Shown: one piece after another, positions 1-64,000 of the stretch
Position numbering within the stretch: position 1 is the stretch's first letter
Layout: each line of letters starts with the position of its first letter
NCBI GenBank assembly: GCA_905221605.1
Contig: CAJNDS010000428.1
Location: forward strand, 62,001-126,000
Source of the DNA: Symbiodinium natans
Lineage: Eukaryota; Sar; Dinophyceae; Suessiales; Symbiodiniaceae
Direction of reading: 5' to 3'
Length of the DNA stretch: 64,000 nucleotides
The notes under the pieces: generated by a model
Seen by the model: the letters and a program-made list of their open reading frames with translations, nothing else
Database searches by the model: none
What the model was told of the DNA's origin: nothing
Position numbers and translations under genes: made by a program

Positions 1-351
1 GGAAGCCCTCGGCATCCTGAGAGATGCGCCAAAAAGAAAAACAACTCACGGCTCGCGGGAACTCACGGCTCGCGGGAGCTCAAGTCTGACACTATCCTCG
101 GCTCAAGTCCTTGGTACAGTAGCTTACACTTCTTGGTATCAGGCCTTGAGGTACGACACATAGGCTTGATTCAACACCCAAGCTCAAGTGGCTAGAATCC
201 TTCCTAAGCCCTTGTCTAAGACGTGCAGGTGCCCTTCAGATTCTTTTGAGGTAGAGGGTGTGGAGCGATTGTGGAGCTCAAAAGGTCACAGTCTGCCAAG
301 ACTTGGAAGATGTTTTAAGCCCAGCCAAAACATCCCCATGCCTCCGGCTTG

Positions 352-385
352 CCCTAAACCCTAAACCCTAAACCCTAAACCCTAG
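352..385. repeat. Interstitial telomere-like repeat (CCCTAAA)n
   Basis: Four to five consecutive CCCTAAA units are seen. This is the complement of the plant-type telomere repeat TTTAGGG, which dinoflagellates also use. The flanks are ordinary mixed sequence on both sides, so this is interstitial rather than a chromosome end. Confidence 0.85.
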
Positions 386-773
386 CGTTCGCCCTCTTTA
401 GGGCCCCCTCCCCCCAACAAAATGTCGGGAGATCGCCTTCGTCGACTCGAAGTTGCGGAACCAGATCGCGCCGTGCTCCTCGCAAGCGCGGTCTCCCAAC
501 GCCGAACGCTCTTGCTCGTGAATCCCAAGCAAGCCCCTTAAGAAAAAAAGAAACGAATAAAAAAGCTCCTACACCCTTTCCCTTTGAAACTTCCTAGTCT
601 AAACTTTCCTCTACACCTCCCCAAACTTCCTGCAGCCCGCCCCCTCCCTAAGCCGCAAGCACCCTCTGACACGGAAGATGCGTGGATCCTGGAGCTGCGC
701 CATGATCTTCTCCCGCTGGGCCAGAAACCACTCCTTCTCGGTGCCCTTCTTCCTTTGATTCTTCTTGAGCCCA

Positions 774-846
774 AACCCTAAGCCCTAAGCCCTAAGCCCT
801 CAGCCCTAAGCCCTAAGCCCTAAGCCCTAAGCCCTAAGCCCCAACC
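774..846. repeat. Telomere-variant repeat (CCCTAAG)n
   Basis: About ten units of CCCTAAG with one CCCTCAG variant. A third, degenerate patch mixing CCCTAAG, CCCTAAA and CCCTAAAA follows at about 931-990. The variants look like diverged telomere repeat. Confidence 0.8.
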
Positions 847-3800
847 CTGTGAGCCCTCTGAGCCCTAGAAGCGTTTGCCTGTTCACAGTAACGAGATGTC
901 GCTGACTTGACCGCAGTCCCAGCAGCAGCGGCCCTAAGCCCTAAAGCCCTAAAACCCTCAAACCCTAAAACCCTAAACCCTTACTTTAGGGGGCCTGAGA
1001 GGCTCAGAGCTGAGGAGCTTGGTTCATTCCTTCGTGGGCAGGAAAGCTCGGCTTCAGGAACAGCTGAGGCTTACTCGAGGTCACAAAAGGCGCCCCCACA
1101 GATCTGCCCAGCTGCAAGTCCGCAAGCTCCGCAGCGTCGATGATCAGCGGAGCAGTCTTCTGGACCGGAGGGAGCCTCTGTTCTCCAGGGCGCCATGATC
1201 ATCTGAAACCCCAGAATAGACAGATCCCCTTTTCCATCCCTTCCCTCTCCAACGTTGCCTCTAGGCCTAGGCTGAACACTCGACACATTGACATTCTGGC
1301 AGGAGGCTTGCTGATATTGATGTCATCGGCATTCCAAATGGTCGCCGGGCAGTCGGGAAGGGCCCCGGAGAGGTCTCCCTTTGCTGCCACCTCCAGGGTT
1401 GCATCAGAGAGGAGTGCTTGTGTGCGAGGGGTTAGACGCCTTCTCCGCCACGGCCGTCTGGCTGGGCGCCTGCTGGCAGCGGGCCACCTCCGCCCCCGAG
1501 AGAACAACGTGAGAGCGAGAGAGCGAAGCAACAAAAAGTGAAAAGAGTGTCTGGCGCTGCTACTTGAGTAGTTTAAAAAGAAAAGCACTGCAAAAGATCT
1601 CCGGCAGCGTCCTTCACCAGGACTGAGCAGAACAGTCCAAACTTAGTAACTTCGCCCGGAACCTTGCCTGGCTCCGTACAGCGCGCTGCTTGCGGCTTCG
1701 CGCCACTGCCGCCAGGCCGGCAACCGCAGTGGCGGCCGCGCCCACGACTGCGGGGGAGGTGGTGGCCTAGGCTGCGCATCTTTGGAGGGCACGTGGGTTT
1801 CATGCATATCAGATGGCTTGTTTTGAGAATGAGAAGAAGCAACGTGCCGAAACACCTTGCAGGAGAAGCGAAGGAATCTCTGCCTTCAAAAGACAGGTGG
1901 CCGGGGCAGAAGCTGCAGACGCTCCCGCGCGGAGTGCGGGGGTAGTTGGGGCCTTGGACGGTGCCGAGCCCACGAAGGCCGTGCAAGCGACGGTGGCGGC
2001 CGCTCCCACCTGGGTCTTCAGCAAGCGACTCGGTCCAGCACCCTGGTCGCCCCTTACATCCTGGGACTTCCTGGAAACCCCACTAAACTTTCGAAGCCTC
2101 CGAACTTGCTTCCCAACCACCCCCCCCCCCTGTCATGAGAGCGCTTCGGGTCACGATGCTTAACTCGCAAGCTTTGTAGAAGAGTACAAACCGAGCACCA
2201 AAGTTCCAACCCAGCCGCCATGATGGCACGTCTCTCAGTCATGGCGCTGGCCTAAACAATCTCGTCGGCTTCCCACGCTACGTTTACACCTTAAAAACAG
2301 CTGCAGGTCACGAGCTTCAAGCATCAGCTGCTCCAAGCGAAAGCAGAAAGCACACTAAAGCATACGAAAGAGGCTACGCAGACTCGATCACCGAAAAGAG
2401 GCAAAACTAGCTCTAGGAGTTCCGTCAGCGTGGAGCCGCTGGGCAACGTTGGCATGTGGTGCGAATCCTCTCTTTCGCGAAACCTCGTTTTGGCCTTTTG
2501 TGGTGACCTCGTGGACCATGGCAAGAGGGCAGGGGGGGGCAATCGAGAAGGCCAGCACCATCTAGCACCTATCAGAAGGGGGCATGGCAAGAAAACACAT
2601 GGTTTTGGACAAGAACCGGATGTGACTTCTTCCTAAACATCCTCTAAGGTGGGCTTCATAGGCTTCCAGAGCTCTTTTCTGCCTCTTTTTCTCGCATTCT
2701 GACCCGAACCTCCCGCTGGAGCCTGCCGGACTCGACCTGAGGTTTGGGATGTCAGAATGATGTCAGGTGTTTTCCGTTGATGCTGGGACTTTGGACTCAC
2801 CAATTACCCCCAGCAACTCCTCGGCATGGGGTGCTGTTCAATGGGCTATGAAACCGCATCCATCATACATTCCCGGGCACTAACCCGCGACAAAAAAACC
2901 CAAACCTCGAGCTGTGCCACAAGTCATGCCGCCAAAGGCGCTGCAAACCACCAGAGCTCCCTGCAGTAAGAAGAGCTTCGGACAGGCTTACAGGCGTGCA
3001 TGGGCCTTGTGCCATAACCCCTGGTGACCCGGATCTCAGGTATCAAGAAGTCGGCGGACATGCAGCTTTTCGCGGGACAGCGCGAGAAAATACTTCGTCG
3101 GGTCTGATGCACACATGGGTGGCGTTTTTGTCAGCTCCCACGGACTCTTGGCCCACTGAAACGTGAACATCTCGAACTTACCGCAAGCCTTTGGCCTTTG
3201 GCCTTGCAACACATGCGCCAACGCCAGACACAGCTGTCCGGGATCTATTTCGATTTTGGAGACGCCGGCAAAACTTTACATGCTCCTCCCACTGCTATGC
3301 AATGGGAGTCATGTGACTGCAAGATCTTCGATCTCTGAGGATGCATATGTTCATGCCCGAGAGGTTTCCGGTATTCTACAAGTTGCACCCGGATGGGTGC
3401 TGACCGCAGGTCAGTGAAATTACTTCACGCAGTGCCTGGCCCTGCCGAGCAACAACAGCAACAACAACAGATCTCGGAGCTAACATTGAAGAAATCGCAG
3501 GGGCATTCAGCCCCAAGTGCTAGGAGTCGCGGCACGCGCTTGAAGAAATCCTCGAAAAAAATCGTAAAGAGTAGCACTTCAAGGTGAGACGACGTGTGGG
3601 GTATATAAATAACCTCGGCATGAATCACGGGCTCCCGCCTCGCTTACTGAATCTCTGGTGAAAGCTCGATCGGCAAGTCTGAGAGGCTCTCCTCAGCTGT
3701 GCTGTTGAGTAGAGCGACTGCAAGCTCCGCATACTTGGCGATCTCGGAGGCAGCCTCCTTGCAGACCTCAGGCCACGCAAGCCACGCAAGCGCAAGACAC

Positions 3801-3892
3801 CAAAGCACTCCCGGACTCCTCAAGCACCTCTTGAATTTAGAGGGATTACAGCACCGAAAGGCCCCAAACAGTCAAAGGCATGTCAAAGAAAC

Positions 3893-4050
3893 AGTGGAGA
3901 CAATGGGAGACAAAGGGAGACGAAGGGAGACAAAGGGAGGCGAGGAGCACAGCAACCCGGCAAAGCCACCCACATGAATGGAGACAAAGGGAGACGAAGG
4001 GAGACGAATGGAGACAAAGGGAGACAAAGGGAGACAAAGGGAGACAAGGA
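3893..4050. repeat. 10-bp minisatellite GGAGACAAAG
   Basis: About a dozen units of GGAGACAAAG or close variants (GGAGACGAAG, GGAGACGAAT) occur in two blocks split by about 30 bp. It lies immediately downstream of the last recognisable exon of the minus-strand ion-channel gene, so it is probably in the 3' UTR or a terminal intron. Confidence 0.8.
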
Positions 4051-4073
4051 GCCCAGGAACCCGGCAACAGTCC

Positions 4074-7073
4074 TCAGAATGTCGGCAATCCATAAATGAA
4101 TTTAGAACCCAACAGTAGACTGCCTGGGGCAAAAAAGACTCCTAGATTCAAGTGCCTCTCCCAGGCCTGAGCAAGTTCGAAGACCTTGTCACGGCCGAGG
4201 CAAAGCATGTCTGCTCCGGTGTCAGCTCCCGCTTGCCCGAGATAGGTCCAAGAAGTCCAAAGGCACTGTTCGCAGAGCCAATCGCCCTCCGACAGAGTCA
4301 GAGACGTCAGAGACGTGGGCATGCTGGACACATTGGAAGCTGGTAAGGTGTTAGTCCAAGCCCTGGAGATGTCTTGAGAGCCGGCCAATAAAGGCAGGCG
4401 CGTCTTGCTGTAGGTGATGTTCCCACGCGCAATGAAAAGGAGACTCTCACACCGCCCCCCCGGCAAGAAAAGAGTCTCCTGCGCCATGACATGCCAATCC
4501 ATTAAGCAGCGCACGCACAAGTCACGCCGGAAGGCTGCATACTTGCAGCAAAGTCCGTTCAGGAGGGAGTGGCCGCTGACCACCGGAAGTAAGGCCTCTT
4601 GACATAGCTCTTCGTACAGGAAGTGTGGCAAGGAGGCAGCAAGCTCAGCCTTGCCAGGGGGTGTCACCCTCGACATGTGCCGCCTTGCGTAGCTGCTGAG
4701 GTGCTGTTCCAAGCTTGGGGGCACCGGATGCACCTGAGGCAGGCAACGAATGGCAACAAATTCTGAGCGCTGGATGTGGTCTTCTTGGGAGGAGCCCCTT
4801 GAAAGTACCGCTCTGGGACAACATCACTAGATATGGAAGCATTCAGGGGTACACCCCCCGATCAATGACACGCTAAGAGATTGTGGAAAGAGCTTAAAGA
4901 AGGGGAGCCCTTCGGCAGGGCATGGCACGGCAGGCCCCGCAATCCCCCCTCAAACCGTGAGGACGCAGCAAAGGTTTTGACCCCGCTGTTCTTTCAGCCC
5001 TTTGCAGCCATTGAAGTCTCAGCTTCACCCTTGGAAAGCCTCCACAAGTCTCACATGTTCGATGTTGCAAAACTTCACAATCCCCTGCAGCTGATCCTCG
5101 TGATTCCCCCAGCAGAAGCCCCCCAGAAGCCCCCAGAGGCTTTGTGATGACGCTCAGCCCACTGTAAAGACTGCTAAGGCTGTGCAAGAAAGCTTCAGAT
5201 CGCAAAAGCCTGTATTGAAAAAGGGAAGCCCCCTGAAGCTTATGAACCGTAGACTCGACTCGAACCTCGAACCGTTCAGCAGTGCTGAGGCGCCTGGAGG
5301 TAGTCGAACAGCTTGTCCTCTGCCTCACGCGGGGTGAAGGAGTGAAACCGGCGACGACTCACAAGACAAAACTTCTGTCAGACGGAAAGCACTTCGGGGG
5401 TGGGGGACGGGGGGTCGGGAAGGGGAAGGATGGAGGAAGGGTTCGGCGGAAGGCTCGTGGGGGCGGAGGGTGTAGGTGCACGTGCCCGCTTGATGTTCTG
5501 TTCTACGGATAGAAACATCAGAGACGCATTTCGGACGGGTCGGCAAGCATGATGCCGTCGTAGGTGGCATTTTGAGTTATACAGGGGAGTTCGTGACGTA
5601 AGAGTCATGTCTAGATAATTGTAAATCGCCCCAACAACCGCAACGTGAAAAGGATTGGGTCTTAGTCTCAGCATGTCCCTGCACCCTTCATCCCCTCTGC
5701 CTCCTTCCGCATCCGCTTCAGCCGACGAAGGTCTGAGATGTCGTTGGTGACCTTACTAGACTTGGGATTTGCAGCAGCTCTGGCATCTCTGGCCCACAGA
5801 AACTGCTTGAAGCGGCTCCACAACGCTTCAGACGCGAATGCCGAGCTGCTACAGATGTGAAGATGGACGCGAATAAGACACAGAGCGCAGTGCTGAAAAC
5901 CGAGAGCCAGCGCTCTGCCGGGGTGTGCAGCTCCATATTCTCCGTAATGCGCGAGGGCGGCAATCTCGACAAAGCCTGCATGTGACAATGCTGGCGTGGT
6001 GAGAGGTATGGACATGTCAGATTGCTTTCCTTCAAAGGTTCCGTTTGCAGACAAGCGGCCCACTCCGTGCTCCGGGCATACTGGCTATACCATGGCAAGC
6101 CAGCCAACAGCGCATCTTCTGCCCAGCCGCCGCTCTGTACGCCGACTCCGAACCATGCACAGGTCAAACTGTGCAAGCAGATTAAGGACAGGAGGCCCAT
6201 CCAAGCCACATTCCAGCCGGCCCGGACTTCTCGGCTTGTCTTACGAAGCATGTTATGCAGAAATGTAGCCATCCCGGAAGCCTCATAGAGGTGCGGGAAA
6301 GCAGCCAAGCGCAGGAACTGCAGCGCCGAGAGGCTCCCCCACGCAAGGGGGGGTTTGGCCGAGGGGGATGCACCCCAGACTGCCAGAGCAACCCTCGCGG
6401 CCACCAGCGAGGCCTCGAGAACCCAGGCTGCGCAAGCGAGCACCGAGCACCTGAAGATCCCGAAGATCCCGAAGATCCCGACGCGCCCCTTCTCTCGACT
6501 TTTGGAGAGAGGGGCGATGGAACGCAGTGTCCTGGCAAGGAGGCGCATGGCCCAGAAGGAAATGGAGAGGACGTCCAGAAAGCCGTGCTCAATGCCGAAT
6601 GCGAAGAGGGGAAGCAGCACCAAATCCGCAGAAATGAAGGCGATGCTCAGCAGAGCTTCGATTTTGGAGCCCATCCCTGTAAAGATGTCAAGCATGCTGC
6701 CCTTGGAAGTGGCGGCTGCGTCCAGGACCTGTTGGAACGAGCTGCGCCGGGTAATGGCTGTCCTCTTGTCACTCTTTAACTTGATCATCTCCTGCCACTC
6801 CCGGTGGACCTGGAAGCCTTGCTTGCCAACATCCTCGTCCTGCTCCGGCCACGTGGTGATGGTCCTGGAGAAGTCCTGTATACCGCGGAGTGCACTGTTA
6901 AAGGACACGTGCGACCGAGGTGGCGTGTAGGATGACTTCGAGGAGCTCCGATCTCGTGTCCGCGACCTCTCGGGGCTCGGGCAGCACAGATTCAAAGCTG
7001 GAGGTAACCCTTCTGGTGATTCTGGTGCCGGCGCATTCAGCTCGGAGAAAGCGTGCTTCGGAGCCTCAAACAA
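4074..7073 (-). CDS. CNG/EAG-like ion channel, multi-exon host gene
   Basis: Minus-strand exons read as a six-transmembrane cation channel with a cytoplasmic cyclic-nucleotide-binding-like domain. The 6057-7073 block gives a Ser/Arg-rich N-terminus, several hydrophobic segments and an S5-like segment (LLSLICLHSLTCAWFGVG), and ends at the pore (STEWA). After an 81-nt intron the frame resumes with LSRLPPSRITENMEL, then AERWLSVFSTALC and an S6-like helix. A 101-nt intron (5752-5852) joins FTS to VTNDISDLRRLKR, the start of the C-linker. A short piece near 5290-5320 (EDKLFDYLQ) may be another linker exon. The 4074-4733 block (ELAASLPHFLYEELCQEALL and later GDWLCEQCLWTSWTYLGQ) matches a degenerate cyclic-nucleotide-binding fold lacking the usual phosphate-binding cassette. 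Ligand gating is therefore doubtful. Exon ends between 4.73 and 5.69 kb and the C-terminus are not resolved. Confidence 0.6.
5752..5852 (-). other. Intron (GT-AG, 101 nt) in the channel gene
   Basis: On the minus strand the segment starts GTAGCAGC and ends AGTAAG. Removing it joins FTS to VTNDISDLRRLKR in one frame, giving the S6-to-C-linker sequence expected of this channel family. Unspliced, the frame continues into about 40 residues unlike a C-linker. Confidence 0.6.
5976..6056 (-). other. In-frame GC-AG intron (81 nt) in the channel pore
   Basis: The minus-strand segment begins GCTTGT and ends ATGCAG and is followed by GCTTTG, so the two junctions share a short direct repeat (GCT). It is 27 codons with no stop, so it reads through as coding. 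It interrupts the pore helix, and removing it gives STEWA-ALSRLPPSR, a normal-length pore loop. GC donors and junction repeats are typical of dinoflagellate introns. Confidence 0.5.
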
Positions 7074-7771
7074 AGCAGCGGCACTTCTGTCAACTGGCCC
7101 TGCCTACGCAACCTACAAAGCACAACCTGCGAGCACTCTGCGAGCATTGAAACGGAGAGATCCACCAAAGTCTGACCGCAGGGGAACGGGCGACCACGCG
7201 CCTTAATCCTCGAAGGGTGGTAAGAGGGGGTTGATCAGCACCTCCCGTGCCGTTCCGCGAGAAGCGTCCAACTGTGCAACTGTTCTCCAGTAATTTGATC
7301 ACTGGGGCATCGCAATGTTGCGGCGGACGACGCGAAGCTTGGCTTGTTCATGTTCGTGCGCTGGCACGCCTTCAGGCACCGTTTGACAGAAATCAGCGCC
7401 TGAAGGCTGGGACTGCAAGCTGATGTACTCGAGCCTTCTTGATTTATGTGCGTGCGCATTCCTCTCTTTCTTCATTCTTCCTTTTCCTGTCGTATTCCGT
7501 CGTCTTTCTTCCTGGATACACAGACCAACAGGACTAAAAAGAACCGAAAATGAAAAAACACGCTACCCTAAGGGAGCACGCTCGCCTTTGAAGATGCACG
7601 ACCTGGATATCCCGCGTCTGCGGAAGACCTAGCCTGCTCGAGAGCCCGCATTCCCTGACACATCTTGGGCGCAACACCCACGCAGCCCTGCCACGGCGCA
7701 TCTTTATAGCGGCGTGCAGCTGGAACCCCCGAGCTCTTGACCCGAATTCCCAGAGAAGAGCCGTCCGTTAC

Positions 7772-7872
7772 CGCATGTTACTCTGCTCCTTCAGCACGGC
7801 AACCTGCGACTCGAGGAGCTCAACAATCAGCTGCTCGATCTCGTGCAGAACTTCAGGAAGCGTCCGGGCCAT
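7772..7872 (-). CDS. Candidate 5' exon of the channel gene (coiled coil)
   Basis: An ATG at 7872 opens MARTLPEVLHEIEQLIVELL and continues as an amphipathic helix to about 7772, where a GTAACGG donor-like site follows before a stop. Short N-terminal coiled coils precede the membrane domain in dinoflagellate channels that I recall. It lies about 0.7 kb upstream of the membrane exon, on the same strand. Joining it directly to the next block does not give a clean frame, so an unseen exon or a separate gene is possible. Confidence 0.35.
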
Positions 7873-9579
7873 GGCTGCGCTCGTATAAAGGAAAAAAACG
7901 AGTACCGCACGAGAAAGGCGAGTTTTTCGTTTTTTGGTTGTGCTTGCCAAACAAGACTCTTCTTGTTGTCCCAGGATCCCTTCTGCGGCAGCTGTGCTCA
8001 GCAATTCTTTTCTAGATGCCAATCCTGCGTGCTCAAGCCACACACACACACAACGTCAACCAACAAGAGAGAAACGATCGGGAAATGAACCCAAGACGCA
8101 TCGTGCAGCTGCAGTGTAACTTCCATACGCAGGCAAGCACATTTGTTCTTGCACCTCAAAGGTACAAAGAACCCCGTAGCCCGTTTGAGGCTCTCCAAGT
8201 TAGGGGCACGTGCCTCGCACCCATGATGGCCGCCCGACCTGACACATCCCGGGCGAGGGGTCCAAAGCTTGTATTGTCACTGCCCAACAAACCTTGTCAG
8301 GTTTCGAGCATCCCAACCGCTGTGCGATGAAGAGGGTTAAGATGGTGGTTTGGGGCATCCGGGTTGGGGCTTGCCTTCAACAAACTTGGGGTTTTGGAAC
8401 GTCATCGGGGCTGTAGGCCTCCCAAGGGTTCCCACCAACACTCCTTGTGGGATTTCTTTTTTGGGAGGGCGGGGGGGTGTGGTGCAGCTTTGAAGTTCTT
8501 TGGAGTTCTTCGAGATGTTTCGGGAGGGCTGTGAGGGCTCTGAGGGTTTTCAACCATTTGTTTCAGGCTGCTACGCTTGCAAGAACTTGGCCGTGAAAGT
8601 TGGAATTCCCCCACGCTGTTTTGCGCAACCGCCCTCACTAGACTAGGAGGGTGGGCTTGTGCGGTTAGGCAGCGAACCGAAGCGCATGCTGGACCACGAA
8701 AGCGGGCACGCATGAGGTCACACCACAAGCAGGTCGCACCACAAGCTGGTGCCAGACGGTGGTCTGGAAACAGAACCCAAAGGTGGCACAAACGTACCAC
8801 GACTGGAAACCCGGAGAAGAAAACCGCTCAGTGCAGGGTTTGGTTGACTCAGTTCCACCTCCCTCACTTCTGGCGGAGCTACAAATCAATCGGATGGGGG
8901 CACTGCCAGCACTTAGTAACAATTGTAAGGACGCAGCGCAGCTCAACTTTTGATCCCAGATTCCCGATCCCACGTTCTCCCACCGTGGCGGCCCCCCTGA
9001 CATGCAACTCGACCTGAAAGGTTGCAGTTCAGGCACGGCAACTGCGAGGCACAAGCAGAGTGGCTTGCATGGCAGGTTGGCGGCTACACAAGGTCGTCAT
9101 GTAGTCTTGTCCAGGTTGCATGGGTTGCTTGGGTCTGCGTGGCTTGAATTCACACTTCTGTACGTCCCACATGCTTTTGTTCATCAACAGCTTGGCAGAT
9201 CCTATTGCCCTTTCTTGAGCACTGCAGATAAACCCAGAGAAACCTCGGAAGCATGTCTAGATCCTTCTGCAAAGCCAGAGAAAGCTGCGCTGAGGGGTGG
9301 CTGACGCGCTCGACGCTCGACCGATCCAAGATCTCGATACTCAACATGGGTCAAAACGTCACAAAACCTGTCAAGAACCATCCTTTCTCCGTCTCAGCAC
9401 TGGAGTGCGATAGGCTCAGGTCCAAGAGAAGACATCGGCGAACATTCGTGCTCCACTGCGTCTGCGGTGTAGCTCTGCTAGGGTCTCAAGGAGCGTAAGG
9501 TGCAGATTGTTCCACGGGGGTGCGTGGAGGTTGTGCGGCTGATTGATGATGTCTCTTGAGTTGCAAGTGATCCCTGAAA
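7873..9579. other. Intergenic host sequence
   Basis: No recognisable coding region, RNA gene or repeat was seen between the candidate channel 5' exon and the end of the glycine-rich gene. Confidence 0.4.
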
Positions 9580-12077
9580 TCAAGCCGCAAGAAGCGCAAA
9601 GATGGAAAGTGGTGCTAAGCCAACACCGAAGCTGTACGTGACGGCCTCACTCTTTGCCTCCTCGGCCGCAGTGAACTTCACGATCACCACACCCCCTCCG
9701 CCGTCGCCACCGTTGCCTCCAACGCCAGAAGTCGTCGACCCGCCGCCCCCACCACCGCCCAGACCATCCTGGCCTGGCAAAAGCAGAAGGCGATGAAAAT
9801 GAGACTCTCGCTTTGGAAGAACATGCGAGACTTTCTCAGCTACTTATGCACCAGCTGAGAAAGACTCAGAGGATCTCAGAGGGGGATGGTAGGGGCATCC
9901 TGTGCGTCTCTGAGGCTGAAGCCCTTCTTGCCGGGATTCTTTCCGCCAGGGGCACCGCCGTCCCCACCTCCTCCATCCCCGCCCTTCGCCGTCTTTTGAC
10001 ACCTGGACATAAGGTCTCAAAAATTCTCAAAACCTGCATAAAAAGGACTGAGAAAGCGCTGCAAAGATCAGCCTGGGATCATGTGAGCCGCCACCCCCTC
10101 CACCACCATAGCTTGCCTTCCTGCAGTGCCAAATCTAGAGTGTGCCCGGAACCTTGAACCGTTCAGCTTCCAGTAACCGAATACATTCTGCGAGTCAGCA
10201 TCCCTGAGCTACGATCTGCTATAGTACTCAGCATTCCACTGCCAGTTTCTACCACCTGCTCCACGAAACCTGCCGGGCTGCTTCCCCGACACCTCGGACT
10301 CAAAGCCGCTACCACCATCACCACACAGCGTGTTGGTTCCGCTCTTCCCTGCGCCACTGGCACCACCGCCTCCACCCGCGTTCCAGGTGTTAGCAGTGCC
10401 CGAGCCACCTGACATAGAACACGACAGGTCGCACACCGTACAAACCTCCCCACTTCCGCATAGCATGTCCATGTGCCAAAAACTAGGACTTGCTTGAAAG
10501 CATGCACGGCCTGAGTTTCCATGGCCCTCCGTGCCAGAATCGCCCGACTGCTTACTTTGAATGGACTTGCCGCCATGTGCGCCATACTTGCCACCACCAC
10601 CGTTGCCACCATCGCGGCCTTTCTTGTCACCGTCACTGCCACCGCCTCCACCACCCTTTGCGACGAAGTCCCCAAACTTGGAGTCCTCACCACTCTTTCC
10701 TCAGAGAGCCACCACACAGGAATCACAACACGAATACCAGAATAGCTAACGCGGCTACGTGCTGCCCACAGTCGTGGAATGGCGCAGAGTCTCCGTCCGA
10801 CGCGGGGCCACCTGCTCCAACGCCACCCTTGCCGCCCGCACCCACCTTGATCCTCGGCTCGTGCTCGGCTGGTGACTCTCCCACTGGGCTGGGCTTTTTC
10901 TGTGCTTTGGCGGCGGCTTCTTTGGCTGTGGCACGCGATTCTGAAAGCTCTGTTTGCATGTGCATACTGCAATCCCAGAGTCTTGTACTCGGTGCCCTTT
11001 TTGGCTTGGAAGTCCTAACTCAAATTCCCTTGAGCAATGGTTCCTCTGTCCAGCTCTCTCAAGGGCACTCTCATTGCATTCAGCCCTCGTGGCTTACGGG
11101 CACAATGGTTCTAGTTACGCGCTTTGGGGATGCTCCTTGATCTCCACCACACCGCCGCCGCCCCCGCCTGCCGGCATGCTCGCTTTTTTGGGCTCAAAAA
11201 GCCGCTTTGGGTCGCTTTGAGGCTTTGAGGCTTTGAGGCTTTGAGGCTTTGAGGCTTTGAGGCTTTGAGGCTTTGAGGCTTTGAGGCTTTGAGGCTTTGA
11301 GGCTCTGCTTGTTGCGGCCTTTGGTGGTTTTGGACTCGCCATGACTCGCCCCTGCCTCCGCCAGACCTCCCGCCGCCGCCTCCTCCACCACCCACGATGA
11401 GGATGGTCGCCGTGCCGTCGGCGGAGGGCTTCCAAGCATCGCTCCTAGGCTGGCGGCAAAGGTAGCACAAACTCCTGCTGAATCGTGAAAATTCGGAATT
11501 CGCCATATGCGACCTGAGGGTCTTCGTAAAAGTTTTCACCTCAGCTTCAGCTGCAAGCCCCGCGTCCTCAGCTGTTCGGGACCATCGTTGTAAACGTGGG
11601 GACCACACTTCCATTCGAAGCTTCGGGTCCGTGACTTGGCCCAAGCCGCGTCGATGACAAGTCCAGAACGCTACTTTCCATTCGGTCACGCAAGTAAAAC
11701 GAACAGCTAAAGAGGAAAACTTGAGAGAAGAAGGTTCAAAAACACTCGGCAAACAAAGACGCAAAAACACACCAACAAAGCTCAAGGGGGATGATTTCCG
11801 GCAGCACGCACTGCAGTTCGCCAACGAGAGCAACACACCACCTGCAGCAAATCATCAATAAATGCCGAGAAACGATGAATCTGCTCTCTTCATGTCTTCT
11901 GATCACGCCAACGCTGTCCATCGGCCTGGGTGGAGCTCGAAATGTCCTCCCATAGACCGTGCAACTCTTCCACGAAGGTTGCTCGATATGTATTTTGCAA
12001 AATTGAATGCCGCTGAGCGTCAAAGCTTTGAAAGAAACCGTGCCATCAGCATCCACAGCTACACTTGTCTGGTTCAC
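9580..12077 (-). CDS. Glycine-rich protein, many exons
   Basis: Minus-strand Gly-rich blocks change frame from one to the next, as expected for exons. They are about 11335-11440 (DGTATILIVGGGGGGGGRSG), 11130-11170 (AGGGGGGVVEI), 10780-10860 (GAGGKGGVGAGG), 10209-10670 (KGGGGGGSDGDKKG through AGGGGGASGAGKSG), 10085-10135 (SYGGGGGGGS), 9920-10000 (AKGGDGGGGDGG) and 9580-9780. The last ends with GGNGGDGGGGVVIVKF and a hydrophobic tail before the stop. Before the first Gly block, one frame reads FRIFTIQQEFVLPLP and then GTATILIVGGG. This is the usual lead-in of a Gly-rich beta domain (a tensile 'F-T-V-P' strand, then VLVVGGGG). A segment at 11736-12077 (TSVAVDADGTVSFKALTLSG) may be an N-terminal exon. 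It is probably a secreted or cell-surface structural protein. Exon boundaries are approximate. Confidence 0.5.
11216..11302. repeat. 8-bp tandem repeat GCTTTGAG
   Basis: Ten to eleven nearly perfect copies of GCTTTGAG lie between two Gly-rich exons of the minus-strand gene, so the repeat is probably intronic. Confidence 0.85.
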
Positions 12078-14869
12078 GACGGCAAAACACGAAGGTAGAA
12101 TGAGCAGAAAACCTCAATTGCCAAAACACACAAAATCAGGGCCGTGCAAGATTGCTAAACCCCGACAAGCAAAACGGACCAAGATGCTGATGGCGAACAT
12201 CAAGCCGCACCCATTGCACAGCAGGGCCGTTTTTTTGAGCCCATATGGCTTTCGGCAGCTAAGTTGAAAAACACATATCGCATATCGTCGAACACTATAT
12301 TTTGTTGCATTAACATGCCTGCCACACCATACCACGCCTGAATGTTGCCCCACCTCCTAGCACCTTGCTGTTTAATGCACAAGGTGACAAAACAAAACAC
12401 AAGCCAAGTCGTTTTCCATCAATGTCCACCAACATGCATACGAATTTCCCAAACACGGTCAGTTGGCAGACTAAACACAAGGCGCAAATAATGCAAAACA
12501 AAAAACAGAATTTCACTGGCGCATTGGCTGCTCGATTTTTGGTGGCGAGCCAGCTCGGCAAATGTGTTTTTGTTTGCCTTGCCGTGGGTATAAATCTTCT
12601 TTGTATACCCGCGGCCGTCTTTTATTTTTTAATACCACCTATCGCACGCGTAGTTCGTCCTTGTTAAATTCATGAGGATTGGCGGCAACATCTTTTGCTT
12701 ATCTGGTTGCGCTTGTAAAACTGACCTTCAGCCAGGGCTATGCAAACAACAAACACCTCCAGCATGGCCGGACGATGCCGGACGTGTTTTTTGCTCTGAC
12801 GCGGCTGTAACGGCGGCCGTCTTACTTTTAAATTACAAATTTACTACCTCGCAAATCGCACACAGAGCTCGTACAGTCAAAGCAATGCACAAAGAACTCA
12901 AACATTGGCGGAAGTTATTTGTTGCCTAATCATGGCTGCAAAAACAACACTTGATGCTTTAGTGTTTTGCTGTCCCGGGAATTGTTGTACGAAAGCGAGA
13001 CGGCGAGGAGGCCTTCCAAGGAGATGTCAAAGAACTTCACGAAGGGAGTTTTAGGTGAACATTCACATGTAAACATGATGCAACCACTCCCCATGTAAGC
13101 TCTAAGTGCTCTTCATGCTCCAACACTCAGTGATGCCGAAATGCTCAACTTGCGCTTCCACGCTCAACAGTCTGAACCTGCTTCCACACTCGATGCTCCT
13201 ACACTCAACGTTGCAGACCTGATCTTGCATATCTGCTCCGTGCACTCGTGCCTGATGATGCAGAGGTGCTCTGCAAATCTTGCTCTGCAATCTCCACAGA
13301 CATGTCAACGTGACTTGCTGCTCTGCACACTCACTCCGAACGATGCAGATCTGGTCTGTGATCATGTTGTGCTCTGTCAAAGTGCTCATCACTCTTGCAC
13401 AACCGAGCTCCTATGCACTGCACACCTTCACAGCATCATCTTCCATGTCTACCCGCATGTTCACTCATGACTCATGACGGTGGGGCACTTCAGGGAGTCT
13501 GGGGTTGGGGAGTCCGGTCTGGGGTTGGGCACTCCAGGAGAACTCTGGGGTTGGGCACTCCAGGGGCACTCCGGGAATGGGCGAGGAGTAGACTGGGCGA
13601 GGAGAAGAGTTCCGGGCGAAGAGAAGAGCTCCGGGCGAGGAGAAGAGTTGAATTTAGAGTCTCACAACCCCACACCGAGGGTGGGGAAATAAACCATTAG
13701 GGTTTAGGGTTTAGGGTTTAGAGTTTACAAAGATCCCCAATTTCTCATAAATGTTGCGCGTGCCAACAGTCCAGGTACTAAAAGTCACGACGAAGCAAAA
13801 AAAAATACGACTCAGGAAAAAAGAAAGTTACAACCAAGGCAGCTATCCTCGCAAGCTACTGCGCAAGTTTTCTGCATGAGCGAAATCAGGAGTCGGCCGC
13901 TGGTCTGCTGCCCTCGAGCGTCTGTCGTCCGGATCCTGTAGCTCTGCGGTTCACCTATGCCCCTGCAGCCCAGGATGAATGTTAGGTTGCCGAACACCAT
14001 CCTGCGCTTTGGCAGGGCTTTCCTTACGCCAGGGTCAACATCATGGGTGCGCTGCGGGCCACGCCGCCCAAGCGTGCCAGGTGTGGACACAGGGGGTGTC
14101 GTTTGACGTCTCGTTAACACAACCCTGCCCTCGAACTCGGTGCACATGTGCATGATTGTGCACGCCTGGGGGCTGGGGGTTTGTCGCTGAGCCTGCGGAG
14201 AAAGGGCACGTGGTGAGCCGCGTGTAACGCGCGCTAGCGCACCAGGAATGACAAAGTTGTTTTCGCGCCGGCGCGAGAGCGGCCAATGCGCGTCAGCATC
14301 TTGCGCCTGACTTCGAAGCGCTTGCCCTTGAGCGGACCTACAGTGATGGTAGAGTGGATTGCGTGGTGAGAGGAGGTGTGGCTGGCCGTCACTTCTCCCC
14401 TTTGCCCCTTTGCCCCTTTGCCCCCTTGCCCCTTTGCCCTTGGAGTTCGAGCGCACCGTCCTTGACGAGAAGGTAGAACGTTGTGCGGTGGGGCGGAACC
14501 TCGCTGCCCGGTGGCTTGGGGCCGCGAAGCACAATCTCGTTGGCACATGCGCAACAGGCTCAGACCACTCAAAGAGGCGGCCAGAAGGACACCCACTGCC
14601 GCCCTGTTGATCCTGCAGGCCCCTGTAGGATCAGTACATGCTAACGAACATGCCGGCCGTGGAGGCTGCAACCGGGGCGAAGGATGTGCGCAGTGGGCCC
14701 TTTGCACAAATTGCAGGGGGTGAGGTCTTCTCTGTGTGAGCGAGGCCTGGGCCTGGCGAGCGAGGCCGTTATCCTCGGGCACGGACCTCAAAGATGGGCA
14801 GCTGAACTGAACATAACTGAACCGACTGACGTGGGAGACCGGTGGGCTGGCGCTGGCAGCACAGATTAC
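12078..14869. other. Host sequence without a convincing gene
   Basis: No domain was recognised. It contains a (TTTAGGG)3 patch at 13697-13722 and a short (CCCCTTTG)n run at about 14397-14440. Longer open frames here are G+C-driven and compositionally poor. Confidence 0.4.
13697..13722. repeat. Interstitial telomere-like repeat (TTTAGGG)3
   Basis: Three consecutive TTTAGGG units are seen. They are opposite in orientation to the patches near the window start. Confidence 0.8.
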
Positions 14870-15445
14870 TTGGACCACTTGGCCATCACCGAGGACAAGG
14901 CAGAGCAGACCTTGAGCCCAGCCCTGACAAGTCAGGGCCTTTGACGGCACAACCCGCCACTGCGGCATGCGGCTCATGCCAGGATCGCGGTGTCTACGAG
15001 TCCTGGCCACGGAGCAGAGGCGCCGGCGCCGGCGCCGGTTTCCACTCATCAGCCCTGGTGCAAGCGCTTGCGAGCTGCGAACATTCCGTCGATGTTTGGG
15101 CCACTTTACCTGTTTGACCTTCGGTCCATTTTGACGGGTCCCTGCCCAAGCAACCGCCACTCCAGCTCTGAAACGTACAGGCAGCAAAACTAGCAGGTGG
15201 CGGGCGACCTGCAGCATCAACATTGTGGCTGTGCGAGCCTAGCATGGATGCACTATGAACCCACAAGCTCAAGATCTATGCCAACTCGTACTTCTGTGAG
15301 GACGTGCTCTCAACGAATTAACCTCCGCCGAAGCCCATGCATCGTGCCGCATTGTGCTACACGCTACTACAATAGCATTGCACCAAACGCCGGGCAAGTT
15401 GGATCGCTTTTGCACTCGAGAAAGAGTGGGGGACAAATGTCTGTT
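14870..15445 (+). repeat. Segmental duplication unit A, copy 1
   Basis: This block recurs at about 18186-18752 (offset about 3.3 kb) with only scattered substitutions, including the shared GCGCCGGCGCCGGCGCCGG run and the stretch leading to AAGAGTGGGGGACAA. No protein could be recognised in either copy. Phrases encoding KIYANS recur through the cluster and might be exon remnants. Confidence 0.75.
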
Positions 15446-16655
15446 CAAGGCTCTCGGCGAAAACTCACAGCAGGACTAATGATTTCTCAGTGCGCGTTGT
15501 GAGAACGGGCCCGATATGATCTGGATACTTCTGGTCTGTTTGGGAAAGATCAGGCCCCTGGGTTCCGCTTGGCTGTGGATTTGGCTGACAGCTCCTTCAT
15601 TTGCAAAGGTGCATCCTTCATTAGAATCAAGCACTGGGCTGGACGTCTTGAAAGGCTCCGATTAACTTTAAAACTCCCTACCCAGACACGAGGGTAGTCT
15701 GGGAAGGGAGAACCGACCGTGGAGCCGATACTCGTCGGTCACGGCTTATACCGGCATCCGGCCATCCCCCCATCTCTTCGGTGAGGCCTTGGAAAATGCC
15801 GATGGCGAGCTGGCGGCAATATTCATGTCAAAGGACCAAGATATATGCCAATTCTTACACCGAATGCCGGCCAAGTTAGATCTCTTTTGAGCTCGAGAAA
15901 GATTGGGGGGGCAAATGTGTTCTCAGCCACGAGTCAAGGCTCTTGGCGAAAACTCACAGCAGGACTAATGTTTTCTGAGAACGGGCCCGATCTGTTGTGG
16001 GCGGCAAATGTCTCTTCAGCCACGATTCAAGGAACTTTCTTGGCGGATCTCACAGCAGGACTAATGATGTCTCAGTGCGCGTTGTGAGAACGGGCCCGAT
16101 CTGATGTGGATTTTTTTCTGGTCTGTTTGGGAAAGATCAGGCCCCTGGGTTCCGCTTGGCTGTTGGATTTGGCTGACAGCTCCTTCATTTGCAAAGGTGC
16201 ATCCTTCATTAGGATTAGGCACTGGGCTGGACGTCTTGAAAGGCTCCGAATAACTTTAAAACTCCCTACCCAGACACGAGGGTAGTCTGAGAAGGGAGCG
16301 CCGAGTGTGGAGCCGATACTCGTCGGCCACGGCTTATGCAGGCATCCGGCCATCCCCCCATCTCTTCGGTGAGGCCTTGGAAAATGCCGATGGCGAGCTG
16401 GCGGCAATATTCATGTCAAAGGACCAAGATATATGCCAATTCTTACACCGAATGCCGGCCAAGTTGGATCTCTTTTGAGCTCGAGAAAGATTGGGGGGCA
16501 AATGTGTTTTCAGCCACAAGTCAAGGCTCTTGGTGAAAACTCACAGCAGGACTAATGTTTTCTGAGAACGGGCCCGATCTGTTGTAGGGGGCAAATGTCT
16601 CTTCCTGCACAGTTGGGGCGAATCTACATCGGGGATTATCCGGGTATAAGGTACA

Positions 16656-17560
16656 CGATTCAAGGCTTTCTTGGCGAAAACTCACAGCAGGACCAATGAT
16701 GTCTCAGTGCACGTTGTGAGAACGGGCCCGATCTGATCTGGATACTTCTGGTCTGTTTGGGAAAGATCAGGCCCCTGGGTTCCGCTTGGCTGTTGGATTT
16801 GGCTGACAGCTCCTTCATTTGCAAAGGTGCATCCTTCATTGGAGTCAGGCACTGGGCTGGCGCTTCCTAGTGCCCAAAGCACGTTCAAACAGCACCGCTG
16901 CATGGGGTGTAAGGGACAACAAGCTCAAGATCTATGCCATCTATGCCAACTCAAAAGAACCAACCACGCACTCATTTGTACCCCTGAAAGATTCGGAAGC
17001 CCTGAAAGATCCTGAAAGTAGCTGAGACTTTCGGGCGCTTGCAGGGCTTAGGGCTTGTAGAGGGGAGCAGCGTGGATGGCAGGCAACACATCCGCTGGTC
17101 GGCGGCCCCTTCATGCTGCCCTAGGAGGATGTGCTTCATGCACAGCGCGCGCCGGTTCTCAGAAGTGTCTGGTCCAGGGCCGCGGGCAAAGACTTCAAGA
17201 CATGCTGCGAGGAATCAGGTCGCGTAATGCGAGATGGGATTTGGCATGCGCCAGGCCAAGCTGGAGGCAGGGCGCGGCCGCGCCAAAATGAACCAGGGCC
17301 GGTGGAACATGAGCAGCTGCAGCTTCGCAGGCCCGTACGGATCACTGAACGTGCAGAGTTCTTACCTGAGCCCCGCCGGAGCCTGCCGGAAGCCCTTGGA
17401 ATACCCGGTGGCTTGTTCTGGAAGCACTGCGTCACAAAGAATATACAACATTAATGGGGATGATAGGCAACCCCCTTCGGGAAGGAGTCCACAGCCTGGA
17501 GAAGCCACGGATGGAAACTGGGCAAGGGAACCCTGCCGTGGTTGGGATGCGCGTTGCTGA
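16656..17560 (+). repeat. Segmental duplication unit B, copy 1
   Basis: About 545 bp (16656-17201) are identical by eye to 19806-20351, an offset of exactly 3150 bp. The remainder continues with small indels. A third, more diverged copy starts near 18760. No gene function could be assigned. Long identity implies a very recent duplication or conversion. Confidence 0.8.
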
Positions 17561-18185
17561 CGAGTGGAAACTTTGCCGCGGCAAGTCGTATCAATCAGGG
17601 TAAAGGACATCCGACATTGCTCGGACAGAGTGCGTTGATGTGAGCCGGCGGCAACATTCAAAGGACCAAGGTCTATGCCAACTCTTACTTCTGTGACCCC
17701 GGTGCCTAACTCGCTTTTGCACGGGCTCCCCGCCATTTTACATTTGCAGGCCCCAATACATGTGAAATCAAGGCTGCTTACCCCCCAATGAATATCCCAG
17801 TAAGTTTTGAGCTGGAAGTCTCAAACTGGCCTGAATGATCCTGTGCGTCCCTGTCTCTTCACTCTAGTTGTTTCAACCATACACACACGATTTGCTGGAA
17901 GCAAGCGGCTTTGCAACAGCGTCAAGACAATGTAAAATCGAGGGGCCTGGCTGACTAATTCCCAAGTCTCCGGGCCCGACATAAAGAATCGAGAAACGAT
18001 GTTCGGGCCCCTCCATTTTACATCATTAGGCGTGGGGCTCTTCTGTGAGGGCATGCTCTCAAAGAATTAACCTCCGCCGAAGCCCCTGCATTGTGCCGCA
18101 TTGTGCTACACGCTACTATAACAGCATTACACCGAAGGCCCTTCATTAGAATCAGGCTCTGCATGGACTGGCCTTCTTGAAAGGC

Positions 18186-18752
18186 TCAACTTGGCCATCA
18201 CCGAGGACAAGGCAGAGCAGACCTTGAGCCCAGCCCTGACAAGTCAGGGCCTTTGACGGCACAACCCGCCACTGCGGCATGCGGCTCATGCCAGGATTGC
18301 GGAGTCTACGAGTCCTGGCCACGGAGCAGAGGCGCCGGCGCCGGCGCCGGTTTCCACTCATCAGCCCTTGTGCAAGCGCTTGCGAGCTGCGAACATTCCG
18401 TCCATGTTTGGGCCACTTTACCTGTTTGACCTTCAGTCCATTTTGACGGGTCCCTGCCCAAGCAACCGCCACTCCAGCTCTGAAACGTACAGGCAGCAAA
18501 ACTAGCAGGTGGCGGGCGGCCTGCGGCATCAACATTGTGGCTGTGCGAGCCTAGCATGGATGCACTATGAACCCACAAGCTCAAGATCTATGCCAACTCG
18601 TACTTCTGTGAGGGCGCGCTCTCACAGAATCAACCTCCGCCGAAGCCCCTGCAGCGTGCCGCATTGCGCTACACGCTACTATACCAGCATTGCACCATAT
18701 GCCGGGCAAGTTGGATCGCGTTTGCACTCGAGAAAGAGTGGGGGACAACTGT
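18186..18752 (+). repeat. Segmental duplication unit A, copy 2
   Basis: This is a near-copy of 14870-15445 in the same orientation. It is followed directly by a diverged unit-B copy, so A-B pairs appear to have been duplicated together. Confidence 0.75.
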
Positions 18753-18759
18753 CTCTTCG

Positions 18760-19620
18760 GCCACGAATCAAGGCTTTCTTGGCGGAGCTCACAGCAGGCC
18801 TAATGTTTTCGCTCAGTGCTCGTTGTGAGAACGACCTGATGTGGATTCTGGTCTGCCGGGATCCGCTTGACTGTTGGATTTGTCTGACAGCTCCTTCATT
18901 TGCAAAGGTGCATCCTTCATTAGAGTCAGGCACTGGACTGGCGAGTGCCCAAAGCCCGTTCAAACAGCACCGCTGCATGGGGCATAAGGGACAAACCACG
19001 GACCTACAAGCTCAAGGTCTATGCCATCTATGATAACTCAAGGGCCCACGCACTCATTTGTAGCCCTGAAAGATCCTGAAAGTAGCTGAGACTTTCGGGC
19101 GCTTGCAGGGCTTAGGGCTTGTAGAGGGGAGCAGCGTGGATGGCAGGCAACACATCCGCTGGTCGGCGGCCCCTTCATGCTGCCCTAGGAGGATGTGCTT
19201 CATGCACAGCGCGCGCCGGTTCTCAGAAGTGTCTGGTCCAGGGCCGCGGGCAAAGACTTCAAGACAGGGAACTTCGCTGCGAGGAATCAGGTCGCGTAAT
19301 GCGAGAGGGGATTGGCGCTGGAGGCAGGGCGCGGCCACGCGAGAATGAACCGGGGCCGGTGGAACATGAGCAGCTGCAGCCTCGCAGGCCCGTACGGATC
19401 ACTGAACGTGCAGAGTTCTTACCTGGGCCCCGCCGGAGCCTGCTTGCTAAGCCGGAAGCCCTTGGAATACCCGGTGGCTTGTTTGGGAAGCACTGCGTCA
19501 CAAAGAATATACAGCATTAATGGGGATGATAGGCAACCCCCTTCGAGAATGAGTCCACAGCCTTGAAAAGCCACGGATGGAAACTGGTCAAGGGAACCCT
19601 GCCGTGGTTGGGATGCGCGT
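18760..19620 (+). repeat. Segmental duplication unit B, copy 2 (diverged)
   Basis: It shares long stretches with copies 1 and 3 (for example the block starting CTTTCGGGCGCTTGCAGGGC) but carries deletions and substitutions near 18840-18960. Confidence 0.7.
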
Positions 19621-19805
19621 TTCTGACGAGTGGAAACGTTGCCGCGGCAAGTCGTATCTATCAGGGTAAAGGCCATCCCCCATCTCGTTGATGTGAGCCG
19701 GCGGCAATTTTTAAAGGACCTATGCCAACTCTTGCACCAAATGCCGGGCAAGTTGGATCGCTTTTGCACTCGAGACAGAGTGGGGGGGAAATGTCTCTTC
19801 GGCCA

Positions 19806-20700
19806 CGATTCAAGGCTTTCTTGGCGAAAACTCACAGCAGGACCAATGATGTCTCAGTGCACGTTGTGAGAACGGGCCCGATCTGATCTGGATACTTCTG
19901 GTCTGTTTGGGAAAGATCAGGCCCCTGGGTTCCGCTTGGCTGTTGGATTTGGCTGACAGCTCCTTCATTTGCAAAGGTGCATCCTTCATTGGAGTCAGGC
20001 ACTGGGCTGGCGCTTCCTAGTGCCCAAAGCACGTTCAAACAGCACCGCTGCATGGGGTGTAAGGGACAACAAGCTCAAGATCTATGCCATCTATGCCAAC
20101 TCAAAAGAACCAACCACGCACTCATTTGTACCCCTGAAAGATTCGGAAGCCCTGAAAGATCCTGAAAGTAGCTGAGACTTTCGGGCGCTTGCAGGGCTTA
20201 GGGCTTGTAGAGGGGAGCAGCGTGGATGGCAGGCAACACATCCGCTGGTCGGCGGCCCCTTCATGCTGCCCTAGGAGGATGTGCTTCATGCACAGCGCGC
20301 GCCGGTTCTCAGAAGTGTCTGGTCCAGGGCCGCGGGCAAAGACTTCAAGACAGGGAACTTCGCTGCGAGGAATCAGGTCGCGTAATGCGAGAGGGGATTG
20401 GCGCTGGAGGCTGGGCGCGGCCGCGCGAGAACGAACCGGGGCCGGTGGAACATGAGCAGCTGCAGCCTCGCAGGCCCGTACGGATCACTGAACGTGCAGA
20501 GTTCTTACCTGGGCCCCGCCGGAGCCTGCTTGCAAAGCCGGAAGCCCTTGGAGTACCCAGCAACACTAAGTCACAAAGTATATACAACATTAACGGGGAT
20601 GACAGACAAGCGTCTTCGGGAAGGAGTCCACAGCCTGGAGAAGCCACGGATGGAAACTGGGCAAAGCAACCCTGCCATGGTTGGGATGCGCTTTGCTGAC
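19806..20700 (+). repeat. Segmental duplication unit B, copy 3
   Basis: It is identical by eye to copy 1 over its first 545 bp, then carries the 8-nt insertion GGAACTTC also present in copy 2. It is therefore a mosaic of copies 1 and 2, which suggests gene conversion or unequal crossing-over. Confidence 0.75.
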
Positions 20701-23270
20701 GAGTGGAAACGTTGCCGTGTGGCGGTGTGGATGAGCTTCCCTGCATGTCGCAGGGAGTCAATGCTTGTCATGAAACCGAAACGACATGTACTGCAGTCTA
20801 CAGTTAGCAAATTGTAGACGAGGGCTGAGGCGATTGGAAGGAGACATTGTCGTCGGAGTCGCTACTTGAAGCGCCCCTTGTTGATGTTTTGATGCAGACA
20901 TGTTGAGTTGTCAGCTCTCCTGTGTTGACATTCAAGAACCTTCGTGTCTTGCAGCGGGTTGCAGAAGACACAGGAACCAGCACTCATATGTTGAAAGATG
21001 CTGCGCGCTGCCCTGCTTTCCTTGCTCGTGTTACCCTGAACAAGCCTCGACAAAGGTCGACAAAGGGGGGGACGCCTCGACAAAGGCCGAAGGCCGGCGG
21101 GCTGACACGAACTTTGTCCACGTTCTCGTGGTATCTCGTGGTGATTGCCCTTTGGATGGGTCCCTTTGCGTTTGCCCCTAATAGGCAACTCCGGGCCGAT
21201 GGTCAGGATGGGCAGTACTTCATACAGCAGCGCCTCAAGCGGCCCCTCAATGGCACAGCGAGCGCACCTCGAAAGGAAGCCGGAGGCTCTTCACTGCCAA
21301 GCGCGTGCCTGAAGTGCGCGTCGAGAGATCGGGCCCGATCTGATCTGGACAATTCGGGTCTGCTTGGGAAAGATCAGGGCCCGGCCACCCCGGAAGGGGA
21401 GGGAAAGGACCTGGCAAAGAACACTGGAATTTTCACATTAGAGATCTCTGCTCTCGAGCCAAATCACCTGCTTCGCCATGTCAGCTTGCGGAGCTGGAAG
21501 ACTTGCGGGCGAAGGTCGGGGGCAGCGAGGAGAGAGATAAGAGAGAAAGATAGAGAGATCAATAATCTGAAGGTGCCAAGAAATCTGAAAAGTCTGTTAG
21601 AAACCCTGCCAAGCAAGGTGGGACCCTCCTAAACCTCTTCCGCGAGATTGAGGGTCTGATTTAAGGTAGTGCCGACGCAGCACTTAGCTTGTCAATAGGG
21701 CCTGCAGCCAGGCCAATTCGCATTAAGGCAACGCCGCTGGAGTTATGAGCTGCAGCTTGGCCGTCGCAAGATACATGTATCCAGCACCTTTCCAACCTAT
21801 CTCCTAGAACCTTGTAACTCGCGACACGTGCGGATCACTTATGACGGCTGTGTTGCGAGGAGCCTCAGGCGAAAGGCACTGGAGTGTGAGCCGTCTGCTC
21901 AAGATCTGCTGAGAGAATGTCAATCAGGACCTTGGATCGCATCTGGCACCGGTGCACAAAATCGACAAAAAAGACATAAAATGACTGCTGTCCGCTGCTG
22001 CGAAATAAACCACAAGGGATGCTGTCTGCTTTCGCCAACGCACGGCTCTTAGAATTTGCAGCCACGTCACTGAATCCGAGGGCTCGGAAAGCCCGAGTGC
22101 GGCAGCCAAGTACATCTTTGTCATTGTTGAGAGCAAAACGAGTACTTCTCCCAACAACCTTCCAAGTAAACACAGTCTCAAAAAACAAGACAAGGCGCCA
22201 CATTCAGCCAATTTCTTCCACTACCGCACTACTAGCTTGCCTGTCTTCCGCCATCGTGTCCGCAAGCAGCTTGAAATTTGGCCGACTCTTCCGTCATTTT
22301 GTCCTGATCCACCGTTCAAATCTTTCAAAAGTGCACACCATCGAAAACCAAGAGGCGACTTAGTACTTCGGAAGCCAATGCATAGTGCCGGCTTCCCCGT
22401 CCTCCGTCTGACGGAAAATACAACTTATGGCGCCGTCACAGGCCAATCGCCATCATGGAAGCGCTTCTGTCTATTGACTGACACTTTGAGGCGCTCAAAG
22501 TGCGTTAGTCACCGCTAGAGCTGCTTGATTGCTTGATATACTCACACGGTGCGACAACGATGATTCTGGTGCATTGGAAAACTCAATTGCTGACGACTAG
22601 GCTCGTGGTAAAGTCATGATGATGAGTAGGTATTCCTGTGCTACACGCGCCTTTCAGTAGGCATCCTTGCTCACTGCTTGAACTTGAAACGCCACCAGTC
22701 AGAACCCGAGTGATTGAGAGTGGAATTTTGTTGAAGAATCATGCGCCGATACTGACTAAGAAGCGTGTGTTAAGAGTGTCTTGTCATCTTCAACGAGATG
22801 GAGATGTTGGAGTGCGCAGTCCAGCTTGTGAGTGCCTATGTTCTTGCCTACGCCACTGAGATTAATGAAGTGAATAAGTAAGACAAAGACGAAGCTATGT
22901 TCTCAAATTCAACGTTTCCAACATGGATTGAGAATACACCGAACTATCGGCGTGGGCTTCGTAGGTTTGTTGAAGTTGCCAATGAACCTGCCGAAGCATC
23001 AGGTGAGCAAGAAAAGAACTGTTGCTTGATGCAGTCGTGTTTTTCCCGGTCTTGTTCTTGTGTCAAAACAGGCACGCGTGTGAAGGTTTCTGACCTTTCA
23101 CTGGGGATTGATGCTTTATAGCATCCTTTCCCGATTCAGGGGGTGAAAAAGCTATCTGTCGCCGCTCTGTTGCGAGATTTGCTCCGGTTTGTTGACGGAG
23201 CACTTTGTTGGAAACGCTTTGTTGCGGGATTTGCGCCGCCTCTCTCTTGAAACAACAAACGCACATCCTA
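20701..23270. other. Host sequence without a recognised gene
   Basis: Open frames up to 236 codons are present (20922-21632) but show no motif and are low-complexity at the C-terminal end. A weak CCTAAACCCTAAAACCC patch near 23267 marks the boundary to the AT-rich island. Confidence 0.35.
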
Positions 23271-24370
23271 AACCCTAAAACCCAAGATTAATCGTACTAA
23301 GAATCAGCGTTAAAAACAAGCCAAAATATAGTTGGTTAGTCAAGATATGCTCTATCAACGATAGGAAGAAGAACTGATAATTGTAGTGAGTTGCGAGGTT
23401 ATACTATTACTTCTTCAATTACAATGCTGAAAGAATAGGATATGCTGGTGTAGGGCACATACATCATCAGAGATCGAGATTAAGAGAAATCTTAAACAAC
23501 AACTAAGAGTATGAAGTAACTGATGCTGAATTCGTGTAGAAGATGTCAATAATTTGGACGGGGACGGAAACTGTGAAGAGATACTAACACCAATCAGATG
23601 TGGAAGATATAATTTATTACATGAAGAAGATTTGGCAAAAGCAGATAAAAGCAGGAAATGATATTATGCTTGTTCTTGAAAATAAGCCGTTTCAAAATGA
23701 GGATTAAGAGTACAGAAGGTTAATAAAATCACTATCCATGATGCGATAAACATGACCCGACAAGAGCAGGACAGTATATAGACTTACCACGATGGGTACA
23801 ACTGAAGAAGGCGTGTATCTATGTAAAAGAATATGATGATATTATGTTTCAAAAACTGTGATTTATGTAGGCTTTACGAAAATCATAAACAAATAACCAT
23901 CCTAAAGGATTACATCGGTATAAGAAACTTTAAGAAAAGGATATGAACTTCATATGTAGACTTCGAAGCGTGCAATGAAGACATTGGGGAACTTGAACAA
24001 GTTGATGACAAGACTTTTTCAGTAAATGTTCATGCTACTGGTAAGTATGAAGAAGGGACTATATGAGCACCCGCAAATAATCTTATGTAAATGCTAATTA
24101 AAAAATCATGGGGTCTCGCTTTTGGGGGGGGGCCCTATCGCTTTATGGGACTTATATGAGACCGTGAAAACTCCTGAATTCTTAAACCCGTTTCCTTTCT
24201 TTCGGACCTACAAATTAAAAAGTGTGAGGCTTCTTTTCCAGGAGCTGGAGCTCTCGCTGCTCGATTAGGACTCGAAATTATGACATGGTTGCAGAACAAC
24301 TTTTGTATTCAAGATTTAGAGGATGTAATCGAAGTAGTCGCTTATACATCTGACTAATGGAAAGCCAGAT
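23270..24370. other. AT-rich island, probable decayed viral insert
   Basis: Base composition drops sharply to AT-rich, unlike the flanks. The middle holds the polymerase relic described separately. The last part contains GLEIMTWLQNNFCIQDLEDV and, near 24385, DELFHCQKC, which could be further decayed coding pieces. No terminal repeats or target duplication were found. Confidence 0.5.
23745..24110 (+). pseudogene. Relic of a Polinton/adintovirus-type DNA polymerase B N-terminal module
   Basis: Three short frames, broken by stops and frameshifts, follow one another in the order found in Polinton PolB N-terminal regions. They are YIDLPRWVQLKKACIYVKEY (about 23772-23830), NNHPKGLHRYKKL followed by EKDMNF (about 23898-23955), and DFEACNEDIGELEQ then TFSVNVHATGKYEEG (about 23959-24060). 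In intact relatives the same blocks read as a pattern of LPxxIxxKKAxINVKNxD, NHPERxxxYKK, and DIxKFExxNxISxNVYGYE. The intact polymerase in the main element has the equivalent region (KNADNLCFRYC, FEDIEKFELGN) but is G+C-rich and clearly different, so the relic comes from another lineage. The exact extent is unknown. Confidence 0.5.
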
Positions 24371-26194
24371 AAATTAATTCAAAAGATGAACTGTTTCATT
24401 GTCAAAAATGTTAGAAGGTTGTGTTGCAAGAATAGAGGTACTGGAAGAGAAAGAAAAAATAACATTTTCAAAAGCACTACAAGAAAGTAGAGTGTTCTTT
24501 TTTTGAACCGTCGCCTCTTCACTGCATCAGCAGCGCAGTACGCCGTCCTTGTGGGTCTTAACACTGGAGGTGAAACAGTCGCAGGCGCGAAAACCAGTCC
24601 GGCCACATGGAGCTGGATCTTGTTCCCTTTGGCAAAGGGGCTTCGAAGCCTTTGAAGACTTCGAAGCCAAAGGATCGAAGGGGGAGGGCAGAGAGGGAGA
24701 CGTAAAGGTCTGAAGGCTTTGAAGGGAACGAAGACTTCGAAGAGGCCCGTTTTTGGTGCCCAGAATTGAGCTGCTTTTGGAACCCATTTAAGTTTAATAA
24801 CAATTGAAATCAACTTATAGACAAACTTGGCTGGACTTGTCTTCAGCTGGCATTGTTCGCGTGCAATCTTTTCTCGCACAGTGGAGTTCACTTTGGCTTC
24901 CCACCTTTTGAAGTGATTTCTTGCCCTCTTTTTGTGTTTCCAAATCACACACCTTTTCACACAACAACACACATCACATGACACACACAAAACACCAATG
25001 AAAAAACAAGGTAAACACACATAAACACTTGCAAAGTTATTGTTTTTTTTGTATTTGGTGTGACTATTAAGACTCCATGCGTTTCCACTCTTTAACATAC
25101 TGAAAATTTTCTTGCACACTAATCAAAGACATGCACCCGCAAACCACCCACTTTGCAACCAATGCTCACATACACACACATCCACAGAAAAACAGCCGAA
25201 ACCACAAAATGCACATTCTTTGCAGCACTACACCAGTGCTCGTCACTTAAAGTGGAAAACGTATCACAGCTCTCCAACTTGCCAGCTCGGCTGAAAAAAA
25301 ATACCTTTAAGTTACGAAAACTCCACAAGAGTGTTTCCTACAAGGCAAAACGTTCCTGCACTGCTGATCGTACTCAGGCACCTGGAAAAACTTTAAAAGC
25401 TGAGCAGACTCCAAGCTATGCACACAAAACTGCAAACTGCAAAACTCACCGTGTCGCACCCTTACAGGATAACGCACAGTTCTCGAACTTCTACATAAAG
25501 AGCCACAACAGCAGACAGCAGGCACAGCAACAGAGACCTGAAAGCACCATTTTGAGGCACAACACAGACAGCAGGGCAATGGAACCTGAAAGGCACAAAA
25601 CTTGGTACAGCATGGTGTTTCCAGCTGGGAAAATGTTAAATTTCCAGTTGGAGGCAAGAACTTTATTCCATCAGAACATTGTTTTTGTGAAAGTTCCTGT
25701 CTAAGAACATGTTAACTTTGTTGTCCTGCATGCTGGCTCAGGGTTGTGTGAATGCAGTTGTAGGAACTTCTGGAAGCTGTAGAAGTGACTGTGGTAAAAG
25801 TGTGAGGACTTGGGACCATGCCTGAGGCATTTGCCAGCGTGTTGGGGAAATTGCTCCGGGCAACTTCTAATGCGGGATTCAGCATCCAGCATGAGGTAAA
25901 CCCGCTTGTCTGACGTCCCAGGCCTTCCTAGGCATTTTATTCCAATCTGGCCGAACATATCCGAACATGAATGACATCGACGAACAGCCACGAAACCTGG
26001 AGAACGCTTTTGGAGGTTGCCGTGAACTACGTACACAGGCCCTCACAACAATGAACTTGACGGGTCCCCATCAGCGAGCCTGCCAGCACCCAAGGACATT
26101 CCGTGCCTTGAACAAAGAAGCAGCCGAACACGGACTCAGATTCAACTGTTCGCCCGCTTAGCTTGACGATCTTGGCCTCTCGGACTGCTGCAGA
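24371..26194. other. Host sequence without a recognised gene
   Basis: This is a moderately AT-rich stretch with simple-sequence runs (CA-rich 24950-25000 and 25170-25190, and a degenerate CTTCGAAG-type repeat at about 24630-24760). A 246-codon frame on the minus strand (24379-25119) is compositionally biased and shows no motif. Confidence 0.35.
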
Positions 26195-27126
26195 TCATGC
26201 ACACTTGGGGAGGTCACGGTCATGCGTCATGGCCTGGCGCAACTCATTGACATAGTTGTCGTCTATCAACGCCAGCCAGGAAGCAAGCACCTCGCACCAC
26301 CGATGGCACTCCTCTAGCTCTCTCCACGCCTTTTCCCATCGACACATTGTCGATGAGCGGCAACGCGGCAGAAACTTCTCTGCACGGTTACTTCCAACAT
26401 GCAGGTTCTGTGATGGCGCCGGTAGGAGCAGAAGCCTTTGCCGTGGGACTTCCAGCAGTTGCTGCACTTGAAGCACCCCAAATGGGTTGCTCACAGCTGC
26501 TAACAATGCTTCCTGCTCACGTCTCCTTCTCTCGTGGCCTCCATCTTTGCCACCAGAACTTGAAGTGTCTGTTGCTGATTCTGCATCATCACTTTTGCTG
26601 ACTCTGCATTATTTGAACATCTGCTGGAGTTGAGGGTCAAGTCCAACGATCGTGGCGGGTCCTCCCGCTGAACCAGAAGCTTCAGTGGTTGTGTTGGCGG
26701 TTGTTGCCCGTTCTGGGCACCACCGGGGCCAAACAAAGCTTCGTCATCTTCGTTGTCAGGCACAGGTCTCAAACATCGGTATTTCTCGAGACCTGCCCAA
26801 CTACACCTAAAGCAAGCAAAAAAAAACGTGAGATGGCGCTCTGGGGCATTTCGGGAGTTAATCACCTGGACGCTCGGCCGTGTCGGGGTGGCACCACGCA
26901 GACGCAGGATGTTGGCACAAGTCGTGCTTTCAGGGCCCAAGTGGCTGGCAGCCTTTGCTGGAAACCCAAAGCAAGCGCGCAAATTGCAACTCCATGGCGG
27001 CCAAGAGGGCACATAGCTGATCACGCAGAGTCCAAGTCTGCACGTGGCTCCCAGTTCAGGGCGTTCGAGTGCTCTCATGTAAGGGTCTTGTGATCGGCGG
27101 TTTCGAAGCGCACCGGCGTAGATCAA
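26195..27126 (-). pseudogene. Retroelement Gag-like remnant
   Basis: Two minus-strand frames join across a frameshift near 26510. The upstream one ends QNQQQTLQVLVAKMEATRE. The downstream one continues RRREQEALLAAVSNPF and then WEKAWRELEECHRWC and SWLALIDDNYVNELRQAM. Helical Gln/Glu-rich sequence followed by a W-x-x-L-I-D-(D/E)-x-[YF]-x-x-E-L-R motif resembles Gag-type regions I recall from dinoflagellate LTR elements. No protease, RT or LTR was found nearby. It could instead be a fragment of a host gene. Confidence 0.3.
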
Positions 27127-27545
27127 CTAAAACCGATCGTTCTGGCTACGATCCTGGAGCGCTCACCGCATGGGAATTACACAAAACCTAAACCCTGAAT
27201 CCTTACAGACTTCTGATGTCGGATTCTTTGGGTCCTAGTTGCTCCGCAAGGTACAGGTCGGAAGATCGAACTCAAGTGTGTCGAGACTCAGAAACAACGC
27301 GCCCTCGACGCCCGCTGTGTTTTGAAAGCCGGCCAAATCCTTGGAAGTGAAACGCTGGAGCCTGGCAATGCTGATGCAGCTTATCTGGGAGGATACGGCC
27401 TTTTGCATCAAGCCTCGTGGTGGAGTGCTCACGCCGGTTCGTTGGAACCTGCGAGCTTAGGTGCCGTGAACGGCTCAAGCGGTTCATGCACTTCTTCCCT
27501 CCGTATTGGCGATACTGATCGGCTGCGGCGACGTCCAACTTCTCA

Positions 27546-27550
27546 GTGTG
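27546..27550. repeat. Candidate target-site duplication, left (GTGTG)
   Basis: GTGTG directly abuts the first base of the left inverted repeat. The same five bases directly follow the right inverted repeat at 58441-58445. Extending to six bases breaks the match. The simple GT composition makes chance agreement possible. Confidence 0.6.
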
Positions 27551-28005
27551 AATAATATAGAAAGTAGGCTTATGGGGGGGGTTTTTTTTGAGCCAAAAAA
27601 GCGCTCCAAAACGCTCCAAAATGGCTCTATTAAGTGAGAGAGGTGTGAGAAGGTGTCCATTGCTAAAAAAAAAAACGCTCAACTTGGCTCCAAAACAGGA
27701 CCTTCAACCTGAGCAAGGAGAAGGTGTTCATTGCTGAAAAAAGCGCTCAACATGGCAAAAACAGCACCTTCGACCCGAGCAGGCTTATGGTTTTTTAAGC
27801 CAAAACGCTCAAAAAAAAAACGCTTTCTTCGACCGGAGCAGAATCGCAGCGCATGTATTTTTGGTGGAAAACGCTCAACTTGGCTCCAAAACAGTACCTC
27901 AACCTGAGTAAGTCTGCAGGGAGAAAGGTTTTAAAGCGGAAAAAAACGCTCAACTTCGCTGCAAAACCAGTCCCTTCTTGTCAAAAAACGGCCCATTTAT
28001 GATTC

Positions 28006-28080
28006 AATAATGACTCAATAATGACTCAATAATGATTCAAGATGGACTCAATCATGACTCAAATGATTCAATAATGACAC
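28006..28080. promoter_or_regulatory. 11-bp repeat with TGACTCA sites
   Basis: Units of CAATAATGACT and close variants repeat with an 11-bp period and contain three TGACTCA heptamers, the consensus for AP-1/GCN4-type bZIP proteins. The mirror copy is in the right inverted repeat near 57918-57992. Function as a binding array is inferred only. Confidence 0.3.
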
Positions 28081-28739
28081 AACAATGCAGGGCAGCAGTG
28101 GCAGGGCAGCAGAGCGGAGTGGCAGCAGTGGCAGGGCAGCAGGGTGGAGGGCAGGGCAGCAGTGGCAGGGCAGCGGTGTGGCGGAGTGGCAGGGCAGCAG
28201 TGGCAGGGCAGCAGGGCGGAGTGGCAGGGCAGCAGCAGTGATAGGGCAGCAGGGCGGAGTGGCAGAGCAGCAGCAGCAGAGTGGCAGAGGGGCTGCAAAG
28301 GTGGCAGGGCAAGCTGTGGCAAGGTAGAGTCGCCACAAGGTCGCCACAGGTCGCCACTGGGTCGCCACAGGGTCGCCACACGGTCGCCACTGATTCCGGA
28401 GTTCGCTCGATTTGATTCCGGGGCTCACTCGGTTTGATTCCGGCAGGGCAGCAGTGGCAGGGCAGCAGGGCAGCAGTGGCGGCAGGGCGGAATAGTAGCG
28501 GAATGGCAGAGCAGCAGGGCGGAGTGGCAGAGGGTCACAGCAGCAGGGCGGAGGCAGAGCAGCAGTGGCAGAGGCATGGCAGCAGTGCGGAGCGGGCAGG
28601 GTGGCAAGAGCAGTTGCATGGCAGCAGCAGTGCGGAGCGGGCAGCAGTGGCAGAGTGGCATGGCAGCAGCACGGAGCGGGCAGGCAGTGGCAGAGTGCAA
28701 TGCAGTGTGGCGGAGTGGCAGGGCAGCAGGGGCAGCAGT

Positions 28740-28838
28740 TGGAGAGCACACAGGTCGCCACAGGGTCGCCACAGGGTCGCCACAGGGTCGCCACAGGGTC
28801 GCCACAGGGTCGCCACAGGGTCGCCACTAGGTCGCCAC
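28740..28838. repeat. 11-bp satellite GGGTCGCCACA in the TIR
   Basis: Eight to nine head-to-tail units of GGGTCGCCACA are present, with a second shorter block at 28326-28392 and a third at 29285-29372. The inverted counterparts lie in the right TIR at about 57100-57182 and 57600-57660. Confidence 0.85.
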
Positions 28839-29071
28839 TCGGTTTGATTCCGGGGCTCACTCGGTTTGATTCCGGGCTGGCAGGCAGCAGTGGCAGGGCA
28901 GCAGTGGCAGGGCAGTGGCAGGGCAGCAGTGGCAGGGCAGCTTAGGCGGAATAGCAGTGGCAGGGCAGCAGCGGCAGGGCGGAGGCAGGGCGGCAGTGGC
29001 GGTGTGGCAGGGCAGCAGTGCAGAGTGGGGGTGGTAGGGCAGCAGTGGCAGGGCAGCAGTGGCAGGGCAGC

Positions 29072-29438
29072 AGTGGCAGCGTCGCGTTGTAACCGCGTTG
29101 TAATCGCGTTGTGACCGCGTTGCGACCGCGTTGTGACCGCGTTGTGACCGCGTTGTGACCGCGTTGTGACCGCGTTGCAGGCAATGACAAGGCAGCAGTG
29201 GCATGGCAGCAGGGCGGAGGCAGGGCAGCAGGGCGGAGGCAGGGCAGCACTGGCAGGGCAGCAGTGTGGCGGAGTGGCAGGGCAGGGTCGCCAAAAGGTC
29301 GCCACAGGTCGCCACTGGGTCGCCACAGGTCGCCACTGGGTCGCCACAGGGTCGCCGCAGGGTCGCCACTAGGTCGCCCTCGCAGACCCCAAGTATCTCT
29401 GTTCTGAGACGCTGCTTGCGAATCGACCGTCAGCGTCG
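29072..29438. repeat. Left-end-only satellite tract before the integrase
   Basis: This stretch has no counterpart at the right end. It begins with about nine units of the 11-bp repeat GTTGTGACCGC (about 29079-29178), returns to GGCAGGGCAGCAGT-type sequence, and ends in another GTCGCCACAGG block. The integrase start codon follows 60-70 bp later. Confidence 0.8.
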
Positions 29439-30515
29439 ATGGGATCAGACCCGGCGCTAAAGAAAGAGAGACGTGAAAAGATGGCTGAAGCCGATAGAAG
29501 ACGTGAGATCATCAGGCAGGTCTACACGAACCCTAGGACAGGTTTCGGGAACCTAGATCAAACTCTGCGGCAGGCTAGAGCTCGCGATCAAACAATCAGC
29601 CGAGGTGACGTGCGCCTGTTTCTTAACAACCTCATCGTGCGCCAAGACAGACCCGAAAGAGGGCACAACGGTTTCGTGCCTCCAGAGCCGATGTTTCAGC
29701 TGCAAGTGGACCTCGCTGATATGACGGCTTTCGCCCAAGGTCCGTACAAGTACATGCTCGTAGCGATCGACACTTTCAGCAAGAAGCTAACGGCAATACC
29801 AATGGCCAACAAAGACGCTGCCACCGCATCCAGAGCATGGGATCAAGTTGTCAAGGATCTCGGCATACCGCTAACGGTTTACAGCGATGACGGCAGCGAG
29901 TTCAAGCGTGAATTCAAGCAGAAGCTGGACTACTTCGACATCGACAAAGTAGTTTCTAGGGGGCATGCTACGGTAGTCGAACGAGCCATCAGGACCCTCA
30001 AAGAAGCACTCATCCGCAGGCTTACAGAAGGAGTGGGCAAAAGGAACCAATGGCATCTATTGCTACCCGATATCCTAGCGCAGTACAATGAAAACCCTCA
30101 CTCGACCACAGGCTACGCTCCAGACAAAGTGTATTACGATCCTGAAACTGCGGACAAGGCCTTGACCAGGATGAAGCGCAACGTCAAGATGAACGCGGGA
30201 CCGAGGCCTCAAATAGCGGTCGGAGATTTAGTTCGGGTTAGGGTTAAACCTATCGAGAGTAGGGGCGCTTACAGGGTTACGGAAGTAGCCTGGAGCGAAC
30301 GAGTCTACAGAATCGCCAGAATCGAAAACACAGACGGCGGACCCTACTTCTTCCTCGAGGGCTGGACCGGAGATAAGCTCGTGCGACGAGACCTGAGGAA
30401 AGTGGACTCCGAGGATCAAAGACGCAGATTCCCCATGCAATCGAGAGAGCAACGTGGAAGACAAGCCGCGCAAAACCGCAGACTACCCGCCCCGGGTCCC
30501 ATCGCTCCACCCTGA
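29439..30515 (+). CDS. DDE (rve-type) integrase
   Basis: The 358-residue protein is of the retroviral-type integrase used by Polinton/Maverick elements to insert the linear genome into host DNA. The core runs from about residue 85 to 235. The catalytic triad candidates are D91 in FQLQVDLADM, D150 in VYSDDGSEF and E181 in TVVERAIRTLKEAL. The NENPHSTTGYAP motif follows, as in this family. A basic beta-rich C-terminal region (VGDLVRVRV, then YRIARIE) corresponds to the SH3/chromo-like DNA-binding tail. No HHCC zinc finger is visible at the N-terminus. ATG at 29439 is the first in frame; Met15 (29481) is an alternative. It is the outermost gene, reading inward from the left TIR. Confidence 0.9.
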   Translation: MGSDPALKKERREKMAEADRRREIIRQVYTNPRTGFGNLDQTLRQARARDQTISRGDVRLFLNNLIVRQDRPERGHNGFVPPEPMFQLQVDLADMTAFAQGPYKYMLVAIDTFSKKLTAIPMANKDAATASRAWDQVVKDLGIPLTVYSDDGSEFKREFKQKLDYFDIDKVVSRGHATVVERAIRTLKEALIRRLTEGVGKRNQWHLLLPDILAQYNENPHSTTGYAPDKVYYDPETADKALTRMKRNVKMNAGPRPQIAVGDLVRVRVKPIESRGAYRVTEVAWSERVYRIARIENTDGGPYFFLEGWTGDKLVRRDLRKVDSEDQRRRFPMQSREQRGRQAAQNRRLPAPGPIAPP

Positions 30516-30539
30516 AACTAAGCGCCGAGCCTCAAAGCG

Positions 30540-30833
30540 ATGTGGAAGAAGTCGAGAATGCCTGCCGATGCGAAACAGCTCCGACATGCTCAGAAAGCGT
30601 GGCAGATGATATCGCTCGACGACGAGCTCAAGCAACGATCAAGCGCGGTCCTGGGCTTAGCCGCTCGCCATCTATCAAAGGAAGAACTCTATTTTCACGC
30701 CTTCCTCTCAGCGGTGCCCATCTGGAGGGTAGTTTCTGTAGCACATCTCGCCCAAGCAGCGGACATGCATGTTCCCGGCGCGACGTTCGCACGCGGGCAA
30801 CGCGTCAATGCGAGCAAGGGGAAATTAACTTGA
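30540..30833 (+). CDS. Hypothetical small protein
   Basis: This is a 97-codon frame starting 25 bp after the integrase stop, in the same direction. It has a basic N-terminus and a helical middle (SAVLGLAARHLSKEEL). It matches no family I recognise. A second frame overlaps it (30542-30865), so coding status is uncertain. Position suggests co-transcription with the integrase if real. Confidence 0.25.
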   Translation: MWKKSRMPADAKQLRHAQKAWQMISLDDELKQRSSAVLGLAARHLSKEELYFHAFLSAVPIWRVVSVAHLAQAADMHVPGATFARGQRVNASKGKLT

Positions 30834-30979
30834 CAAACCCTTTACGCCCCCTAAACCCGACCTAACTTTCAGGAAGGCTCGCAAAAAAAGCATCACCTGC
30901 TCGAACTCCTGTACGGCGCTGAAAAGGCTTTGAGTTATCCGACTGTTCTACTCGGAAACCCCTGTACAACTAAAACTCT

Positions 30980-33900
30980 TCAGGACGATCGGAGGTAACT
31001 GGTGTTGTGCAACTTGCCCTTGAACTGCCCATCGCTCATCCTCTCGCGATGCAAGAAGCCAACCTCGCCATCCACGAAGCCGAGGATGTGGTTCATCAGG
31101 TGGAAGGCCGCCACATCGGAGCGCCCCTCGAAGCCGCGCTCGCCTCTTTGCAGCGCCGCCCAGCACGCTGCCCAGACGTCGTTGTTCTTGAAGTGCCCGA
31201 GCGGTCTGGAGCGATGCGAGTCGAGCTGCCAAGCCTTCGTGTTCAGTGCTGTGAGGCCTCGCTTCTGGATCTGCACGACCTCGTTCACGTGATGGCGACA
31301 GCCCAGGCGACAGAACTCGACCTTGTGCTCGCCACCGCTCTCCAAGATGGCTTTGTAAAGGTCGTGGTCCAGCTTCTTGCGCTCGCTCTTCGGAACGCCC
31401 TTGGCCCGCTCCTTGCTCTCGCCTTCTGTCTTGGAAAGCGAGTACATCTTCGGCGCCAGACCGACCCACTCGACGCCGTAGTGAGGAGCCAACTCGTCCG
31501 AGAAGTTGCCGAGCTCGCCAGCGCGACGAAGCGCCAGCTCTCGACTTTCCTCACACAACGGAGCCAGGTGCTCCTTCAGAGCGTCGCCCTTCGCATCGCC
31601 GGCCACGTCGAAGAAAGGAGCGGCGCCTCGCAAGTTGGCCTTAGCCAAGGCGATCTTCGGGTCTTGATCACTGAAGATCTGCAGGACGCTGCTGTCGGTG
31701 TCCCCACCAAGCCATCTCACGCGGCTCTGTTCGGGCTTCATGTCGCTCGAGTCATCCGCCGGGTCGATGCTCTTGAGAAGATCTCCGTCGAAAACACGGC
31801 GGATCCCGTAGTGCGCCTTCATCATCAGCAAGCGTGACTCCTCCAGCACCTTCCACCCTCCTTGGAGAAACGATCTCAAGACCTTCGCGTTGCCGGCCTT
31901 CTGCACATCGACGAAGGCCAAGAAAGCATGCTCCTCCACGATCTGCGGGTGGATGTCGAGCATGGCGGGCCCAGATGCGGCCTTTTGGAACTTCATGCCG
32001 TCTGTGTACACACGGGTGGTTCGAAAGCTTTCTTGGTTTTGCACCATTTTACCGTATTGCACATTGCCCGTGAGTTTTTGAACTTCCGCCTGCAGCTTGC
32101 GGCCGCTCTTCTTGTACTCACGACGGGTCTCCACGGTCTGGCGAACAAAGCTCCTCATGAATGCCCTGCAGCGAAAGACCACGCAGCTGCTAAAATCGAA
32201 GATTCGAACGTGGAGGTGCTCGGCGATGAACTTGAGGTAACGGATGTCCACTCCTTCCCTGACGTGCTTCCCCAGGTAAGGAACCAACTTAGGAGTCTCC
32301 GACACGACCTGGCCTTCCTGGATGAGAGACTGCGTGTAAGGACTGAGCTGCGATCTCTTCACGGGCATCTTGCAGACAGGAGCCCAATCAACGCAAGAGT
32401 GGCGAAACCAGGGAACATCGTACGTCACCTCGACCATGTAGCAAGCCTCCTCGTCGTCCCGTTCGTAGTCCACACGGTCAAAGAGCACGTCGAGGTAGCG
32501 CAGCCTCTCCTTCCTGGACGTGGGCAGCTCGACCCACTGACCGCCGTCGACTGGTAACGGCTTCTCCATGATGGAAGGATACATGCTGTTCACGTCGTAG
32601 AAGAGAATCCACGACTGCTCTCGAGCGGGATCGAAATCAGGCAGCATAGGGTGGTTGGCCGCAGCAAACGGCTGAGCGATGTGCCCGAGGCCTCCTCTGA
32701 TGTTCGCTTTGGTCAGCTCGTACACCCTCCGATCGGTCATGAGCCCGAGACCGAGTTCCTGACGAGGGCAGCACTTCCGCAGCATGGCGTCGTGACTCGC
32801 CGATGCGTGCGTGACGTACTGACAAGGGTCGAGCTGGAAGTGCTCCCAAAACGTGTCTCGATACCGCTCCATCACATCTCCCAATGCGAGGTCTGTCTGC
32901 AAATACGTGTCGTGAAATGCACCGAAGCTTTCGAACGAAGAACTCGACGATCTGCTTGACGGTCTCATATTTCTCCTCGGAGCACGCCTCGCCGGTGAGC
33001 GAGTTGTCGTAGGCCTCGCGAGGAAGCAAAGCAGGCCACGACCAACAAGCCGGATCGCAAAGAGCGTCGAATGGCATCGGTATTTTTTTGAGCAGCAACT
33101 CCCAAACCTTGGCCCGACGCTCGGACGTGCTCAGCTCCGCCTCCGCGAAGATGGGGTGGCGATGCGCCAACAGGGGAAACGCCTCGCTGGGATTCGAGCA
33201 GCTCGCCTTGCAGTCTTCGATCAAAGAGGCCAAGCTCGTCGGGAAAACGTTCAAGGAGTCGAGGAAACGCAGCGGTCCGAAAGACAGCATCAAACACTTC
33301 TCCCCGCTTTTCACCAGAGCGCCCAGCTTGATTTTGGAAAGGTCGCAACGCCAGGGATCGTAGCAGGTGTCGTCGTCCTCCTCCTCCTCGTTAACATCGC
33401 CCGAATCATCCGCTGATTCCGCTGCTCCTCCGAGGAGCGAGGCGATGTAGTCTTCGTTGCGCTCGTAACCCTTCTCGTGAGCCAGGAAGCGGAGCAAATA
33501 GTGAAAGTCGAACGAAGCCCCGTTGTGCATGTAGACGGGAATGCTTGTGGGCAGGCGTATCCCCAAGTTGCACGTGTTGCAAGCCGCGGCCTGGAACCTG
33601 CCAGTGCCGTGTTCGTGGTGGAGCACTTTGCGTTTGCTCCTGTCACTAACGTCGAACTGCACCCCGCAAATCTCGCACCTCTCGACGTAGTAGAAATGGC
33701 GTTGCAGCTCCTCCTGAGTCAGGCGACAGGGTGCGTTCGTGCGGATCCGCCACTCTCGGTACTCCTTGGCAAGCGCCAGAAGACAACGGAGGAAACACTC
33801 CACGATGCCAAACTCGCCAGACTCCTGGGTAGCCCGCTCTAGCCGGAGTCGATGTTCCGGGGGGATTTGGAAACCAGAGCGTCCGACGGCCATGTAGGCG

Positions 33901-35285
33901 AACGAGGCGACACGATCCTGTTTGGCTAGAACGTTCTGTCCGGAAAGAAGCTGAGGAGGCTTGGTGTTGAAGGTTTCGAAATCTGCGTAGCAAACACAGG
34001 GGTGGAAGGAAGCTGAAGGACCTGCTTTGTAGTGGAGAGTAGCGGTCTCTCTCCCCGGCATTTCCATCTTATCCGCCACACGTTTGCCCGGATCCTGCGA
34101 ACAAATCCTTCCAGACAAGTGCCTCCCGAGTGCCTCCGGACTCTTGAAGCTGGACATACATCGATGACACCTGTTCATGGAAACGTGGGTGTTCGGACGC
34201 TGGCTCTCCGGGAACGAGGAGCTGCGGCTGCTCGAGAGCATGTCGAAGTTATATATGAGGACGAAGTGGCCATCGTGAAGAAGTAGAAGCACCGTCCGCG
34301 TCGCCTGAGCCTCCGACGAAGGGGAGCGCACCGGCATGAGAAAGTAGAAGTTTTCATTTACCCACGGCACTCGCGACCACTGGTACACATAGATCTCCAC
34401 CAAGCCAGTGTTCCCCAGCTCAAACTTCTCGATGTCCTCGAAGGTAACGCCTTTTCCTCCCGGGAGCATGCTGAAGTCGATGATTTGTCCGTCCACATAA
34501 ACGGCGGCGGGATCCGAAAGTCGCATCCTCTTGCTAGGGCGTCCGCTCGCGAGGTTGTAGAAAGGCCGCCCTCTGCACTCGGAGACCTTTTTGCGATACT
34601 CATTGCCCCAATCGCGACAGCCCAGGAGATCGGCCATCACGCAGTAACGGAAACACAGGTTGTCGGCGTTCTTGGGGGACCAGAGCCCCTTCTTGCCGTG
34701 CTTCAAGAGCTCCGGCAACTCCTTCCAACAGCCTCCGGCGAAGTTCGCACCAGGCGCCGCAGGAAGCTGAGCGAGCTCCCGGCTCGGCGTCGTGAAGATC
34801 TGCATGTCGAGGATGCCTTCGAACTTCTGGAGCGAATTGTGGAACCTTGCGTGTTCCAGACGATCTTCAAGAGTCCTCCGAGCCAGAGTCACGATGTAAC
34901 GACGAAGCCTCTCGTCCGGATCAGCCAGCGGACGAACCAGCGAAGGCACGGTGGCGATGCGACGTTCGCTGTAAACGATCTCCCGCTCCCCAGTCGCGGG
35001 ATCCACGACTTCCTCCGAAAGGCGGATGCGCAGGATGATCTTGACCATGAAGGGAAGCTGTGTGACCAGCAGGTCCTGCAGAGAACCATACGCCCGTGTC
35101 AGACTCTCCACATTCAAGTACTGACCAGGCGGAGGATCCAAGAAGATTTGACGCATCCAGAAGGTGTTTTGCCGAGGATTCAAGCTTCGAACCCTAGCCG
35201 CTGCAGGAGGAGCCTCCACGACTCGAGGCTGGTCGAGAGGCACCGCCCTCTGATGGTTCATGAGCAGCAAGAAGGCTTCCGCCAT
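30980..35285 (-). CDS. polB: Protein-primed family-B DNA polymerase (pPolB), split by a 1-nt frameshift
   Basis: Replicative polymerase of the element, about 1,430 codons. The upstream frame (ATG at 35285) has a Polinton-type N-terminal module (KNADNLCFRYC near residue 206, FEDIEKFELGN near 282) and a zinc finger (C373, C376, H389, C395). It then has exonuclease motif I (YADFETF, D435/E437), the family's embedded Cys/His cluster (C537-C540, HHEHGTG, CNTC) and exonuclease motif II (HNGASFD, N588/D593). It reads correctly to EFFVR (about 32932). One extra A in the minus-strand run CGAAAG shifts the frame. The downstream frame continues SFGAFHDTYLQTD and holds motif A (YDVNSMYPSIM), motif B (KLTGNVQYGKM), motif C (GGDTDSS) and a KxY-type thumb motif (PKMYSLSK). 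All catalytic residues are present. The break could be an inactivating mutation, a sequencing error or, less likely, programmed +1 shifting. Confidence 0.92.
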
Positions 35286-36644
35286 GACTGAGAATGTTTC
35301 CTATGCTAATGACAAAAAAAAATACCCATCCAGCTGCGACTCTAGGTTCACTGAAAGCCTCGAGAACCTCGTTAGCATCATCCCTCACATGACGTTCGAC
35401 GGTCATCCTGAAGAAAGCTTGGGGCAGCGCAAAGCGACCATCAAAGCATGCAAGCCACTCAGAGTTAAGCACACTCTCAGCGCGACGACGAGGGCGTTAA
35501 AGCAGCAACAGAGGCCTCGAATCGTCGAAGGCACCGAAGAGAGTCGATGCGAAAGCCTGGGCATGGTACACGCTTCTGGAACGAACCCGGACCCTCGAGC
35601 TCGTGGCACGCTTATGAAGGTTCACAGGGTCGGTTATAGACTCAAACACACCTTCATTCAGGACCCGTGAAAAGGAAACCTTCTGGGACCTCAAACAGGC
35701 CTCCTGGGACCTCGAAGGGGCCTCCTTGAACCTCAAAGGGGCTTCATGTCCATACAAAGGTCCCTTTTTGTGGGTCCCAACACGGCCCCTTTTCGGGACC
35801 CACAAAACCGCGCGTCAAAACCGCCTTTTCTGGGACCTCTAAGGGCTGCCATGGTTCCACAAAGGTCCTTATTTTTGCGGGTCCCTAACACAACCTTTTC
35901 CGGGACCCACAAAACTGCGCATCAGAAGGCTCCATGAGCTCACGAAACCGACCCCGATGAACCCTTATAGGCATGCTCACCAAGACCTCCCAAGCCCGAA
36001 AAAACCACAACTGAGCATCGCCGCAAGAAGATCGGACTGATGTCGAAGAAGGTATACCTGGCGTCAAGGAATGCTGACAGATCACACCCCAGAAGCGATT
36101 CGAATGCGCATGCACCAAGATCTAGGGACCGAAAAGACAGGACAAACGCTCATGTACATTCTCTTACCGCGTCAAGAGGATCTCGGTTTGTAGAGGCTCG
36201 CTCGTTCTAATTTGAAGGGCGAGCTGTCGCTGTACACGGCTACGGGAAAGCTGCTTACATGAGCCCGAGCAGTTCCGTGGAAAGGGGCGAAGGCCCCGCC
36301 GGGTGCCACAAAATCACTTCTCAGATTTGAATGTGAGTGGCGCCCTGCTAGTACTGTAGCCTCAGGATCAAAGGACTCGCCTTCTAAGAAGTTTGCCTAA
36401 GAACATTGTTTGAGCCTGAGGGCCAAGTCGGGTCTTACGCCTGTGCCAAACGTGGCCCGAAAGATGGCTCTCAAAATGGGAGTGGCGAATCATGCTACGA
36501 GCCAGCGGTGACTCAAACACGCGTAGGGATCCAGAGCCAGGCTGGTCAAGCAATGACCCGGCTAACGACTCCGAAAAAGCATCAGGAATCAGAGGCAGCC
36601 GAACACGCTCAACTATGTACAAGAGCAGACAAAAAGTAAGAAGC
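35286..36644. other. Intergenic region with hairpin repeats
   Basis: No credible gene was found between the polymerase start and the coiled-coil gene. It contains GGGACC-rich repeats at about 35665-35740 and two hairpins at 35764-35914. A 136-codon plus frame (35260-35670) overlaps the polymerase start and shows no motif. Confidence 0.4.
35764..35807. terminator. Stem-loop 1 (GTGGGTCCC / GGGACCCAC)
   Basis: The arms TTTTTGTGGGTCCC and GGGACCCACAAAA pair for about 13 bp around a loop of about 17 nt, with T-rich and A-rich shoulders. A diverged second copy lies about 107 bp downstream at 35872-35914 (GCGGGTCCC / GGGACCCAC). A terminator or processing role is a guess. They may simply be a duplicated palindromic repeat. 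Confidence 0.4.
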
Positions 36645-37358
36645 TCAAATGTTAGCCTCACCACGTTGACCACCGAATAGCTGACTCATCCGACCGAACA
36701 GGCTCGAGGAGGCCGCCTGCCGCGCCGCCTCCGTCGTCTCGCCCTCCGCGCCAGCACCGCACTTTTTCTTGTTCGAGCCCTTCGCGGCCTTCAGCTCGGC
36801 ATTCACGTCGTCCAGCTCAGCCTTCTTTTTGGCCTTCTTCTCGCGAAGCTCCTCCACCGCGGCTTTCTTGGCCGCTCGCCTCTTCTTCTCCGCGGCTTTC
36901 TTAGCCTCGCGAGTCTCCTTATCCGCGACCTTCTTAGCCGCCTTCGCCTCCAAGTCCTCCTTGCGCATCCTCTGGCGCTCCAGCTTCTCCGCCTTCTGCT
37001 CCTCCGTCTGTTTGGGCTTCTCGCGCTTGCCCTTTGCGGCTTCGTTCTTGTGATCGCCCTCGGCAGTCTCCTCGCCGTCGCCCATCGCCTTATTCTTCGG
37101 CGCTCGCTTGCGATCCTTCTTCTGGATGGCATCCAGCAATCTGGCCTCCGTAGATGCGATCAAATCTCGCGTTTCCTGACCATCCGAACGGGTAGCCTGG
37201 ATGCTGCGATCGGTCTCGGCAGTCTGGTGCTTCATCAGCTCCTGCTGCCTTTCAAGCTCAGCGCGCTTCTTCACGCCGAGAATATGGCCCCTGCGAGTCT
37301 TGTTGCTCTCGAGCTGCATGCGAATCTTGTAGGCCTTGCTCTTGGCTGACTCCGGCAT
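36645..37358 (-). CDS. Lys/Glu/Ala-rich coiled-coil protein
   Basis: This 237-residue protein starts at ATG 37358. Residues from about 95 to 195 are a highly charged, probably continuous helix or coiled coil (blocks such as EAKKAAEKKRRAAKKAA and ELREKKAKKKAEL). They are preceded by a basic N-terminus and followed by a short tail ending FGRMSQLFGGQ. It matches no family I recognise. High lysine content would suit a DNA-binding or core protein. It is transcribed in the same direction as the polymerase, within the replication half of the element. Confidence 0.6.
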   Translation of the reverse strand: MPESAKSKAYKIRMQLESNKTRRGHILGVKKRAELERQQELMKHQTAETDRSIQATRSDGQETRDLIASTEARLLDAIQKKDRKRAPKNKAMGDGEETAEGDHKNEAAKGKREKPKQTEEQKAEKLERQRMRKEDLEAKAAKKVADKETREAKKAAEKKRRAAKKAAVEELREKKAKKKAELDDVNAELKAAKGSNKKKCGAGAEGETTEAARQAASSSLFGRMSQLFGGQRGEANI

Positions 37359-38582
37359 GGCTGCGGGCTTTCACGGCTATACGATGTCACGAATTTCGAG
37401 CTTCAAATCGCTTCAGGTGGCTGCAAACATCAGACTCCAAGCGTGGCAGCGTCAAACCCAGTCAAGAAACCCGGCGAAAGCCTTAAAATCCCTTTAAAAA
37501 CCATCCACGGTCCTGCGCTTGGAAGACGATGCCGGTGATGGTGTCGTTAGCCTGGGAAGGAGAAGGGTCCGGGGTTCCCGGGAGGAGAGGCGGGGACACG
37601 AGCCGCTCTAGATTACGGGCGGGAAAGCAGCGCAAGGCCCTCCTGTGCATCACCATTCCTAGCTGCACTCCTAGCGAGTCTGTGCCGCACTACGGGTGCC
37701 TGGCGATCGAAGAAAGGTTCGGACCTGACAGCAAGGATAGGGGCTCGGAGTCCCCGGGACGGATGCCTACAAACACGAAGCAAGCGCAAGAAAACAAAGG
37801 CACACTCGAACTGTCTACGAGCACTCTTCATTAAGGACTCCCAGTGCAGAACTGCGGGGGCACGGCGCAAGAAGGCTCGAAGTCCCGCGGAGAATAGACC
37901 TGGCCACAGAGAGGGCCCGGGGTTCCCGGGAACAAAAATCGGGAGGCAGAAGGCACTCTAGCTTTACGAACGCGGGTAACAGAAACCTGTGAGCGCATGG
38001 ATACTCGCAAACATACCTGCAAAGCAATCAGCACAACCACAACCCCTCGAAATCCGAATAACCTTCTGAGGATAAGCGCGCGGCTGTGAAGAGGACCCAA
38101 CGTGTTGCTGTTGCTTTGCCGCTAAATGCTGTCTGTGCCACTAAGTGTTGACCATGCCTGTGCTGCGTCTAAGCTGTGTATGGCTATGACTACCTGTATG
38201 ACGCATAAGCCGTTAAGTGTTGTCTATGTTGCGTGTCTATGCTGCGTGTCCATGCCGTGTGTCGTCTAAGGCGGCCTTCGAGGAGCGAGCGCGGGGCGCA
38301 AAAAAGATCACACGGGGGCACTGGGTCGGTGGACCTAAGGGTTAGGGACGCGAGGCACTCGCAGGTCAGTCGGGAATCAAAACCTCCATCGGGGGCCCAA
38401 ATGGTTGGGGTACCCTGGACAGAACCCAAAACAAACCCCGGCGAAAACACTTTAGAAAAATCGCTACTGCAAAAGTCAGCGAAAACGAGCTAGAATACCA
38501 CTACTAAAATACAAAAAAAAGAACGAACACAATGAGCACCAGCGAACGTGATGAGCATCAGCGAGCATGATGAGCATCATAC
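37359..38582. other. Intergenic region with GC-palindrome and TG-rich repeats
   Basis: No credible gene was found. Two similar segments of about 65 bp share GGGGTTCCCGGGA followed by an ACTCTAG/GCTCTAG-type core (starting about 37569 and 37917). A TG-rich degenerate repeat with phrases such as CTATGCTGCGTGTC covers about 38104-38275. Confidence 0.4.
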
Positions 38583-39173
38583 TTAGAAGGGGCACATTAG
38601 CGCGACCGGCTCCTTGAGCATAAGGTCCGTGACTTCAAACAAGACACCGCACGCGTTCGTCATGAGCCAGAGCTGTCGCAGTTCGCACTTTACCTTACAC
38701 TCCCTGCCCGCGAGGTTCCCTGGATCCTTCACAACCTCGCCTAGCGCGCCCCAGATGCGCACACGCTGCCAATCCATCTTCACCCTCAGAAAGGAACCGC
38801 CCCGGGAGTTCGCCTTAATGCACGATTGCAATCGCTCTAGGACCTCCGACTGTGTTAAGGACTTGCCGAAGATTCGGCCGTCCGTGGTCGTGAGGTCGGA
38901 AACACTTCGAGCTAGATGTCGTTCGACCTCCTGAAGCTGACTCTTCGTCCCCTCGTCGAGTTCGAGGCAGAGGTCCACACGCCTAGCCTCCGGGTCATTG
39001 AAGGCACTCGGGTGCCAAATGATCTTCTGCCAATCGCTGGAAGTCCAAACCGGCGGGCTGCTACCCTGTCCGCGAAGGGGGAAGAACTTCCCGCCCCGAG
39101 CATTGAATGTCAAATCGCCGAGTTCGATAGCCAGGCTGCAGGGTTTGCTCTGCGTTTCAGGCTTCTCGCTCAT
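38583..39173 (-). CDS. Possible single-stranded DNA-binding protein
   Basis: The 196-residue protein (ATG 39173) has a mixed alpha/beta look, without signal peptide or membrane segment. The C-terminal part (CKVKCELRQLWLMTNACGVL and then FEVTDLML) resembles a motif I associate with OB-fold-like ssDNA-binding proteins of large eukaryotic DNA viruses: beta strand, L-W-x-M/N, then x-x-x-G-V-x-x-x-V. Such a protein is expected beside a protein-primed polymerase. The assignment rests on pattern similarity only. It is divergently placed from the methyltransferase gene, 135 bp away. Confidence 0.3.
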   Translation of the reverse strand: MSEKPETQSKPCSLAIELGDLTFNARGGKFFPLRGQGSSPPVWTSSDWQKIIWHPSAFNDPEARRVDLCLELDEGTKSQLQEVERHLARSVSDLTTTDGRIFGKSLTQSEVLERLQSCIKANSRGGSFLRVKMDWQRVRIWGALGEVVKDPGNLAGRECKVKCELRQLWLMTNACGVLFEVTDLMLKEPVALMCPF

Positions 39174-39308
39174 TTTCTTGCCCTAAGAAAAAAATGCTGG
39201 TCCACGCACGCGAGGCCTCGCCGCTGACGAGCGGGGAGTGCCTCTGCGTTAACCTGCTGATCCTAGGAGCAGTCGCATGCCTTTGGCTATTTTCGTGGCC
39301 AAGAACAA
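39174..39308. promoter_or_regulatory. Divergent intergenic region between the two gene halves
   Basis: This 135-bp gap separates the last leftward start codon from the first start of the rightward packaging/virion cluster, so promoters for both directions must lie here or inside the neighbouring genes. No TATA-like box is evident. Confidence 0.4.
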
Positions 39309-39959
39309 ATGCCCCGGTTGCTGGAGCTGTTCAGTGGGACGGGCAGCATCGGCCGTGCCTTCGCGGCTCGTGGGTGGCTGGTAACGAGTCTTGACAGCAA
39401 CCCAAAGGTCGACCCCACCGTTTGCTGCGACATCCAGCAATGGGACTACAAAACCTTCGAACCCGGGCATTTCGACATGATCTGGGCCTCGCCCTGTTGC
39501 ACCGAGTTCAGCATCGCCCTCAAGAAGCGCCCCCGCAACCTGCCGGTCGGGGACGCCCTGGTGCTCAAGACGTTCGAGATCATCGACTACCTCAAGCCCA
39601 AGTGGTGGGCCATCGAGAACCCGAGCACCGGGCGCCTGAAAACCCGCCCCTACATGCAAGGACTGCACATGGACCGGGTCACGTACTGCAAGTACGGCTT
39701 CCGGTACAAGAAGCCCACCGCGGTGTGGCACAACCTGCCCTGGACCCCCTCCCAGGGGCCCTGCCGCAAGGGCGACCGCTGCGAGGCCTTCCAAGGCACC
39801 CGGCACCCAGAGGCCGCACAGCGAGGGCCCACCAAGGGGCGGAAGGGGAGCAACTCGCGGGACCAGCTCTACTCCATCCCGCCTGCGCTGTGCGACGAGA
39901 TCGCCGCGAGCGCAACACTTGGGTTAAATGGGCAAGGTGCGTCTCTTCAAGACGCCTGA
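39309..39959 (+). CDS. C5 cytosine DNA methyltransferase (DCM-like)
   Basis: The 216-residue protein transfers methyl from S-adenosylmethionine to C5 of cytosine in DNA. Motif I for SAM binding is LLELFSGTGSIG (residues 4-15). Motif IV with the catalytic cysteine is SPCCTEFS, with Cys replacing the usual Gln of PCQ. The motif VI-like ENP is in WWAIENPSTG. The C-terminal IPPALCDEIAAS matches the family's last conserved element, so the short length reflects a small target-recognition domain rather than truncation. It opens the rightward cluster and its last 32 bp overlap the ATPase start. Function could be self-protection, mimicry of host methylation or regulation; none is shown. Confidence 0.75.
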   Translation: MPRLLELFSGTGSIGRAFAARGWLVTSLDSNPKVDPTVCCDIQQWDYKTFEPGHFDMIWASPCCTEFSIALKKRPRNLPVGDALVLKTFEIIDYLKPKWWAIENPSTGRLKTRPYMQGLHMDRVTYCKYGFRYKKPTAVWHNLPWTPSQGPCRKGDRCEAFQGTRHPEAAQRGPTKGRKGSNSRDQLYSIPPALCDEIAASATLGLNGQGASLQDA

Positions 39960-40734
39960 GTACTCCGTCAAGCAGCCGCCTGACCCCGTGGTTTGCAAGC
40001 CCCCCGCCAACGGTATTTTGTGTGCCCCATCTGCAAGCGGAAAGACGGTCCTCCTTGTGAGCATGATTTTGGAGCAATACCGGGGCTGCTTCGAGCGCAT
40101 CTTTATCTTCTCGCCCTCGGTGGAGGTCGACTCTGCCTGGCAGCCTGTCAAGGATTACATCCGAGACGAGCTGGGCGTGAATACGGACCGGGAGCAGTGC
40201 TGGTGGGAGGATTGGGACGAGGGGGCGCTGCGGAAGATCATCGCGGACCAGAAGCGCATCACCCAGAAGAGCAAGGAGCTGGGCCTCAAAAAACTGTACT
40301 CGGTCTTGGTAGTTTTGGATGATCATGCCGATAATCCAGCTGTGCACCGCAAGACGGGAGATGGCGTTTTGGACACTCTGTTCATCAGGGGCAGACATTT
40401 TTGCATCAACACCTGGGTCTCGACCCAGAAGCTGCGTCTTATGAGCTCCGCCGTGCGGGTCAACGTGATGTTCTACTGCGTCTTCCGGTTGCGAAACCAA
40501 CTGGAGCTGGATGCCTTGGTGGAGGAGCTGAGCGCCATGCTCCCGAAAGAAACCCTCTACGCCATGTACGAGGAGGCCACCAGGGAGCCCTACAGCTTCT
40601 GGTTCGTTAACCTCCGCGCGCCCAAGGAAGACATGTTTTGGGTACGCTTCGACCGGAAGTTCTTGCTAAATGGGGACGCTCCTGAGCCAGATGGCGGCCA
40701 AGTTGTTGGGGGGAGGCCCGATGTGCGAAAGTGA
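39928..40734 (+). CDS. Genome-packaging ATPase (A32/FtsK-HerA type)
   Basis: This 268-residue protein would pump the genome into preformed capsids. Walker A is APSASGKT (residues 33-40). Walker B is SVLVVLDDHA (acidic residues D131/D132). A sensor-like STQKLRLM follows at 165-172, then a conserved-looking C-terminal segment. Length and motif order fit A32-like ATPases of polinton-like viruses and Polintons. The start at 39928 (TAAATG) overlaps the methyltransferase end by 32 bp, and its end overlaps the next gene by 65 bp. It is one of the hallmark genes that supports a virion-forming element. Confidence 0.85.
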   Translation: MGKVRLFKTPEYSVKQPPDPVVCKPPANGILCAPSASGKTVLLVSMILEQYRGCFERIFIFSPSVEVDSAWQPVKDYIRDELGVNTDREQCWWEDWDEGALRKIIADQKRITQKSKELGLKKLYSVLVVLDDHADNPAVHRKTGDGVLDTLFIRGRHFCINTWVSTQKLRLMSSAVRVNVMFYCVFRLRNQLELDALVEELSAMLPKETLYAMYEEATREPYSFWFVNLRAPKEDMFWVRFDRKFLLNGDAPEPDGGQVVGGRPDVRK

Positions 40735-41644
40735 GTGCAGCAACATAAGGTGCTGCACCAGCACGCAAGGCATCTACGACCCCAGCCACTGGCCGCCACC
40801 AGACAGGCCCCGGCAAACCTCCGACGGCTCCAACGCCAGCGAGTTCTCGGCGCGGCCCACCCGGTTTTTCAGGCGCCGTTCTAAAAAGGGCATGACGAGT
40901 ATCTACGTGGACTCGCGCCTCCGCGCGGAGGGCACGGACAGCAGCTTCTCCTTCGACATCGGTGAGAGTGTGCACATTCAATCCGGCGCCAAACTTGCGG
41001 TGTACAAGGTCCGTGTTGCCGACGCCTTCCTGAGCACGGACCGCGGGACGTTCTTGTACTGGGAGGACACGGTCGCCGGCACCCTGCATTACGCGGAGCT
41101 CCCGGTGGGGGCGTACACAGGGCCGCGATTGGCTGCGTGGATCAGCAGCAACTTCGCTTCCGCCAGCTACACCGCGGAAACGAACGAGTTGGATGTTACC
41201 TGGGATGGCGTGCGCCTCATCCTCAACGACGCGGAGCTCCGGCAGCGCTTCCCAGGCACGGCCCCCTACCCGCCGGGCGCCTCGCCCAGCAAGCCCCTGT
41301 CCATCAACCACCTCCTGGGCCCCAGCTACCTCACAGGCTCTGTGCAACGCTTCGTCTTTATGACGATGAATCCGTTCTCAGAACTGTACCTCAGGTGCCC
41401 AACACTGGCCAACGGAGAGACGACAGTGGGCCCGTTGGGGCACGACATTCTCTGCAAAATCGTCGTTTCGAAAGGTGTGGGCCACGTCATGGAGACCGAG
41501 ACGTCAGAGGGGCACTGGGTTCAGCTGCACGGGCCCATAACCCTGCGTCACTTGCGCTTCAAGCTCACCGACTACCAGGGCAACATCGTAGACACTCGAG
41601 GCACCAGCATTTCCTTTGTGGTTTTTCTGGACACCGAACGATAA
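40670..41644 (+). CDS. Penton-like minor capsid protein candidate
   Basis: A 324-residue frame. The part from Met75 (start 40892) begins MTSIYVDSRLRAEG, a pattern common near the N-terminus of vertex or minor structural proteins in polinton-like viruses. It ends ITLRHLRFKLTDYQGNIVD then TSISFVVFLD, a terminal beta-strand pair seen in the same protein group. The middle is beta-rich without membrane segments. The first 74 residues overlap the ATPase gene and are Cys/Pro/Arg-rich, so translation may start at either ATG. Assignment as the penton subunit is by motif and position between ATPase and capsid genes. It could be another virion protein. Confidence 0.45.
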   Translation: MGTLLSQMAAKLLGGGPMCESECSNIRCCTSTQGIYDPSHWPPPDRPRQTSDGSNASEFSARPTRFFRRRSKKGMTSIYVDSRLRAEGTDSSFSFDIGESVHIQSGAKLAVYKVRVADAFLSTDRGTFLYWEDTVAGTLHYAELPVGAYTGPRLAAWISSNFASASYTAETNELDVTWDGVRLILNDAELRQRFPGTAPYPPGASPSKPLSINHLLGPSYLTGSVQRFVFMTMNPFSELYLRCPTLANGETTVGPLGHDILCKIVVSKGVGHVMETETSEGHWVQLHGPITLRHLRFKLTDYQGNIVDTRGTSISFVVFLDTER

Positions 41645-41665
41645 AAAATATCGGTTGAAAAGAAA

Positions 41666-42073
41666 ATGGCTGAGGATGAACCTGCTCCTGTGGCCACCGA
41701 GCCCGCCGTGGCCGAGCCTCCCATGGCCGAGCCTCCCGAGCCTGCCGAGCCTGCCGCGGTGGCCGAGCCGCCGACCGAGGCTCCTCAGCAAGCGCCCCAG
41801 CCCAAACGGCGAGGGCGACCGCCAGGTTCGAAGAACAAGCCAAAGCCGCCCCCGACTGTGGCCGTGGCGGAGCTTCCGAAACCTGCGCCTGAGCGACCTT
41901 CGACTGAGCCGCCGGCACCGGCGCCCCAACAAGAGCCCCATCAAGAGCGGGAGTCCCCGTTAGAGCTCCAGGAACCTATGCTTATGACGCCCTCGCAGGC
42001 TCGCCTGGCCCGTCAGCTCTCCCGAGCCGACCGCTTCCACGAGCTCCTTCTCGCAAACAGCATGGATATCTAA
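41666..42073 (+). CDS. AT-hook, Pro/Glu/Ala-rich protein
   Basis: The 135-residue protein has a long Pro/Glu/Ala-rich low-complexity N-terminus, a clear AT-hook (KRRGRPPGSKNKPK, residues 47-60), a second Pro-rich stretch and a short helical C-terminus (SQARLARQLSRADRFHELLL). The AT-hook core RGRP binds the minor groove of AT-rich DNA. It lies among virion genes, 21 bp after the preceding stop, so a genome-condensing core protein is plausible but unproven. The upstream bases are A-rich (AAAAATATCGGTTGAAAAG). Confidence 0.6.
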   Translation: MAEDEPAPVATEPAVAEPPMAEPPEPAEPAAVAEPPTEAPQQAPQPKRRGRPPGSKNKPKPPPTVAVAELPKPAPERPSTEPPAPAPQQEPHQERESPLELQEPMLMTPSQARLARQLSRADRFHELLLANSMDI

Positions 42074-42075
42074 AG

Positions 42076-42237
42076 ATGATGCCCTTCCCTGAGAAGCGCA
42101 ACGAGGCCGCGATGTTGCGGGCGTTTCACAAGCAGTATCCCAGCTACAACTTGACGCCGATGCTCTACAAGCGGCAGCAACAATTGATCGATGCTCGGGC
42201 CTTTCTTTCTTTCGGACGCACTGTGAGTCACAGTTAG
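42076..42237 (+). pseudogene. 5' part of a small virion-module gene cut by the LINE
   Basis: ATG at 42076 opens MMPFPEKRNEAAMLRAFHKQ and reaches LIDARAF at the left target duplication (42190-42203). Beyond 42203 the frame runs into LINE 3' tail sequence and stops at 42237. The continuation is at 49822. The uninterrupted gene would encode about 110 residues. It has no family I recognise. Confidence 0.75.
42190..42203. repeat. LINE target-site duplication, left copy (14 bp)
   Basis: GATGCTCGGGCCTT occurs here and again at 49808-49821, exactly flanking the LINE. Both copies lie in the same codon phase of the disrupted gene (D-A-R-A). Confidence 0.92.
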
Positions 42238-42355
42238 CGATAGTCTGAGCAGGTCGTGTTGACCCGGCAGTTCGTGACTGCAACCTTCGGCTCTCAACAG
42301 GAAAACGGCCCCGCGGCGTACCGCAAAGCAAGCCTGCAGCAAAACAGGACAAGGA

Positions 42356-43195
42356 CTAGGCCCTAACGAACCAACACAGGTAACTATTCCTACAAATGGT
42401 GGAAACATCACTCGGCTGGACTTTGCAAGCAGTCAGACCGTCGTCAGTGTAGCTAGAATCGCAAAGCAACTCATCAGAGACGCAGGATTCCATCCCTGTT
42501 GCACTCACCGCATGGTCAGAAAGCAGCATCGCCCGATAGTGGCCTGCACTTGGTGTCTCACCCAGATGGATAGTGACAGCGACCAGTTTGTATGCCCTAT
42601 GAAGGATTCCCAGAGCGTCATCACAAAAGACCGGCAGAAGGACGTGACCAAGTCTGATCTTTCGAGTATTCTTCACGATTCGGGCACCAATTTGAAAACG
42701 TAGCAGCTGAAAACACACGAGTGGCGCAGCATTATGTAAGGCATACACATGATCCTGTCTGTGCCAGCCTTGAATACAAGCCTGAAGGTCCGTGCAGTCC
42801 TGTATGTGAAGCCCAACAGGTTGCGTGAGCTCACCCACAACACGAACTGAGCCATCAGGAGAGCGAGCCTGCCATGAGCCATCCAGCGCCGGCATACGAA
42901 CCTTGCACAGAAGGAAATTTGCGAACTCAGATGCATCGTGCTGCTGAGAAGGCCGCGACCATCCCCGCAAAAGAGCACGCCACCCATGAACATGCTGTAG
43001 CATAACTGGTGCAAGGGCCTGCAAAAGAGTTTTGATAAAAGACGCCAGCCCACCAGTCCAAGAATCACTGAAGCAATGCGCAGCCTCCATATCACCCATG
43101 CCTGAAAGGAAAGTGCACGCCCACAAGAGACTGAAGAGCACAGCATGTTGATAGCAGACATTGTGTGGATTTAGGAGCACCAAGGAAAGGACTTG
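42356..43195 (-). pseudogene. LINE C-terminal ubiquitin-specific-protease-like domain
   Basis: The last about 275 codons carry the ordered motifs of C19/USP deubiquitinases. They are a Cys box (LLNPHNVCYQHAVLFSLLWA, 43130-43190), QQHDASEF (about 42925-42950, the usual QQDAxEF), a LVCFQLLRF-type strand, a His box (ETPSAGHYRAML, about 42520-42555), and a final YLCWFVRA resembling the closing Y-x-L-x-Y-x-R strand. The catalytic Cys and His are present, with TDDGL as a candidate third residue. It lies in the same frame as the RT region, but the linker between them is in another frame. Activity and the role in retrotransposition are unknown. Confidence 0.6.
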
Positions 43196-45930
43196 TTGTC
43201 GAGCATCTTTGACAGCTGCATGGCTGCAGGGGTACGTCGGATCCTCTCTCGACGGAGCCCCGCCCCCATAAGCGACATCGATGAGGAGCGCACCAGAAGA
43301 AGTAGTGCCTCGAAGAGAGCATTGGCCTGAGGACCTCGCAAAGAGATCTGAATCAGGAAGCCCAGGACGTCGCCCTCGTAGTTTTCGCTCATGGGCCTCT
43401 TGGCATGGAAGCGATGCAAGGTCTCCTCGTTGGCCAGCTTGCTCACCTCCGCCAAAGTGGTCAGCAGGGTTTGATGCGGAAGCGGTTTGACATCCTGATC
43501 CGGGATCTCCTTCTGCTCGTCGTTCTCGTAGTGCATGTAATTCCACGCAACTGTCCCATCCTGGCCTGTCACCACCCAGCCCATTTGGAGCATGTAATCT
43601 CGGGTCTGTTGCTTGGTCACTGCAGTCGCCGCTCTTGACTGAAATTCGGTCATGAAACATCTGAAAAGAGTAAGGCGCAGGGAAGACTTGACCTTGCCCT
43701 CCTTTTGCAAGGTCTTCCACTCGGAACTGATGTCCAGCATCGTGGCCAGGATGGATTGCTGAGCCTTGGTCCTTTGATGGAGCACAAAGCCCCTGTCCAG
43801 CCGTATCAATGCCAGATCGTCCTCGTGCCTGAGACTGATGATGGAAACCAGTCTCACCATTTGCTTCATGTTCGAATCCTCTGAGGATTGGGCCTGTCGT
43901 GACCCCTGATCTCGCCGAGACCCCTTTCTTGTATTTGATTTTCCCTGCACTTGACCCTTGCCTTTGCCGTCTGGCTTGGGGTACTTGCTGGGACGGTCCT
44001 TCTCCCCATCCTCCCGCACGCGCTTCTCGTCGTAGCTGGGCAGCAGGTGCCGGAAGAACTCCGTCTCCTGGTCTTCCACATCCATCATTCTGTACCACAC
44101 CTGAATCGCGAGCCAGCTGACACGCGAGCAACGCTTGAAAGAGCACAGTGCATGATTTGGCGTGCCTGGATCGGTGCTCGGTAGCCCCAGCGCACCCGCA
44201 GAAGGCACACGGACTCACAAGCTCTGGGCCCCACTTCAACGCGGCGGCAGTGAGCATATCAAGATACCGCTTCCAGATGTCAGCATGTGTTTTCTTGATA
44301 TGTTGCTTGTGGTGCCTGGGGTCGCCAATCCATTGTCGACACACTACGCAGTGCTTCAGCAAGTCATCACGCATGGCAGTATCCTGTGTGAGGCACGCAA
44401 GCCCGGTACTCAGTAGTTTTTGCACCTGCTCTGCTCTCTTGTAAAACGGAAGATCCATAGGTGTAGGCACCAGTGCTTCAGATGGCTTTCCAATCATAGC
44501 ATGACACCGACCATTGCTAACATGTCGTATCAGGTTTTGCCATCCATGGAATGTCTTGTGACACATTCTACATACCGGCATGCCGTCAACTCCAAGAACA
44601 TCACGAGTCAGATCGGCGGCAACCGCTGCAGCCTCCCTGTTTACCTCGGGGTGTCGATGCCCAATATGAGTTTTTAGAGCCCGCTCATTCGGGAAGTACT
44701 GGCCACAGCGCTGACAGGGCAGGCCTTCCAGCTCCGGAACTTGCACAAGCCTGACATGTGATCTCTGATCCAAAGCCGCTTGAGTGCGTATCATCCCACA
44801 CGCCCATTCAGCCTGTGAAGAAATGTGTTCATCCTGCAACACGATGTGATGCTCACACGTCCGTACTGCATGTAGTCTGTTCACAAAAGCAACACTCAGC
44901 TCCAACAGAAGATCCATGGGGTCCCGTAGGCCCAATCTCGTTTGTAGCGATGTCGTAGTTTCACCCGTTAGGTGTCGTGGAGACCTGGCAATAGCACGCC
45001 AGTGTGTTGCAACCACTCCCCTGAGCTTGGCAGTTGATGCTGGTGTTACGCCAACCGTCACTAATGAATATGTCAGCGAGGTCCAGATGCATGTGAGCCA
45101 CATACGAACACGGGTAGCCAAGGTCAAAACGCGACTGTGCAGAAACTTCTTGAGTCTAGTGTAGTTATCCTTGGCAACAGCAAGACGCCTCTGAAAGGTG
45201 AGATCCTCGAAGTTCGAATAGCTCAAGACGGCACCTAAGTAGGGATGAGAAGAAACCACCTGGATCGCAACGTCCTTTCCTTGTATCGGCAACGTAAGAA
45301 AAGGACCGTCTGGACCATGCTGAATCAGGTCCTTAAGGGCCTGATGCTTCTTTGAACCCGCGACTTTCAGAAGAATGGCCGATTTCTTGTAGTTGACCAA
45401 AAGATCGTACGACAAGAACAACTCAATGATGACGCTGAAACCCTTCAATGAGCGATGCACATCCGCCTGGCACTTGATGACACTCGTGGTCAGGAAGTCG
45501 TCGGCATAGGCAGTGACAGACCTCTTGCACATGTGATGGCTGGTTGACTTAGCGGCGGCGCCGCAAGGTGCACTCTGCAGTGCAGCACATTCCACACCAG
45601 CCTCCTTCGTTTCGATCGGAAGCATAAGTCTGTCGTACTCATGCATGAGAAAAACAGTCGCACAAGTCCATAGCAAGGGAGCCATTACACAACCTTGTCG
45701 AACACCACGGTCCGTCGGAATTCGTGCCGAATCACCTTTGTGATTGATATGATAGGCAGAATCACGATGCCAAGCGATGACAATATGAACAAGCTCCAAG
45801 GGAGCACCTGCAGCCATGAGCGAGGTGGCAATGAGCTGCCGAGGAAGCCTATCGAAAGCCTGACTCAAATCAAGGCTCAGCATACAACCTCCGACCAGTT
45901 CGCATTTTTGGGCACCTTGTCTTCGATGAT
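43171..45930 (-). pseudogene. LINE reverse transcriptase core, zinc fingers and linker
   Basis: RT catalytic motifs are MLSLDLSQAFDRLPR (A), GVRQGCVMAPLLW (B) and YADDF (C, about 45498-45512). After the thumb come Cys/His motifs: CQRCGQYFPNERALKTHIGH, CRMCHKTFHGWQNLIRH, CVVCRQWIGDPRHHKQH and CAFCGCAGATEHRSRH. The frame then shifts near 44140 into a basic linker (43171-44145: KYPKPDGKGKGQVQGKSN, then helical sequence around LRHEDDLALIRLDRGF) and shifts back near 43180. The frame of the finger region, read straight through the linker, gives Gly/Arg/Gln-rich nonsense, so the shifts are real in this copy. Confidence 0.8.
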
Positions 45931-48900
45931 GTACAGTTCGCAGCTGACTCGGACCTCACGACAATGCGAGAAGGCTCGCAGCAAGGCATGAGCTCCTTCT
46001 CTACGAGGAAGATACGCCATTTGAGGAGCTGTCGAGGCATATGCCAGGACAAATGGTTTCAGCCTTTGCGAGAGAATTTTGAGCACTGCCTTTCCTCCCA
46101 TACACTGAAGCCCTATGGGTCTTAGAGCCTCCGGCCTCTTGATCTTCTTGGCCGATTTGACCAGCAATGTAAGCCACGCGTCCTTCCAGATCGAGGGGAT
46201 ATCAAGAGCTCCCGGCTGCAAAACACGACAAAGACATGCATGTAAATGAGGAGCAACAAGATCAGAGCAAGTTCGCCAGACCATTCCAGAAGCACAGTGA
46301 GCAGGAACGGCCTTCGCCATCGGGGCATGTTTCAGCGCCATTTCCACCTCCTGAACAGTGATCAAATGTTCTGACTTTCCTGCGGCGGTCTCAGGAAAAC
46401 CTGTATTTTGCCCTCCATAGTGGGGGCCGCATGGAATCTCTACTAGAGACTTAAGAGGGGCCTTGTAAGGGAGGGCCAAATAGGATCTGGAAGCGACTTC
46501 TCCAGCAGGCGGATCGACCTGCACTGGCGTGGTCTGGGTGTAAAAGAGATCGGTGTAGTAGGTCCGGAGTTCCTGGAGCTCCTGTGCCGGAGAGAGAAGG
46601 TTGCCATCAGCATCCCTAATTTGTATTCGACGACGATCCTCCTTGGGCGCCAGTTGCCGAACTACAGTGTAGAGACCCTTCATGTCATGTTTCTCCACTG
46701 CAAGCGCTGCCCGATTCAGATGTTGTTCAACGCGTGCCTTGCGGACTTCCCGGCTGGCCTTTTGCACCACTTTCCTCTGCTTCCTGAAGGCCACGAAATT
46801 CTTCCAGGCATTCCAAACTCCATTTGAAGAAAATTTAAATCGCCTCCAAAGATCCCATAGTGCTCTAATGGGTTTCTGCACCGATTCGTCTTCATGAAAG
46901 CAAGGATGAGCTTTCGGGAAGGAGTCCTTCCGGCACGCCCAGGTGGAGGCCTCGAAGAGAATGCCATTGAGCTGCTCAGCATCCACCTGTGGCTTGGAGT
47001 GAAGCTCTGAAACAACCCAAGCTCGCACGCGATCACGCGCGCTAGGATCCTCGGACAGGATCTTGGAGATGGTTCTCGCGTTTGGCGAGTTCTGGTTGCG
47101 GACCTTCCATGGACGATAGTTAGCAGGGATACTGGCTACCAGAGGGCGATGTTGACCGTCAAGCTTCCAGTCACCAATAGGGAACTCTGAGAAAGGCACG
47201 CATTGTTTTGAAATGGCATCGGAGGCCTCGATGGCCGTGATGACAAAGTCAATTTGAGTTTTTGCTTGTTGCATGGCATATGTGTGCATACGAGATCGAG
47301 GTCCCTGCCATGTATTCAATGCCACCAATCCACGCTGCTTCATAAGATCCAAGACACAGTGCATGTCCTCCGCCACCTGATGTCCATCACGCATGGAGAT
47401 TGCAGTGCCTACATGTGATTCATGCATCGGAAGCTGACCATTGAAGTCACCAGCAAGAAGGAGAAGATTACGCCGAGGACGAGCTTCCAGGGCCTTTGTC
47501 AGTTTACTCCAGATTTCACCACGACGCTTCATCAAATCCTTCTTTTCAGCTCTAGTATTCCAGGGGATTTGGTATATGTTAAGAAGATCAATGGCAACAT
47601 CACGCAGGCTCACACGAAGCTGCAGAAGGCGTCCTGGATGAAGAACGCTGTATGCAATATGGCTCGCCTTAGCAATTTTGGTGCAAACCATACAGAGAAC
47701 TCCCGCATATCTGGTTTCAGGATCACCGCTGTGTACAAAATGCCATCGAGGTGAGGACCACTCTGCATCATGGCCCCAATGTGTCTCCTGCAACATGACA
47801 ATGCTGATGTGAGACTGCTCTGGCTCATCCAGCCATACAAGGAATTCGTCCAGCATACCCGTTGAAAGTCCACCTGTATTCCATGTAAAAGCAAAAAGTC
47901 TGGGCCCATGACGAGATCTCAAGCATCGAGTCGATCGGGATTGCTCAGGCTCCTGATTTGCAGGGGGAAGCCGTTGACATTCAAGGGCATTACGAGTAAC
48001 CCAGCGACCTCTGTAAAAAGTCCCGCCTTTGTTTGCTGCCCTGTGAAGAGCCCTTCGGTATGCACGTTTGCGCACTCCATTGAGGGGTTCAGAACTGATT
48101 GATAAAGACCCACTGTGCTTTGCTGACCACGAAAAAGAAGCAGCTCGTACCTGGTTACTCGCAGCTCCAGATGATGCCGTGGGCGCACCATCAACCCTCA
48201 CACCTCCAACACATGGTATGAAAAGAAGAAGCATGATCAGGTACCCGATAGTGTTGGACCCGGACTTGGGACCGGGCTGGCTGAGAAGAATCGATAGCCC
48301 CGAGACTCCCCAAAGCATTGAACAAAACGCGGCGTTCCAAATACCAAAAGTGAAAATACAAGCACGAATAAAATTCATGTATCTAAGAGAAAAGCACAAA
48401 AGTAGGTAATCAAAACAGCGCCGGTCGTTCATGTATTCCATGGCAACATCCGCGTTCGGAGTCTGATAGTCATTGACCATCCTTCCAGAAGAGGAATGCG
48501 ACCCTTCGTCAGCTTCAAGATGCACAGGAACATTACAATCGGAGACAAAACTCTGGGCTTCAGAACTCGAGGGAGAAACAGCCGAACCGCCATGTTGCAT
48601 AGCAGCGCTCGTATCACACGCGCCCTGTCCATCCACTCCACGCGGCTCATGGTTGCAGCAACACGGTCGCCAATGGCATGAGAGACACGGTGTCACGGGC
48701 GCCTCATTACCCGCCGGGAACATCTCGGACTCCGTTGTCGTCAGGGACTCGATGCGTAGTAGACGTCGTAGCTTCCTGCCGAATTCTCTCCTGGCCTGAG
48801 CATGTACATTCAAAGGAAAGATTGCATGTGTCTCAGGAAGGTCGTCCATGTCTGAGGCAGAAGAGCTACTACGTCTTGCCTCATCCAGAGTCCTGCCCTC

Positions 48901-49635
48901 CCAGTTGTTGTCATAGGAAGGCTCAGTGTGTGCGCCGTCCGGCGCAGATCCAAACGTATCCTCAGCCACAAGCTCCAATGGGAAGTCCAAAAAGAGAGAA
49001 GCGCTGTTGCACTCTCCAGAAACTGCAGCCAGAGAAGACGAAGAAGCCGCCTGTGTCTCTCCGGTAACCACGCCTAGAGAAGGCGAAGATTCCTCAGGTA
49101 TTCCTCCAGAGATGGCATCCAGAGAAGGCAAAGGTGCTGCCTGTGTCTCTCCAGTAACTTCAGCCAGAAAAGATGAAAATGCCGTCTGGGTATCGCCAAA
49201 GACTATAGCCTGAAAAGGCGAAGATGCCGCCGGTATATCTCCATCCAGGGACAGAAAGCAAGTACATTCAGCCTGATCCTGAAAACACACTTCGCACATA
49301 GACTCGATGCATTCGCAAGGTGTTCGGAGGCATCCATAGCAAAAGTCATCAGCATCCATCTGCTGCAAAGATATTGGACCAGGGGTCACAGAAGTCTGCT
49401 CTGCATCTTGATTGACATTATCAGGCAAAGTTGAACCAGCACAGTAAGAACCAGGGTCTTGAACTTCCGGGATGTCCATGTCATATGCACAGATGCAGTT
49501 CCGCTGACAGCAGTCAGAACATGAGGTACTCGAGCACGCCTGTGCCCCATCGTCTCTCTCCAGCTCGCCAGCTTCAACGTTTGGAAAAATCGGCATCACA
49601 CACAGCAAGAAAAACAACGAATGTCCATGGCGCAT
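45877..49635 (-). pseudogene. LINE N-terminal region, AP endonuclease and RT fingers
   Basis: ATG at 49635 begins MRHGHSLFFLLCVMPIF, a hydrophobic start, followed by Cys-rich and acidic Ser-rich sequence with five 15-residue repeats. A second hydrophobic stretch lies near 48200-48390. The endonuclease spans about 47905-47130: RLFAFTWNTGG, MLQETHWG (acidic metal ligand), LLLAGDFNGQ, TQIDFVI and a terminal GQHRPLVASI. RT fingers follow (LTLLVKSAKKIKRPEALRPIG, about 46110-46175). The frame ends prematurely at 45877, and the RT core continues in the next frame with an overlap near 45.88-45.95 kb. Confidence 0.85.
49031..49255 (-). repeat. Five 45-bp tandem repeats inside the LINE coding region
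   Basis: AGAGAAGGCGAAG-type phrases recur at 49031, 49076, 49121, 49166 and 49211, exactly 45 bp apart. Each encodes a 15-residue unit resembling TGETQAASSSSLAAV. The exact 45-bp spacing keeps the reading frame. Confidence 0.85.
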
Positions 49636-49807
49636 GTTGGCAGCTACGACTGTCACTCCCAAGAAAACCCCAAACCAAGGGAACCCCCAAGACAAGCCCC
49701 GAAAAAGACCCCGAAAGCCCCGAAGAGGGAGGGGGGGGAGAAGAAACACAGGGCAGGAGAACCCAAGGGCCACCGCTTTTGGCAGCACGTTTTGAGCCAG
49801 GGTGCTT

Positions 49808-49821
49808 GATGCTCGGGCCTT
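49808..49821. repeat. LINE target-site duplication, right copy (14 bp)
   Basis: GATGCTCGGGCCTT, identical to 42190-42203. Confidence 0.92.
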
Positions 49822-50026
49822 CAACGAGTGGCTGGCCAACCGGCGGCAGCGCCAGGAGGGCGAGGCCTACGCGGACGAGCTGGGGCGCATGACCGACGCT
49901 GTTAATAGGAGGATCCCCCAGCTGAGGTGGGCCCCCGCAGAGCGAGCAGGCGTCCGCCGCGTGGCGCGCGATGTCGCTGCCGGGCGGAACACTAGCGACT
50001 CTGGGGTTTACGGCGGCTTGATGTAA
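49808..50026 (+). pseudogene. 3' part of the small virion-module gene cut by the LINE
   Basis: It resumes at DARAFNEWLANRRQRQEG and ends GVYGGLM before a stop at 50026, three bases before the next gene's ATG. It is basic and helical, with no recognised domain. Removing the LINE and one target copy restores one continuous frame, shown by the shared codon phase at both junctions. Confidence 0.75.
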
Positions 50027-50028
50027 AG

Positions 50029-51342
50029 ATGGAGGAGCGACGTGCGCACGGCTTCCGTGTCAGACCCTCCTACGGGCAGGTCCTGGGCTACATAGCTGAG
50101 GGCGAGCCCTTGCCCATCAATCTCCCGAACCGCAACGCCAGCATCCTGACTTCCTCGCATTTCTGGCTCGACGACTATCCGCAGAGCAGCGAGCCCGAGC
50201 CTGCCCCGCTGCCCCACACGACCGTGGACCCTGCAGCAGCCTACGAGGACGCCAACGAGGGCTACGATGGAGTGCCCTTCCCCCGCCGGGATTTTTTGCG
50301 CCCACGACCCTTCGACCTGGACAGCGAGTCTGATTTTGGGGCTGTGGACCCGGGCCAAGCTCTGAGAAACGACGGGCTGGAGCCGCCAGCACCGCCAAGC
50401 TTCTTGAGCCGACTGCAGCAGGCCGAGGCCGCGGCGGGAGCTGCGGCGGGACTGGCGGGCTCTGCATCTGCCATCGCGGGGCACGGACAGGACCTCTACA
50501 ACGCCGCGCGCAGGGGGCGCAATTGGATCGACCGGAACCTGCGCATCCCGCGCACACCCGAGGGCCTTGCACCCCCGCCGGACGAAGTAGCTCCGCCGCA
50601 AATTATAGGCCGGCCCAGCGAAGTGGAGCCGCTTCTGGAGCGGGCGGGACAGCGAGCCCAGGAGGTGGAAAGGGCTGCGGCCCGAGACATCGAGCAGTTC
50701 ATGAGCGAGCAGGTGGCCGAGGCCGAAACGACCGAAGGTTTTGCTTCCACCGCAGAAGTGGCTGCGGGGGCTGCAGAAGCGGCGGCGGCGGCGGAGGGGC
50801 CAGGAGCGTTGGCACTGTTTGGAGAGGCCGCGTTGGGCACAGCTGCGGGCATGGGAGCAGCAGCAGGAGGCCTCGCAGTGGCGGGCGGGGCAGCGGCGCT
50901 CGTGGGCACTGCGTGGGCGCTCCACGGGGGGATGGTGGCAGCAGAACACCTCCTAGGTTGGGGCGGAGGCGGAGGAACCGACACGGATGCTTCTCGCCCC
51001 AGCTCCGCGCCCGACATCCAGACCTTGAATGGCATGCAGGAGTTTGGGGCTGAGCAGCACTTCCAGCTCCAGGAGCAACGCCCGCCGCAGGCCTCACGGC
51101 GGACGCAGTTTTACCGCATGGACACCGACGGCGAATCGGAGCCGCGGGCCCAGCCGCCCCCCCGAGTGCAAGCTCGTCCCGCGAGGCCCACGCGTTTCCC
51201 CACAGGCCTGAACCCCGCTCCCTTGGCGCAATCCTCAGGCAGCGACTCCTCCCGCGGGCCTCGCATGCAGCGCCAGTCGCGCGCGGCACCGCCCCCTTCC
51301 TTCGAGGCGCTTCGCAGCGCGAGCGAGCCGGAGGCCGCATGA
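50029..51342 (+). CDS. Virion-associated protein candidate with Ala/Gly hydrophobic segments
   Basis: The N-terminal motif of this 437-residue protein (SYGQVLGYIAEGEPLPI, then NRNASILTSSHFW) resembles a short conserved block I associate with virion-module proteins of polinton-like viruses. Ala/Gly-rich hydrophobic stretches at about 128-150 and 245-310 could insert in membrane or act as amphipathic segments. The middle is acidic and Pro-rich, and the C-terminal third is Arg/Pro/Ser-rich and probably disordered. No enzyme motif was seen. It lies directly upstream of the major capsid gene (21 bp). A minor capsid, membrane or scaffold role is inferred from position. Confidence 0.55.
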   Translation: MEERRAHGFRVRPSYGQVLGYIAEGEPLPINLPNRNASILTSSHFWLDDYPQSSEPEPAPLPHTTVDPAAAYEDANEGYDGVPFPRRDFLRPRPFDLDSESDFGAVDPGQALRNDGLEPPAPPSFLSRLQQAEAAAGAAAGLAGSASAIAGHGQDLYNAARRGRNWIDRNLRIPRTPEGLAPPPDEVAPPQIIGRPSEVEPLLERAGQRAQEVERAAARDIEQFMSEQVAEAETTEGFASTAEVAAGAAEAAAAAEGPGALALFGEAALGTAAGMGAAAGGLAVAGGAAALVGTAWALHGGMVAAEHLLGWGGGGGTDTDASRPSSAPDIQTLNGMQEFGAEQHFQLQEQRPPQASRRTQFYRMDTDGESEPRAQPPPRVQARPARPTRFPTGLNPAPLAQSSGSDSSRGPRMQRQSRAAPPPSFEALRSASEPEAA

Positions 51343-51363
51343 ATCTTTCGGTAGAGTAAAACC

Positions 51364-52581
51364 ATGGAGCAAGTGACTGCTGCCGTGAACGACGAGCTCG
51401 TTCAGAGCCTCGACTACAAGCTCGCGACCTCAAACGTCAACTACGTGCTCTCTCGAGCGGACGTGACCTACCATCCATCGTCCCTCAGCGTCTTCACGCC
51501 CACGACATCGAGGGTGTGTCGCATTCCGTTGACAACAGCTTCTTCGTTCATCGATCCCGACAGCGTCAAGATCGGCTTCACGGTGCGGAACAACAGCACC
51601 ACGGGCACGCTGTTGCTCTCCTCGCCGGATCCCAGCTGTTTGGTGGACAGGGTAGAGGTCTTTGCCAACGGGACTCGCATTGAGGACATCAACTATTACA
51701 ATCGCTGCAGCTACCTCTACAGCCTGCTGAAGAACGAGGAGTGGTGGCTGAATCGTCACATCCAAGGCTTCCTCGCGGACGCCGGGGGCAACGCCGAGCC
51801 CATCGCGGCCGAGGGCTCCCGGCATGTCCTCTTTCCTCCTCATCTCGTAGGAATATTCAACGCGGGCAAGATGTTGCCCCCAGAGCTCAACCTTGTCCTA
51901 CAGATTACCTTCGCCGACCCAAATGATGGAGCCCGCGGCGTCAGCGCAAGCAAGGACTACACCATCGAGAACGTGAAGGTGTACGCTTCTCAGGCTCAAC
52001 TCGATTCCAGTTTGTACTCCTCGTTCCAGAGAATCATGACCAGCGGACGCAGTTTGGTGTTCAGCTTCCCGACCATGCACACGCAGCTCTCCAGCATTCC
52101 CGCCGGGAGCACGAGTTATAACATCACAACAGCACGTGCTTGGACGAAATTCATGGGGGCTTTCGTGACTTTCAACAAAACCACGAACGACCACGTGAAC
52201 AATTTCGAGTACGCAGGCAACAACGACAACCGCGACCTGAAGAGCCAGATGCAGCTCGGAAGTCTCCAATATCCCCGGACGGCGAACGAGAGCATTGCCG
52301 AGCATCATCATTATTTGGAAATTCTTGCAGGGACGATAGATAGCAAGGTCCGCAACATGCGAATTAGGGGCAACTTGTACGGGAACAACCAGTTCGTTGC
52401 AGCCTTCCCGACCGAGCGTGTGCCGGGCCACGCACTGTCTGCCGTGAGCACCAGATCCGGTGACCTTTGCCGCTTCTCTTTCAGCAATATGCTGCCGGAC
52501 CGAGTGGACCAGTGCTTCGTGCACCAAATTTCATACCAGCTCGTAACGTTGTCGGGCGCTGGGGTCAGTTCCCTCGACTAG
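51364..52581 (+). CDS. Major capsid protein, double-jelly-roll type
   Basis: This 405-residue, beta-rich protein has no signal peptide. Features that fit polinton-like-virus capsid proteins are an N-terminal strand region (YHPSSLSVFTPTTSRVCRIP), FIDPDSVKIGFTVRN, CLVDRVEVFANGTRIEDINY then YNRCSYLYSLL in the first barrel, and a second barrel from about residue 210 to the C-terminus (for example KVRNMRIRGNLYGNN and FVHQISYQLV). The length is slightly shorter than many family members. It would form trimeric capsomers. It lies 21 bp after the preceding gene and 3 bp before the fibre gene. Assignment is by pattern and context; a structure prediction would settle it. Confidence 0.7.
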   Translation: MEQVTAAVNDELVQSLDYKLATSNVNYVLSRADVTYHPSSLSVFTPTTSRVCRIPLTTASSFIDPDSVKIGFTVRNNSTTGTLLLSSPDPSCLVDRVEVFANGTRIEDINYYNRCSYLYSLLKNEEWWLNRHIQGFLADAGGNAEPIAAEGSRHVLFPPHLVGIFNAGKMLPPELNLVLQITFADPNDGARGVSASKDYTIENVKVYASQAQLDSSLYSSFQRIMTSGRSLVFSFPTMHTQLSSIPAGSTSYNITTARAWTKFMGAFVTFNKTTNDHVNNFEYAGNNDNRDLKSQMQLGSLQYPRTANESIAEHHHYLEILAGTIDSKVRNMRIRGNLYGNNQFVAAFPTERVPGHALSAVSTRSGDLCRFSFSNMLPDRVDQCFVHQISYQLVTLSGAGVSSLD

Positions 52582-52584
52582 TAA

Positions 52585-55500
52585 ATGAGTCTTTTCGAGT
52601 CGACCATCACCGGCAACATACTCAACGATGGCCAGACCCCCATCGCCACCATCGAGATGCAGGGCATCTCCGCGGGGCAGCTCGCCACGGTCCTCACGGC
52701 CTACACGCCCCTCACGGACACGACCGCCAACACCGCCTCCATCGGCACCAACTCGGCCGCCGTGGCCGCGCTGCAGACGCAGGTGGCGGCCATCCCCGCG
52801 CCGCCCGACCTGACGCCCTACGCTTTGGCGGCGGACCTCGCAGCAGCCGAGGGTCTCATCGCTGCCAACCAGTCCTCCATCACCAGCCTGAGCACCAGCC
52901 TCACCACGGGGTTGGCGGGGAAGGCGAACCAGTCGGCCTTGGACGCCCTGCAGCTGGACGTGAATGGCAAGAGCACGCCCGCCTCCGTGGACCTGAAGCT
53001 CGCGAACCATCCGACCAACGCCGCGATGAACAGTGCGATCACCTCGGCCAACAACGCCACGCTGGCCACGGTGGCGGCCAACTACGGGCTCAAGAGCACA
53101 CAGGATCAGCAGGCCCTCGACATCGCGGCCCGGCAGACGGCCGCGGACGTCTCCCAGGCCATCGCCACTGCACTCCTCCCGTACACCGACACCAGCGGCC
53201 TGAACAGCGCGGTGGCCCTGCGCACCACGCCCGCGGACGTGGACCAGAAGATCGCCACCGCCCTGCTGCCCATGGTGGCCCAGACTGCGCTGGACGCCGC
53301 ACTGGCCCTCCGCGACGGGAGGCTCGACGCCGCCGAGGCGGTCCTGGCGACGCTTGGCTTCCAGTCGGCTGCCGACGTTGCGGCGGCGCTCGCCACGGCC
53401 CTCGCGGCCTACACTGACACTGCGGGGCTCAACGCCCTCCTGGCCGTGCGGGACGCACGCCTGGACGGGCACGACGCCGACATCCTGGTCCTGCAGGGAG
53501 CGGGCCCCTTCGTCACGGCCGCGGACCTCTCGGCCTCCGAGGCAAGCTTGCAGAGCGCCATCGACGCGCTCAACTCCGCGCTGGCCGCGCTGACCACGGG
53601 CGGCGGCACGAACCTCGCCAACGCCCAGGCGTGGCCCGGGCAGACGACCTGGGACCTCCTGGTCGGAACGAACACGATTAGGAACTGGCACTTCAACGCT
53701 CCCCTGAGTGTCACCCTCGAGAACGACAACTTCACGCTGAGCCTAGCCTGCGATGCGTACACGCAGGCGGAGGTCACCGCCCTGCTGGCGCCCCTGGCCA
53801 GCGAGTCCTGGGTGCTTGCCACCCTCGGATCCTATTACGACTCCAGCGAAACCAATGGAGCCATCACATCAGCTCTGGCGGCTTACTACGACAGCACACA
53901 AACGGACGCCGCGATTGCTGCGGCCGTGGGCGGCATCGACTTGAGTGCATACGTGCCGTGGACCGGGCTTCAGGCGCCCATCCTGAACGAGATCGCTATA
54001 GCGCTCGCATCCTACTACGACTCCGCGCAAGTGGACGCCCTCATTACGGGCGCAGCTGTTTCCAATGCGCCCGCCTGGAGCGGGAACATCACCTGGGAGC
54101 TGCTGACGGGGCAGGCCCTGCGGAACCTGCACTTCACCGGGCCCCTGCTGGCCAGCCTCCAGAACTCGGGCAACACGCTGCAGATCGAGTGCCAGGCCTA
54201 CGACCAGAGCCAGACGTACACGCAGGCCGAGGTAAACACCCAAATCTCGAACGCCGTCGACGCCCTGAACGTATCGCAGTACGCCACGCAGGCCGACATC
54301 GACAGCTCTATTGCTTCGGAGCTCACCAACTACTGGGACCAGGGCGAAACCTCGGCGGAGATCGCCAGCCAGATCAGCTCCTCTGGGCTCCTCACCGAAG
54401 CGCAGGGCGATGCACGGTATCATCCCGTCAACGGCAACGCCGGAGGCGGAGGCATCATCCCTATGGTCCTCGACAACTTTACGCCCAGAATGATAAGGGC
54501 GCTGCTGCCCCAGGCACCCCTGGGAGCGAACCTGATCCTGGGCAACTCCGCCACGGTGCAGCTTACGTGTGACTGCTACAGCAAAAGCGAAAGTGATGGG
54601 AGGTACTTCTCCAACAGCGACTTCACGCCCCTGGACTCCAGGTACCATGTGGTCAACGGCAACGCGGGGGGTGGGGGCATCATTCCTATGGTGCTCGACA
54701 ACTTCACACCAAGAATGATAAGGGCGCTGCTGCCCCAGGCACCCCTGGGAGCGAACCTGATCCTGGGCAACTCCGCCACGGTGCAGCTTACGTGTGACTG
54801 CTACAGCAAGGCCGAAAGCGACGCCCGCTATGCGCTGGCGGGCGCGCCGCCCTCGGATCCCCTGCTGGTCAATGACGTGAGGGCCAACGGAGCGGATTTC
54901 TTGACGCTGCGGGGCGGCAACCTGGGCATCGAGTTCGAGGCTTCCAACGGGGCCGCCGTGGCCGACCTGTCCTCGAGCCAGTTCAGCCTCAAGACGGGCG
55001 TCAACATGCTGACCATGGGCCGCATCTTCGCAGACAGTAGCCTGGGCATCGCCACGGCCGGCAGCATCCAGGCGGATACGCTGGAGCCCCTGCTTCCGAC
55101 CAATCAGTTCCTCAACCTGAAGTCGGGCACCGTGTCCGTCAGGGTCACGGACCAATCAGACCAGAGCCTCTGCACCTTCGCCACATCGGAGGTGCACACG
55201 GTGGCCCCGAGGCTGCGAGTGGACACAGAGCTCTACATCGACGACGCCGCGGGCACGGCCACGGGGCTCGTCACCAATGCGATCTCCACGCGCGCCCAGG
55301 ACACGGAGCTCACTATCACTGGCGGCTCGGGAGGCACTGTCGTCAACGGGGCGCTGGACGTGTTGGGCACGCTGACCTCAGGGAGCGTGGAGCTGTCCAC
55401 GGAGCTGCGGGCGCCTACGCTGCGGGCCCGAGCCACCGACGATTATTTGACCCTTACGGGCGGCACGCAGGGGACCTACCTCAACTCCGTGCTCTACACC

Positions 55501-56178
55501 GCCAGCGCCATCCGCGCAGACAACGGCATCGTCTCGAGCCCCGCGTACCTGGAGCTCATTGGCGGCAGCACGGGGGTGCAGGCACAAGGAGATTTGCAGG
55601 TTGTGTCCACAGTCAACAGCGGCAACGTCACGGCGGAGGTGCTAAACCTCGCGACTGCGGGCAATGCGCGGCTCCTGGTGGCCTGCAACGCGGGCTCAGG
55701 GGAGCTCTCCGCCTCTTCTGCGGGGGGCGTGCAGCTCTACGCCCAGGACCAGGCCATCTTCCTGCGCACGGCGGCGACCGGGCCGGCCAACCTGATTGTG
55801 GAATCGAACACGGGCGGGGCCAACGATGGGGAAGTGATCGTGAATTACGGGTTCCAAAATCTCTCGGACGAGAAGCTGAAGCACAGCGTGGAGTCCGCGG
55901 GGCTCGAGGAGCTGCAGCAGCTCTTCGACGCCGTGGCACCCAAGTGGTACCAGCGGACCGAGGGGAGCCAGAAGCGTACGTTGGGTTTCATCGCTAACGA
56001 GGTGCTGGAGACGGGGCCCGTGGGCCAGGCCCTGTGCGGCAAGCTTGTGGACGAAGAGCTCGGGGAGCTCGTTACGCTCGACTATAACCGCATGTGCTGC
56101 GTTTTGTGGGGAGTCTGCCAGGGGCTCCAGGCTCGCGTGGAGGCGCTGGAGAAGGGCAAAAAGCGGGGGCGCTCGTGA
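52585..56178 (+). CDS. Trimeric fibre protein with C-terminal S74 (endosialidase-type) chaperone domain
   Basis: A 1197-residue fibre. The first about 350 residues are repeating helical/beta units with phrases such as LTPYALAADLAAAEGLIAAN and TADVSQAIATALLPYTD. The middle has several homologous modules (TTWDLLVGTN / ITWELLTGQA, each followed by a strand pair and a YTQAEV-type Tyr motif) and a recent 225-bp duplication (residues about 615-690 and 690-765). Beta-prism-like repeats follow (TLTGGTQGTYLN, ELIGGSTGVQAQG). The last 104 residues form an intramolecular chaperone: SDEKLKHS starts at S1094 (catalytic Ser and Lys), then PKWYQR and LGFIANEV, ending in a coiled coil. Such domains fold the trimer and cut themselves off. 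The role is probably host attachment. Confidence 0.8.
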   Translation: MSLFESTITGNILNDGQTPIATIEMQGISAGQLATVLTAYTPLTDTTANTASIGTNSAAVAALQTQVAAIPAPPDLTPYALAADLAAAEGLIAANQSSITSLSTSLTTGLAGKANQSALDALQLDVNGKSTPASVDLKLANHPTNAAMNSAITSANNATLATVAANYGLKSTQDQQALDIAARQTAADVSQAIATALLPYTDTSGLNSAVALRTTPADVDQKIATALLPMVAQTALDAALALRDGRLDAAEAVLATLGFQSAADVAAALATALAAYTDTAGLNALLAVRDARLDGHDADILVLQGAGPFVTAADLSASEASLQSAIDALNSALAALTTGGGTNLANAQAWPGQTTWDLLVGTNTIRNWHFNAPLSVTLENDNFTLSLACDAYTQAEVTALLAPLASESWVLATLGSYYDSSETNGAITSALAAYYDSTQTDAAIAAAVGGIDLSAYVPWTGLQAPILNEIAIALASYYDSAQVDALITGAAVSNAPAWSGNITWELLTGQALRNLHFTGPLLASLQNSGNTLQIECQAYDQSQTYTQAEVNTQISNAVDALNVSQYATQADIDSSIASELTNYWDQGETSAEIASQISSSGLLTEAQGDARYHPVNGNAGGGGIIPMVLDNFTPRMIRALLPQAPLGANLILGNSATVQLTCDCYSKSESDGRYFSNSDFTPLDSRYHVVNGNAGGGGIIPMVLDNFTPRMIRALLPQAPLGANLILGNSATVQLTCDCYSKAESDARYALAGAPPSDPLLVNDVRANGADFLTLRGGNLGIEFEASNGAAVADLSSSQFSLKTGVNMLTMGRIFADSSLGIATAGSIQADTLEPLLPTNQFLNLKSGTVSVRVTDQSDQSLCTFATSEVHTVAPRLRVDTELYIDDAAGTATGLVTNAISTRAQDTELTITGGSGGTVVNGALDVLGTLTSGSVELSTELRAPTLRARATDDYLTLTGGTQGTYLNSVLYTASAIRADNGIVSSPAYLELIGGSTGVQAQGDLQVVSTVNSGNVTAEVLNLATAGNARLLVACNAGSGELSASSAGGVQLYAQDQAIFLRTAATGPANLIVESNTGGANDGEVIVNYGFQNLSDEKLKHSVESAGLEELQQLFDAVAPKWYQRTEGSQKRTLGFIANEVLETGPVGQALCGKLVDEELGELVTLDYNRMCCVLWGVCQGLQARVEALEKGKKRGRS

Positions 56179-56208
56179 GTTCTTTTTCATAGTTTTCATG
56201 CGATATAA

Positions 56209-56856
56209 ATGAGCTCCGAGCTGTCAGCTGCTTGCGAAGGCGTCATGCAAAATCCTTCTGAGGAAAATCTAGTTCGGCTGCTGGATTGTTGGTCGCCGGA
56301 ATGGAAGCATCGTGGGCGTCAACGAGGCATTGGCTCGGGATCATATGAGATTTACTGCACCCTGGGGCTTTACGCTTTTGGAGGCAATGCTCCCAGCATG
56401 TCAAAAGCTTCCGACGCGAAAGAAGCATGCATCGCGCTTAATCACTTCTTGCGCGATCGCATTCCGGATGGAAAATGGACCTCCCTCGCGGTTATTCTGA
56501 ACCCAAGCATCGGGCTTCACCGAGACATGGGAAATATGATCGGCATGCCGAACTACGCGATCGCGGTCGGACGATACACGGGAGGCAGAGTTTGGGTCGA
56601 AGATGACGAAGGCACTTCGCTTGATGAGGTGGTGATGAAAAAGAAAATGCATCGGCTTCGAGGCTGCTGGATCGACATGCACAACTGCTCAGTGTCGTTC
56701 AACGCCCGTCGATTCCATAAAGTCGAACCTCATGAAGGGCATATGTGGGCGATTGCAGCGTACACTCCCACGGCTTTTAGACGATGCTCCGATGAAAACC
56801 GCAAAGAATTGGCATGTTTGAATTTCCCTGTACCAGAAAGTGCCAACACAGATTGA
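56209..56856 (+). CDS. 2OG-Fe(II) oxygenase-like protein
   Basis: The 215-residue protein has a double-stranded-beta-helix pattern. LHRDMGN supplies the HxD metal pair (H104, D106). AIAVGRYTGGRVWVED is the usual central strand-turn-strand with GG. FHKVEPHEG supplies the distal His (H170), followed by AIAAYTP. In close-looking relatives the segment reads PWxGxR before the last strand, and the Arg would bind 2-oxoglutarate. Here that position is Met179, so the activity may differ or be lost. The order of motifs resembles oxygenase domains frequent in dinoflagellate genomes, including Tet/JBP-like ones, but the subfamily cannot be fixed. It is the last gene before the right TIR. Confidence 0.5.
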   Translation: MSSELSAACEGVMQNPSEENLVRLLDCWSPEWKHRGRQRGIGSGSYEIYCTLGLYAFGGNAPSMSKASDAKEACIALNHFLRDRIPDGKWTSLAVILNPSIGLHRDMGNMIGMPNYAIAVGRYTGGRVWVEDDEGTSLDEVVMKKKMHRLRGCWIDMHNCSVSFNARRFHKVEPHEGHMWAIAAYTPTAFRRCSDENRKELACLNFPVPESANTD

Positions 56857-56872
56857 CGAGTTGCCCTGCACA

Positions 56873-58440
56873 GCTGCCCTGCCACTGCTGCCCTGCCACT
56901 GCTGCCCTACCACCCCCACTCTGCACTGCTGCCCTGCACTGCCGCCCTGCCTCCGCCCTGCCGCTACTGCCCTGCCACTGCTATTCCGCCTAAGCTGCCC
57001 TGCCACTGCTGCCCTGCCACTGCCCTGCCACTGCTGCCCTGCCACTGCTGCCTGCCAGCCCGGAATCAAACCGAGTGAGCCCCGGAATCAAACCGAGTGG
57101 CGACCTAGTGGCGACCCTGTGGCGACCCTGTGGCGACCCTGTGGCGACCCTGTGGCGACCCTGTGGCGACCCTGTGGCGACCTGTGTGCTCTCCAACTGC
57201 TGCCCCTGCTGCCCTGCCACTCCGCCACACTGCTGCCCTGCCACTGCTGCCCTTGCCACCCTGCCCGCTCCGCACTGCTGCTCCCATTGCACTCTGCCAC
57301 TGCCTGCCCGCTCCGTGCTGCTGCCATGCCACTCTGCCACTGCTGCCCGCTCCGCACTGCTGCTGCCATGCAACTGCTGCTCTTGCCACCCTGCCCGCTC
57401 CGCACTGCTGCCATGCCTCTGCCACTGCTGCTCTGCCTCCGCCCTGCTGCTGTGACCCTCTGCCACTCCGCCCTGCTGCTCTGCCATTCCGCTACTATTC
57501 CGCCCTGCCGCCACTGCTGCCCTGCTGCCCTGCCACTGCTGCCCTGCCGGAATCAAACCGAGTGAGCCCCGGAATCAAACCGAGCGAACTCCGGAATCAG
57601 TGGCGACCGTGTGGCGACCCTGTGGCGACCCAGTGGCGACCTGTGGCGACCTTGTGGCGACTCTACCTTGCCACAGCTGCCCTGCCACCTTTGCAGCCCC
57701 TCTGCCACTCTGCTGCTGCTGCTCTGCCACTCCGCCCTGCTGCCCTATCACTGCTGCTGCCCTGCCACTCCGCCCTGCTGCCCTGCCACTGCTGCCCTGC
57801 CACTCCGCCACACCGCTGCCCTGCCACTGCTGCCCTGCCCTCCACCCTGCTGCCCTGCCACTGCTGCCACTCCGCTCTGCTGCCCTGCCACTGCTGCCCT
57901 GCATTGTTGTGTCATTATTGAATCATTTTGAGTCATGATTGAGTCATCTTGAATCATTATTGAGTCATTATTGAGTCATTATTGAATCATTAATGGGCCG
58001 TTTTTTGACAAGAAGGGACTGGTTTTGCAGCGAAGTTGAGCGTTTTTTTCCGCTTTAAAACCTTTCTCCCTGCAGACTTACTCAGGTTGAGGTACTGTTT
58101 TGGAGCCAAGTTGAGCGTTTTCCACCAAAAATACATGCGCTGCGATTCTGCTCCGGTCGAAGAAAGCGTTTTTTTTTTGAGCGTTTTGGCTTAAAAAACC
58201 ATAAGCCTGCTCGGGTCGAAGGTGCTGTTTTTGGAGCCATGTTGAGCGCTTTTTTCAGCAATGAACACCTTCTCCTTGCTCAGGTTGAAGGTCCTGTTTT
58301 GGAGCCAAGTTGAGCGTTTTTTTTTCAGCAATGGACACCTTCTCACACCTCTCTCACTCAAAAGAGCCATTTTGGAGCGTTTTGGAGCGCTTTTTTGGCT
58401 CAAAAAAAACCCCCCCCATAAGCCTACTTTCTATATTATT
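56873..58440 (-). repeat. Right terminal inverted repeat
   Basis: This is the inverse of 27551-29071. It is about 47 bp longer, because of extra low-complexity units near 57230-57300 and elsewhere. It starts 17 bp after the oxygenase stop codon. The two copies are close enough to suggest recent homogenisation or a young insertion, while repeat-number differences show they are not identical. Confidence 0.88.
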
Positions 58441-58445
58441 GTGTG
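58441..58445. repeat. Candidate target-site duplication, right (GTGTG)
   Basis: It matches 27546-27550 and directly abuts the right inverted repeat. Confidence 0.6.
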
Positions 58446-61400
58446 TCACTTCCGTTGTCCTGCATGGCCCACACCTTCCCCCAAGGAGCCGTGAGCTCAA
58501 AGTTTCTTGGCATCGTTGGTGATGAAGCTCATCGAGGATGCTTCATTTTGCAAGTCGCATTATGAGGGGCACCTGCCCATCCACCTTCACTGGGCCTCCT
58601 GCAGGTTTCTGGGCAGCTTTCTGTTTCAGGTTGCATTGCCAGCCTCTGCACACTTCGGTAGCGACACGGGGATACGGTACCAGGTCCATTTTTGCAATCC
58701 CCTTTGAGGCAACACCCAAGCTAGCTTTCTGTCGCGTTTGCGTGATGTCCTGCATCAGTGTCAGTGCTCCTGAGATCGATCTTCGCCAGCCTCACAGGTT
58801 CGGGTTTTCTGCCCTGTGGTAGAAGTCTCCACAGAGGGGGTAGTCAAACCTGCAGCTATTCCATCTCAGGGGTTGGATTCTAGGAGGTTCTGGTTGGCCT
58901 TCTGAGTTTATGCAGAGCATGCAGTACATGATGGTGAGATGTGGTGATCGCAGGAGCCAGGCAATCGCCCCATGCCAGCACCTGGCTGTCGCCTTGTGAG
59001 AGGTCTCACAGCACTTGTCTCTCCCACAACTCCCACCTATTGGACCGAAATCTAGATTAGCAGCTACCAAGGGAACCGATCCCTGAATTGCCCTCAGTAC
59101 CCAAGGCGCACGCCGCGCGCCCTTTGTTGTCCCACTGGGATGACCCTGGAGCGATGGAAGAAGGATTCCCCGATGTCAGTGTAAGAACCAGAGTCTGCCA
59201 AAGTCCGCAGTTGACTCACGAGCCCCTTTCATTCGCTGCGCCTCTGCGTTGGCAAGGGGGCTGGATGGTAAGGACGCGCTCGCCCAGATCTCACCCGCAT
59301 CTTCCCAGCACATGCTGCAGAAGAGCCTCAGCAACCAGCGTGAAACGCCTTCAGTTAATGACGACTTGGGCCTGCAGGAGGCTCCGCAAAAAGGGAGTTT
59401 CTCTCATATCCAGGAGTAATGGAACCCGAATATAGACCCCCAAGTAGGATACCCTTATATTCATGACCCCAATAAGGTACCCCCATTTTCGAACACCCCC
59501 CCCCCATATTCAGGAGAAAGGTTTAGGTGCTTGGGGCTTTTATGGTGTGCTTGTCGATGGTTGCAGAGACCCACAGCCCTACATTGGAACCAATCTTTCG
59601 CTTGTCTTGAACACGTGGTCTTCCCGGAATACAAGTACCTTTTCTGGGATCCGGCTATGATGAAAACGACCATGTTGAGAGAGTCGAATTGGATGCTGTT
59701 TTTGGGGGAACATCCGAATGAAGAAGTCATCTCGTCTTAGCGTCGGGAATGAGATTTCCCTGCCCCCCCGAATATGAAAGACCCACCAAGCAATATGATC
59801 TTCTGTAGTATTTGTGCTATGTGCTAACACACTGTAATCTGTTTTCATACATTCTGCACTATACTACCGTATGCTAAGACAACGCGATGGTGTACTCGAA
59901 TCCTACGGTGTGCTGTAAGGTACTGTAAGGTCTCCGAAAGCTGCCAAACTCCGAACCTCCAAAGACGGACTGGGGAGTGCAACAGGGGCCAGCAGCGAAA
60001 TTCTGAAAGACTGATCTGCTTCTAGAGAATTTCAAACACGCCAGGTATTTCTTGGGACGTCTTTCGCATGCAACGCGAGGCAGTGCACGCGTAGTGATTT
60101 CGGGGTCAAGATGAGTTTAGCAAGCAGGAAAACGCAGCAACTTGCGAGCAGGAGGTACTTGAGCCTAAAGGTGACAGACGTTCAGGCGGGCATGTCTCGG
60201 TTAAGGTGTTGCGGTTCTAGCTCAGACTGGACTCGAAGCTCATGGGATCTGGTGCGACTTCTCGCCGTCAAACAAACCAGCGCTGGTAAACTGGCTTGGT
60301 GGCGTGCACGATTCCGCCTGCTGGGTGCTAGGGGCATGCCCTTCAGGTTGTGGATTTGAGCCCTTGACAGCTACTTGTAGCATGAACCGTGATCGATACA
60401 ACTAGATGCATAGGTACAACAAATAGCCAGGAGCAGCTTGAGGAACCCCATGTGTTGTCACGTCATGGCGGCCAAAAAAGGTCTCCGGTGGCCCCTGAAA
60501 TTTTTCCAAGCAGCTCCTGCAGCCCTGGTGGGCCCAAGCAATGGATTGTTTTAGGCCTCAGCCATCGAATCGTCACCTTTCTTTCGAGTTGAAATTGAAA
60601 TCGGAAGGGAGAAAACACAGGAGACGTGGAAGACAGGAGAGGCGTGGACATCTTCCATGAGACCAGTACAAGCAGCCACCACTTTGCAGCGATATCAACA
60701 CGTTGACCTCTTGCTATTTGAGCCTCTCTGCTCTGAACCAAAGGTCTAGTGCTTGTTCAGGGGAACTCAGGGGGGGCGATGTGGAGGGTTTTTGCAAATG
60801 CAAGGTTTTTGAGGCAGATATGTTTTGCGTGTGGTTGCAGTCGGCTGAAGTGAGAAATCGTCGATTCAGAAGTCCCTGATCTTGTTGCATTGAGACAGTT
60901 GCTTCGGTACGTAGAGCCTTGCTTTGGTGGGGGCGGCAGTACAGCCACGACAGAACTGTACCATTTTAAACCACAAGCTTGGGTAAAGTAGAAGTAGACC
61001 ATGAGCATCCATGAACTTCCATGAGTTTACGAAGATAAGTCCGAACCGCATGCTTTCCGATGGCGATGGCACCTGTCCGTAGCAAGCCTGCAGGCGCTTG
61101 CACGATGAGCAGTGCACGTGTTGGGCCCATGAGACTACCTTTCCTGCTGCAGGTTTTGTCAAACATTCTCCAGCACTTGACCAAGGAGTCGTTCAAGCTG
61201 GTCAGCTGATGGAGGCCTGATTCACGGAACCGACCCCAAAACCCCAAGCTCTGACCCCCTGAGCCGCCCTGAGCCGCCCCGAGACGCCCGGAGCCGCCCA
61301 GCTGCCCTTGCCGCTCTCGCCTGGACACCTGACACGTAGTCTTTGTTGCGAAAGTTGTTGAGGGTCGGTACTGCAGCCGAAGGCTTCACAGGCGTTTTGA

Positions 61401-61915
61401 GCCGGATTCGGTCTGGGGGTGAGTCGATTTGTGAGGCGAGAATGGTGAGCACAGAATCAACATGCTGCCTTCTCATCATGTTGCCATCGTTTGCCAGGTT
61501 GGTTTGCTGGTGAGGCCTTGACAGCTCAGATCTGCTGCCGGATCCTAGGCCTCTCGCCGCCTAGGAGCGCGAAGACACCCAGAAGTCGAAGCTCTTAACC
61601 CCGAAGCCCTATCCGAACCGTGCATGTGCCTCTCTCGCGCACGGTTTCTTGAACCCTCCCTGATCCCTTTCCCAATCGTGAGCTCTGACAAAGTCCGAGC
61701 GCAGCGCATACTCTGAAGTGGCAAATGGCTCGGGGAACGACGAGAGTCTCTGGCCGTGACTTGCCGTGGCTCTGCGTGTCTCGAAGCCGTGCACTTGTGG
61801 CCCTGAGTGCGTCAGAGCGCGCTCAGCAACCTGCTCTGCATGCTCTGCTCCCTTGCTCAGCCTCATCAGGTTCATGCTTCTGGTTTGGAAGTTAGATTTT
61901 CGAGCTTAGACAAGC
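58446..61915. other. Host right flank without a recognised gene
   Basis: Only short open frames without motifs are present. A phrase built on CCCCATATTCAGGAG with C-runs occurs near 59460-59520. No RNA gene was recognised. Confidence 0.4.
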
Positions 61916-64000
61916 CAGGGTCGTGCGATGAAACGCATGTGCCCGGCAAATGTTTGTCCTGCTGGGTGAGTGCATGCTGCTGGTCGAGTAGCTGCCACAT
62001 CCGACTGAGCAGGTCTTGCCGGTCGTGCTGTGGAGGCTGCGCTTTTGGGCCTCCCGGCCCAGATCTCCACCCTCGGGGTGGTATGTGATGGCCATATGGC
62101 TGATGTTTGCCTCATTCCTGGATGTGCCGGTTTGGAACAAAAAGCTAGTCACAGCATCTTCTACAGGGTTTGCCTGAGACTACACATGCAGGCGAGTCAG
62201 CGTGAGCGATGCCCTCTCACACGTACCCACAGACAGGTTGCACTGGCCACTGGCCAGTTCCTGCCAGGTCAGCCTCATGGCGCATCCTGCAACAGCGATT
62301 GTGTATTTCTCTCTCGGAGATTCTGCAGGCTTTGGCCCAAGAGAAGCCAGGGTCGTGCGATAAAACGCAGTTTCTGGCAAGAGGTTTGTCGTGAGTGGTT
62401 GCCACACCCGACTGAGCCGGTCTTGCCGGTCGTGCTTGAATGGCTGCACTTTTGGGCCTCCTGGCCCAGATCTCCACCCGCGGGGCTTTGTGGTGGCCAG
62501 GTGCAGGGTTTCAGAGTTGAGGGGTTCGCATCTCATAAAGCGAAGAGTTGAAGCCTTAATTCTTGTCTGTGGCCGTGGCTGGGAGTTCTGACATGTGTTT
62601 ACAGTTGTTGGCGCCCTCCTCGCCCCCCGCCCCCATTGCCTCGTGCTATCGCTGCCTTCGAAACCATGTGACCTTGTGCCATGCAGAGATGCGAAACTCA
62701 TGGCCACGCGAGTCCGGCCTGTTATAGTTCAGGGCTTGGCCAGTCAGCCTGAGTAAACCCCTCCCAAACGTGTTCACAGACATGTTGCACTTGGCGGCCA
62801 CTGGCCAGTTCCTGCCGCATTGGGCAGCAGCGATTGTGTTCGTCTGTCGTAGATTGTGCAGTCTTTGGCCAGGGTCGTGTGATGAAACGCATGTGCCCGG
62901 CAAGAGGTTTGTCCTGCTGGCTGACTGCATGCTGCTGGTCGAGTAGCTGCCACATCCGACTGAGCAGGTCTTGCCGGTCGTGCTTTGGTGGCGGCACATG
63001 TAGGGTTCTATGTGATCCCCATGTGGTTGATGTTTGCCTTCCTAGGTCCGAGTGCAAGGACATTGCTGGATGTGCCGGTTCTGGAACAAAGTTAATCATT
63101 GAATTTTCTGCAGGATTTGCCTAAGACTACTCATGCCGCGTACCCAACATGAGTGATACCTTCCCACACGTACCCACAGACATGCTGCACTTGGGGGCCA
63201 CTGGCCAGTTCCTGCCAGGTCAGCCTCATGGCAGACTCCGCAACAGCGATTGTGCATTTCTCTCACGGAGATTCTGCGGTGTTTGGCCCATTTTGGCCCA
63301 AGAGAAGCCAGGGTCGTGTGATGAAACGCATGTGCCCGGAAAGAGGCTTGTCCTGAGTGGCTGCCACACCCGACTGGACAGGTCTTGCTGGTCATGCTTT
63401 GGTGGCCTCACATGTTGGCCTCCTGGCCCAGATCTCCACCCTCGGGGTGGTTTGTGATCGCCATATTACTGATGTCTGCCTTCCTACCGTGTGCAATGAC
63501 ATGCCTGGATGTGCCGGTCGTGGAACACAGCATTTTCTACAGGATTTGCCTGAGACTACTCATGCCGCCTACCCAACATGAGTGATACCTACCCACACTG
63601 CCAAAAACCTGTCTCGTGGCATCGTCGACAGTCTTGAATTTCTTTGAAATCCTGTCCTCGGCCTTGATCTCACGCATGCGCATCTTGACCGAGACCGCGC
63701 ACTCGTCCAAGACGTTTGCTTTGCAGAGTGTCTGAAGCGAAGCTTGATCGTCTGCGTTGTACTTGCCCTCTTGGAAGAGAATCTGCATCAAATCCTCAGA
63801 CTCCTTCTTCATAGCGGCCTCGCGAAGCTCATCCGGCCACTTGTTTGGGGGGGCCGTCTTGGATGGAGTCAGGTCACCAACTGTGCGGCTGATGCCCTCA
63901 CCCGCCACTGCCGTGCTGGGAGGAGTGCTTGGAGCGGCATCCGTCGGTACCCACAGACATGCTGCACTTGGGGGCCACTGGCCAGTTCCTGCCAGGTCAG
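61916..64000. repeat. Array of 430-520-bp repeat units
   Basis: Units carrying GTCGTGTGATGAAACGCATG-type sequence recur at about 61919, 62351, 62874 and 63313 (spacings 432, 523 and 439 bp). Each is followed by the GCAGGTCTTGCCGGTCGTGC-type phrase and, at variable distance, GCCACTGGCCAGTTCCTGCC. A further copy begins at about 63949 and runs off the window. The units are diverged by indels, so the array is old or made of dispersed insertions of one family. Confidence 0.75.
63600..63949 (-). CDS. Exon-like block of an unknown host gene
   Basis: One minus-strand frame without repeats encodes charged, helical sequence: KWPDELREAAMKKESEDLMQ, LFQEGKYNADDQASLQTLC and VKMRMREIKAEDRISKKF, ending TRQVFG near 63600. 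It is preceded by a Pro/Ser/Thr stretch (APSTPPSTAVAGEG). On both sides it abuts sequence belonging to the repeat units, so the repeats probably form the flanking introns. A plausible donor is GTATCA at about 63582. The acceptor is uncertain. It has no family I recognise. Confidence 0.4.

What the first reader, a model, noticed from the sequence alone, without database searches (positions are those of the whole stretch)
27551..58440. Near-complete polinton-like virus integrated in a dinoflagellate-type genome
The sequence shows about 1.5-kb inverted repeats ending in the same AATAATATAG, flanking GTGTG direct repeats, and between them integrase, protein-primed PolB, packaging ATPase, capsid and penton candidates, a fibre, a methyltransferase and an oxygenase. 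Knowledge of Polintons/Mavericks and polinton-like viruses makes this combination diagnostic of an element able, at least in its ancestor, to form virions. The inference is a dinoflagellate-infecting lineage with its own accessory genes.
Basis: partly seen in the sequence, partly recalled or inferred. Interest (0 to 1): 0.92.

Follow-up and report, generated by a model that had tools for sequence, protein, structure and literature searches.

The report
Dinoflagellate endogenous polinton-like virus with nested retrotransposon
A virus of the polinton-like kind sits integrated in the genome of a Symbiodinium-like alga, with clean ends and a capsid gene that bears the marks of selection, but this copy is broken by a retrotransposon that landed inside it; such viruses are already known from dinoflagellates, so it is a good example rather than a surprise.

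Summary
The repeats are real. Arms of 1.53 and 1.58 kb bound 27551-58440, align at 95.0% with 7 mismatches, share their termini and are flanked by GTGTG. Profiles find an rve integrase, DNA_pol_B_2, a C5 methylase and an A32 ATPase. The capsid candidate has 195 relatives. In the window's own 759-Mb genome 26 of 127 matching rows are full-length without a stop. MCP dN/dS between copies is about 0.16. Gene order recurs in other copies.

It is flanked by a 14-bp duplication inside a small viral gene, and a relative shows the empty site. The polymerase lies in two frames. This copy is probably defective.

Further finding: TIR-sharing elements, one of 8,972 bp with its own 5-bp duplication and no detectable window gene. 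The double jelly-roll, penton and oxygenase labels stay untested: the structure machine was busy at all 21 attempts.

Verdict: real; a new member of a known kind.

The parts
27546..27550 (.). Target-site duplication GTGTG, left copy
27551..29079 (+). Left terminal inverted repeat (1,529 bp; terminus AATAATATAG; inner tandem 11- and 14-mers)
29439..30515 (+). rve-type integrase, 358 aa
   Evidence: Pfam rve 4.1e-13; weak retroviral integrase matches in PDB, best E 0.0017
32637..35285 (-). Protein-primed PolB, N-terminal piece (882 aa frame): putative terminal-protein region, vOTU-like Cys/His motifs, Endonuclease VII-like zinc region (below cut-off), ExoI and ExoII motifs
   Evidence: 70% to P0199 in alignment A3
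30980..32968 (-). Protein-primed PolB, C-terminal piece (662 aa frame): PolA, PolB, PolC motifs; in another frame than the N-terminal piece
   Evidence: DNA_pol_B_2 1.9e-15; 86% to P0199
36645..37358 (-). Lys/Glu/Ala-rich, coiled-coil-like protein (by eye), 237 aa, unknown
   Evidence: no family
38583..39173 (-). Unknown protein, 196 aa; relative at 46% in the same place of copy C756
   Evidence: (DUF5871 E 0.019, below cut-off)
39309..39959 (+). C5-cytosine DNA methyltransferase-like, 216 aa
   Evidence: Pfam DNA_methylase 1.3e-7; phrog_757 4.9e-17
39928..40734 (+). A32/FtsK-type packaging ATPase, 268 aa
   Evidence: Pox_A32 5.7e-6; phrog_2666 3.1e-9
40670..41644 (+). Penton / minor capsid candidate, 324 aa
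   Evidence: position and a 66% relative in the same place; fold not tested
41666..42073 (+). Pro/Ala-rich small protein, 135 aa
42076..42203 (+). First part of a small viral gene interrupted by the LINE (ends in the duplication)
42190..42203 (.). 14-bp duplication GATGCTCGGGCCTT, left copy
42204..49807 (-). Nested non-LTR retrotransposon (7,604 bp): endonuclease-like region and RT start in 45877-49839; RT remainder, zinc fingers and UCH/USP-like domain in 42356-45883
   Evidence: RVT_1 3.4e-10, UCH 6.6e-7; Exo_endo_phos 0.019, below cut-off; empty site in L031
49808..49821 (.). 14-bp duplication, right copy
49808..50028 (+). Second part of the interrupted small viral gene
50029..51342 (+). 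Conserved protein upstream of MCP, 437 aa, Ala/Gly-rich
   Evidence: beside MCP in L029-L031 and C1767 (only its C-terminal part in L031) and in 5 of 13 long gene models
51364..52581 (+). Major capsid protein candidate, 405 aa
52585..56178 (+). Fibre protein, 1,197 aa, C-terminal S74-like region
   Evidence: Peptidase_S74 E 0.16, below cut-off; relatives downstream of MCP
56209..56856 (+). Accessory protein, 215 aa, HxD...H motifs (2OG-Fe(II) oxygenase-like by motif only)
   Evidence: 94% relative beside fibre in C1767
56866..58440 (-). Right terminal inverted repeat (1,575 bp)
58441..58445 (.). Target-site duplication GTGTG, right copy

Best explanation
This is an endogenous polinton-like virus of the dinoflagellate lineage. 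Its rve integrase joined the ends of a linear viral DNA to host DNA with a 5-bp stagger (duplication observed; mechanism inferred from the integrase family). The lineage replicates with a TP-vOTU-Exo-Palm type pPolB, packages with an A32 ATPase and builds virions from the MCP with an S74-type fibre (inferred from families; virions not shown). The insertion is young by TIR identity (7 mismatches), provided gene conversion has not evened the arms. After insertion a LINE copied itself into a viral gene, and the polymerase now lies in two frames, so this copy is probably defective on its own. Many related copies, some with intact capsid frames, and TIR-only derivatives lie elsewhere in the same genome.
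For: TIRs and GTGTG duplication. Profile hits for integrase, polymerase, methylase and ATPase. 195 MCP relatives, 120 listed; of 6 listed with an organism name 5 are Symbiodinium. 127 MCP rows in the window's own genome, 26 of them residues 1-405 without a stop, the window included. 50029-type protein, MCP and fibre adjacent in 3 of 3 fetched ~81% copies, in L031 with only the end of the 50029-type protein before a rearranged stretch; oxygenase-like/fibre/MCP/50029-type protein in C1767; 196-aa/MTase/ATPase/penton/small gene in C756. MCP dN 0.18-0.20 against dS 1.1-1.3 for the window versus three copies, and 0.018 against 0.207 between two of them. A second insertion with the same ends has its own 5-bp duplication CCTTC. 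LINE empty site in L031: the two flank matches overlap by exactly 14 bases.
Against: The double jelly-roll fold was not tested; PDB and Pfam give nothing for the MCP. No maturation protease of the virus was recognised among 17 frames scanned. No relative in the viral-contig scans made, so an extracellular form is not seen. dN/dS between copies averages over the time before endogenisation and cannot say that the capsid is under selection in the genome now; dS is near saturation; against the metagenome contig L001 the ratio is higher, 0.52/1.40, about 0.37. MTase, ATPase and penton are much more diverged (53-66%) than MCP and fibre (81-87%) between the window and C756, which suggests mosaic copies rather than one simple lineage.
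Confidence: 0.92

Rival explanations
1. It is a Polinton/Maverick transposon that has given up the virion stage and moves only inside the genome by its integrase and polymerase; capsid genes are passengers.
For: High copy number in one genome, none found in the viral-contig scans, TIR-only derivatives that moved.
Against: Capsid dN/dS about 0.16 between subfamilies and 0.09 between two close copies; fibre and capsid kept together; a 4.9-kb metagenome contig with MCP and fibre in open frames, coverage 139 in its title, binned as an alphaproteobacterium.
Confidence: 0.25
2. Assembly chimera: two ends of different elements joined.
For: Repeats of this length can mislead assemblers.
Against: Arms nearly identical, with the same 5-bp duplication; an independent pair of arms with its own duplication at C169; gene order repeated in other contigs.
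Confidence: 0.03
3. The 56209 protein and the methyltransferase form a DNA-modification pair (5mC, or hydroxylated bases such as 5hmU) that marks the viral DNA.
For: Both lie in one element. Maverick repeats are the most strongly 5hmU-enriched class in Breviolum (PMC11071213, passages read). Conserved HxD...H.
Against: No TET/JBP or other 2OG model among the Pfam matches of 31 members; no significant PDB match (best E 0.74); the H-to-arginine spacing differs from my recollection of TET/JBP; no such gene found in 3.4 kb beyond the fibre in copy C756.
Confidence: 0.08

Closest known systems
'Dino' group of endogenous PLVs (Bellas et al. 2023, PMC10120064; sections 6, 7, 9 and passages read)
   Same: Dinoflagellate host, many MCP copies per genome (2,535 in Polarella). 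For the protist elements of that study in general: TIRs, rve or YR integrase, often pPolB, and a retrotransposon embedded in one PLV (Hydrurus).
   Different: Membership by MCP cluster could not be computed because their sequences were not at hand. The 56209 accessory protein is not named in what I read.
OmPLV of Oxyrrhis marina (PMC12721341; parts 1 and 3 of 7 and passages read)
   Same: About 25-kb endogenous PLV of a dinoflagellate with MCP, A32 ATPase, pPolB, TIRs and broken genes.
   Different: OmPLV has a tyrosine recombinase, no target duplication and a helicase-pPolB fusion. The window has an rve integrase, a 5-bp duplication and an Exo-containing pPolB in which no helicase was recognised.
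Classic Polintons/Mavericks (recalled; pPolB domain plan from PMC11071308, passages read)
   Same: rve integrase, long pPolB with vOTU-like N-terminus, A32 ATPase, TIRs, short target duplication.
   Different: No Ulp1-type protease recognised; organism-named capsid relatives are Symbiodinium plus one bacterial MAG contig.
Cryptophyte PLVs with rve integrase and S74 fibres (PMC12220804; passages and section 10 read)
   Same: rve with short duplications in some clusters, S74-tipped fibres, retrotransposons nested in PLVs.
   Different: Other hosts; not compared by sequence here.

Membership tests
Polinton-like virus / Polinton | Terminal inverted repeats of hundreds of bp or more | tested here: met
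   1,529/1,575 bp, 95.0%, 7 mismatches
Polinton-like virus / Polinton | Short target-site duplication typical of rve integrases (4-6 bp) | tested here: met
   GTGTG; CCTTC at a second copy
Polinton-like virus / Polinton | rve integrase | tested here: met
   Pfam 4.1e-13
Polinton-like virus / Polinton | Protein-primed PolB with Exo and Pol motifs | tested here: met
   Profile and relatives; motifs read by eye in two separate pieces; two frames in this copy; priming itself not testable
Polinton-like virus / Polinton | A32/FtsK packaging ATPase | tested here: met
   Pox_A32 5.7e-6
[quoted passage not shown]
   405-aa protein with conserved relatives and low dN/dS; structure machine busy at all 21 attempts. 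A crude propensity estimate gave 35% strand, 20% helix, which proves nothing. A DJR prediction for a Polarella MCP is reported in PMC12721341 (figure legend read).
Polinton-like virus / Polinton | Single jelly-roll penton | tested here: inconclusive
   Candidate 40670-41644; no Pfam or PHROG match; fold not run
Polinton (classic) | Ulp1/adenoviral-type maturation protease | tested here: not met
   None among 17 frames scanned with Pfam; remote versions could be missed
'Dino' PLV group | MCP falls in the Dino cluster of Bellas et al. | not testable with these tools
   Cluster sequences not held; 5 of 6 organism-named relatives are Symbiodinium
2OG-Fe(II) dioxygenase | Recognisable 2OG profile or DSBH fold | tested here: inconclusive
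   No 2OG profile for 31 members; fold not run; HxD...H conserved
Non-LTR retrotransposon (42204-49807) | RT, target duplication, empty site in relatives | tested here: met
   RVT_1 3.4e-10, 14-bp duplication, empty site

The most novel reading that the evidence does not exclude
The dinoflagellate PLV family carries its own satellites: elements of about 9-11 kb that keep the viral ends (about 1.7-kb arms in one case), have lost or never had the viral genes, and are moved, and perhaps packaged, by the enzymes of full-length copies. With the LINE nested in the window copy this would be a three-level chain of parasites in one algal genome.
Probability: 0.3. Interest if true: 0.65.

Novelty: new member of a known kind. 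Interest (0 to 1): 0.45.

Why it matters
Dinoflagellates have few described DNA viruses (so PMC12721341, part 1 read) and large, odd genomes. A well-delimited element with matching ends, young arms and many relatives in one 759-Mb assembly gives a concrete system for asking whether these elements still make particles, whether their ends are shared with satellites, and whether they take part in the 5hmU and chromatin-domain patterns reported for Maverick repeats in Breviolum (PMC11071213, passages read). A capsid dN/dS of about 0.16 between copies argues for spread by a route that needs the capsid. The kind itself is already described, so the general claim is not new.

Tried and rejected
Viral-contig scans with MCP (single and alignment), oxygenase-like alignment, ATPase, integrase and penton candidate gave no relative; the tool warns that records near the window's genome may be left out. 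Phage records: none for MCP. PDB sequence searches gave nothing for the MCP, the PolB C-terminal piece, the fibre tip or the LINE C-terminus, nothing significant for the oxygenase-like family, and weak matches for the integrase. NCBIfam gave only below-cut-off matches, the best IS481 transposase for the integrase, 5.5e-16. Exact contig-length matching linked 3 of 77 oxygenase-like clusters with 118 MCP clusters, 0.04 expected in a jitter control; kept as weak support because one contig can hold several elements. I considered a TET/JBP 5hmU writer for the 56209 protein and lowered it for lack of any profile. Ten flank frames gave no family above cut-off. Neither DNA nor protein of the element matched the window's flanks. 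Literature, listings only: polinton plus dioxygenase 3 papers; polinton plus DNA methyltransferase plus 5-methylcytosine 5; polinton plus dinoflagellate plus 5-hydroxymethyluracil 2 held, 1 listed, which I then cite from passages; dinoflagellate plus retrotransposon plus dioxygenase plus JBP 0; non-LTR retrotransposon with ubiquitin-specific protease or OTU terms 6, no title on such a LINE.
Full report
WHAT IS THERE. The window is bases 62001-126000 of contig C428 of an unnamed 759.4-Mb genome in 2,543 contigs. Between 27551 and 58440 lies one unit bounded by inverted repeats. The arms align end to end as 1,529 against 1,575 bp at 95.0%, with 7 mismatches and 9 gap openings; their inner parts are tandem 11- and 14-mers. 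Both termini read AATAATATAG, and GTGTG stands directly outside each. Five bases alone would match by chance about once in a thousand, but a second pair of the same ends in the same genome (C169, 8,972 bp) carries its own 5-bp duplication, CCTTC. A 5-bp duplication therefore appears to be a property of this family's integration.

GENES. Pfam finds rve (4.1e-13), DNA_pol_B_2 (1.9e-15), C5 DNA methylase (1.3e-7) and Pox_A32 (5.7e-6), all above their curated cut-offs. The polymerase lies in two overlapping frames. Each piece aligns with whole relatives of about 1,400 aa in single frames (for example P0199 from Symbiodinium microadriaticum, 1,413 aa, 73%, and P0201, 1,435 aa, a cluster of 61; 63 relatives in all, only the 8,000 best candidates scored). 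The pieces carry motifs that I recognise as ExoI (DFE), ExoII (NGASFDF), PolA (DVNSMYPS), PolB (NVQYGKM) and PolC (GGDTDSS), and an N-terminal Cys (CFRYC) and His (GHFVLI) that fit the vOTU domain described for polinton pPolB in PMC11071308 (passages read). The motif names are recalled, not computed. Whether the frame break is real or an assembly error is not known; PMC10120064 argues that many such breaks are assembly artefacts (section 7 read).

CAPSID. The 405-aa protein at 51364-52581 has 195 relatives at E up to 0.001, of which 120 are listed. Most listed are ENA entries without a name; of 6 with an organism name 5 are Symbiodinium species and one is an alphaproteobacterial MAG contig. 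In the own genome 127 rows match, a lower bound since 103 of 467 candidates were scored. By my count of the table 26 rows cover residues 1-405 without a stop: 21 at 79-100% (window included) and 5 at 58-59%. Some rows may be assembly duplicates (five on C1110, C1065 and C1806 share one score). C1767 holds a 97% relative in two pieces, other rows are fragments or carry stops, and about 16 further contigs hold frames of 469-556 aa matching in part at 27-32%, perhaps other PLV capsid families. Nei-Gojobori dN/dS of the MCP is about 0.16 between the window and three fetched copies (dN 0.18-0.20, dS 1.1-1.3), 0.16-0.18 between L029 and the other two, about 0.09 between L030 and L031 (0.018/0.207), and about 0.37 between the window and L001 (0.52/1.40). 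The larger dS values are near saturation, so those ratios are rough. Values well below 1 are what a gene used at each round of spread would show. The double jelly-roll fold itself was never tested: the structure machine was busy at all 21 attempts.

GENE ORDER. In 3 of 3 fetched ~81% copies (L029-L031) the 50029-type protein, MCP and fibre are adjacent in the same order; in L031 only the end of the 50029-type protein is there, and beyond it a rearranged stretch with penton, small gene and the start of a 50029-type protein runs the other way. In C1767 the order oxygenase-like, fibre, MCP, 50029-type protein recurs, at 94.1% DNA identity over 2,286 bp, 84.7% over 1,829 bp and 93.3% over 1,057 bp. 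C2059 has matching TIR, integrase remnant, fibre and oxygenase-like matches; C1786 has TIR, integrase (88-91%) and a polymerase piece (84%). In C756 the 196-aa protein, methylase, ATPase, penton candidate and small gene precede the 50029-type protein. Of 13 long gene models (440 aa or more) among the 120 listed MCP relatives, 5 carry part of the 50029-type protein and 4 carry fibre. Against a simple single lineage: between window and C756 the ATPase is 53%, the penton 66%, the methylase 60-65% and the 196-aa protein 46% identical, while MCP is 81% and fibre 82-87%; and no oxygenase-like gene was found in the 3.4 kb fetched beyond the C756 fibre, where a weak rve-like match (28%) lies instead. 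Recombination between lineages would explain both.

THE MISSED INSERTION. Bases 42204-49807 are a non-LTR retrotransposon on the minus strand, with RVT_1 (3.4e-10), a UCH/USP-like domain at its C-terminus (6.6e-7) and weak endonuclease matches below cut-off. Fourteen identical bases, GATGCTCGGGCCTT, flank it. In relative L031 the two flanks are contiguous: the left-flank match ends at 3929 and the right-flank match starts at 3916, an overlap of exactly those 14 bases; in L033 the two protein pieces also lie side by side, though the DNA matches stop short of the junction. The insertion lies inside a small viral gene between 42076 and 50028. A distant relative of most of the LINE, USP-like part included, stands in C2059 (25-45% in pieces), so this architecture is not unique to the window. 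Retrotransposons nested in PLVs are already reported (PMC12220804, PMC10120064).

SATELLITES. A 250-base terminal query gave 41 rows in the genome. Four contigs show facing ends 9-11 kb apart (C169, C454, C1336, C2071); in C1336 and C2071 one or both ends match only part of the query. I fetched regions at 8 TIR-bearing contigs. Window proteins match in 5 (C454 and C1336 shreds only; C1767, C1786, C2059 more) and not in 3 (C169, C2071, C1823; 14 proteins, two of them LINE). C169 (8,972 bp, arms 1,737/1,687 bp with 3 mismatches and 50 gap columns) shares about 92% of the outer 685 bp with the window. The simplest reading for C169 is that integrase acting in trans moved a gene-less derivative. 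Internal deletion after insertion, or genes too diverged to detect, are the plain alternatives, above all for C454 and C1336.

THE OXYGENASE LABEL. The 215-aa protein has 77 relatives. Across 31 aligned members H104, D106 and H170 are nearly invariant, as in 2OG-Fe(II) enzymes (recalled), but no 2OG profile is among the weak Pfam matches at E up to 10. The link to DNA hydroxylation is a guess. The Breviolum paper reports Maverick repeats as the class most enriched for 5hmU (passages read), which would make it worth testing.

VERDICT. Endogenous PLVs of dinoflagellates, their high copy number, S74 fibres in PLVs and nested retrotransposons are all in print (PMC10120064, PMC12721341, PMC12220804). 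This is a new, well-delimited member of a known kind.

Noticed in passing
42356-43246 (minus): A LINE with a C-terminal UCH/USP-like domain; Cys and GHY-type His regions seem present by eye. A relative with a similar layout stands at C2059:175025-181005. One literature search listed no title on it.
   Followed up: partly
L010 (C169:422986-431957): 8,972-bp element sharing viral ends, 5-bp duplication CCTTC, no window protein detected.
   Followed up: partly
L001 (JANSXV010000013.1): 4,921-bp contig with PLV MCP and fibre in open frames, coverage 139 in its title, binned in an alphaproteobacterial MAG; probably a dinoflagellate PLV contaminant.
   Followed up: partly
14877-21382: Host flank with several repeated blocks of 70-300 nt, 62-100% alike, in recurring order.
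   Followed up: no
C756, L032 and L033: ATPase, penton and methylase far more diverged than MCP and fibre: possible recombinant elements; rve-like match beyond the fibre.
   Followed up: partly
L031 (C269): MCP and fibre intact in order, but next to a stretch with penton, small gene and start of the 50029-type protein in the opposite direction: a rearranged copy.
   Followed up: partly
27999-29378 and 56862-58000: Inner parts of the TIRs and the stretch just inside the left one consist of 11- and 14-bp tandem repeats (GTCGCCACAGG, GCAGGGCAGCAGTG types).
   Followed up: no
35400-38550: Three kb with no clear gene apart from the 237-aa frame; the longest stop-free run is reached by 3 of 100 shuffles.
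   Followed up: no
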